Source of the DNA: Pelagerythrobacter aerophilus
GTDB taxonomy: Bacteria; Pseudomonadota; Alphaproteobacteria; Sphingomonadales; Sphingomonadaceae
Direction of reading: 5' to 3'
NCBI RefSeq assembly: GCF_003581645.1
Contig: NZ_QXFK01000001.1
Location: forward strand, 1-36,545
Length of the DNA: 36,545 bases
Shown: positions 1 through 36,545 of the stretch, one piece after another
Numbering within the stretch: the first letter of the stretch is position 1
How the letters are laid out: every line of letters begins with the position of its first letter
Notes under the pieces: generated by a model
Database searches by the model: none
Told to the model about the DNA's origin: nothing
The model's input: only the letters and a program-made list of their open reading frames with translations
Made by a program: the position numbers and the translations under genes

Positions 1-27
1 TGTCCGCCGTCAGCGCCCATGGCACAG
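1..27. repeat. Left terminal inverted repeat of the IS3-family element
   Basis: It starts TGTCCGCCGTCAG and pairs with the right end at 1497-1523 (20 of 27 positions by eye). The outer bases match best. Confidence 0.88.
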
Positions 28-44
28 ATTTGAGGTTGTGATGT

Positions 45-105
45 AAGGAGGATTTGGGCTTCGTCGTAGTGACGAAGGAACGAAGATGAAGCCCAAATCC
101 TCCTT
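45..105 (+). promoter_or_regulatory. 18-bp perfect inverted repeat over the orfA start
   Basis: Bases 45-62 are the exact reverse complement of 88-105. The right arm begins at the last base of the orfA ATG (86-88) and the loop contains its ribosome binding site (GAAGGAA, 75-81). In an RNA that enters the IS from outside, the two arms would fold and bury the start region. In a transcript that starts inside the left arm they could not. A smaller stem (TTCGTC 60-65 with GACGAA 71-76) competes. Sequestered starts that protect transposase genes from outside transcription are known from other IS elements; applying that here is inference. Confidence 0.6.
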
Positions 106-472
106 GAAGAAATTGCCGCCGAAGGCCCCTGCGGAGCGGGTGGTGAAGGACATTCGGCGTGCGACGCGGCGCCACTTCTCGGCCGAGGACAAGATCCGCA
201 TCGTGCTGGATGGCCTGCGCGGCGAGGACAGCATCGCCGAACTGTGCCGTAAGGAAGGCATTGCGCAGAGCCTTTATTACACCTGGTCGAAGGAGTTCAT
301 GGAAGCGGGCAAGCGCCGGCTTGCCGGCGACACGGCCCGGGCCGCGACCACCGGCGAGGTGCACGACCTGCGCCGTGAAGCCCGTGCCCTGAAGGAATGC
401 GTGGCCGACCTGACACTCGAAAACCGCCTGCTGAAAAAAAGCATGATCGGGGATGGGGGCGACGACGAATGA
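86..472 (+). CDS. IS3-family transposase OrfA
   Basis: A 128-residue protein. Residues about 25-75 hold a helix-turn-helix of the transposase_8/InsE type (HFSAEDKIRIVLDGL, then a recognition segment around ELCRKEGI). A heptad-like coiled segment follows near residues 95-120 (LRREARALKECVADLTLENRLLKK), as expected for OrfA multimerisation. It binds the IS ends and regulates transposition. ATG 86 follows the ribosome binding site GAAGGAACG. Its stop overlaps the orfB start as ATGA (469-472), so orfB can be made by translational coupling. An A7 tract at 434-440 could also let ribosomes slip -1 into orfB and make an OrfAB fusion. Length and layout are normal for the family. Confidence 0.9.
   Translation: MKPKSSLKKLPPKAPAERVVKDIRRATRRHFSAEDKIRIVLDGLRGEDSIAELCRKEGIAQSLYYTWSKEFMEAGKRRLAGDTARAATTGEVHDLRREARALKECVADLTLENRLLKKSMIGDGGDDE
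434..441 (+). other. A7 slippery tract, candidate -1 frameshift site
   Basis: Seven A followed by G lie near the end of orfA, read in the zero frame as AAA AAA AGC. The orfB frame (-1 relative to orfA) is open from before this point, so slippage here would give an OrfAB fusion, the usual active transposase of IS3 elements. The match to the A AAA AAG heptamer is not in the ideal phase, so re-initiation at the ATGA overlap is an equally good explanation for orfB expression. Confidence 0.45.
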
Positions 473-1449
473 GGTATCCCGCATCTGAGAAACTCGAGAT
501 CATCAGGATCGTCGAGCAGTCACATCTGCCAGCCAAACGCACGCTGGACCAACTCGGCATTGCCCGCCGGACCTTCTATCGGTGGTACGACCGCTACCTC
601 GAAGGAGGGCCGGAGGCGCTGGAGGATCGGCCATCGGCGCCGAGCCGGGTGTGGAATCGCATCGGTGACGACATCCGGGACCAGATCGTCGAGATGGCGC
701 TGGAGACGACCGAGCTATCCCCTCGCGAACTGGCGGTGCGGTTCACCGACGAGAGGCGCTACTTCGTGTCGGAAGCCACGGTTTACCGCCTGCTCAAGGC
801 CCATGATCTGATCACCAGCCCGGCCTATGTCGTGATCAAGGCCGCCGATGCGTTCCACACCAAGACCACCCGACCGAACGAGATGTGGCAGACCGATTTT
901 ACCTACTTCAAGATCATCGGGTGGGGCTGGCTGTATCTGTCGACCGTGCTCGACGACTTCTCGCGCTACATCATCGCCTGGAAGCTGTGCACCAACATGC
1001 GCGCCGAAGACGTGACCGACACCCTGGACCTCGCTCTGGCGGCTTCCGGCTGCGACAGCGCCACGGTGCTGCACAAGCCCAAGCTGCTCAGCGACAATGG
1101 TCCGAGCTACATCGCGGGCGAACTGGCCGAATATATCGACGCCAACAAGATGACCCATGTCCGCGGTGCTCCGATGCACCCGCAAACCCAGGGCAAGATC
1201 GAGCGCTGGCACCAGACCCTCAAGAACCGCATCCTGCTCGAAAACTACTTCCTGCCCGGTGACCTTGAGGCCCAGATCGAGGCCTTCGTCGAGCACTATA
1301 ATCACCGCCGATACCATGAAAGCCTCGACAACGTGACGCCCGCCGACGCCTACTTCGGCAGGGCGCCGGCCATCATGAAACAGCGTGAAAGGATCAAACA
1401 ACAGACCATAAAATATCGGCGCTTGCAGCACCGCATGCTCGCCGCTTAA
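469..1449 (+). CDS. IS3-family transposase OrfB (DDE integrase)
   Basis: A 326-residue catalytic subunit. The N-terminal third has a helix-turn-helix (LGIARRTFYRWYDRY). The rve/DDE core follows, with first Asp in TDFTY, second Asp in LSDNGPSY and Glu in GKIERWHQT 35 residues later, then the K/R position. The C-terminus has the HYNHRRYHESL motif common to IS3 OrfB. It cuts and joins the IS ends together with OrfA. The ATG at 469 overlaps the orfA stop. The frame is open upstream to about 397, which permits a frameshift fusion. No defect is visible. Confidence 0.92.
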   Translation: MRYPASEKLEIIRIVEQSHLPAKRTLDQLGIARRTFYRWYDRYLEGGPEALEDRPSAPSRVWNRIGDDIRDQIVEMALETTELSPRELAVRFTDERRYFVSEATVYRLLKAHDLITSPAYVVIKAADAFHTKTTRPNEMWQTDFTYFKIIGWGWLYLSTVLDDFSRYIIAWKLCTNMRAEDVTDTLDLALAASGCDSATVLHKPKLLSDNGPSYIAGELAEYIDANKMTHVRGAPMHPQTQGKIERWHQTLKNRILLENYFLPGDLEAQIEAFVEHYNHRRYHESLDNVTPADAYFGRAPAIMKQRERIKQQTIKYRRLQHRMLAA

Positions 1450-1496
1450 CATCAACCCCCAGACGAGGCCCGCACTCCGCTAATTTACGCCGCGAG

Positions 1497-1523
1497 TTGT
1501 GCCAAATGTTCTGACGACGGACA
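1497..1523. repeat. Right terminal inverted repeat of the IS3-family element
   Basis: It ends CTGACGACGGACA and pairs with bases 1-27. It lies about 50 bp after the orfB stop, as usual for IS3 elements. From here to 1654 no gene is seen. Confidence 0.88.
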
Positions 1524-1654
1524 GCGCGGGACAGAGTGCGTCCCCAGCCCCGCTCCACTCATCCCGATCGCCAGTAGGCCAAGCCGATGTTTGGAGAAAC
1601 GCCGGTTTCTTCTGGATCGAAACTTGAACCTGTAGCTCAGCCCATAAGAGACAC

Positions 1655-1690
1655 GAAAAAAGGGCAGGAACCGCTGCCGGTCCCTGCCCT
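1655..1690 (-). terminator. Rho-independent terminator of the 73-aa gene
   Basis: On the minus strand an AGGGCAGG / CCTGCCCT stem (outer arms 1661-1668 and 1683-1690) is followed by a run of six T. It lies 10 bp after the stop of the gene at 1701-1922. Confidence 0.85.
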
Positions 1691-1700
1691 GCCGGATGAC

Positions 1701-1922
1701 TCAGAACTCGTCGAGCATTCCGCCATGGACGGTATGAACGACCCGGATTGCAAGATGCGGGGGCAGCGCGTTGTAGTCGCCTTCGTCGACCGCGCGATAT
1801 CCGATCTCGTCATCCTCGATAACATGCTGGTCGAAGAAGCTGTGCAAGGCCCGCTGCTCGGCTGTTTCCAGAGCCTCGAAATAGTTGCGCGAGGGCAGTG
1901 TGCATTTCGTGAAATAGGTCAT
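1701..1922 (-). CDS. Small hypothetical acidic protein (73 aa)
   Basis: Not recognised. The 73-residue protein starts MTYFTKCTLPSRNYF and is acidic, with a central segment FFDQHVIEDDEIGYRAVDEGD and no signal peptide or membrane segment. The start is well supported by a strong ribosome binding site (AGGAGG, 6 nt before ATG). A hairpin CTGTCG/CGACAG lies just upstream of that site, and a good terminator follows the gene. It therefore looks like a real, separately transcribed gene. It sits next to ssb and other short genes in what looks like a plasmid or conjugative-element block. A DNA-metabolism or regulatory role would be a guess from context only. Confidence 0.7.
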   Translation of the reverse strand: MTYFTKCTLPSRNYFEALETAEQRALHSFFDQHVIEDDEIGYRAVDEGDYNALPPHLAIRVVHTVHGGMLDEF

Positions 1923-1939
1923 GATAATCCTCCTGAAAT

Positions 1940-1956
1940 CTGTCGCGAGACGACAG
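1940..1956 (-). other. Hairpin in the 5' leader of the 73-aa gene
   Basis: A perfect stem CTGTCG / CGACAG with a 5-nt loop lies directly upstream of the AGGAGG site (about 1929-1934) of the gene at 1701-1922. It could protect the mRNA or serve as a small operator. Function unknown. Confidence 0.4.
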
Positions 1957-2037
1957 GAGGTTGGCCGATGGGCCCGGGCAGACCGGGTCACAGGATCGCC
2001 TGACAGGGCGACCGCGAAGCGGCGCAGGGGGAAACGG

Positions 2038-2076
2038 TTTTGTCCGGTGCCGGATGCAATCCGGCGGCGGACAAAA
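2038..2076. repeat. 39-bp nested palindrome
   Basis: Outer arms TTTTGTCCG (2038-2046) and CGGACAAAA (2068-2076) enclose inner arms GCCGGAT (2049-2055) and ATCCGGC (2059-2065), giving one long, nearly perfect hairpin in either strand. It is the only notable structure in the 348-bp gene-free stretch 1923-2270. No T-run follows in either direction, so it is not a classical terminator. Possible roles are a plasmid maintenance or recombination site, or a protein-binding palindrome. Confidence 0.6.
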
Positions 2077-2270
2077 TGGTGGGGCCCCTGCCGTCCTTGA
2101 TGCGGGCGGCGCGGGACCATCATGCTGGAAATGCGGTAAGCCAGGCCAATCCAGTCCACCTCAAACGACCGTTTCAGATGATCGCTGCCATAATGGGTCG
2201 GGCCCTCCGGGCAGCGCCTGGCTATTCCCCGGAGAAAAGACCGAGCGAAAGGAAGGGTGAACAGCGAAAG

Positions 2271-2296
2271 AGGCCCTGCCGTTTCCGGCAGAGCCT
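2271..2296 (-). terminator. Hairpin after ssb, probable terminator
   Basis: Stem AGGCTCTGCCG / CGGCAGGGCCT on the minus strand with one mismatch, about 26 bp past the ssb stop. The following sequence (CTTTCG) is only weakly T-rich, so termination efficiency is uncertain. Confidence 0.5.
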
Positions 2297-2322
2297 CCTT
2301 TGGTTGGTTCGATGGCGCCGGA

Positions 2323-2709
2323 TCAGTCGATCGGAGGGGCGTCCTGGTTGTCGCCGCCATTGGCCCGCGAGAGGAAATCGACCTTGTCGGCAAGGATCTC
2401 CGAGCCATACCGCGTCACACCGTCCTGGTCTTCCCACTGCGTGTAGTGGATGCGGCCCTGGACCGAGACCAGCTGGCCTTTCGAGCAGTACTGACCGACG
2501 GTCTTGGCGAGGCCGTTGAAGCAGGTCACCCGGTGGAATTCGCTGTCCTTGGCGGTGTAGCCGTTCTCGTCCTTGTAGGTCTTGCCGTCCTTGTCGCGTG
2601 CAGGACGATCGGTGACGACAGTGATCCCGGTGACGCTGGTGCCGCCCTTGGTCTCGCGGGTGTCGGGATCGCGGGCGATGCGGCCGGTGAGGATTGCGAT
2701 ATTGGTCAT
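2323..2709 (-). CDS. ssb: Single-stranded DNA-binding protein
   Basis: A 128-residue SSB. The OB-fold start MTNIAILTGRIARDPD and the motifs FHRVTCFNGLAKTVGQYCSKGQLVSVQGRI and GSEILADKVDFLSR are those of the SSB family. It coats single-stranded DNA during replication, repair or conjugative transfer. The C-terminus NGGDNQDAPPID keeps an acidic tip but is short and not the canonical DDDIPF. That shortness and the neighbouring short genes suggest a plasmid- or mobile-element-borne copy rather than the chromosomal housekeeping ssb. ATG 2709 follows GAAGGAA. A hairpin lies just downstream. Confidence 0.93.
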   Translation of the reverse strand: MTNIAILTGRIARDPDTRETKGGTSVTGITVVTDRPARDKDGKTYKDENGYTAKDSEFHRVTCFNGLAKTVGQYCSKGQLVSVQGRIHYTQWEDQDGVTRYGSEILADKVDFLSRANGGDNQDAPPID

Positions 2710-2977
2710 GATGAAATTCCTTCAGTTCCTCAAACCGGAGACCATCTCCGGCTTGCGAACATCCAGAAGAAGCAGGGCATGGGAGGACTGCACCGCAGGC
2801 CTGAAGGGCCGAAGGGAAACCTGTTCATGACGAGTGGTGCGGGCAGGCGGCGAAGCCGCCAACACGGCCGGAAAGGAACGGGTTGCGGCTCCTCAGCTGA
2901 CCTGGTTCAGGACTGTTCGCGAAGAAAGCCGGATGGGTATCGGGTGCGGGTCTGAAGGTGCCAGGACCCTGCTGCAA

Positions 2978-3247
2978 TCAGCTTACCTCATTGCCTTCCG
3001 ATGCCGCCAGGAGATCCATGAAGTTGCGGGCTGCTTCCCGGTCTTCCTCGTTCTCGAAGGCCACGTCGAGGTCGGGGGCAGACCCGAGCAGGTAGAGCAT
3101 GGCCCACAGGGCAAAGCGTTTTCCCCGGTCCTGCTCCAGACCGAGATCGACCTGGCATCGCTCGATCCCCGAGGCCAAGGTTTCTGCGCCAGTCGCTCCA
3201 GGATCGGCAGTGCCAAAATAGCGGATGAGAAGCGTATCAAGGTCCAT
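2978..3247 (-). CDS. Hypothetical protein (89 aa)
   Basis: Not recognised. An acidic, helix-rich 89-residue protein (MDLDTLLIRYFGTADPGATG...) with a segment KRFALWAMLYLLGSAPDLDVAF and the end LAASEGNEVS; no signal peptide. It lies in the same orientation as ssb and the two other small genes, 71 bp after the 117-aa gene. The ribosome binding site is weak (AAAAGAG). An overlapping frame at 2983-3252 gives a basic, low-complexity product and was judged the shadow. Small acidic proteins of this kind are common in the maintenance regions of sphingomonad plasmids, but no function can be assigned. Confidence 0.6.
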   Translation of the reverse strand: MDLDTLLIRYFGTADPGATGAETLASGIERCQVDLGLEQDRGKRFALWAMLYLLGSAPDLDVAFENEEDREAARNFMDLLAASEGNEVS

Positions 3248-3318
3248 CGCACTCTTTTCGGATCATCGGTCGGGCCGCGGCGAGGAAGGCCAGCATTCGT
3301 GAGCCGGTCATGCGTCGC

Positions 3319-3672
3319 TCAATCAGCGGTGGGTTGCTCGCAAAGCCGCCGGGCGCGCTCGACGAAGTGCTCCATCTGGGTGGCGGCATGCAGGGTAAGC
3401 GGATGCGGCTTCGCATCGGCACGCGGGGATATGAATTTCGCGATTTCTTCGATTGCTGCAAGCTGATCGGCGCTGGCCTTCGACAGAAGGCCGAGCACCA
3501 TGTTCTCAAGGGCGATCACCCTGATGCGCAACTGGATGATCTCGGCATCGGAAAGTGGCGGAATATCCCATTTTTCGCAATCGGCAGCGAGCGCTTCCTG
3601 CGGCCCGCAGGGCAATGCCCCGCCTTCGTCTTCCCAGCGCGACAGCGCACCGGCTTTTCCCATTTCCGACAT
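3319..3672 (-). CDS. Hypothetical protein (117 aa)
   Basis: Not recognised. The protein starts MSEMGKAGALSRWEDEGG. Its middle (PPLSDAEIIQLRIRVIALENMVLGLLSKASADQLAAIEEIAKF) looks like two amphipathic helices that may form a coiled coil. The end carries MEHFVERARRLCE. No signal peptide or membrane segment. The start is supported by GAAAGGAACC before ATG. It is the first gene of the minus-strand run that continues to the 89-aa gene and ssb. It probably belongs to the mobile-element backbone; role unknown. Confidence 0.62.
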   Translation of the reverse strand: MSEMGKAGALSRWEDEGGALPCGPQEALAADCEKWDIPPLSDAEIIQLRIRVIALENMVLGLLSKASADQLAAIEEIAKFISPRADAKPHPLTLHAATQMEHFVERARRLCEQPTAD

Positions 3673-3778
3673 ATGCGGTTCCTTTCATAAACATCGAGGC
3701 GATCGTCTGCGCGCTGCTCACATAGCACAAAGCCATGCCGGGAAGCGTCTGGCACGGCGACAGCTAAGCCGGGCAAAC

Positions 3779-3817
3779 GGAACCCCGCGCGTCGGGTTGG
3801 TCTTCACGCGGGGTTCC
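3779..3817 (-). terminator. Inverted repeat / probable terminator before the plasmid-like block
   Basis: Perfect 11-bp arms GGAACCCCGCG (3779-3789) and CGCGGGGTTCC (3807-3817). It lies about 145 bp past the stop of the lipoprotein gene (3962) and before the start of the 117-aa gene. A T-run is lacking. A run of ten G lies at 3858-3867. No gene is seen in 3673-3961. Confidence 0.45.
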
Positions 3818-3961
3818 TGAACGGCCCCTTGGGGGCACCTGCGACCCGCAGGGCTTCGGGGGGGGGGAGGCGGGGCCGTCCTTTCCTGATCTTGCGATGT
3901 TCGTTTGTGTTTTTGCCGAGGGTATCTCCTGGATAGCCGTGTGACCGGGAAACGCGTCCGA

Positions 3962-4369
3962 TCACATGCCTTCCATGTCGTCGGCGGCCATCGAGGACAT
4001 GTCATGGCCCGCATGGGGATCGGCCGGCTGGGTCGCCTCGCTCGCGGGTTGCGTGCGCGTTGCTGGCGCTGCGGGTGTGGCAGTTGCGCGTGATGCGGGA
4101 GAGGCAGCAGGCCGTGAGGCGGTCGGCGCGGCGCCATTGGTCGAAAGAGCGTCCTGCCGCACAGTCGCTGCCTCATCTTCGGAGGGGGAGGTTGCCGGGT
4201 CTGCAAGACCCCGTTCGGGTGCCGTGCCAGCCACCACCGCAGCTTCGCCCATAGGCGAAACATCGGTGATCGGTGTGCTCTCTTGCGCCTCGTCGCAAGC
4301 AGCAAGAGCGGACATCAATGGTACGATCGCGAGAAACCCGAACGCTGCATTCAATCTGGAAGTACGCAT
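3962..4369 (-). CDS. Small lipoprotein with PHAGHDM metal-binding tail (copy 1)
   Basis: A 135-residue protein. Residues 1-24 form a lipoprotein signal with lipobox LAAC (Cys25), so it should be exported and lipid-anchored. The middle is low-complexity, rich in Ala, Pro, Thr and Ser (AAPTASRPAASPASRATAT). The C-terminus ends DPHAGHDMSSMAADDMEGM, a His/Met/Asp cluster suited to binding copper. ATG 4369 follows AAGGAG; a longer in-frame extension upstream was rejected because the signal peptide starts here. It lies 14 bp after the DUF2231 gene and shares its promoter at 5105. A second lipoprotein with the same tail ends the copA2 operon. Proposed role: periplasmic copper buffering (inference). 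Confidence 0.75.
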   Translation of the reverse strand: MRTSRLNAAFGFLAIVPLMSALAACDEAQESTPITDVSPMGEAAVVAGTAPERGLADPATSPSEDEAATVRQDALSTNGAAPTASRPAASPASRATATPAAPATRTQPASEATQPADPHAGHDMSSMAADDMEGM

Positions 4370-4383
4370 GCTCTTCAACTCCT

Positions 4384-5055
4384 TCAGAGCCAGGAAATAC
4401 CGAGGTGGTTCGGTCCATGCGCGAGCTCGCCGCCAAGAAAGCCCTGAATGAGAACGAGTGCCGCCATGGAGAAGAGCGACGCGCGCAACCAAGCGCGGCT
4501 CTGACTCGGCCTGCTCGCAAGATAGGCCATCGCAATGCCGAGAACGGCGATCAGCATACCGTTCCATCGATGCACCTGCATGACAGTGTCGCCGCCGAAC
4601 CACAGCCCGGTGTGAACCCATCCAAACAGGACTGCGACGACCGCGCCGATGGCCCCGCCGTAAACAAGCACGCGCACCGCACTTTGCAGGCCCGCCTCTT
4701 TCCGGCGCATCACGAACACTTCGGTGGCCGCAGCCATGAGAAACAAGGCGATCGGGAAATGAATCGTTGCCGGATGCAACTTCTTCAGTACGGCCATGAC
4801 GCCGGTTTCGCCCTCATCTGCATGGCCACCGGCATCATCAAGGGCTTCGCCCGCTTCGTCGTGCGCGCCGGAGGACTCGCCCGCGCCTGCGGGCTCGCCC
4901 ATCTGTGCCATGGCCGCTTGGTCATGCGCATCGCCATTTGTGGCAGCAGGAGCGGCGCTCGCCTCTTCGCCGTGTTTTTCGTCGCCATGAGCCTGGACGG
5001 GTCCGACGAAGAGCAGGCTTGCGGCGAGCAGCGCCAGAAATGAGGGGGCTTTCAT
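4384..5055 (-). CDS. DUF2231-family membrane protein with His/Glu-rich periplasmic segment
   Basis: A 223-residue protein. A signal peptide (about 1-22, ending VQA) is followed by a His/Asp/Glu-rich stretch (HGDEKHGEE to GGHADEGETG, about residues 23-85). The DUF2231 domain follows, with its typical KKLHPATIHFPIALFLMAA start and four membrane segments, including GWVHTGLWFGG and HRWNGMLIAVLG. DUF2231 proteins often accompany copper or cytochrome genes; their exact role is unknown. The histidine-rich N-part suggests metal binding in the periplasm. Start 5055 was chosen for the signal peptide; the ribosome binding site (GGAG) is rather far. It is first in a two-gene unit with the lipoprotein and is preceded by an ECF-like promoter. 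Confidence 0.82.
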   Translation of the reverse strand: MKAPSFLALLAASLLFVGPVQAHGDEKHGEEASAAPAATNGDAHDQAAMAQMGEPAGAGESSGAHDEAGEALDDAGGHADEGETGVMAVLKKLHPATIHFPIALFLMAAATEVFVMRRKEAGLQSAVRVLVYGGAIGAVVAVLFGWVHTGLWFGGDTVMQVHRWNGMLIAVLGIAMAYLASRPSQSRAWLRASLFSMAALVLIQGFLGGELAHGPNHLGISWL

Positions 5056-5104
5056 GTCTCGTATGTCTCCCGGCCCGGCAGTTGCAGTGCGACCTATGTG
5101 CCTG

Positions 5105-5132
5105 ATACGCACGGCAGCCGCGTGCCCCTCAC
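5105..5132 (-). promoter_or_regulatory. ECF-type promoter of the DUF2231-lipoprotein unit
   Basis: On the minus strand GTGAGGG (-35) - 16 nt - CGTAT (-10), ending 50 bp before the start at 5055. One of six copies in the window with identical spacing. Basis: sequence match; sigma assignment is inference. Confidence 0.75.
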
Positions 5133-5259
5133 ATTAATTTGATGGTATCGGCGCGATAGAAGTGCGCCCGCCGTATCACGTCTGCTGGCGGCACCATCGC
5201 GATCGTCGAATGCATTCGGCTCCTGGCCCCGTTCGCCCACGCGGACAGGCCCCATGGGC

Positions 5260-5991
5260 TCAGGCGAGCTTGCTCTTCTTTATGCGACGGCGCAGCCTCG
5301 GCATCCGGTTCGCCAGCAGGACGAAACCCGACAAGGCTATGATCGTGCCGCCAATGCCAAACAGGAGGAGCCACCAACTGTTGATGCGATCGCGCTCGGT
5401 CCAATCCATGATATGGAGGCCCCAGATGAAATCGAACAGGCGCCATGTATCACTACGCGCCGCTCCGAGCGTGCCGCTGGTAGCATCGATGTAGATGCGC
5501 GTGGAAGCCTCGTCAGCATAGCTGACCTGCCAAGCCGGAAAAGGCCCGCGAAACTCGGTCCCCACCGGTTCGTGAACGATCCGCGCGCCTTCGATCGTCG
5601 TTCGCGGTCCGGTCCATGCGCGCAAGGCGATGGATCTTGCCGTCGCAGCCGAGATGGGGGAGAGTTTACGCCCCGTCACCGGATCGTGGAGGCTCACGCT
5701 ACCGTCGACCTTTCGAATTTCTGTCACGGCAACGCCGTCGAGCGAACGTGTCGTCACCGCTGCAAGAGTACCGTCATTTGCGACCCAGGCCGGGAGCGGA
5801 CCATCGGCGGGCAGCGCCTCTTGTTCACGCGAAACGACATGTTCGGAGCGAACTTCTTCCAGGTCGAGAAACGACATGAGGGCGCCGGTGCCCATCCACA
5901 AGAGAACCTGGACACCGACGAAAATCGCCAGCCATTTGTGGATCTAGCTGCCGAGCACATGCACGCGCAGCTTCAGCGACGGCGTTGCCAA
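5260..5991 (-). pseudogene. PepSY-domain membrane protein interrupted by an amber codon
   Basis: Reading from a likely TTG at 5991 (after GAGG) gives LATPSLKLRVHVLGS, then a TAG stop at 5944-5946, then in the same frame IHKWLAIFVGVQVLLWMGTG. That is the normal first membrane helix of PepSY proteins and aligns with the intact paralogue at 13583-14287 (THKWLALVVGVQALLWTLTG). The rest has the paired PepSY region, the FDFIWGLHIMDW motif and a C-terminal helix. Full length would be about 243 residues, like the two intact copies. An ATG at 5901 would give 213 residues but cuts the first helix in half. A single base change (for example AAG to TAG) explains it. It is last in the copA1-copB1 operon, 27 bp after the NTF2-like gene. 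The family is thought to act in membrane electron transfer or peptidase control. Confidence 0.75.
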
Positions 5992-6018
5992 CCGGTGCTA
6001 CCTCTTCGAAAGCCGTGA

Positions 6019-6576
6019 TCAGTTGCGCGGCGAACGCGACGAGGAATGGTACTGGACGATCTTCCAGCCATCGGCATCGTGAGCCAGGACCGAGGTCGCA
6101 ACGCCTTCGCGGTCTATTACGCGGCCGTCGGCCAGTTCGATACGATAGGAGTACGTTTCGCGGCCATAGGCCATATGCCCCATCCGGGTGACTGCGAGCG
6201 TCGGTTCGCCGAAGGTGAAGCTGGTTATTGCATCGAGTTCCGGTCCCAGGTGATGCTCCATGTAATGCGTGAAGCTGCCTTCCGCCTTGCCGTTTTCGTA
6301 AATGAAGGATTCCTCGGCAAAAAGCGCGGCTATGGCCTCTGCATCGCGCGCCGTAAGGGCATCGCGATATGAGGTCAGAACTGCCTCGGCTCCCGTAACG
6401 TCATCGTTCATCGCAGCCATATGTTCGGCATGTTTCATGTCCTGGCCCGAATGGTCCATCGGCATCGCCTCAGAATGTTCCGAATGCGCCGAATGGTCCA
6501 TAGATTGTGCCAAGGCGGGAGTGGCACCCGCGGCCAGGGCGAGGGCGACCGCGTTTAGGAATAGTCTTGATCTCAC
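6019..6576 (-). CDS. Exported NTF2/SnoaL-like protein with His/Met-rich N-terminus
   Basis: A 185-residue protein with a Sec signal peptide (about 1-23, ATPALAQ). A His/Met-rich stretch follows (SMDHSAHSEHSEAMPMDHSGQDMKHAEHM, about residues 25-53). Then comes an NTF2-like fold of the DUF4440/SnoaL type (LTSYRDALTARDAEAIAALFAEESFIYENGKAEG ... GWKIVQYHSSSR). The N-part resembles the copper-binding repeats of CopB; the C-domain family binds small molecules or acts as an enzyme, so the protein may be a periplasmic copper chaperone or detoxification factor. The start is GTG at 6576 with GAAGGGAA upstream. It follows copB1 by 15 bp, so it belongs to the copA1 operon. Function is inferred from context. 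Confidence 0.78.
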   Translation of the reverse strand: MRSRLFLNAVALALAAGATPALAQSMDHSAHSEHSEAMPMDHSGQDMKHAEHMAAMNDDVTGAEAVLTSYRDALTARDAEAIAALFAEESFIYENGKAEGSFTHYMEHHLGPELDAITSFTFGEPTLAVTRMGHMAYGRETYSYRIELADGRVIDREGVATSVLAHDADGWKIVQYHSSSRSPRN

Positions 6577-6591
6577 TGTTCAGTTCCCTTC

Positions 6592-7809
6592 TTAAAACCA
6601 GAATCGTAAGCCGACGACGTAATTCGTCACGCTCGGGTCTTCGCCTGCAGCGCGTGCAAAATCGGCGCTCTGACCGATCCGCCATTCCTGGGAAACGCCG
6701 ACATAGGGCGCGAATTCGCGTGCGAACTCGTAGCGAAGACGCAAACCTGCCTCGATCCGATCGAGGCCAGCGCCAATGCCGAGTTCGGGAATATCCTGCG
6801 CCGAAAGTGCGATTTCGGCACGCGGCTGAAGGATCAGCCGCTGCGTGATGCGCTGATCAAGCTCGCCCTCAAAGCGCGCCGTAACATCGCCCTTGTTCGA
6901 TACGAACGCCGCGACGTCGACCTCGAACTGGTAAGGAGCGATGCCCTGGATACCGATCACCGCGTGCGTGCGCTCCGGACCGGTGAGGTCCTGGCGAACA
7001 CCGGCCTGGAAATCGAAGAAGGGCGCAATGGCGCGGCTCCAGAGCGCCTGGACCTCGGCGTCTTCTATGGGTTCGCCGAAGCTTCCCTCACCCTCCGACT
7101 TGAACCAGAATTTGTCGATGTCGCCGCCATAATATCCTTGGATGTCCCACAGATATCCTTCCTTCCCCTCGCGGGCGCGGTATTCGAGCCGATCGCCCTG
7201 AAACCAGAAGCGCATTCCTCCGTCAGTCTCGCGGACAAGCTCGCGGCGCGCTTCGTTCATGGCTTCCTCGCCCCAGATGGCGACCGCGGCGCGCGCTGGG
7301 CCGCTCCCGGCTTCTGGAGGAGGCGGCAGCAGCGGGATATCGGCATCGGAGCCCATTTGCATCGCCGAATGGTCCATGCCTTGCATGTCCTGCGAAGGCG
7401 TCCGCCCATGGTTCATCTGGCTGTGATCCATCTGCCCATGGTCCATCGACGAACTGGCGGCTTCCGCCTGTCCCATCTCGCCGTGATTCATCTGCGACTG
7501 ATCCATCCCGCCTTCGGCAGGCTTGCCCTGCGGCATCGAGCCGTGATCCATAGCCATGTGATCCATCTCGGAGTGGTCCATGGCGGCTTCAGACTGAGCA
7601 GCCGGTTCGCATGCTCCATCTGCTACCGGATGCCCCATCGCGCGATGGCGATCGGCTTCTTGCTCGCACTTTGTCTTCGCGTCAGCCTGCGCCTCGGCGC
7701 TTTGCTGCGGCTCCGCCGGCGAATGACGGGCATGCTGCGCCGCCGCGGGGGAGGCGAGAACTGAGCCGGCTGCGACCGATGCGAGCAGGCTGGCTATACG
7801 AATTTTCAT
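6592..7809 (-). CDS. copB: Copper resistance outer-membrane protein CopB (copy 1)
   Basis: 405 residues. Signal peptide about 1-24 (SPAAAQ). Residues about 70-155 form a dense Met/His domain with repeats such as MDHSEMDHMAMDHGSM and MDHGQMDHSQMNHG, the copper-binding part of CopB/PcoB. From about residue 165 the conserved CopB barrel follows (WGEEAMNEARRELVRE, FWFQGDRLEYR, GDIDKFWFKSEGEG, RFARAAGEDPSVTNYVVGLRFWF), ending in Phe as outer-membrane beta-barrels do. It probably sequesters or exports copper at the outer membrane. Its start overlaps the copA1 stop as ATGA. Copy 2 at 27729-28943 is related but has a different metal-binding N-domain. Confidence 0.93.
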   Translation of the reverse strand: MKIRIASLLASVAAGSVLASPAAAQHARHSPAEPQQSAEAQADAKTKCEQEADRHRAMGHPVADGACEPAAQSEAAMDHSEMDHMAMDHGSMPQGKPAEGGMDQSQMNHGEMGQAEAASSSMDHGQMDHSQMNHGRTPSQDMQGMDHSAMQMGSDADIPLLPPPPEAGSGPARAAVAIWGEEAMNEARRELVRETDGGMRFWFQGDRLEYRAREGKEGYLWDIQGYYGGDIDKFWFKSEGEGSFGEPIEDAEVQALWSRAIAPFFDFQAGVRQDLTGPERTHAVIGIQGIAPYQFEVDVAAFVSNKGDVTARFEGELDQRITQRLILQPRAEIALSAQDIPELGIGAGLDRIEAGLRLRYEFAREFAPYVGVSQEWRIGQSADFARAAGEDPSVTNYVVGLRFWF

Positions 7810-9614
7810 GCTTCGCTCCCGTCGGGATTGGCGACCGTGACGATCTGAAACATCCCGGCATGCATGTGGTAGAGAAGGTGACAGTGAAAGGCCCAGTCGC
7901 CCGGCTCGTCCGCTGTAAGGTCGAACTGCGCGCTGCCACCCGGTTGCAGGATTACCGTGTGCTTGAGCGGCTGACGATCCGCCGGCGCGCCATTGACCAG
8001 CTCGAAGAAATGACCGTGCAGGTGAATCGGGTGCGCCATCATCGTGTCGTTGACGAGCTTCACGCGCACGCGCTCATTATAGGCGAAACGGATCGGCTCG
8101 TCGGAGACGGCGGAGAACTTCTTGCCGTCGAACGACCACATGTAGCGCTCCATATTGCCGGTCAGATGGATTTCCATTCGCCGTGACGGCGTGCGGCCCT
8201 CGCGGTGTGGCGTCAGAGCGCGCAGCTTGCGATAGTCGAGCGTGCGGTGGGGCACATCGGCGAGACCGATGCCGGGATCGCCCATGCGGTCGACCGGATT
8301 CATCGAGACCATGTCGAGACCGGGCCCGACCTTCACATCGGACGGCAGAAGCGAGGTGTCGCGCATCTGCATGCCCGACATGCCGGCCATGCCTGCCATC
8401 TCGGATTGGCCGGACGAACCATGATCCATCCCCGCCATGTCGCCGCCACTTCCGTGGTCCATGCCCGACATGCCGGCATCGCCAGACGAGCCGTGGTCCA
8501 TGCCGCTCATGCCCATGTCCGCCATGGTTAGGAGCGGCGGATCGCGCAGCGGCGGAATGGCGGCGCGAGCGCCTGGTGCGCTCGCCAGCGTGGCAATACC
8601 CATGCCCGAGCGGTCCATCGACTCAGCGACCAGCGTGTAGGCCTGTTGCGCGCCCGGCGTCACGACGACGTCATAGGTTTCGGCCACACCGATCTGGAAC
8701 TCGTCGACCTCGACCGGCTCGACGTTCTGCCCGTCCGCCTGAACGATGGTCATCGGCAGGCCGGGAATACGAATATTGAAGAAGGTCATGGCGCCGGCAT
8801 TAATGAAGCGCAGCCGCACGCGTTCGCCTGGACGGAAGAGGTATTCCAGATTGTCGAGCGGGCCGTGGCCATTCAGAAGGTAGGTATAAGCCGCGCTCGA
8901 AACATCGAGGATGTCGGTCGGCATCATGCGCATTTTCGCCCACATCCGGCGGTCCTCGCCCGAAAGCGGGTAATCGTCGGTCCAGGTGTTCTGGTTGTAG
9001 TTGAAGTAGCCTTCGCCCTTCTTGAGCTTGTCGAAAATGGTGTGGGGCGACATGGCGCTGAATTCGCTCAGCACCACGATATATTCGCGGTCGGCCTGGA
9101 CCGGATCGGGTCCGGCGGGATCGACCACGATCGCGCCGTAATGCCCGGCCTGTTCCTGCAGGCCGCTATGGGAGTGCCACCAGTAAGTGCCCGACTGGCG
9201 AACCGGAAATTCGGCGGTGAAGGTCTCTCCCGGCTTGACCCCGGGGAAGCTTACGCCGGGCACGCCGTCGAGCTGAAACGGCACGAGCAGACCGTGCCAG
9301 TGGATCGAGGTATCTTCCTCGAGCTGGTTATGGACATTGAGCCGGACGGTCGTGCCTTCCTGCAAACGCAGCAGCGGACCGGGGATAGTGCCGTTGACGG
9401 CGATCGCTCCGCCGCGCCTGTTGCCGGTCGCGAAAGCCGATCGGGCAACGGTGAGGTCGATATTGGGGCCGGATAGCTCGTCCAGCCCTTTCCGGGCGTT
9501 ACCTGCGAGGATGTCCGCGCCGCGCGCCCAGGCAGGCATCGCCCCGGCAAGGCCGAGCAGACCCATTCCTCCTGCTCCGGCTCCGAGAAACTTGCGTCGA
9601 TTGACGGCGATCAT
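7806..9614 (-). CDS. copA: Copper resistance multicopper oxidase CopA (copy 1)
   Basis: 602 residues. A twin-arginine signal (NRRKFLG, residues 5-11, then a hydrophobic stretch to AWA) sends the folded enzyme to the periplasm. Copper sites are complete: HWHG at 105, WWHSHSG near 145, HPIHLHGHFF at 528 and HCHLLYHMHAGMF at 577, which supply type 1, 2 and 3 copper ligands. Residues about 370-425 are a Met/His-rich insert (repeats of GMSGMDHGS and AGMDHGS). It probably oxidises Cu(I) to less toxic Cu(II). ATG 9614 follows AGGAG. It heads the copA1-copB1-NTF2-PepSY unit and is preceded by an ECF-like promoter that overlaps the end of the sigma gene. Confidence 0.95.
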   Translation of the reverse strand: MIAVNRRKFLGAGAGGMGLLGLAGAMPAWARGADILAGNARKGLDELSGPNIDLTVARSAFATGNRRGGAIAVNGTIPGPLLRLQEGTTVRLNVHNQLEEDTSIHWHGLLVPFQLDGVPGVSFPGVKPGETFTAEFPVRQSGTYWWHSHSGLQEQAGHYGAIVVDPAGPDPVQADREYIVVLSEFSAMSPHTIFDKLKKGEGYFNYNQNTWTDDYPLSGEDRRMWAKMRMMPTDILDVSSAAYTYLLNGHGPLDNLEYLFRPGERVRLRFINAGAMTFFNIRIPGLPMTIVQADGQNVEPVEVDEFQIGVAETYDVVVTPGAQQAYTLVAESMDRSGMGIATLASAPGARAAIPPLRDPPLLTMADMGMSGMDHGSSGDAGMSGMDHGSGGDMAGMDHGSSGQSEMAGMAGMSGMQMRDTSLLPSDVKVGPGLDMVSMNPVDRMGDPGIGLADVPHRTLDYRKLRALTPHREGRTPSRRMEIHLTGNMERYMWSFDGKKFSAVSDEPIRFAYNERVRVKLVNDTMMAHPIHLHGHFFELVNGAPADRQPLKHTVILQPGGSAQFDLTADEPGDWAFHCHLLYHMHAGMFQIVTVANPDGSEA

Positions 9615-9645
9615 AAAGGGCTCCTGACTTGGCGTTTACCGTTAC

Positions 9646-9673
9646 TTACGCGCGCGCCCAGCCAACCCCTCAA
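9646..9673 (-). promoter_or_regulatory. ECF-type promoter of copA1
   Basis: TTGAGGG - 16 nt - CGTAA on the minus strand. The -10 part ends 32 bp before the copA1 ATG; the -35 part overlaps the stop codon of the sigma factor gene (9670-9672). Same signature as five other sites here. Confidence 0.72.
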
Positions 9674-10230
9674 AGTTTTTCGAAGCGCTCCTTCAGCCTG
9701 TTGCGCGCGCGATATACGCGGGTTTCGATCGCCTTTTCGGTCGTTCCGAGAAGATCGGCCGCCTCGGCCTGGCTACGCCCCTCGATGGTCACGAGCACAA
9801 GCGCTTCGCGCAGCCTTACAGGCATTCGCCCGATCTCGGCCTGAACGAGATTGAGCTCTTCCCTGGAAACGGCCAACGCTTCAGGACCCGGCAAATCGTC
9901 GGCGATGGAATGGAGTTCGTCATCACCCGACAGTCCGAAAAAGCCCGCGACCTTGCGCCTGCGCAAACGGTCCCGGCAGCGGTTGAGGACGACGGTTGTC
10001 AGATAGGGTCCGATCGGCTTGTCCGGATCAAGCCGATGGCGCGTCAGCCACACCGAAGCGAGGCTGTCCTGAACAACGTCCTCGGCCTGAGAAGGAGAGG
10101 AAAGCATGCGTGTCCCGAGCGCGAGAAGCCGACCAGTTTCATGCTCGACGAGTTGGCTGAAAGCCCGCTTGTTTCCAGCCCTCGCCTGCGAGACAAGGGC
10201 CTCATCCGGATTGTCGCCCGCCCCCGACAT
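9670..10230 (-). CDS. ECF RNA polymerase sigma factor (cluster 1)
   Basis: 186 residues. Region 2 (RAFSQLVEHETGRLLALGTRML...AEDVVQDSLASVWLTRHRLDP) and region 4 (IGRMPVRLREALVLVTIEGRSQAEAADLLGTTEKAIETRVYRARNRLKERF) are present; regions 1 and 3 are absent, as in ECF sigma factors. It directs RNA polymerase to a dedicated set of promoters. It sits 6 bp after a remnant of a CnrX-like sensor gene and directly before copA1, so it probably came from a cnrYXH-like cassette like that at 30895-32182. The sensor is broken and no anti-sigma gene is next to it, so its activity may be unrestrained or cross-controlled from cluster 2. The ribosome binding site is weak, suggesting coupling to the lost upstream gene. 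Confidence 0.9.
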   Translation of the reverse strand: MSGAGDNPDEALVSQARAGNKRAFSQLVEHETGRLLALGTRMLSSPSQAEDVVQDSLASVWLTRHRLDPDKPIGPYLTTVVLNRCRDRLRRRKVAGFFGLSGDDELHSIADDLPGPEALAVSREELNLVQAEIGRMPVRLREALVLVTIEGRSQAEAADLLGTTEKAIETRVYRARNRLKERFEKL

Positions 10231-10236
10231 GGCGCT

Positions 10237-10365
10237 TCAGTCGCGCGGGTCGCGGGTCAGGGCGTCGGAGACCTTGCGGTCGAACTGGCGTTGCTGCTCG
10301 GGTTCGAGAATTTCACGCATGTCGAAGACATGGCGCACCGTTGCCTTCGGAGGGGGTACTAGCAT
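10237..10365 (-). pseudogene. Remnant of CnrX-like periplasmic metal sensor gene
   Basis: Only the C-terminus remains. From about base 10347 the frame reads KATVRHVFDMREILEPEQ and runs to a stop at 10237. It aligns with the end of the intact sensor at 31476-31913 (KETLQHLFAMRGVLSPEQ...); I count 18 identical of 35 positions. The bases before it (MLVPPP) are not homologous, so the 5' two thirds were lost at a breakpoint near 10348, close to the integrase gene. The remnant has an ATG at 10365 and could give a 42-residue peptide without signal or sensor core. It is too short for standard gene calling. Confidence 0.8.
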
Positions 10366-10484
10366 GTTTACGCCGGACAACGCCAGAGCAAGTTTTTGCT
10401 TGCTAACATACTCAAATATATCAACTTTCTTGCTTTGTCGATTTGCGCCGGTCTAACCTCAGATGCGCCCTGATTTTCCTCCGC

Positions 10485-10504
10485 GTGCTTACGTGGTGCT
10501 TACG
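10485..10504 (+). repeat. Direct repeat upstream of the integrase gene
   Basis: GTGCTTACG occurs at 10485-10493 and again at 10496-10504, 11 bp apart, just before the integrase gene (10533). Short tandem repeats beside int are often arm-type binding sites or part of the attachment region. The stretch 10366-10484 has no gene; it is AT-rich at 10391-10440 and contains a small GCAAG/CTTGC inverted repeat. No tRNA gene was found as attachment target. Confidence 0.4.
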
Positions 10505-10532
10505 CGAAACCGGGCCAAAAGGAGAAGGCTCG

Positions 10533-11870
10533 ATGGTCAAATTGACCAAACGCGTCGTCGATGCAGTTGTAGCGGAAGCGAATGACTATGTCCTCTGGGA
10601 TGAGGAATTGCCGGGCTTCGGGCTCCGGATATTCCCGACCGGGAAACGCAGCTATCTCATTCAGTATCGATCGGGCGGCCGCTCGCGTCGTTACACCATC
10701 GGCACCCACGGCATTTGGACGCCCGAAGCGGCAAGGCGCGAGGCCAAGATGCAACTCGCGCGCGTTGCGCAAGGTGAGGATCCTGCGGAAGATCGGGCAG
10801 AGCTCAACAAGGCGATGTCGATGAAGGAACTCTGCGAGCTTTACATGCAGGACTTAAGAGATGGTCTTATCCTCGGCAAAGGAGGGCGGCCAAAGAAGAA
10901 ATCGACCGTCGATATCGATCTCGGGCGGATCGAGCGACACGTCATCCCGCTCCTTGGATCACGCCGGGTTAAGGATCTCACAAAAGCGATTCTCACGAAG
11001 GTCATGCGCGATATCATGGCGGGAAAGACGAGAGCCTTCATCAAGACCAGCAAGCTGCGCGGTCGAGCCAATGTCCGCGGCGGCCCAGGCACGGCGGCTC
11101 GGACCCTCGGATTGATTGGCGGCATACTGACCTATGCCGTCGATCTCGGCATCATCGACAGCAACCCCGCGCATGGCATCAAACGTCCCAAAGACAATGT
11201 CCGTTCTCGACGGCTCAACGATGGCGAGTATCGAATTCTCGGCCGTATGCTGAAAAGCGCCGGGCAAATCGAGAAGTTCGGCCCAACGATCGACATCATT
11301 CGGCAAATCGCCCTCACCGGTTGCCGACGCGGGGAGATCATCAATCTCAAATGGTGTGATGTCGATCTCGATGGAAGTTGCCTCCGGCTTTCCGACAGCA
11401 AGGAGGGAAAGTCAGTCCGTCCTATTGGCCTGCCGGTCGTAGAGTTTCTCGAGCAGCAGCAAAGCGAAGACAGCGGCACATATGTGTTTTCCGGGCCGCG
11501 AGGGGAAGACACCGCATTTGGCGGCTTTCCAAATCACTGGGGCTAGATATTCCTGGGTTCACCCCTCGAAGGCGTCACACCGCACGTTCTGCGTCACAGT
11601 TTCGCCAGCATCGGCAACGACCTCGGATTTACCGAAGTCACCATCGCGGCGCTGATGGGTCACGCGAAGGGCACTGTCACCAGCAAATATATTCACGTTC
11701 TGGATGCCGCCCTCATCATGGCTGCGGACACTCTTTCTGGATACATCGCTGCTTTGCTTGACGGCGCCGTTTTCAAGCAAAGGGCATATTCACTCGACCG
11801 CGGATCGCGAAAGGCGGCATTGGCAGATTTCATCGCCCGGCAGGAAGCACCCCGAAAAAAGGCGGCATGA
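10533..11870 (+). pseudogene. P4-type tyrosine integrase interrupted by an amber codon
   Basis: The frame from ATG 10533 (AAGGAG upstream) begins MVKLTKRVVDAVVAEANDYV, a DUF4102-type N-domain, then a SAM-like core-binding domain and the first catalytic Arg (ALTGCRRGEI). It stops at TAG 11544-11546 after GGFPNHWG. In the same frame it continues IFLGSPLEGVTPHVLRHSFAS (HxxR), LMGHAKGTVTSKYIHV (catalytic His and Tyr) and ends at 11870. The gene is thus complete (445 codons) except for one stop, probably one base change. The truncated product lacks the catalytic Tyr and should be inactive. It borders the breakpoint that destroyed the cluster 1 sensor, so it probably belonged to the element that rearranged this locus. 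Confidence 0.85.
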
Positions 11871-12059
11871 GATCGAATATCGTAGCAGATGCGCGCTGAT
11901 AAACTCCTGACCAGACCGGAGCCCTGCCTGCGAGCAATGCCATGAAGCCCGGTTTGACATTCGGCTCGTTTCGAATCCGCAGCCCGGATGGAGTGATCGG
12001 CAGCGGTTCCCGATCTTTATCGCGAAACCCGTCGGAACGCTTGGAATCTGAATGATTTC

Positions 12060-12073
12060 ACCTGTATAGACGG
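12060..12073. promoter_or_regulatory. Candidate GntR-family operator at its own gene
   Basis: ACCTGTATAGACGG matches 11 of 14 positions of the palindromic site upstream of the TonB receptor (17051-17064 read on the minus strand). It abuts the GTG at 12074, where binding would block expression, as expected for autorepression. The rest of 11871-12073 shows no gene. Confidence 0.55.
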
Positions 12074-12847
12074 GTGATGGATCTAATGCCTCGACTGAGC
12101 TCAAACGGCGCCAAGCGGTCTGCCAACGGCGCCTCCCCGGATGCGCCTCCACGTTATGCAGCAATCAAACAAAGCATCTACGACGCCATCGGCGACGGCC
12201 GCTTGAAGCCAGGCGATCGGGTGCCTTCGGAAGCGGATCTCGTCGAGCAATTCGACGTCTCGCGCATGACGGCAAACCGGGCGCTTCGCGAGCTGCAATC
12301 TGCAGGTATCATCGTCCGCCGGGCAGGCAGCGGCTCGTTCATAGCCGAGCCCAGGCCGATCGGTCACATGATTGAGATCCGGAATATTGCCGAGGAAATT
12401 CGCGGGCGTGGCCATGACTATCGGGCGCGGGTCATCCAGAATGTCGAAGAAAAAGCCAGCGCCGAAACCGCGGTGCTGCTGGAGGTGCCGGTAGGCACCA
12501 AAATCTTCCATTCGATTATCGTCCACCACGAGGCCGAGTTCCCGATCCAGCTCGAGGAGCGGTTCGTCCTTGCGTCCGTGGCGCCCGATTATGGCACGCT
12601 CGATTTCACGCAATTGACGCCCAACGAATATCTGACGCGGACCGCACCCCTCCAGCGGGTCGAGCACCGGGTTTGCGCGACTATGCCTGACGCGCGCACG
12701 CGCGGCATGCTTGGCCTCAATGAAGGTGAGCCGGTTTTGCGCATGACGCGGCGCACCTGGAGCCGCGGGCGGCTGGTATCGCACGCCTGGCTCTCCCATC
12801 CCGGCACGCGCTTCGAGCTTTCCGCAGCCTTTTCAGTCGAAGACTGA
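12074..12847 (+). CDS. GntR-family (HutC subfamily) transcriptional regulator
   Basis: 257 residues from GTG 12074; ATG 12077 or 12086 are alternatives. The winged helix-turn-helix at about residues 27-95 (YAAIKQSIYDAIGDGRLKPGDRVPSEADLVEQFDVSRMTANRALRELQSAGIIVRRAGSGSFI) is typical GntR. Residues about 110-250 form a UTRA effector domain (LEERFVLASVAPDYGTLDF, RRTWSRGRLVSHAWLSHPGTRFELSA), close to HutC, which senses urocanate. The effector here is unknown; no hut catabolic genes are nearby. It ends 4 bp before the convergent PepSY-TonB receptor operon, and TGTATATACA-type sites precede both it and the receptor gene. It is therefore probably a repressor of that operon and of itself. Confidence 0.9.
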   Translation: MMDLMPRLSSNGAKRSANGASPDAPPRYAAIKQSIYDAIGDGRLKPGDRVPSEADLVEQFDVSRMTANRALRELQSAGIIVRRAGSGSFIAEPRPIGHMIEIRNIAEEIRGRGHDYRARVIQNVEEKASAETAVLLEVPVGTKIFHSIIVHHEAEFPIQLEERFVLASVAPDYGTLDFTQLTPNEYLTRTAPLQRVEHRVCATMPDARTRGMLGLNEGEPVLRMTRRTWSRGRLVSHAWLSHPGTRFELSAAFSVED

Positions 12848-12851
12848 CGCG

Positions 12852-13586
12852 TCAGGCGGTTCGGCGGACCACAACGGGCTTGCGGCGCCGGCGCAGCCAA
12901 CGGAAATCCGCGCGACTGAAGCTCTTGAACAGCAGATAGAAGCCGGTGCCGGAAAGCCATAGGGCGCCAAAGGCGACGAAGATGATAAGCGGGTGGTTGA
13001 AGCTGGATCGGTTGATGTAGTCCATATTGTGGAGCATCCAGAAGAAGTCCCACGTCCGCCAGGTGTCGCCGCGCATGACGAGGAAGCGTGCGGTATCCAG
13101 CGAGACATAGGCGCTGCTGTTCTCGGCATCGGCAAAATCGACCCGCCACATAGCACCTTCGTGATCGCGCGATTCGAGGTTCGGCTTCGCGATCACGCTT
13201 ACCTTGCGGATCGGCGCCTCATTCATCATCGATGCGACTTCGCGGGCAATTCCCTCATCGACGCGAATATCAGCGCCGTCCGTAGCGTCGACCAACCGAA
13301 TGCCTTTAGGGGTGCGGAGTTCGTATACCGGCCGGGTGCCAAGATCTCGCAAAACGACCCCGGTAACAGGTTCGCCTTGCGGCAAGGCGGCGATGTCGAA
13401 ATATTCGCCCGGCGGCAGCGGATGCGAATGCGCCATCCCGCCGCCATGGCCACCGACCTTGTCCTTGTCGAGCAGCGCCATTACCGATCCGCTCAGCGCC
13501 CAGAGCAGGAACTGGAGGCCGAGGATCAGGCCGACCCATTTGTGGACACGCCGGAAGAAAAGCGGCGTCAGGCGGATTTTCTTCAT
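12852..13586 (-). CDS. PepSY-domain membrane protein (distal gene)
   Basis: 244 residues. N-terminal membrane helix (RRVHKWVGLILGLQFLLWALSGSVMALL), a periplasmic part with His-rich GGHGGGMAHSHPLPPG, PepSY-like repeats, and the conserved WDFFWMLHNMDYINR followed by a C-terminal helix and a basic tail (RWLRRRRKP). PepSY_TM proteins next to TonB receptors are thought to reduce the imported metal chelate or otherwise serve uptake; the exact chemistry is not known. Its start overlaps the upstream PepSY gene as ATGA, so the two are translated together. Related to 13583-14287 and to the broken copy at 5260-5991. Confidence 0.85.
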   Translation of the reverse strand: MKKIRLTPLFFRRVHKWVGLILGLQFLLWALSGSVMALLDKDKVGGHGGGMAHSHPLPPGEYFDIAALPQGEPVTGVVLRDLGTRPVYELRTPKGIRLVDATDGADIRVDEGIAREVASMMNEAPIRKVSVIAKPNLESRDHEGAMWRVDFADAENSSAYVSLDTARFLVMRGDTWRTWDFFWMLHNMDYINRSSFNHPLIIFVAFGALWLSGTGFYLLFKSFSRADFRWLRRRRKPVVVRRTA

Positions 13587-14287
13587 GCCTTCTTCCTCTT
13601 GCGGCGCGGGAAGGACCAGATAAGCAGCCAGGCGCCCGTTAGCGCCATGGCAAAGGCGCTCCAGGTCGCGACGCGGAGCAGCGGGTTGTTGACGTCGGTG
13701 CGCTCATCATAGTCCATGATGTGCAGCATCCAGGCGAAGTCGAAGACGCGCCAGAGCGCGTGCCGGCGCGAAATCAGCTCGCCCGTCGTCGGTGACAGAT
13801 AGAGCGTCGGGCGATTCCAGCCCTCGAACTCGACCTGCCAATAGGGTGGCTTGCGCGCCTGCATTTCCTGGGGCGCTTTGGTCAAGAGTCGCACCGAGAC
13901 GATCTTGCCGTCACCGGTGTAGATGCGCCGCGCCTGCTCGCGAATCTGAGCCTCGGTAAGATCAGCCAGTGGCGCACCCGACCGCGCATCGAACAGGCGC
14001 GCCCCTTCAGGGGTCTCAGCACGCCAGACCGGCTGACCCGAAAGCCGCTGAAGACGGATTTCGGACACCCCCGGCATGGCCGCGACGACCTTCGACGGCG
14101 CGACCAGGCCGTCGAGGTCGAAGGGCTGGGCGACCGGGGAGCGCACCAGATTGTCGCCGTGGATGGTGTCGATATGCACCGCCACCATGTAAAAGCCGGT
14201 CAGCGTCCAGAGCAAAGCCTGAACCCCGACGACCAGCGCCAGCCATTTATGCGTTCGCCGAACGAGCAGCGGCCAACGTATCGCCAT
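13583..14287 (-). CDS. PepSY-domain membrane protein (proximal gene)
   Basis: 234 residues with the same plan as its neighbour: helix 1 RRTHKWLALVVGVQALLWTLTGFYM, a periplasmic domain with PepSY-type segments (LTEAQIREQARRIYTGDGKIVSVRLL), the motif FDFAWMLHIMDYDERTD, a C-terminal helix and a basic tail. It lies 11 bp after the TonB receptor stop and overlaps the next gene by 4 bp. The pair may act as a heterodimer in the inner membrane. Conserved His in THKW and MLHIMD could bind heme or metal (inference). It is expressed from the receptor promoter. Confidence 0.85.
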   Translation of the reverse strand: MAIRWPLLVRRTHKWLALVVGVQALLWTLTGFYMVAVHIDTIHGDNLVRSPVAQPFDLDGLVAPSKVVAAMPGVSEIRLQRLSGQPVWRAETPEGARLFDARSGAPLADLTEAQIREQARRIYTGDGKIVSVRLLTKAPQEMQARKPPYWQVEFEGWNRPTLYLSPTTGELISRRHALWRVFDFAWMLHIMDYDERTDVNNPLLRVATWSAFAMALTGAWLLIWSFPRRKRKKA

Positions 14288-14298
14288 CTTCCGGTCCC

Positions 14299-17004
14299 TC
14301 AGAAGGCGGTGCGGAAACCGACATAGAAGCGTCGGCCGAGCAGGTCATAGGTCATCGTGTCGGTGTTCGCATCGGTGAAGCTCTGGATATAGGGCGCCTT
14401 GCGGTCGAAGAGATTGTCGACCCCCAGCTGGAAGCGCGTCTTTTCGTCGATCTCATATGCAAGCTGGAGATTGTGGTAGAAGACGTTCGGCGTGCTGTAG
14501 CCGATTTCGCCGGGCGCCGCATTAAAGTCGGTCGCCTTGCCGATCCACTGCGTCGACCAGGTCGCGCTGATGCCGTCCTTTTCGGCGGTGAGCACGCCAT
14601 AACCGCGCCATTTCGGATAGCCGCCGTTGCCGCCGCCGATGAAGCCGTCGAAATCGATCGGGGCGCCGCCGGGAAATGGCAGGACGACATATTTGTTGAG
14701 GTAGGTCAGGTTGACGTCGAGCGAGACGTTCACGCTGCCGATGTCATTATTATAGACGAGCCCTAGGTCGAGGCCGTTCATTTCCTCGCGGCCCGTATTG
14801 ATCGGCTGCGCCGAAAGGAAGGTGACTTCGCCGGTCAGCGCACTGCGGGTAAAGTCGTCACAGAAAGGATGCGACAGGTTCTGGCTGGCATAGCAGATGG
14901 CCAGCTTGGTCGAACCCGGGATCGCGCGGATCGCATCCTTGATCTTGATGTCGAACCAGTCGGCCGTGAGCGACAGGCCCGGGACCAGTCCCTTGGGCGA
15001 GATCACCGTCCCGACGGTCCAGGTCGTCGAGCTTTCGGGTTTCAGATTTTCGTTGCCGCCGACCGTGGTGAGGATCGTCGTCCCCTGCTGGACATAGTTT
15101 GCCGGCACCCCCGACGCCTGGCAGTTGGCGATCAGCGTCGCATTGCCGCTCGTCGTGTAGCGCGAACAGGGATCGGTGGTCGTCAGATTGCCTTCGGACA
15201 CGCCACCGAACAGTTCGGGGACATTGGGGATGCGAAAACCGGTGCCATAGGTGCCGCGCAGGCGGAAGCTGTCGTTGATCACCCAGTCGAGGCTAGCCTT
15301 ATAGTTCCAGTCGCTCCCGAACAGGTCATAATCCGAATAGCGGACCGCGCCATCGAGCGTCAGCGCCTCGAAGAAGGGCTTGTCGGCGAGGATCGGCACC
15401 GACAATTCGAGATAGGCTTCCTTGGCGGTGCTGGTCCCCGAAATCGGATCCTGCTGGTTGGTGTTGGCGATGCCGAGCACGGTCAGCGGATCGGGGTCGC
15501 GCCAGCCCTTTTCCTTGCGATAGACGAGGCCGGCCGCGAACGAGACCGGGCCGGCAGGCAGCCTGAACAGGTCACCGTTGAGATCGGCAGTTACCGTCGC
15601 CAGTTCATTCCCGCCGCGGTCACGCGAGGTGAAGAGGATATAGTCGAGCACCTCGGGCGTCAGGTCGCCGAAGCCGAGATAGTCGGCGCACGGGATCGAC
15701 GCGCCCGCCGCGAGGCTGCACTTGGTCGTGTCCAGCGTGTTCGCCACGCGTTCGAGATTGGCGATATTGGTCGAACCGTCGACCGCCGTGTTACGCCCGA
15801 AAGCGCCGGCGACTTCCCATGCCCAATTGTTCGACAGTTTGCCGCGAAGGCCGAAAGTCCCCTGCCAGGTGTCGGTTTCCTGGAAGAACTGCCGCGGGCC
15901 GGGCTCGGCGAGGCGGCGCTGCACGAGCACGATATTCTGCCCCGTTGGGTTGGTCGGATTGCTCGCCGCGATCGCGAGATTGCGCAACGTACCCGGGGTC
16001 GCGATCTGGTTCGACTTGCGGAAGGTGTAGAGGAATTCGCCGAACGCCTCGATGTTGTCGGTGATGTCATAATCGGCGAAGAAGGCCGTGCTGACGCGCT
16101 CGACCGGGCTTACCGCGTTGAGGAACGGGTTCGAGTTGAAGTTGTGCTTCGCCGCGCTGTACGGCTCGAAGAAATTGCCGTTGCCGCCGAGCACCTGGTT
16201 GAAGTTGATCTGCTGACCGTTGGGCAGCACCGCGCGACCGCCGATCGTCGAGGCGCTGTTGACGCATGACAGTTGGCCCGGCGTCGTTTCGGCAAGCGAA
16301 CAGGGCGCCCGCGTCGCCATGTTGACCGCCTTGGTCTTCTGATAGGTGACCGCCGCCATGAAGCCGCCACGGTCGTTGCGGATGCCCCAGAGAAGATCGG
16401 CGGTGAAATCCGAGCCATCGCCCTTTTCGGTGATCCCCTGCCGGACGCTGAGGCCCAGCCCTTCATAGTCGGTGCGCGTCACGAGGTTGACGACGCCCGC
16501 CATCGCATCGGCGCCATAGATCGCCGACGCGCCATCCTTGAGCACATCGGTGCGCGCGAGGGCGGCAACCGGGATCATGTTGAGATCGGGCGACGAGTTG
16601 GCACCGGTGCCGCCCGCGACGAGGCGGCGGCCGTTGAGGAGCACGAGGGTGCGCTTGATCCCGAGCCCACGCAGATTGACCTGCGCGGTGCCATATCCGT
16701 TGTTCGCCCAATAGGCCGAGGTCTGGTTGCCCGCGAAGCCTGCGTTGGCAGGCAAGCGCTGCAGCACGGTCTCGATGTTGACGACGCCTGTATTCTCGAT
16801 CTGCTCGGCCGAGACCACCGTCGCCGGACCGACGCCCGCCAGATCCTGCCGGCGAATGCGCGACCCCGTTACAACGATGTCGGAACCGCTGGGGGCATCC
16901 TCGGCGGCCGGCGCCTGCGCCGGAGCGTCGCTTTGCGCAAAAGCGGGCGTTGCGAAGGTAGCGACCACCGCGGCGCTGGCGAGCAAAAATGTCCTGGTCA
17001 TCAT
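14299..17004 (-). CDS. TonB-dependent outer-membrane receptor 1
   Basis: 901 residues. Signal peptide about 1-23 (ATPAFAQ), TonB box/plug start SDIVVTGSRIRRQD, plug domain with VLQRLPANAGF and LNGRRLVAGG, then a long 22-strand barrel ending YVGFRTAF with a terminal Phe. It imports a bulky or scarce substrate using TonB energy. The substrate is unknown; several Cys pairs lie in extracellular loops. It heads an operon with two PepSY genes, which points to a metal chelate or redox-active ligand. Two control signals lie upstream: an ECF-type promoter (17132-17159) and a GntR-type palindrome (17051-17064). The ribosome binding site CAGGGGG precedes ATG 17004. Confidence 0.92.
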   Translation of the reverse strand: MMTRTFLLASAAVVATFATPAFAQSDAPAQAPAAEDAPSGSDIVVTGSRIRRQDLAGVGPATVVSAEQIENTGVVNIETVLQRLPANAGFAGNQTSAYWANNGYGTAQVNLRGLGIKRTLVLLNGRRLVAGGTGANSSPDLNMIPVAALARTDVLKDGASAIYGADAMAGVVNLVTRTDYEGLGLSVRQGITEKGDGSDFTADLLWGIRNDRGGFMAAVTYQKTKAVNMATRAPCSLAETTPGQLSCVNSASTIGGRAVLPNGQQINFNQVLGGNGNFFEPYSAAKHNFNSNPFLNAVSPVERVSTAFFADYDITDNIEAFGEFLYTFRKSNQIATPGTLRNLAIAASNPTNPTGQNIVLVQRRLAEPGPRQFFQETDTWQGTFGLRGKLSNNWAWEVAGAFGRNTAVDGSTNIANLERVANTLDTTKCSLAAGASIPCADYLGFGDLTPEVLDYILFTSRDRGGNELATVTADLNGDLFRLPAGPVSFAAGLVYRKEKGWRDPDPLTVLGIANTNQQDPISGTSTAKEAYLELSVPILADKPFFEALTLDGAVRYSDYDLFGSDWNYKASLDWVINDSFRLRGTYGTGFRIPNVPELFGGVSEGNLTTTDPCSRYTTSGNATLIANCQASGVPANYVQQGTTILTTVGGNENLKPESSTTWTVGTVISPKGLVPGLSLTADWFDIKIKDAIRAIPGSTKLAICYASQNLSHPFCDDFTRSALTGEVTFLSAQPINTGREEMNGLDLGLVYNNDIGSVNVSLDVNLTYLNKYVVLPFPGGAPIDFDGFIGGGNGGYPKWRGYGVLTAEKDGISATWSTQWIGKATDFNAAPGEIGYSTPNVFYHNLQLAYEIDEKTRFQLGVDNLFDRKAPYIQSFTDANTDTMTYDLLGRRFYVGFRTAF

Positions 17005-17050
17005 AGCAAAACCCCCTGATGGTTGGCTGATTCCCCTCAGAGAGCATCAA

Positions 17051-17064
17051 ATGTATATACAGGT
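17051..17064. promoter_or_regulatory. GntR/HutC-type palindromic operator before TonB receptor 1
   Basis: Contains the perfect 10-bp palindrome TGTATATACA (17052-17061), the type of site bound by HutC-like regulators. It lies between the ECF-like promoter and the receptor start, so a bound repressor would block transcription. A related site sits at 12060-12073. Confidence 0.65.
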
Positions 17065-17131
17065 CAACAGGAAATTACTGAATCATATCAAATAGTTAGA
17101 GCATAAATTCCGGGCGCAAGATATGCTTTAA

Positions 17132-17159
17132 ATACGCATCCCGACGCATCATCCCTCAT
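17132..17159 (-). promoter_or_regulatory. ECF-type promoter upstream of TonB receptor 1
   Basis: ATGAGGG - 16 nt - CGTAT on the minus strand, about 128 bp before the start at 17004. Same signature and spacing as the copper promoters. The rest of 17165-17287 has no visible gene or terminator. Confidence 0.68.
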
Positions 17160-17287
17160 CGATTTTGAAATTTTTTTGCAGGCAGCGGTCTGCTCACGCA
17201 GGGAGAGGGCTCCTCACCCCCTCGACTTGCTCATGAAATGACGGGACCAACGGCGTCACGGTCCGGGCGTGCCGGCATCGCGGCCAC

Positions 17288-18036
<749 letters not shown>

Positions 18037-18040
<4 letters not shown>

Positions 18041-19284
18041 GATGTCCGCTTTCCGTCACGCATGGCTCGCACGCGCCGGAAAGCCGCATTGAGATCGGCG
18101 ATCAGGTCCTGCGGCGCCTCCAGCCCGGCGTGGATGCGGATCAGCGCACCTTCGGCCTCGCCACTGGGGAAATCGCGGATCGGCGCGGGCCATGCCGGGA
18201 CCGCGAGGCTTTCGAAGCCGCCCCAGCTCGATCCGAGCTGGAATAGCGACAGCTCGTTGAAAAAGGCGGCGGTTTCCGGTGACGTCAGGCGATCGAGTTG
18301 GACGCCGAACAATCCCGACGCGCCCGCAAAGTCCCGCTTCCAGATCGCATGACCGGGATCTGCCGGATGAGCCGGATAGCGGACGGCGACCACCTCGGGC
18401 TGATCGAGAAACCAGTCGATCAGCGTCGCCGCCGTGCGCTGATGACGTTCGAGACGGGCATCAAGCGTTCGGATACCCCGATGGACGAGGTAGCAATTGT
18501 CGGGGCTGGCGCAATTACCCCAGCGCGCGGCCGCATCCTTGAGACGGCGATAGATGGCCTCGCTGCCGGCGGTCATCGTGCCGAGAAGGCAATCGGAGTG
18601 GCCCGAGAGATATTTGGTTGCCGATGCAAGCGAAACATCGACGCCATGGGCCAGCGGCTTGAAGAAGAGCGGCGTAGCCCAGGTGTTGTCGACAGCAGTC
18701 AGGATATTCCTGCTACGCGCGACCGCGACGATCGCGGGGACGTCGATCATGTCGAAGGTCTGCGAACCAGGCGTTTCCATGTAGATGAGCCGGGTATTGC
18801 CGCGGCAGAGTGCGGCAATCTCCGGGCCGATATCGGGCCGGAAATATTCGACCTCGACACCGAAGCGCGCAAGCACGTCGGTCAGAAACTTGCGGGTCGG
18901 CCCATAAACGCAGTCCGCAACGAGCAGATGGTCCCCCTCGCCCACGAAAGCCGTGAGGGTAAGGGCGATTGCGCTCGTTCCCGACGAGGTGATGACCGTT
19001 GCATGGCCCGCTTCGAGTTCGCTTACGGCCTCGGCGAGCGCGAATGTCGTTCGCGTTCCGTAAAGTCCATAGATGACCTCATCGTACAGGCCCTGGTGCC
19101 GATCCATATATGCCTCGACACTGTCGTAAATAATGGTCGAGGCCCGATCTACGGGCGGATTGATGAGGCCGCGCTGAGCTTGTGGCCGCGGCCCCGCATG
19201 GACGGCGCGGGTCGGATCCTGCCAGGCGCCCCCGCCCGGCCTCGTCAGCCGCTGACCCGATTTCTGGTCGTGTTTATCCTGCAT
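18037..19284 (-). CDS. metC: Cystathionine beta-lyase-like PLP enzyme
   Basis: 415 residues of the Cys/Met metabolism PLP family. Motifs: cofactor-binding SSGTSAIALTL near 100, ETPGSQTFDMIDVPAI (Asp of PLP pocket), VDNTWATPL, and the PLP lysine in SATKYLSGHSD (Lys224). Cystathionine beta-lyases split C-S bonds of cystathionine or related sulfur amino acids to pyruvate, ammonia and a thiol; gamma-type activity cannot be excluded. It overlaps the permease gene by 11 bp and the ATPase gene by 4 bp. Its place inside a transporter operon strongly suggests that the transporter brings in its substrate, perhaps cystathionine, cystine or a lanthionine-like compound (inference). Confidence 0.88.
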
Positions 19285-21463
19285 AATGTAATTTCCGTTC
19301 GATCTTCATGCTGAGCCGGGACAGGGAGAAACAGAGGAGGAAGAATATTGTCCCGGTGAAAAGATAGGCTTCGGCGAAATAGGGACGCCATTGCGCCTCG
19401 ACGTAGGAGAGGCGGGTCGTTTGCAACAAGTCGAAGACCCCGACGATCAGGACGAGCGTGGTATTCTTCACCTCGCTGATCGAGGTGTTGACCAATCCCG
19501 GCACGCTGACTTTGAGTGCCTGCGGCAAGAGGATGTGGCGACGCGCCTGCCACTTGGTGAGGCCGAGAGCCTGAGCGGCCTCTTCCTGCCCGGCCGGGAC
19601 CGCCAGAAGGCCGCCCCGGATGACCTCCGCCATATAGGCGGCAGTGAAGAAGAGAAGTGCGATCTGGACGCGCGGCAGACTGTCGATCGACAGGTAGGAA
19701 GGGACGAACAGCGGGAACATCACCGCGGCAAGGAAGAGCACGCCGATCAGGGGCGTGCCGCGAACCACTTCGATGAAGGCGACGCTCGGCCAGCGAACGG
19801 CGCGCTTCGGCGATCTGCGTCCGAATGCGAGGAGGATTGCCAACGGAAAGGCGCCGATCACCGCGACACTCGCAAGCAGCAATGTAACCGGAAGGCCGCT
19901 CCACTTTTCCATCGGCACATAGGGAAGGCCTGCAAACCCGCCGCGCAGCAGAAGGATTGCGGCTGCAACCGCTCCAAGCCATGCAAGGCCGAGGCGGCCG
20001 CTCCAAAATCGCGGCGCGAAAGATAGCGCAAGACATCCAAGCAACGCCGCGGCAGCCCCAGCGGCGCGCCATTGCTCGGGCTCGGGATAGGTTCCGAACA
20101 GAATGAGCCGCGCATTTTCACGCAGGAAGGGCCAGCAGGCGCCGCCAGCCGACCGGCATTCGGTCGCGCCTCCGGCAAAGGTCGCGTCGAAGAAGAGCCA
20201 TGTCAGCCCCTTGCCGACCGCAATGGTAGCGAGGGCGAGGATAGCCACGGACAGGATCGACTGGCGACCTCCCCCGAACAGATTGCGCCGTACCCATGCC
20301 GGCCATGCCGCCACGGCGCGTATGGGGAAGGATTCGCGTGCCGCCGGCTGGTTTCGGCCGGGCTGTCCGGCGACGCTCCAGCCCAGGCGGCGAGCATAGA
20401 GGCCGGTGACGAGCGACAAGGACAAGGAAAGCAAGAGGAAGGTCGCGACAAGCAGGCCGACGCCCTCGATCGCTTGCCCGGTCTGGCTGATGACGGTGTC
20501 GACCACCGAGAGAAATTCGGGATATCCGATCGCCACGCCCAGCGAACTGTTCTTGATCGTATTGAGGTGCCAGCTCGTCATCGGCGGCATGGCAACCCGC
20601 AATGCCTGCGGAAGGACGATCCGGCCCAATGTCTGCGCGGGCGACAGGCCGAGCGCCCTCGCGGCTTCGCGCTGCCCGGCGGGCACCGCCAGGATCGCGC
20701 CGCGGAATATTTCGGCAAGATAGGCCGAAGCGTATACCGAAAGGCCGGCGACAAGCGTCAGAAACTCGGTAGAGAGCGAGAGGCCGCCGATGGTTCCGAA
20801 GCGCCCGGCCCGCGGCAGATCGATCGCGCCCCACAGAATGAGCAGGACCCCGGTCATTCCGGTCAATGCCAGCGCGAGCACGACACGCGCACGTCTGCGC
20901 CGGAAGACACCGAACAGGATCGCAGATGCCAGGAACACGATCAGCAGCGCGGCCCTCGCCGGATCGGAGAGGGTGAGCGCGGGGAGATGCAACCCCCGAT
21001 TGTCGAGGTCGATCGCTCCGACCGCACCCGAACCGGGACCGGGCAAACCGAACAGCAGTGCGGCGTACCAGACGAACATCTGGAGCAGCAGCGGAATGTT
21101 GCGGACCAGTTCGATGTAGATGCCGGAGAGCTTCGCAAGCAGCCAGTTGGATGACAGGCGGGCCATGCAGACCGCAAGGCCGAGGAGGGTCGAAAGGATG
21201 ATCCCGAGCGCCGATATGAGAAGCGTGTTGAGAAGCCCTACCGCCAGCGCCGCCGCATAGGAGTCGCCCGGCGCATATGCGATCAGCGTTTCGCCAATGG
21301 CGAAGCCCGCCCGGTCGGAGAGGAAACCCAATCCTGTCCGGATATTCCGCTCGGCGAGATTATCGGCCAATGTCGCAAACAAGCCGGACGCGACAGCAAG
21401 CCCTGCCGCCAAAAGCATCCAGGGCAGTGCGGCGTTCAGGAGGCTACGCTGCGCCCGGATCAT
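19274..21463 (-). CDS. Fused amino acid ABC permease (AapQ-AapM fusion)
   Basis: 729 residues holding two complete permeases in one chain. The N-half (1 to about 365) resembles AapQ, with the permease start YAAALAVGLLNTLLISALG and the EAA loop EAARALGLSPAQTLGRIVLP (266-285). After a linker (about 365-395), the C-half resembles AapM with GLPVTLLLASVAVIGAFPLAILLAFG and the EAA loop EAAQALGLTKWQARRHILLP near 628. In most AapJQMP systems these are two proteins. There is no stop or frameshift, so this is a true fusion that fixes a heterodimeric pore. Its start overlaps the binding-protein stop (ATGA, 21460-21463). Confidence 0.88.
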   Translation of the reverse strand: MIRAQRSLLNAALPWMLLAAGLAVASGLFATLADNLAERNIRTGLGFLSDRAGFAIGETLIAYAPGDSYAAALAVGLLNTLLISALGIILSTLLGLAVCMARLSSNWLLAKLSGIYIELVRNIPLLLQMFVWYAALLFGLPGPGSGAVGAIDLDNRGLHLPALTLSDPARAALLIVFLASAILFGVFRRRRARVVLALALTGMTGVLLILWGAIDLPRAGRFGTIGGLSLSTEFLTLVAGLSVYASAYLAEIFRGAILAVPAGQREAARALGLSPAQTLGRIVLPQALRVAMPPMTSWHLNTIKNSSLGVAIGYPEFLSVVDTVISQTGQAIEGVGLLVATFLLLSLSLSLVTGLYARRLGWSVAGQPGRNQPAARESFPIRAVAAWPAWVRRNLFGGGRQSILSVAILALATIAVGKGLTWLFFDATFAGGATECRSAGGACWPFLRENARLILFGTYPEPEQWRAAGAAAALLGCLALSFAPRFWSGRLGLAWLGAVAAAILLLRGGFAGLPYVPMEKWSGLPVTLLLASVAVIGAFPLAILLAFGRRSPKRAVRWPSVAFIEVVRGTPLIGVLFLAAVMFPLFVPSYLSIDSLPRVQIALLFFTAAYMAEVIRGGLLAVPAGQEEAAQALGLTKWQARRHILLPQALKVSVPGLVNTSISEVKNTTLVLIVGVFDLLQTTRLSYVEAQWRPYFAEAYLFTGTIFFLLCFSLSRLSMKIERKLHYAG

Positions 21464-22530
21464 CGCATCGGCAACGGGTAGATCAGCCCGCCGTCCCGGT
21501 AGAGCCTGTTCTGCCCGCGCTCGACCCCGAGCGGCGCGATGTGCCGGTCGAAGATTTCACCGTAATTGCCGGTCGCCTCGATCGCCCGATATGCCCAGTC
21601 ATCGTCGAGGCCGAGGGATTTGCCGAAGCCCGGCAGCCCGCCCAGCATCTTGCGAACCTCGGGATCGCGCGAACCGCTTCGCATACGCGCCGCATTGTCC
21701 TTGGTAACCCCCATCTCCTCGGCTGCGAAGAGTGCGTTCAGTACCCATTTGTTGATCTCGAACCATTGCTCGTCGTCGCTGCGCACAACGGGACCGACGG
21801 GCTCCTTCGTGAGTCGTTCGGGCAGCACGACATAATCGTCGGGATGCGCCGCATCGGCGAGGCGAATCACCGTCAATGTGAACGCGTCGGTGGTCATCGC
21901 GTCACATCGTCCGGCGAAGAAAGCGAGCTTCGCTTCTTCGGGGTTTTCGAACACGACCGACTGAAAGCGCAGTCCCTTGCGCTCGAAATATTCGGCAGTG
22001 TTGAGCTCGGAGGTCGTCCCCTTGGTGATGCAGATCGATGCGCCGTCGAGATCCGCCGGCAACCGCACGCCGGAACGCCGCGGCACAAGGAAGCTCTGCC
22101 CGTCATAATACATCGTGCCGACGAAATTCACGCCGAGGTCCGTGTCACGCGTAAGCGTCCATGTCGTCGTTCGCGACAGGACATCGGCCTCGCCGGTCTG
22201 AACGATCGTGAAACGCTTGTTCGAGGCAACCGGCATGAACCGAACCTTGCGGGCATCACCGAGGACTGCGGCGGCGAGGGCACGGCAATAATCGACGAAG
22301 AACCCCTGCCAGCGTCCGCGCTTGTCGAGATAGGACATGCCGAGCTGACCCGTATGAATGGCGCAATTGAGCGTCCCCCGCGCCCGGATTCGGGCGAGCG
22401 TCGAACCTTGCGCCGCGGCGATTTCATGGTTCCCGGTGCCCGCGGGCTCGCCTTCACAGCCCGCGAGCAGGAGCGCACCTGCGACGAGCAGCGCCGGAAG
22501 CCGACGGCGCAACGGGTGCAACCTATTCAT
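21460..22530 (-). CDS. aapJ: Amino acid ABC transporter substrate-binding lipoprotein (AapJ-like)
   Basis: 356 residues from ATG 22530; an ATG at 22557 in the same frame adds 9 residues and has no better ribosome site. The signal LLVAGALLLAGC makes it a lipoprotein (Cys25), unlike many soluble AapJ proteins. The type-2 periplasmic binding fold shows ARIRARGTLNCAIHTGQLGMSYLDKRGRWQGFFVDYCRALAAAVLG, TTWTLTRDTDLGVNFVGTMYYDGQSFLV and GRCDAMTTDAF, and aligns with general L-amino acid binding proteins. It delivers substrate to the fused permease. First gene of a four-gene operon; the 55-bp region before it is shared with the divergent LysR gene. Confidence 0.88.
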   Translation of the reverse strand: MNRLHPLRRRLPALLVAGALLLAGCEGEPAGTGNHEIAAAQGSTLARIRARGTLNCAIHTGQLGMSYLDKRGRWQGFFVDYCRALAAAVLGDARKVRFMPVASNKRFTIVQTGEADVLSRTTTWTLTRDTDLGVNFVGTMYYDGQSFLVPRRSGVRLPADLDGASICITKGTTSELNTAEYFERKGLRFQSVVFENPEEAKLAFFAGRCDAMTTDAFTLTVIRLADAAHPDDYVVLPERLTKEPVGPVVRSDDEQWFEINKWVLNALFAAEEMGVTKDNAARMRSGSRDPEVRKMLGGLPGFGKSLGLDDDWAYRAIEATGNYGEIFDRHIAPLGVERGQNRLYRDGGLIYPLPMR

Positions 22531-22585
22531 AAATGAGGCTTTCGATGCTAGTGCCATAAGAATTAGCTATGGGGAGCGAAGTCCG
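22531..22585. promoter_or_regulatory. Divergent promoter region aapJ / lysR
   Basis: The 55 bp between two divergent starts must hold both promoters or overlap the coding ends. LysR regulators usually bind such a region and act on both genes. A T-N11-A type site could be placed in the AT-rich part, but none is convincing by eye. Confidence 0.4.
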
Positions 22586-23491
22586 ATGAACCTGCGTCAC
22601 CTCGAGGCCTTCAGGGCCGTGATGCTCTCCGGGTCGGTCACTCAGGCTGCGCACTCGCTCAACCTCTCGCAACCCGCGGTAAGCAAGATGCTCGCGGACC
22701 TCGAGCATCAGCTCGGCTTTCAGCTCTTCCTGCGGTCGCGCGGCAGCGCGCTCACGGTGACGCCCGAGGCCGATGCCTTTTTCTACGAGGTCGAGCGGAG
22801 CTTTTCGGGCATAGCGGCGCTGAAGCGTGTGGCCGAAGATATCCGCAACATGGCGACCGGCACATTGCGAATCGCCGCGCTCCCGGCGCTCGCGGTCAGC
22901 TTTCTGCCCCGTGTCATCGCGGCCTTTCGCGAGACGCATCCGGGTGTCACCGTCCAGTTGCAGACCCGCAGTTCCTCCACGGTGCGGCAATGGATGTCGA
23001 ACCAGCAGTTCGACATCGGGCTCGCGACGCCGGCGCGCGAATTGCCCGGCATACGCATGGAACGCTTCCTGCGCTGTCCCGGAGCCTGCGTTCTCCCTGC
23101 CGGTCACCGGCTCGCCGCCAGGGAGGTCATCCGGCCGGCTGATCTCGAAGGCGAACCCTTCATCTCGCTCGCGCTCGAAGATGGCGTCCGCCACCGGATC
23201 GATCGGATTTTCGAGGATGCCGGTGTCCACCGTGAAATGGTCATCGAAACCCAATATGCGATGACCATCTGCGCGCTTGTCATGCAAGGGGTCGGATGCT
23301 CGATCCTCAACCCCGTGACCGCGGCGGATTATGCCGAACGGGGCCTGACGGTTCGTGATTTCGCGCCGGAGGTTCATTTCGAATATATGCTCTTCACGCC
23401 GAAGTTGAGGCCGATGTCTCAGGTCGCGGCCGCCTTCATAGCGATGCTCCAATCTCACCGCGACGCGATGTTCGGGTCCGACGCTGGCTGA
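22586..23491 (+). CDS. LysR-family transcriptional regulator
   Basis: 301 residues. The helix-turn-helix MNLRHLEAFRAVMLSGSVTQAAHSLNLSQPAVSKMLADLEHQLGFQLFLR is classic LysR. The effector domain runs from about residue 92 (GTLRIAALPALAVSFLPRVIAAFRETHPGVTVQLQT), and the family's ligand-cleft segments follow (QQFDIGLATPARELPG, VMQGVGCSILNPVTAADYAERGL). The sequence recalls OccR/NocR-type regulators of opine or amino acid transport. Start chosen at ATG 22586 with GGGGAG upstream; a longer frame from 22358 was rejected as it runs through the aapJ start. Divergent from aapJ, so it most likely controls the transporter-lyase operon in response to its amino acid substrate. Confidence 0.9.
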   Translation: MNLRHLEAFRAVMLSGSVTQAAHSLNLSQPAVSKMLADLEHQLGFQLFLRSRGSALTVTPEADAFFYEVERSFSGIAALKRVAEDIRNMATGTLRIAALPALAVSFLPRVIAAFRETHPGVTVQLQTRSSSTVRQWMSNQQFDIGLATPARELPGIRMERFLRCPGACVLPAGHRLAAREVIRPADLEGEPFISLALEDGVRHRIDRIFEDAGVHREMVIETQYAMTICALVMQGVGCSILNPVTAADYAERGLTVRDFAPEVHFEYMLFTPKLRPMSQVAAAFIAMLQSHRDAMFGSDAG

Positions 23492-23527
23492 GCCGGGACG
23501 TCGCGGCACGGCCATCGAAGCCCCGGG

Positions 23528-25999
23528 TCAGAAGGAAGCGGTCGCGCGGACGTACCAGAATCCCCCGTTGAATCCCGTCGGGGCGAAGCGGAGATATTTG
23601 ATTCCGTTGTTGATCTGCGATTGCCGCGCCTCGACGTCGGGATAATTGTCGAAAATATTCTCGCCGCCGACCGCGAGCTTGAGCATGTCGCTGACACGAT
23701 AGGAGAGTTCGAGATCGACCAGCAGTTCGGCGCCGCCCGTCTGGTCGGCCGCCGGCGTCGCGCCATAATCGGTCCATTTGCCATAATAATTTGCCCGTGC
23801 AACGAGGCCGAAACGGTCGCCCGAATAGGTGAAGGACGCATTGCCCTTCCACTTCGGGACGAAACCCTCCAGTTCGAGCAACCGCTCGCGATCGGCGGTG
23901 ATGACCGGAGAGGCCTTGATGACATCGGTTTTGGTATAGTTGCCGTTGAGGCCCAATGTCGCCTTGCCGCCGCCGAGGTCGAAGCCGACCGTCAGCACGG
24001 CATCGACGCCCTGGGTGCGGCTGTCGAAGGAGTTGGTGAAAAAGCTCACCTGCTGGAAAGAATCCCCTCCCGGAATGCCGAGCGCCGCAAGCTGTGCGCG
24101 CTGTGCCGGCGTAAGGTTGAAATTGCCTGACACGGCGATCCGGTCTTCGACCTTGATGTTGAAATAATCGAGCGTGAAGGTGATGCGGTTGGTGGGCTTC
24201 ACGACGATGCCGCCCGCCACGTTGAATGAATTTTCCGGCCGAAGCGGGGTCGCGCCGAAGAATTGTGCGACCGGATTGGTAGGCGCGATAATCCCGGCCG
24301 TGAGCGGTGCGCCGGTTACCGAATCGATGTTCGTTTGCACCTGCGAGGCGTTCGACTGACCCGGGGTCGGCGCGCGAAAGCCGGTATTGACGGATCCGCG
24401 CACGGCGAAAATGTCGGAGAAATCATAGCGCCCGTTGATCTTCCAAGTGAATTTCGAGCCGAAATCCGAGTAATTCTCGTAGCGTCCGGCGAGGCCGAAC
24501 TGAAACGCCTCGGTGAGATTGCCTTCGAGCGACGTATAGGCAGCCCAGTTGCTTCGTGCGAACTCGCCGGCCTGGATCGGACTGAAGCCGGGAAAGCCGT
24601 TAGAACCGACGGGCAGGCCCACCCTGCTTCCCGTATCGGGGTCGATGACCGAGGCGAAAGGCCCGACCTGCCAGGAAGCGATGTCTCCGGCCGTGATCTC
24701 ATAGGTCTCGCGCCGATACTCGAGGCCGCCGGCAAGCGTCAGCGGATCGGACGTGCCGATGGCGATCGGATAGGTGAGATCCAGATTGAAGGCGAGTTCG
24801 CGCTGCTCGAGCTGCCCGGGCTTGAAAGAGGTCGGCGACGCCAGACCGAGCGAAGGGTTGACCGTGTTGTCGATCCGGTAGGACGCATGATTTTGGCCGT
24901 AGGACGCGCTGAGGTCATAGGTAAAGCCCGAGGCAAACTCGCCCTTGAGACCGGCGGCGAGCGCGGCGTCGGTCACCGTCGCACCGAACTGCGGCGTAAA
25001 ACCGCCGGGATAGAGCTGGCGAAAGCTGAACCGCTGGCCGCCCGGGGTGCTGGTCAGCGGAATCGAGGTGGAAATGAAACTGGTATCGGGATGACGGTAG
25101 AAGAACGCCGTGGTCCCGCGGCTCCAGCTATAGTTGCCGAAGGTGTAGAATTCCATTTCGTCCGACAGATCGATGCCGGCGTTGACGAAGATGCGGGCCG
25201 CTTCGGACTCGGGATTGCCCCATCGCTGCGCCGGGACCGGAACGCCCTGGACACCTGCGTCTATCAGCGCCTGTGCGTCGGGACGCTGGATGCCGCGCGA
25301 TGTGGAACTGGCGTTCACATATTCGCCGCTGATGTTGACGAAACCGGCATCGGTAAACGGGAGGCCGACATTGCCCTGGACGAGCACATCCTCGCCATCG
25401 CCCTTATAGAATTGGCCGTAGCGGGCAATCAGCAGCCCGCCCTCACGGTCCCGGCGCAGGCCGAAATTGAGCACACCGGCGATCGCGTCCGAGCCGTAAA
25501 GTGCCGATGCCCCGTCGCGCAGCACCTCGAGCTGGCCGATTGCGATCGATGGGATCGCCGAGAGATCGGGACCCTGCGAACCGCGAATATAGGGAACGTT
25601 CGTGAACTGGACGGTGGCGCCGCGATGACGGCGCTTGCCGTTGACGAGGACCAGCGTCTGATCCGGCGGCAGGCCGCGAAGCGAGAAGGGCCGGGTGAAG
25701 ACGGCGCCGTCATTGCTGACGAGGCGCTGCACATTGAGCGACGGGACCTCGGTGCGGAGGAGATCGTTCATATCGGCTGTGCCCTTTTCGAGCAGTTCCG
25801 AGCCGGTGATAATATCGATCGGCTGGGCGGAGTCGGCCGCCTTGAGATCATTCCGCCTTGTGCCGGTCACGACGATGTCGCCCTGCGACGCGGCTGCTCC
25901 CGATGCTTCTTCGGCGCCGTCCTGCGCAAAGGCCGCAACCGGCAAGGTGACGACCAGGGCGGCGATAATCGAGCCGCTCGTGCGAAGCAGTTTCTGCAT
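23528..25999 (-). CDS. TonB-dependent outer-membrane receptor 2
   Basis: 823 residues. Signal peptide about 1-25 (VAAFAQ), plug start GDIVVTGTRRNDLKAADSAQ, plug motifs LLRTEVPSLNVQRLVSND, FSLRGLPPDQTLVLVNGKRRH and VLRDGASALYGSDAIAGVLNF, then a barrel ending GGFWYVRATASF. Ligand unknown. It converges on the lysR gene with a 36-bp gap and is not in an operon. It may be the outer-membrane entry for the substrate of the Aap-like transporter, but no sequence signal proves this. GGGAGGGGAG precedes ATG 25999. It lacks the TGAGGG-N16-CGTA promoter found for receptor 1. Confidence 0.92.
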   Translation of the reverse strand: MQKLLRTSGSIIAALVVTLPVAAFAQDGAEEASGAAASQGDIVVTGTRRNDLKAADSAQPIDIITGSELLEKGTADMNDLLRTEVPSLNVQRLVSNDGAVFTRPFSLRGLPPDQTLVLVNGKRRHRGATVQFTNVPYIRGSQGPDLSAIPSIAIGQLEVLRDGASALYGSDAIAGVLNFGLRRDREGGLLIARYGQFYKGDGEDVLVQGNVGLPFTDAGFVNISGEYVNASSTSRGIQRPDAQALIDAGVQGVPVPAQRWGNPESEAARIFVNAGIDLSDEMEFYTFGNYSWSRGTTAFFYRHPDTSFISTSIPLTSTPGGQRFSFRQLYPGGFTPQFGATVTDAALAAGLKGEFASGFTYDLSASYGQNHASYRIDNTVNPSLGLASPTSFKPGQLEQRELAFNLDLTYPIAIGTSDPLTLAGGLEYRRETYEITAGDIASWQVGPFASVIDPDTGSRVGLPVGSNGFPGFSPIQAGEFARSNWAAYTSLEGNLTEAFQFGLAGRYENYSDFGSKFTWKINGRYDFSDIFAVRGSVNTGFRAPTPGQSNASQVQTNIDSVTGAPLTAGIIAPTNPVAQFFGATPLRPENSFNVAGGIVVKPTNRITFTLDYFNIKVEDRIAVSGNFNLTPAQRAQLAALGIPGGDSFQQVSFFTNSFDSRTQGVDAVLTVGFDLGGGKATLGLNGNYTKTDVIKASPVITADRERLLELEGFVPKWKGNASFTYSGDRFGLVARANYYGKWTDYGATPAADQTGGAELLVDLELSYRVSDMLKLAVGGENIFDNYPDVEARQSQINNGIKYLRFAPTGFNGGFWYVRATASF

Positions 26000-26353
26000 G
26001 CTCCCCTCCCATTTACAAAAGCTCTCGGCTTCATCGCCGAGCTATATTCGTGGCTCCGGCATGGCCAGAAATAATCACGACTCATCATTACAAACGAGAG
26101 GGCTATTCCATATCGTTATATGTTAGGCCTTGGAGGCTGGACTGAGGGTCGCCCGCCTGCAAACTCGCCGCAGCCCCCCGGGCAGCGCGTCCGGCACGCA
26201 ACGACATGGTCCTACACGCATCATGGTGAACGCAGCCGCGCGTTCCTTGGTCGCGCCTATCCGGCGGCGCGACCGGCCGGGCGCGGCGCTAAGATATACA
26301 GCGCAGCGTGCCGCCTTCCGGCCTGGCGGCATCCCGCATCGTCCTATGTTCCG
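26000..26353. other. Gene-free stretch before TonB receptor 2
   Basis: No credible gene. Two structures are visible. A CTCGGC/GCCGAG hairpin at 26024-26041 lies in the likely 5' leader of receptor 2. A CATAT-CGTT-ATATG palindrome at 26109-26122 could be a regulator site upstream of it. The half next to 26353 holds a GCCGCC/GGCGGC hairpin after the lipoprotein gene without a T-run. Confidence 0.4.
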
Positions 26354-26695
26354 TCACATCTTGTCCATGTCGTGCCCGGCGTGAGGGTCGGGCTCGGCCG
26401 GCTTCGCAGGGTCCGGGGCGGGCTTTGCGACGGGAGGCACGGGCGCCTTAGCCACGGGTTCTTTCGCGGGACGCGATGTCTCGGGCGGCTTCGCACCGTC
26501 GGTGGCGACTGCCGGCTCCTCCTGAGCCGGTGCTCCCTCCACGGCAGGCGGAGTTTCAGCGATCGGCGGCGTCATTCCGCCGGGGTTTCCGCGCTGTTCT
26601 GACGGCCCTTCATTCGTCTGCGTGGGTTCGGCGCCGCATGCGGCCAGGGCAAGGATCAGCGCGGTCGCGCTGGTCAAGGCAATGCGTCTCATCAT
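26354..26695 (-). CDS. Small lipoprotein with PHAGHDM metal-binding tail (copy 2)
   Basis: 113 residues. Lipoprotein signal with lipobox LAAC (Cys20), then a long Pro/Ala/Glu-rich flexible stalk (PPAVEGAPAQEEPAV, PVPPVAKPAPDPAKPAEP) ending in DPHAGHDMDKM. The tail is nearly the same as in the lipoprotein at 3962-4369, while the rest differs except in composition. This suggests a membrane-anchored arm that presents a His/Met/Asp copper site in the periplasm. ATG 26695 follows a strong AAAGGAG. Last gene of the copA2-copB2-DUF305-DUF411 operon, 28 bp after the DUF411 gene. Not recognised as a named family. Confidence 0.78.
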   Translation of the reverse strand: MMRRIALTSATALILALAACGAEPTQTNEGPSEQRGNPGGMTPPIAETPPAVEGAPAQEEPAVATDGAKPPETSRPAKEPVAKAPVPPVAKPAPDPAKPAEPDPHAGHDMDKM

Positions 26696-26723
26696 GTCAG
26701 TCTCCTTTTGTCGCGACGGCGGA

Positions 26724-27245
26724 TCACGCGCGGAATTCGGACACCTTGCCGCCGCCGAACGCCATAACGTCGAAGGCGTCGACGCTTCCGTCCGGCATTT
26801 CCATTCCCGGGGAGCCGCGCGGCATTCCCGGCACCGCGATGCCGCGAATGTCGCGCGGCTTTTCGAGGAGCAGTTTCGCGACATGGCGCATCGGCACATG
26901 ACCTTCGACGGCATAGCCGCCGATTATCGCCGTGTGGCACGAGGCCAGATCGGCAGGCACGCCATATTGCGTCTTGACGGCGGCCATGTCCGAGCGGTTC
27001 TCGACAATCACCTCATAGCCGGCCTTGCGCGCGATATCCGCCCAGGCCTCACAGCAGCCGCATCCGGGATCGCGGTAGACGAGCATCCGCCCAAGATCCG
27101 CCGCTTCGTCGCGAGGCTTGCGAGCCGGGTCATTTTTCTCACCTGTCGCTGCCGGGGCCGGAGCGGCATTGCACGCCGCAAGCGCGACTCCCGAGCCGGC
27201 CGCGATCAGGCCGATAAGATAGCGGCGCGTCATCGGGCTTTGCAT
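26724..27245 (-). CDS. DUF411-family metal-binding protein
   Basis: 173 residues. A twin-arginine-like/lipoprotein signal (MTRRYLIGLIAAGSGVALAAC, lipobox LAAC), then the DUF411 core MLVYRDPGCGCCEAWADIARKAGYEV, with the CxCC copper-binding motif, SCHTAIIGGYAVEGHVP and PGMPRGSPGMEMPDG. DUF411 proteins (CopG type) bind copper and occur in cop operons, where they may shuttle Cu between periplasmic proteins. Start overlaps the region of the DUF305 stop (1-bp gap), whose end supplies GAGGAAATG as ribosome site. Fourth gene of the copA2 operon. Confidence 0.88.
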   Translation of the reverse strand: MQSPMTRRYLIGLIAAGSGVALAACNAAPAPAATGEKNDPARKPRDEAADLGRMLVYRDPGCGCCEAWADIARKAGYEVIVENRSDMAAVKTQYGVPADLASCHTAIIGGYAVEGHVPMRHVAKLLLEKPRDIRGIAVPGMPRGSPGMEMPDGSVDAFDVMAFGGGKVSEFRA

Positions 27246-27246
27246 G

Positions 27247-27690
27247 TCATTTCCTCACGAGAATGGATTTCATCTGTTCGATTTCGGCAGCCTGTCCCGC
27301 GATAATAGTGCGGCAAAGTTCGCGTATTTCGGCATCCTTCAGCGATGCCTGCTCACACATGAGGATTGCCCCCGAATGATGCGGAATCATTGAACGGAGG
27401 AAGGCCGTATCGCCAATTGTCGTCTGGGTCCGGATCAGTCCGAAACTTCCGAAAAAGGCGACCGCCGACCCCAGCAAGAGAAGCAGGTTGAAGCGCTTCG
27501 ATGGAAACATGTCCGGCATCGCGACGATCATCAGCACCACCATCGGCGAGACCATCATCAGCGTCATGTAGAGCATGTTCAGATTATTGTAGAAGCTCGA
27601 GAGGCGGTCGATCATGACGAACATCACCAGATACATGATGACACCGCTGACGATCGTCTGCAGCGCAAGGCTGCGATAGGCTGGTTTCAC
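27247..27690 (-). CDS. Membrane-anchored DUF305 protein
   Basis: 147 residues from GTG 27690 with GAGGAG upstream; a longer frame to 27828 was rejected because it lies inside copB2. Three hydrophobic segments (LQTIVSGVIMYLVMFVMI, LYMTLMMVSPMVVLMIVA, FNLLLLLGSAVAFFGSFGLI) precede a DUF305 motif FLRSMIPHHSGAILMCEQASLKD. The HH-E-type motif of DUF305 resembles ferritin-like metal sites and is thought to bind copper. The protein probably presents this domain at the inner membrane. Lies 38 bp after copB2 in the copA2 operon. Confidence 0.87.
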   Translation of the reverse strand: MKPAYRSLALQTIVSGVIMYLVMFVMIDRLSSFYNNLNMLYMTLMMVSPMVVLMIVAMPDMFPSKRFNLLLLLGSAVAFFGSFGLIRTQTTIGDTAFLRSMIPHHSGAILMCEQASLKDAEIRELCRTIIAGQAAEIEQMKSILVRK

Positions 27691-27728
27691 GGCATTTCTC
27701 CTCGACGTGTCGCCGCCCCGCGAAACTT

Positions 27729-28943
27729 CTAGAACCAGGCCCGCACCCCCATGACGAAGCTGACGCCGCTCGCATCCTCGCCTGCGGCGCGCGCAAATCG
27801 CGCGGTATCGCCGACCTTGCGCGTCCATTCGACGCCGACATAGGGAGCGAATTCCTTTACGATCTCGTAGCGAAGGCGGAGGCCGAGCTCGAGGTCGGAG
27901 AGGCCCGAACCCGTTCCGGTCTCGGGCACATCCTGCAGCGCGAAATTGAATTCGGCCATCGGCTGGAGAATCAGCTTCTGGGTGATGCGTTGGTCGTAAT
28001 AGCCCTCAAGGCGGCCGAGCAGATCGCCCTTGTTCGAAAGAAACAGCGCGCCTTCGACCTCGAACCAGTAGGGCGCGAGGCCTTCGAAGCCGATCGTCGC
28101 ATAAGTCCGGTCGGGTCCGGGGCCGAGGTCCTGCCTGATACCCGCCTGCGCATTGAAATAGGGTCCAATCGCCCGGCTGTAGAGGGCCTGTATCTCGGTT
28201 TCCTCAACGCCTTCGCCGAACACACCTTCGCCTTCGCTCTTGAGCGTTAGGCGGTTGATGTCGCCGCCGTACCAAGCCTCGCCGTCCCAGCGGAAGCCGT
28301 CGCGTCCTTTGCGTGCCTGATATTCGGCCAGATTGAAGCTAATGAAAGCGATGGTTTGCGCGCCATTCTCCTTCATCATGTCGTGGCGCGAGTGCTCCAT
28401 TTCGGCTTGGGGATAGATGCGGTCGGCGTACCAGTCGCCGGGCGGCGGCGGCGCAGCGGCGTCGCCCGGCGGCAGGTCGGTCCCGCTGGCGCTCGTCGTC
28501 GCCATAGCTTCCATTCCGGCCATGGGATCCGCAGACTCGCCCTTCGGGGTGCAATGGCCCATTTTGGCATGTTCGGGCGGGCAATCGGGATCGGACGACT
28601 GCGGTGCGCCATGATCCATCGCACCCATGTCCGAAGCGCCCTTGTCTGGAGCCTCCGCCTCAGGCGTACAATGACCCATCGCCGCATGTTCGGGCGGGCA
28701 GCTTGAAGCCTCGGGTTCCATGTCCATGCCCTGCATGTTCCCATGGTCCATCTGCTCCATCGGTCCTTCGGCCGGCGCTTCGGGCGCGGGCTGGGCTACC
28801 GGCGCTGGCGCTGGCGTTGGCGAGGGAGCGGGTGTCGGCGCGGGCGCCGCACCATGCATCGAATGATCCATCGACTGCGCCGCGGCGGGCACAGCAAAGG
28901 CCAGCGGCGCGATACCAGCGAGGAGAAGCGCGACCCGGGTCAT
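27729..28943 (-). CDS. copB: Copper resistance outer-membrane protein CopB (copy 2)
   Basis: 404 residues. Signal peptide to about residue 23 (AAAQ), a Pro/Ala linker, then two copies of an unusual motif, CPPEHAAMGHCTP (82-94) and CPPEHAKMGHCTP (121-133), with MDHG-type repeats between. The CopB barrel follows (DWYADRIYPQAEMEHSRHDMM, GGDINRLTLKSEGEGVFGEG, GIRQDLGPGPDRTYATIG, SFVMGVRAWF), ending in Phe. Its start overlaps the copA2 stop (ATGA). Unlike copy 1, which has many MDH repeats, the N-domain here relies on Cys/His/Met motifs shared with CopA2. An upstream in-frame extension to 29015 lies in copA2 and was rejected. Confidence 0.93.
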   Translation of the reverse strand: MTRVALLLAGIAPLAFAVPAAAQSMDHSMHGAAPAPTPAPSPTPAPAPVAQPAPEAPAEGPMEQMDHGNMQGMDMEPEASSCPPEHAAMGHCTPEAEAPDKGASDMGAMDHGAPQSSDPDCPPEHAKMGHCTPKGESADPMAGMEAMATTSASGTDLPPGDAAAPPPPGDWYADRIYPQAEMEHSRHDMMKENGAQTIAFISFNLAEYQARKGRDGFRWDGEAWYGGDINRLTLKSEGEGVFGEGVEETEIQALYSRAIGPYFNAQAGIRQDLGPGPDRTYATIGFEGLAPYWFEVEGALFLSNKGDLLGRLEGYYDQRITQKLILQPMAEFNFALQDVPETGTGSGLSDLELGLRLRYEIVKEFAPYVGVEWTRKVGDTARFARAAGEDASGVSFVMGVRAWF

Positions 28944-30781
28944 TCGCCGTCTCCCTTCGGCCGGACGCTGACGACGCGCATCATCCCCGCGTGCATGTGA
29001 TAGAGAAGGTGGCAATGGAACGCCCAGTCGCCGAGCGCGTCGGCGGTGAAGTCGAAGCTCGCGGTGCCGCCCGGCTGGACGAGCACCGTATGCTTGCGCG
29101 GCGAACGGTCGCCCTTGCCCGTGACCAGTTCGAAAAAATGGCCGTGGAGGTGGATCGGGTGGCTCATCATCGAATCGTTGATGAGGTTGATCCGCACCCG
29201 CTCACCTTCGATGAAGGGGATCGGCTCGTGATAGTCGGACATTTTGATGCCGTCGAACGACCACATGAAACGTTCCATGTTGCCGGTCAGGTGGATGTCG
29301 AGCGAGCGCGACGCCGCGCGCACATCGGGATTGCGTTCCAGCGCGACAAGGTCGTGATAGGTCAGCACCTTGTGCCCCACGTTTTCAAGTCCCTGCCCTG
29401 GCTCGCCCATGCGATCCATCGGCATCGGCGAGATCGTCTGGACGCTCGGGTCGCGCTTGACCTGCGGCGCGACGCTGAAGTCGCGCATGCTGTGCTGCAT
29501 GCCGCCCGATCCATGATCCATGCCCGCCATCGCGCCGCCTTCGCCCGCCGGCGTGCAATGACCCATTTTCGCATGTTCGGGAGGGCAGGATGGATCGGTA
29601 GCGGGCATGGGCATGGCGCCCATGTCACCGCTGCCCGAATGGTCCATACCCGCCATCGCGCCGTCCGACATGTCGCCCATGCCCATGTCCTTCATGGTGG
29701 CGAGCGGGCGTTCGCGAAGCGGCGGCACCTCGGCGACCATGCCGGCGCGCGGTGCGAGCGTCGCACGTCCCATGCCCGAACGATCGTTCGCCTCGGCGAC
29801 GAACGTATAGGCGCGGTCCTCGGCCGGGGTGACGATGACGTCATAGGTTTCGGCGACCGCGATCTGAAACTCGTCGATTTCGGTCGGCACGACGTTGAGC
29901 CCGTCGGCCTGCACGACGGTCATCCTGAGGCCCGGGATGCGGACGTTGAAGATCGTCATCGCCGACGCATTGACGATACGCAGACGCACCCGCTCGCCCG
30001 GGCTGAAGAGCGCGGTCCAGTTGTCGCGCGGACCATGGCCATTGACGAGGAAGGTGTATGTCGAACCATTAACGTCTGCGACGTCGGTCGGGTCCATCCG
30101 CATCTTGCCCCAATCGATCCGCTCCTTGAGCGGTTGATCCTTGCCGGCGAGCAGACCCGCCAGCGTCTGGCGCTGCATGTTGAAATGGCCGGGATTGACC
30201 TTGAGCTTGCGGAAGATCGCTTCGGGCGAAAGCTGACTGTGGTCCGACAGCACGACAACATGTTCACGGTCGTAGCCGATCGGGTCAGCGCCCGCCGGGT
30301 CGATGACGATCGGCCCGTAATGGCCGAGTTGCTCCTGCAGCCCCGAATGGCTGTGATACCAGTAGGTGCCCGACTGGACGACGGGGAACTCGTAGACGAA
30401 GGTCGACTTCGGCTTGATGCCGGGAAAGCTCACCCCCGGCACGCCGTCCATCTGGAAGGGCAGGATCAACCCGTGCCAGTGGATCGAGCTGTCCTCGTCG
30501 AGGTCGTTAATGACGGTGAGCTTGGCCGTTTGCCCTTCCTTCAGCCGGATGAGCGGTGCGGGCACGGTGCCGTTGATCCCGATCGCGCGGCTGAGCTTGC
30601 CGTCGATCCGCATCGTCTGGCGCGCGATGCGCAGCGTGATGTCGTTGCCCGATACGGTGGGAAGAGGCGCGGTGATGCCCGAGGACACCGGCTGCGCCCA
30701 GGCGGGGAACCATGCGGCCATCGCCGCAGCAGCGCCTCCGCCCAAAGCTCCACTGACGAACCGACGCCTTTCCATCTGCAT
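28940..30781 (-). CDS. copA: Copper resistance multicopper oxidase CopA (copy 2)
   Basis: 613 residues. Twin-arginine signal (ERRRFVSGALGG, residues 4-15, to AWAQ). All copper ligand motifs are present: HWHG at 101, WYHSHSG at 141, HPIHLHGHFF at 541 and HCHLLYHMHAGMM at 589. The Met-rich insert (about 363-430) contains MKDMGMGDMSDGAMAGMDHS and the motif CPPEHAKMGHCTP (399-411), also found twice in CopB2. Periplasmic Cu(I) oxidase. It heads the five-gene operon copA2-copB2-DUF305-DUF411-lipoprotein and follows the ECF-like promoter at 30818. Similar to CopA1 throughout, but not a recent copy. Confidence 0.95.
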   Translation of the reverse strand: MQMERRRFVSGALGGGAAAAMAAWFPAWAQPVSSGITAPLPTVSGNDITLRIARQTMRIDGKLSRAIGINGTVPAPLIRLKEGQTAKLTVINDLDEDSSIHWHGLILPFQMDGVPGVSFPGIKPKSTFVYEFPVVQSGTYWYHSHSGLQEQLGHYGPIVIDPAGADPIGYDREHVVVLSDHSQLSPEAIFRKLKVNPGHFNMQRQTLAGLLAGKDQPLKERIDWGKMRMDPTDVADVNGSTYTFLVNGHGPRDNWTALFSPGERVRLRIVNASAMTIFNVRIPGLRMTVVQADGLNVVPTEIDEFQIAVAETYDVIVTPAEDRAYTFVAEANDRSGMGRATLAPRAGMVAEVPPLRERPLATMKDMGMGDMSDGAMAGMDHSGSGDMGAMPMPATDPSCPPEHAKMGHCTPAGEGGAMAGMDHGSGGMQHSMRDFSVAPQVKRDPSVQTISPMPMDRMGEPGQGLENVGHKVLTYHDLVALERNPDVRAASRSLDIHLTGNMERFMWSFDGIKMSDYHEPIPFIEGERVRINLINDSMMSHPIHLHGHFFELVTGKGDRSPRKHTVLVQPGGTASFDFTADALGDWAFHCHLLYHMHAGMMRVVSVRPKGDGE

Positions 30782-30817
30782 ATTCTTTCCGACCGTTTAA
30801 TGACTGTTCCTAAAGCC

Positions 30818-30845
30818 ATACGCAGGCGAGACGGCCGCCCCTCAA
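30818..30845 (-). promoter_or_regulatory. ECF-type promoter of copA2
   Basis: TTGAGGG - 16 nt - CGTAT on the minus strand; the -10 part ends 37 bp before the copA2 ATG (30781). It shares CCTGCGTAT around the -10 with the copC promoter. Confidence 0.75.
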
Positions 30846-30894
30846 TAATAATGCCGTCGATGAGGGAATGCCGCCAGATCGAGCGGTCGATATG

Positions 30895-31479
30895 TCAACC
30901 CCGCGCTCTCGCCGATGTTCCCGCGAGCAATTCCTTGAGCCTGGTTCGCGCACGGTACAGGCGCGTCTCGACCGTCTTCTCGCTGACCCGCAAAATTGCC
31001 GCGGCTTCGGCCTGGCTGACCTCATCCACGCCGCGCAGCAGCAGCACCTCGCGCAAATTTTGCGGCAGTTGGTCGATCGCTCCGCGGACCCGCGCAAGCT
31101 CGCGCTTGGCGGTCGCCTCGGAGTCGGGCGCGGGACCATCGCTCGCGACATGATGTGCACTCTCGAGCGGCAGCGCGCGAGAAAAAAAGGCACGCACTTT
31201 TCGCCGACGCGCCCAATCCCGGCATTTGTTGAGTGCGATACGGGCAATCCAGGTACGAAACGGCCGATCGCCATCATAGCGGTCGAGCGCGGAAAAGCCG
31301 GCAACAAAGCTCTCCTGCGTCAGGTCCATCGCCTCTTCGGCATCGCCGACTTGCTTGACGATGAGCCGGTAGACCCCCGCCTTGTACCGGCGCAGCAGCT
31401 CGCGATACGCATCCTCGCGGCGCGCGCGCGCAAAGACTGCCAATTCCTCATCGCTACATTGCGATAGGTCGGCGCTCAC
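30895..31479 (-). CDS. ECF sigma factor, CnrH-like (cluster 2)
   Basis: 194 residues. Region 2 (YRELLRRYKAGVYRLIVKQVGDAEEAMDLTQESFVAGFSALDRYDGDRPFRTWIARIALNKCRDWARRRK) and region 4 (IDQLPQNLREVLLLRGVDEVSQAEAAAILRVSEKTVETRLYRARTRLKELL) are complete. Third gene of a small-membrane-protein / periplasmic-sensor / ECF-sigma cassette whose order matches cnrYXH. Its start overlaps the sensor stop (ATGA). Best candidate to recognise the TGAGGG-N16-CGTA promoters, including the one of its own operon. Sigma 1 at 9670-10230 is a divergent relative and a second candidate. Confidence 0.92.
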   Translation of the reverse strand: MSADLSQCSDEELAVFARARREDAYRELLRRYKAGVYRLIVKQVGDAEEAMDLTQESFVAGFSALDRYDGDRPFRTWIARIALNKCRDWARRRKVRAFFSRALPLESAHHVASDGPAPDSEATAKRELARVRGAIDQLPQNLREVLLLRGVDEVSQAEAAAILRVSEKTVETRLYRARTRLKELLAGTSARARG

Positions 31480-31913
31480 CGTGCATCGGCGGTCAGCGCC
31501 TTGACCACGCTCTTGTCGAACATCTCCGCCTGTTCGGGGCTCAGAACCCCGCGCATCGCGAACAAATGCTGGAGCGTTTCCTTCTGCAGATCGCCCATCA
31601 CTTCATGCGTCTCGTCGATCGCCTTGGTGACCCTCGGACCATAGCCATGTTCGGCTTCGATCGCCTGCGCGAGCCGGACATTGGCGGCGCGCATTTCGAG
31701 TTCAAGCGCCCGGCGGCGACTTGCAAAGTCGGCTTCGATCCGCTCGATCTTCCTTTCCTGCTCCGCGGTGAGGTCGAGCTGCCCGTGGAGAAGCGCGTGG
31801 AGTTCGGTTTCGCTGGCGTCCGGGGCATCCGACACCGTGCGCCCGACGAAAACACCGGCGATGGCCGCAGCGAATGCGATGAGGCCCAGGAGAAGAAGGC
31901 GGCGCGACGGCAT
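31476..31913 (-). CDS. Periplasmic heavy-metal sensor, CnrX-like
   Basis: 145 residues. An N-terminal membrane anchor (RRLLLLGLIAFAAAIAGVFVGRTV) is followed by an all-helical periplasmic domain (ELHALLHGQLDLTAEQERKIERIEADFASRRRALELEMRAANVRLAQAI ... MGDLQKETLQHLFAMRGVLSPEQAEMFDK). This fits the CnrX/ZraP-like sensor fold, in which His and Met residues of a four-helix hairpin bind the metal. HALLHG, EAEHGYG, DETHEVM and LQHLFAM supply candidate ligands. It likely releases the anti-sigma protein when copper is bound. The 3' end of a second copy survives at 10237-10347. Confidence 0.88.
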   Translation of the reverse strand: MPSRRLLLLGLIAFAAAIAGVFVGRTVSDAPDASETELHALLHGQLDLTAEQERKIERIEADFASRRRALELEMRAANVRLAQAIEAEHGYGPRVTKAIDETHEVMGDLQKETLQHLFAMRGVLSPEQAEMFDKSVVKALTADAR

Positions 31914-31915
31914 CG

Positions 31916-32182
31916 TTACCGCACGTCCAGCAGAGTCGACGGCGCAAGCGCGCTCGAAGGGCCGAAGGGGGTGAAGGGACTCGCCGCGACCGCCGGTTGG
32001 GAAATCACGCTCCCCGCCACAATTCCGCCTCCGAGCGAAACAAAGGCGGCGAGCGCCATCAGGCGGCGCGTCGCCATCGCTTCGCGCCGACGGATCGCCA
32101 ATGCGCCCATGATACGATCGTCGAGCGCATCGAGCGCCGCGGGCAGATCGATTCGGTTCAAAATGCGAAGCTCATTATCCAT
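31916..32182 (-). CDS. Small single-span membrane protein, candidate anti-sigma factor (CnrY-like)
   Basis: 88 residues from ATG 32182; an upstream TTG at 32197 adds 5 residues. A charged cytoplasmic N-part (MDNELRILNRIDLPAALDALDDRIMGALAIRRREAMATRR) precedes one membrane helix (LMALAAFVSLGGGIVAGSVI) and a short periplasmic tail (QPAVAASPFTPFGPSSALAP). Size, topology and place (first, before sensor and sigma) equal those of CnrY, which holds the sigma factor with its short N-terminal helices. It shows no clear sequence match that I can recognise, so the role rests on layout. Its promoter carries the same ECF signature, giving autoregulation. Confidence 0.75.
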   Translation of the reverse strand: MDNELRILNRIDLPAALDALDDRIMGALAIRRREAMATRRLMALAAFVSLGGGIVAGSVISQPAVAASPFTPFGPSSALAPSTLLDVR

Positions 32183-32215
32183 CGACCGTCTCTTCAAACC
32201 TTTCCATCATTGTAC

Positions 32216-32243
32216 ATACGCGCCGAAGGGCCTCACCCCTCAC
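32216..32243 (-). promoter_or_regulatory. ECF-type promoter of the cnrYXH-like cassette
   Basis: GTGAGGG - 16 nt - CGTAT on the minus strand, the -10 part ending 34 bp before the start at 32182. Its -35 lies back to back with that of copC (32266). Supports autoregulation of the sigma factor. Confidence 0.75.
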
Positions 32244-32244
32244 G

Positions 32245-32266
32245 CGGAATATTCCGCCGGAATATT
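32245..32266. repeat. Direct repeat CGGAATATT between divergent ECF promoters
   Basis: CGGAATATT occurs at 32245-32253 and 32258-32266, 13 bp apart start to start; the first copy is part of the 12-bp palindrome CGGAATATTCCG. It fills exactly the space between the two divergent -35 elements. Probably a regulator operator or an AT-rich UP-like element serving both promoters. Confidence 0.6.
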
Positions 32267-32293
32267 TGAGGGCTACGCCGATATCCTGCGTAT
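32266..32293 (+). promoter_or_regulatory. ECF-type promoter of copC-copD
   Basis: TTGAGGG - 16 nt - CGTAT on the plus strand, the -10 part ending 31 bp before the copC ATG (32325). An inverted repeat TCCTGC / GCAGGA (32284-32289, 32296-32301) surrounds the -10 and could bind a repressor. Confidence 0.75.
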
Positions 32294-32324
32294 TAGCAGG
32301 ACAGACACGCAATTGGAGGTCCCT

Positions 32325-32708
32325 ATGCTCAAGTCTCTTCTCCCCTCTGCGGCAGCGGCGTTCGCGCTGATGCTCATGCCGGCTGCCGCCAACGCGCACA
32401 CCAAGCTTGTCGGCTCGACGCCGGCGGCCAATTCGACCGTCTCGAAAGTCACGTCGATCAATCTCCAGTTCAACGAAAAGATCGTCGCCTCGACGCTCAA
32501 GACCGAGCTCGTCATGACCGGGATGCCCGGGATGGCCAATCATGCCCCCATGAAGGTGCCCTTTACGTCGATGATGGGCAAGGAAGGCAAGTCGGCGATG
32601 CTCATGCTCAAGCGGCAGCTGACGCCCGGAACCTACAAGGTCAAATGGTCGGCGGCGGGCGCCGACACCCATCGCATGGGTAGCGAATTCAGCTTCACCG
32701 TGAAGTAG
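32325..32708 (+). CDS. copC: Periplasmic copper-binding protein CopC
   Basis: 127 residues. Signal peptide to about 24 (AAANA), then mature HTKLVGSTPAANSTV, whose N-terminal His is the classical CopC Cu(II) ligand. LQFNEKIVASTLKTELVMTGMPGM and the Met/His segment ANHAPMKVPFTSMMGKEGKSAMLML give Cu(I)/Cu(II) ligands. KVKWSAAGADTHRMGSEFSFTV is the family C-end with another His. It carries copper in the periplasm and passes it to CopD. ATG 32325 follows TTGGAGG. CopD follows after 4 bp. Confidence 0.95.
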   Translation: MLKSLLPSAAAAFALMLMPAAANAHTKLVGSTPAANSTVSKVTSINLQFNEKIVASTLKTELVMTGMPGMANHAPMKVPFTSMMGKEGKSAMLMLKRQLTPGTYKVKWSAAGADTHRMGSEFSFTVK

Positions 32709-32712
32709 GACG

Positions 32713-33678
32713 GTGGGTGACCCCGTCCTGATCGGCATCAGGTTCGCACTTTATGCGGACCTGATGCTTATCGCCGGGCTTGCGGCGTTTCCGCTCTACG
32801 CGCTGACGCAAAGCGAGCGCCTCGGACCGCATCCGATGGCCGCGATCTGGCGCGCGGAACGCTGGCTGTGCGTCGCCGGGCTGCTCTTCTCCACCTTGGG
32901 GATGGCCGTGCTTGCGGCTTCGATGCAGGGTGTGGGTCTTCTTTCCCTGGAATTCCGGCCATTCCTCGATCTTGTGCGCGAGACGGATGTCGGGATGGCC
33001 TGGATTTACCGGAGCGCCGCCCTCCTGTTCGCGCTCGTCGCGGCGATCTGGCTGACACGCTGGCCGACAACCGCGGCGACGATGCTCACGGCAGCCGGCT
33101 CGGTGGCCGTCGCGACCCTCGTCTGGTCCGGTCATGCGGGTGCGACCGAAGGGACCGCTGGCACCGTCCACCGGATCAGCGACATCCTGCACCTTGCCGC
33201 CGCCGCGATCTGGATCGGCGCGCTCGGCGCCTTCCTGCTGCTGATCGCGCCGAAGCATATTCTCGAAATGGCTGATGGGCTGCGCCTTGCCGCGCGAAGC
33301 CTCGATCAGTTTTCGCGCGTCGGGACGATCTGCGTCATCATTATCGCCGCGACCGGCCTCATCAACAGCCAGATGATCGTCGGTGCCGCAAATATCGGCC
33401 GATCGCTCGGCTCGCCCTATGGGCAATTGCTTCTCGCCAAACTCGCGCTGTTCGGGCTGATGCTGGCGCTCGCGGCCGCCAACCGCTGGCGACTGACCCC
33501 GGCCCTCGCGGCGGTCGTGCCGGGAACCGATACCGACGGCCCCGATACCGACCCCCGCCAGGCGCTGGCGGCGATGCGCAGGAGTCTGGTCATCGAAGCG
33601 ATGGCGGCGCTCGTCATCCTCGCGCTGGTTGCCTGGTTCGGCACGCTCGAACCATTTGTCGACACCGGTCCGGCTTGA
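32713..33678 (+). CDS. copD: Inner-membrane copper protein CopD
   Basis: 321 residues, about eight membrane segments. The CopD domain shows SGHAGATEGTAGTVHRISDILHLAAAAIWIGALGAFLLLI, whose His residues are conserved in CopD, and LDQFSRVGTICVIIIAATGLINSQMIVG. It is thought to move copper across the inner membrane in concert with CopC. Start GTG 32713 lies 4 bp after the copC stop with AAGTAGGAC upstream, so it is coupled. The following AraC-type frame starts at TTG inside its stop codon. Confidence 0.92.
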   Translation: MGDPVLIGIRFALYADLMLIAGLAAFPLYALTQSERLGPHPMAAIWRAERWLCVAGLLFSTLGMAVLAASMQGVGLLSLEFRPFLDLVRETDVGMAWIYRSAALLFALVAAIWLTRWPTTAATMLTAAGSVAVATLVWSGHAGATEGTAGTVHRISDILHLAAAAIWIGALGAFLLLIAPKHILEMADGLRLAARSLDQFSRVGTICVIIIAATGLINSQMIVGAANIGRSLGSPYGQLLLAKLALFGLMLALAAANRWRLTPALAAVVPGTDTDGPDTDPRQALAAMRRSLVIEAMAALVILALVAWFGTLEPFVDTGPA

Positions 33679-34346
33679 CGGCCACTACCGCCTCCTGGTC
33701 CGGTTCGATCATGCTCGGAACCGGCTGGGCTCTGATCGACGCGCGCATCGGAAGCAGCCGCCGCCATAGCCATCTCGCCCATCAAATAAGCCTCGCCGTC
33801 GAGAACGATCTGCAGGTTTCGGGCGACGGCGACATGACGATCCCGGTCGGGCGGGCAGTCGCCATTGCCTCGCATGTCCGGCATCGCCTGGGCCCCGAAG
33901 GCGCCCTCGTGCGGTCTTTCTATCTCGATCCCCTCTTTCGCTCCGATGCGCGTCTGTCCACGGGATCGACGCCCATTCTAATGGCTCCGGCCCCGGCGGC
34001 AGCCCTTCGCGCAATCGCAAGCGCAGCGGATGCGAAACGCTGGGCGTCGGATTATATCGATCGATCAGAGGCAAATCCGCTCGACGCGCGCTTGTCCGGG
34101 GTGCTCGCTGCCCATGAGGATGTGTCGACGCCGCGTGCACTGGCCGGCCTTGTCGGCCTCTCCACCTCGCGCCTTCGCGAAATCGTCCGCCGGGATTTTG
34201 GCGCGCCGCCGGCGAAGCTGCTCCAATGGCTGCAACTCCAGCGGGCCGTTCGGGCGCTCGTCGGCGGCGGGAGTCTTGCCGACGCAGCGGCGGCGGGCGG
34301 TTTCGCCGATCAGGCGCACTTTACGCATGTTGCTGTCATCCTGTGA
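33675..34346 (+). pseudogene. AraC-type regulator, 3' end lost
   Basis: The frame starts at TTG 33675, which overlaps the copD stop (TTGA); ATG 33711 is an alternative. The N-domain (SRRHSHLAHQISLAVENDLQV, AIASHVRHRLGPEGALVRSFYLDP) looks like a cupin-type sensor. The first HTH of the AraC domain is clear (TPRALAGLVGLSTSRLREIVRRDFGAPPAKLLQWLQLQRAVRALV). The second HTH breaks off after GGFADQAHFT and ends HVAVIL, where family members continue for about 25 more residues. The breakpoint is near 34332. DNA binding is probably impaired. Intact, it would have been a copCD-linked regulator, perhaps of copper genes. Confidence 0.75.
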
Positions 34347-34389
34347 TCGCGCTCGCCGGAAGGCAAGCGGTGTTGCACCCAAATCCGGC

Positions 34390-34520
34390 TCAATTTCCGG
34401 GGGCTATGCGAAAATCCCAGACCGGGATGCCGAACGCCCGCGCCTTGTCGACGAGATTGTCCTGGATGCCGGTGCCCGAGAAAACGATGAGGCCGGAAGG
34501 CATCGCTGGACTGCCCGCGA
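34390..34520 (-). pseudogene. Remnant of DUF2493-type protein
   Basis: The minus strand reads AMPSGLIVFSGTGIQDNLVDKARAFGIPVWDFRIAPGN and stops at 34390. This is the conserved C-end of DUF2493 (SLOG-like nucleotide-binding) proteins, common on plasmids of sphingomonads. Everything before AMPSG is missing: the frame runs into the IS3-family element near 34520. A fragment, not expected to work. Confidence 0.6.
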
Positions 34521-34540
34521 TGACTGGTCCGGTTGCATAA

Positions 34541-34879
34541 TTAGTTGAAGACCGCCTCCGATGCCAGCCTGGGCGGGAGGCGGAGCGCAGCGGAGCCGAG
34601 CGGCCAGGCTGGCATCTTGATCGTTTCCGGAGCCGGTGGTCGATATCCGTGGCTGCTGTGCGGCCGGAGGCGATTGTAATGATCGCGCCACCAGCCGGTG
34701 ACGCACCGGACCTCCTCCAGGCTGTAGAAGATTTCACCATTGAGCAGCTCATCCCGCAGGCGAGCATTGAAGCTCTCGATATAGCCATTCTCCCAAGGGC
34801 TGCCGGGCTCGATATAGAGGGTGGTGACGCCGAGCCGCCCGAGCCATTTACGCACAGCATGGGCAACGAACTCGGGGCC
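34541..34879 (-). pseudogene. IS3-family transposase OrfB, C-terminal part
   Basis: About 113 residues: GPEFVAHAVRKWLGRLGVTTLYIEPGSPWENGYIESFNARLRDELL, with the final DDE Glu in YIESFN, then YNRLRPHSSHGYRPPAPETI and the end ASEAVFN. The preceding residues Asp-Asn of the DNGPEF motif lie on the far side of the IS110 element, at 36541-36545. The gene is therefore interrupted rather than worn down, with the N-part outside the window. Different from the IS3-family element at 1-1523. Confidence 0.85.
34560..34616. repeat. 13-bp inverted repeat near the end of the split IS3 element
   Basis: GATGCCAGCCTGG (34560-34572) and CCAGGCTGGCATC (34604-34616) are perfect arms within the end of orfB. May slow outside transcription or be a structural trait of the element's end. 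Confidence 0.5.
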
Positions 34880-34881
34880 GT

Positions 34882-35032
34882 AGCACATTGGGAAGCTGCC
34901 TCTCGAAGGCAGCGCTCGCCTTGATGGAGACAAGGGCGCGTAGCGCCCGCAGGCTTCATCAAGGCGGTCATGACCGGTCATCAGGTCTCTAAAGTGAAGT
35001 TGTCGACTCAACACTTTGGAGGCAGACCGACC
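34882..35032 (+). ncRNA. Candidate bridge RNA region of the IS110 element (5' end)
   Basis: The 151 bp between the left end and the transposase start form strong stems. One is GCTGCCT/AGGCAGC (34895-34901, 34907-34913). A 13-bp stem with one G-U pair (34917-34929, 34954-34966) encloses an inner stem GGGCGC/GCGCCC (34934-34939, 34943-34948). GTTGTCG at 34999-35005 repeats the 7 bases of the right junction. IS110 elements encode a structured bridge RNA in a noncoding end that selects donor and target. Structure supports this; the guide loops are not resolved, and the 3' end is an alternative. Confidence 0.5.
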
Positions 35033-36325
35033 ATGACCAAGCTCAGTTCTACACCCGCCGATGCCGTGCTGGTAGCCATCGATATGTCCAAGCACCGCCA
35101 GGAGGTCCTCATCGAACGCCCGGAGGGCGGGCGGCGACGGCGTATGACAGTGATGGCGACGAAGACCGATTACGACCGCCTTGCGTCCGTTCTGGCTGAT
35201 ATTGGCAGACCGATTGTCGTCGGCTTCGAGGCGACCGGTAACTATCACCGCACCTTGGCGCACCGCTTGCTCACAGCAGGTTTCGAGCTGCGCCTGATCT
35301 CGTCCGTAGCCTTGGCCCGGACCCGAGAGGCTCTACATAATGGCTGGGACAAGAACGACTCCAAGGACGCGCAGGTGATCCTGCATATGCTGCGGATTGG
35401 CGCCACCCAGCGCTACGTCGATCCGCTTGCCGCCGGGATTAACGATCTGCAGGAGATGTCGAAGACACACGAGGCCATCTCCAAAGCCAAGACCCAGACC
35501 TGGCACCGGATCCTGACCCATTACCTGCCGCTCTACTTCCCAGAGATCGAGCGCTTCGCCGGCAACAGCAGGTCTGATTGGTTTCTTGCCTTGCTCGAGC
35601 GGTTTCCGACGCCCGGGAGCATGACAGCGCTTGGCCAGGAAGCATTCACGCGCGAGGCGTGGTCACTGGTCGGTCGCAAGGTCTCCAAGGCTCGATTAAT
35701 CAACGATATTTACGAGACCGCCTGCGCATCCGTCGCACTGCCGGTCGATGAGGATTCTGTGGCGATTGCCATGTTTCGCATGGTCATCGCGCAAGCGCGC
35801 AGTCTGATCCGCCAACGTGACGAGATCGAGCGAGCCGCCCATGCCATGCTCAGCGAGAACCGTGACTACCAGCTGCTTCGTATGATCCCTGGCATCGGCC
35901 CGATCAACGCGCTGACCATCCTCGCCGAGGCCGGGGACCTTCGACGGTTTGCCCACCATCGCCAGTTCCTCAAGTTCTGCGGGCTCGATCTGGCCACCTG
36001 CCAGTCCGGCACATTCCGCGGTCGGACCAAGCTTTCCAAGTATGGTAATGCTCGGTTGCGCCGCACTTTCTGGATGGCCGCACAAGTCGCCGCTCGCCAA
36101 CGCGACAACAGCTTTCGCGATAAGCTGGGCCGATACATGGAAGGACACGCCAACGACCCCGATCGCCGCCGCAAGGCAATGACTGCACTCACCGCCAAGA
36201 TGGCGCGCGTCGCGCACGCCGTCATCAAGACGGGAACCGAGTACCGCCCGTTCCTCGAACGGGCGGACACCAGATGGAAGGACCCCTCTCTGCTGTGCCG
36301 TGAGGGCGCAACTGCGACCCTGTAG
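35033..36325 (+). CDS. IS110-family transposase (DEDD recombinase)
   Basis: 430 residues from ATG 35033 (GGAGG upstream); an upstream extension to 34970 lies in the structured leader and was rejected. The N-domain is RuvC-like DEDD: AIDMSKHRQEVLI (Asp), GFEATGNYH (Glu), NDSKDAQVI (Asp-Asp). A helical linker follows. The C-terminal transposase_20 domain shows LLRMIPGIGPINALTILAEAGDLRRF, FCGLDLATCQSGTFRGRTKLSKYGNARLRRTFWMAA, with the candidate catalytic Ser in QSG. It recombines the circular element into target DNA with the help of an RNA guide. No defect seen; probably active. Confidence 0.93.
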   Translation: MTKLSSTPADAVLVAIDMSKHRQEVLIERPEGGRRRRMTVMATKTDYDRLASVLADIGRPIVVGFEATGNYHRTLAHRLLTAGFELRLISSVALARTREALHNGWDKNDSKDAQVILHMLRIGATQRYVDPLAAGINDLQEMSKTHEAISKAKTQTWHRILTHYLPLYFPEIERFAGNSRSDWFLALLERFPTPGSMTALGQEAFTREAWSLVGRKVSKARLINDIYETACASVALPVDEDSVAIAMFRMVIAQARSLIRQRDEIERAAHAMLSENRDYQLLRMIPGIGPINALTILAEAGDLRRFAHHRQFLKFCGLDLATCQSGTFRGRTKLSKYGNARLRRTFWMAAQVAARQRDNSFRDKLGRYMEGHANDPDRRRKAMTALTAKMARVAHAVIKTGTEYRPFLERADTRWKDPSLLCREGATATL

Positions 36326-36538
36326 ATAATGTTCGGGCCTTCCATCTGGCATCCGCATCTCATTTTAAGGACGGTTAGGACCACGACCGATGCGGCCGCT
36401 GGATCCTGTGTTTGCTATGGCCGAGAGCGCATTCCTTGACGATGGAAGCCATCTGGATCAAAAAGACATTTGCGCCGGTCATGATCGGCGCAACGAGACC
36501 TGCTGGCCTTGTCCCACAGCTGCTTCCCGACCTAGGAC
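36326..36538 (+). other. 3' noncoding end of the IS110 element
   Basis: 213 bp without a gene. A GCGCCG/CGGCGC hairpin lies at about 36471-36490. In the IS1111 branch of the family the bridge RNA lies on this side, so it is the alternative place for it. TGGCCTTGTC at 36505-36514 resembles the target (GGCC then TTGTC, lacking one G). The last bases 36539-36545 belong to the interrupted IS3 element. Confidence 0.4.
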
Positions 36539-36545
36539 GTTGTCG

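What the first reader, a model, noticed from the sequence alone, without database searches (positions are those of the whole stretch)
5105..32293. Six promoters share TGAGGG-N16-CGTA: a copper-linked ECF sigma regulon
The signature TGAGGG, exactly 16 bases, then CGTA occurs at 5105-5132 (DUF2231-lipoprotein), 9646-9673 (copA1B1), 17132-17159 (TonB receptor 1-PepSY-PepSY), 30818-30845 (copA2B2 operon), 32216-32243 (cnrYXH-like cassette) and 32266-32293 (copCD). All six point toward a gene start 30-130 bp away. Ten fixed bases should occur about 0.07 times by chance on both strands of 36.5 kb at equal base use. Other TGAGGG copies that I checked inside genes (for example 7083, 25439, 27991) lack CGTA at this distance. 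The layout fits an ECF sigma -35/-10 pair and would tie both copper clusters, CopCD, the sensor cassette and an outer-membrane receptor into one regulon. I do not recognise this consensus for a described copper ECF sigma factor.
Basis: partly seen in the sequence, partly recalled or inferred. Interest (0 to 1): 0.92.

Follow-up and report, generated by a model that had tools for sequence, protein, structure and literature searches.

The report
Copper-linked ECF sigma factor regulon
Copper-resistance genes in this sphingomonad-type bacterium share one unusual promoter sequence that also sits beside a metal-sensing sigma-factor switch in many related bacteria, so the switch very probably turns them on together; it looks like a copper-linked version of a known nickel/cobalt switch and is untested at the bench.

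Summary
Confirmed and extended. Six TGAGGG-N16-CGTA sites lie in the window (0.07 expected), each 32-128 bp before a start codon. The genome adds sites before a third copAB and a small His/Cys-rich ORF, and one-mismatch sites before a second cnrYXH-like cassette and a second TonB receptor-PepSY operon. In 80 loci chosen by sigma protein alone, spacer 16 gave 231 exact sites, other spacers 10-23 gave 3, the reversed pattern none. The relaxed NRAGGG form precedes cnrY in 79 of 79, copA in 75 of 78, copC in 67 of 71, but 0 of 30 copA loci from genomes without a close sigma homologue. Three families outside this one keep the layout.

The cassette is CnrYXH-type: sigma2 matches CnrH best, and the sensor keeps the recalled CnrX metal ligands plus one more invariant His. 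CnrH's own promoters look alike with 17 bases between boxes. Best reading: a copper-linked CnrYXH-type ECF regulon, a new variant of a known kind. Copper as signal and sigma-promoter pairing are inferred. Sigma1 has lost its adjacent anti-sigma genes.

The parts
5106..5131 (-). promoter-like site TGAGGG-N16-CGTA, 50 bp before the DUF2231 gene
   Evidence: exact; distance
4384..5055 (-). DUF2231 membrane protein gene
   Evidence: Pfam on the longer ORF 4384-5112
9647..9672 (-). promoter-like site; its TGA is the stop codon of sigma1; 32 bp before copA1
7806..9614 (-). copA1, multicopper oxidase
   Evidence: Pfam
6592..7809 (-). copB1
   Evidence: Pfam CopB
9670..10230 (-). sigma1, ECF sigma factor, 37% identical to sigma2
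   Evidence: Pfam, blastp
10237..10348 (-). remnant (3' end) of a cnrX gene upstream of sigma1; homology to the G162 island ends at 10348
17133..17158 (-). promoter-like site, 128 bp before the TonB receptor gene
14299..17004 (-). TonB-dependent receptor
   Evidence: Pfam
12852..14287 (-). two PepSY_TM protein genes (13583-14287, 12852-13586)
   Evidence: Pfam
30819..30844 (-). promoter-like site, 37 bp before copA2
28940..30781 (-). copA2, multicopper oxidase
   Evidence: Pfam
27729..28943 (-). copB2 (start from the gene caller; followed by DUF305 27247-27690 and DUF411 26724-27245)
   Evidence: Pfam on the longer ORF 27729-29015, neighbours
30895..31479 (-). sigma2, CnrH-like ECF sigma factor
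   Evidence: best PDB sequence match CnrH 4cxf, E 1e-31
31476..31913 (-). CnrX-like periplasmic metal sensor (Metal_resist)
   Evidence: Pfam; PDB NccX/CnrX, best E 8e-20
31917..32182 (-). CnrY-like small anti-sigma candidate, 88 aa, one hydrophobic segment from residue 42
   Evidence: position and conservation, hydropathy; no Pfam or NCBIfam match
32217..32242 (-). promoter-like site, 34 bp before cnrY
32243..32266 (.). 24-bp gap between the two back-to-back -35 boxes
32267..32292 (+). promoter-like site, 32 bp before copC
32325..33678 (+). copC (32325-32708) and copD (32713-33678)
   Evidence: Pfam on ORFs 31566-32708 and 32713-33678

Best explanation
The six sites are the -35 (TGAGGG) and -10 (GCGTAt) elements of promoters read by the CnrH-like ECF sigma factor of the cassette at 30895-32182 and very likely also by its paralogues (sigma1 here, a third on contig C6). 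CnrY holds the sigma at the inner membrane; metal binding to the periplasmic CnrX-like sensor loosens CnrY and frees the sigma; RNA polymerase then transcribes the cassette itself (positive feedback), copCD divergently, both copAB operons, DUF2231 and a TonB receptor-PepSY operon, with further members elsewhere in the genome. Shown by sequence: the sites, spacing, placement, family-wide conservation, co-occurrence with the sigma, conserved sensor ligands. Inferred: that this sigma reads these promoters, anti-sigma function of CnrY, copper as signal.
For: Six exact sites against 0.07 expected. In 80 named loci picked by sigma protein alone: 231 exact sites at spacer 16, 2 at 10, 1 at 17, none at the other spacers 10-23, reversed pattern 0; 80 of 80 loci have a site. 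NRAGGG form before cnrY 79 of 79, copA 75 of 78, copC 67 of 71; 0 of 30 copA loci from 27 genomes without a close sigma homologue. Among 248 other genomes of the family, 108 with a sigma homologue (E<=1e-20) average 4.3 to 4.9 sites (reversed control 1.8 to 2.0), 140 without average 1.04 (control 1.73), Mann-Whitney p about 1e-30. 82 exact sites remain after removing similar spacers. Outside the family, 3 of 3 class hits keep the layout with NGAGGG-N16-CGTA. Sigma2 is closest to CnrH, the sensor to NccX/CnrX in the PDB; CnrX H42, H46, E63, H119, M123 are kept in 101 to 103 of 103 rows. CnrH's own promoters have related boxes at the same two places.
Against: No transcript or binding data. The sensor has the ligands of a nickel/cobalt sensor, so sequence does not prove copper. 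Three paralogous sigmas are present, so the pairing is unresolved. Misses: 3 of 78 copA and 4 of 71 copC lack even the relaxed site; 9 of 108 genomes with a sigma homologue have 0 or 1 exact site, of which 5 were looked at and have exact or one-mismatch sites at one or more of these genes and 4 were not followed. Of 15 loci (11 outside the family, 2 family, 2 named plasmids) L297, L301 and L302 have no site and L304 has none at the usual places. Sites without a close sigma: 6 of 140 such genomes have 4 or more; G007 proved to have a cassette, G040 keeps sites and cnrY but no cnrX or sigma in that cluster, the context of the other four was not examined. One search scored at most 13 candidates per genome, so absences are soft. 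The 80 loci are redundant, many from Sphingopyxis. Other possible regulators sit nearby: an AraC-type gene after copD here and in Sphingopyxis indica, cueR and response regulators in SYK-6.
Confidence: 0.9

Rival explanations
1. The sites are ECF promoters of this sigma family, but the cassette senses another metal (nickel, cobalt, zinc) or general envelope metal stress, and cop genes are induced secondarily.
For: CnrX ligand set kept; closest characterised relatives are nickel/cobalt sensors.
Against: The operon after the sigma is copAB, with copCD opposite, not an RND nickel/cobalt pump; a further invariant His replaces CnrX E106 in 103 of 103 rows.
Confidence: 0.2
2. The sites belong to another sigma factor, for instance the general stress sigma EcfG of sphingomonads.
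For: EcfG also uses a 16-base spacer and a CGTT -10; an ecfG2 mutant of Sphingopyxis granuli is copper-sensitive (PMC7083833 passages).
Against: EcfG's -35 is GGAAC, and no GGAAC-N16/17-CGTT lies within 100 bp of the six sites. Site counts track the cnrH-like sigma across genomes.
Confidence: 0.03
3. The sites are operators of a DNA-binding repressor or activator rather than sigma promoters.
For: Very fixed sequence and spacing would also suit a protein with two fixed half-sites. An AraC-type gene follows copD here and in Sphingopyxis indica. I did not search the loci for regulators in a systematic way.
Against: The boxes are asymmetric, point at gene starts, have ECF-like spacing, and resemble CnrH promoters, whose transcript starts are known, in sequence and place.
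Confidence: 0.04

Closest known systems
CnrYXH nickel/cobalt system, Cupriavidus metallidurans pMOL28 (and NccYXH)
   Same: Gene order Y-X-H, promoter before Y and before the operon after H, homologous sigma and sensor, five conserved ligands, YRAGGG and CGTAT boxes
   Different: Drives an RND pump cnrCBA, not copAB; boxes best fitted with spacing 17, not 16; CnrX has Glu where the extra invariant His stands
CorE, copper-dependent ECF of Myxococcus xanthus (passages of PMC3107203 and PMC10141476)
   Same: ECF sigma that activates a multicopper oxidase gene
   Different: CorE has a Cys-rich C-terminal domain and no cognate anti-sigma was found; sigma2 has Cys only at 8 and 86 and sits beside cnrYX
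SigAb, copper-responsive ECF of Acinetobacter (PMC12153292 passages)
   Same: Copper-responsive, anti-sigma genes in the operon, anti-sigma binding likened there to CnrH-CnrY
   Different: Promoter GTCAAC/CGTT with spacing 16-18; direct regulon is sigAb, relA and an sRNA, not cop genes
EcfG general stress sigma of Sphingopyxis (PMC7083833 passages)
   Same: Related bacteria, 16-base spacer
   Different: -35 GGAAC, -10 CGTT; genetic neighbourhood nepR/phyR

Membership tests
CnrYXH-type ECF system | Cassette order anti-sigma Y, sensor X, sigma H | tested here: met
   Window 30895-32182 and many relatives
CnrYXH-type ECF system | Sigma homologous to CnrH | tested here: met
   Best PDB sequence match 4cxf, E 1e-31
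CnrYXH-type ECF system | CnrX metal ligands H42, H46, E63, H119, M123 (positions recalled; Met123 in PMC7689651 passages) | tested here: met
   103, 102, 103, 101, 101 of 103 rows
CnrYXH-type ECF system | CnrY single-span anti-sigma that binds the sigma | tested here: inconclusive
   Small protein in place with one hydrophobic segment; binding not testable
CnrYXH-type ECF system | Same promoter at cnrY and at the operon after the sigma | tested here: met
   79 of 79 cnrY, 75 of 78 copA, relaxed site; spacing 16, CnrH's best fitted as 17
CnrYXH-type ECF system | Controls a CnrCBA RND nickel/cobalt pump | tested here: not met
   copAB follows instead; so filed as a variant, not as CnrYXH itself
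CnrYXH-type ECF system | Responds to nickel and cobalt | not testable with these tools
   No expression data
CorE | Cys-rich C-terminal domain | tested here: not met
   Cys at 8 and 86 only in sigma2, 85 only in sigma1
EcfG | GGAAC-N16-CGTT promoter | tested here: not met
   None within 100 bp of the six sites
SigAb | GTCAAC/CGTT promoter | tested here: not met
   Boxes are TGAGGG and CGTA

The most novel reading that the evidence does not exclude
A widespread alphaproteobacterial copper regulon run by CnrH-like sigmas whose sensor became a copper sensor with one invariant His added to the CnrX set, whose promoter differs from CnrH's by one spacer base, and in which several paralogous cassettes feed one shared promoter set; in this strain one sigma has lost its adjacent anti-sigma genes and may keep the whole regulon partly on.
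Probability: 0.25. Interest if true: 0.75.

Novelty: new variant of a known kind. Interest (0 to 1): 0.62.

Why it matters
It would give a defined promoter and regulon for copper control in sphingomonads and some other Alphaproteobacteria, show how a nickel/cobalt sensor-sigma device is re-aimed at copper, and offer a compact test of ECF promoter spacing (16 against 17) and of metal selectivity in CnrX-type sensors. It also supplies a sequence handle for finding further copper genes.

Tried and rejected
EcfG, CorE and SigAb as owners of the motif: rejected on promoter or protein features. A conserved regulator palindrome in the divergent gap (GGAATATTCC here): not conserved, GAATATTC in 3 of 78 distinct gaps; the gaps are A+T-rich (42% G+C). 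Relaxing to YRAGGG-N15-GCGTA in the own genome gave 17 against 9 for the control, so the relaxed form alone is weak evidence there. My crude gene caller missed cnrX, cnrY and copC in the window and called doubtful antisense ORFs in L116 and L275; genes were therefore taken from tblastn and Pfam. TonB receptor homologues in the 80 loci have a site in 20 of 43; the rest were not examined. Structure prediction was not run. Literature: ten searches (listings and starts of abstracts, only the top part of the list; passages seen in nine papers) showed no paper on a copper-linked CnrYXH-type system or this consensus. The ECF reclassification paper of 2021 is not held, so a listing of this group there cannot be excluded.
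Full report
Observation. The window holds exactly six TGAGGG-N16-CGTA sites on both strands, 0.07 expected by shuffling. Each points at a start codon 32 to 128 bp away: DUF2231, copA1, a TonB receptor followed by two PepSY genes, copA2, the cnrYXH-like cassette and, divergently, copC. The window is all of contig C7 of a 3.65-Mb genome in 19 contigs. The own genome has 14 exact sites against 1 for the reversed pattern. Of the eight outside the window, three look like promoters: C6:201286 before a third copAB, C1:596077 before a 95-codon secreted-type ORF rich in His and Cys, C15:8244 about 50 bp before an amino-acid permease gene; two are ambiguous (C15:19072; C15:27408, inside a cusF-like gene just before a multicopper oxidase gene); three are background. 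A relaxed search adds a CGAGGG site before a second cnrYXH-like cassette (C6:210032) and a TAAGGG site before a second TonB receptor-PepSY operon (C1:601286, placed), but its background is high (17 against 9).

The genes. sigma2 (30895-31479), the CnrX-like sensor and a small CnrY-like protein form a cassette in the order Y-X-sigma. By sequence, sigma2's closest solved structure is CnrH (E 1e-31), the sensor's is NccX, then CnrX (E 8e-20). In 103 rows (102 unique homologue stretches plus the window's protein, which may be counted twice) the CnrX ligand positions H42, H46, E63, H119 and M123 (recalled; Met123 named in passages of PMC7689651) are kept in 103, 102, 103, 101 and 101 rows, and CnrX E106 is His in all 103. 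The sigma paralogues are 65% (C6) and 37% (sigma1) identical to sigma2.

Relatives chosen by protein, not by motif. A scan with sigma2 alone gave 80 loci (the best 80 of 376 confirmed stretches) from Sphingopyxis, Novosphingobium, Altererythrobacter, Erythrobacter, Sphingobium, Blastomonas and others. In their 1,226,419 bases the exact boxes occur 231 times at spacer 16, twice at 10, once at 17 and never at the other spacers from 10 to 23; the reversed pattern never; every locus has at least one. Downstream genes: cnrY 73, copA 70, copC 52, TonB receptor 20, none recognised 16. With the relaxed NRAGGG, the site lies before 79 of 79 cnrY, 75 of 78 copA and 67 of 71 copC. From these 80 loci and 43 others (40 of them fetched at sigma or motif positions, so not chosen blind), 82 exact sites remain after removing similar spacers; with up to two mismatches n=133. 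The boxes' conservation there is partly by construction, since sites were picked by the boxes, but a G before CGTA (80%) and a T after it (64%) were not picked for, and the spacers carry little information. These loci are redundant, which the non-redundant count is meant to offset.

Controls. From 40 family genomes without a close sigma homologue (a chosen part of 140), 27 have copA; in the 30 copA loci returned (one further match got no locus) none has even the relaxed site. Across 248 other genomes of the family, site number follows the sigma: 4.33 per genome (n=61, E<=1e-40) and 4.94 (n=47, E between 1e-20 and 1e-40) against 1.04 (n=140), the reversed control being 2.00, 1.77 and 1.73. Exceptions: 9 of the 108 have 0 or 1 exact site. 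Of these G076 has one-mismatch sites (TCAGGG, TGAGTG) at all three places, G079 and G118 mix exact and one-mismatch sites, G113 has the copA site on a contig that begins inside the sigma gene, G168 has the copA site only (L148); four were not followed. Of 140 without a close homologue, 6 have 4 or more sites: G040 keeps sites, cnrY and copAB though cnrX and sigma are missing from that cluster, G007 has a cassette in broken frames, the context of the other four was not examined.

Beyond the family. In 337 genomes of the class, 3 genomes outside the family matched at E<=1e-25; all 3 have the layout with GGAGGG, CGAGGG or AGAGGG, N16, CGTA. Further loci from the phylum search mostly agree: 33 relaxed sites against 1 control in 15 loci (11 outside the family, 2 in it, 2 named plasmids), but L297, L301 and L302 have none and L304 none at the usual places.

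Comparison with CnrH. On pMOL28 the sequences before cnrC and cnrY read CGAGGG-N17-CGTATA and CAAGGG-N17-CGTATA, sharing CCGTATA; for cnrY a 15-base fit has as many matches, so its spacing is set by analogy. Passages of PMC9045368 put the starts 24 and 25 bp before the genes, about 9 bases after CGTA. The boxes are thus kin to those found here with one more base between them. CorE, SigAb and EcfG differ in defining features.

Anatomy worth noting. In 26 of 76 cases with distinct spacers the first three bases of the copA-side site are the stop codon of the sigma gene, as for sigma1 here. The cassette and copCD promoters stand back to back; 106 back-to-back pairs, not freed of duplicates, were counted over 122 loci, with A+T-rich gaps, possibly UP-like (inference).

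The truncated sigma1 cassette. Three stretches of the window between 1524 and 10348 are 92-96% identical to a copper island of a related genome (G162); homology stops at 10348 inside cnrX, and much of the right part of that island lies on own contig C15 from 6741. The own genome has only two PF13801 (CnrX-like) matches, neither beside sigma1, and a DNA search with the missing stretch found only a 108-base match (76%) in sigma2's cnrX. sigma1 is therefore without its neighbouring anti-sigma genes. Whether it is expressed is unknown.

Mechanism and confidence. I judge it 0.9 likely that the sites are promoters of this sigma family, and about 0.75 that copper is the physiological signal: the targets are copper genes, but the sensor's ligands are those of a nickel/cobalt sensor. 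Novelty rests on ten searches of an open-access library, with the main ECF classification paper not held.

Noticed in passing
10237-11546: A cnrX remnant is cut at 10348 and followed by a phage-type integrase gene; sigma1 has lost its adjacent sensor and anti-sigma genes. In L116, L144 and L145 a cnrX gene lies directly upstream of sigma1.
   Followed up: yes
own contig C15:6741-13279 and 21205-31502: Parts of the right side of the copper island seen in G162 lie on a different contig from the left side (window 1524-10348).
   Followed up: partly
window CnrX-like protein 31476-31913: An invariant His replaces CnrX E106 in 103 of 103 rows; E55 is Gln in 103 and H131 is Gln in 102. Possible change of metal selectivity.
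   Followed up: partly
L274 10587-13675 (G040): copCD, cnrY and copAB with both divergent sites but no cnrX or sigma gene between cnrY and copA.
   Followed up: partly
own contig C1:596077, L045: Site before a 95-codon signal-peptide-like ORF rich in His, Cys and Met, possibly a copper-binding protein.
   Followed up: no
own contigs C6 and C14: Identical 26-mers (C6:725863, C14:75189) and equal-scoring sigma genes (C6:741712, C14:59207) suggest a duplicated or doubly assembled stretch; estimated contamination is 4.71%.
   Followed up: no
34970-36325: IS110-type transposase gene near the window's end.
   Followed up: no
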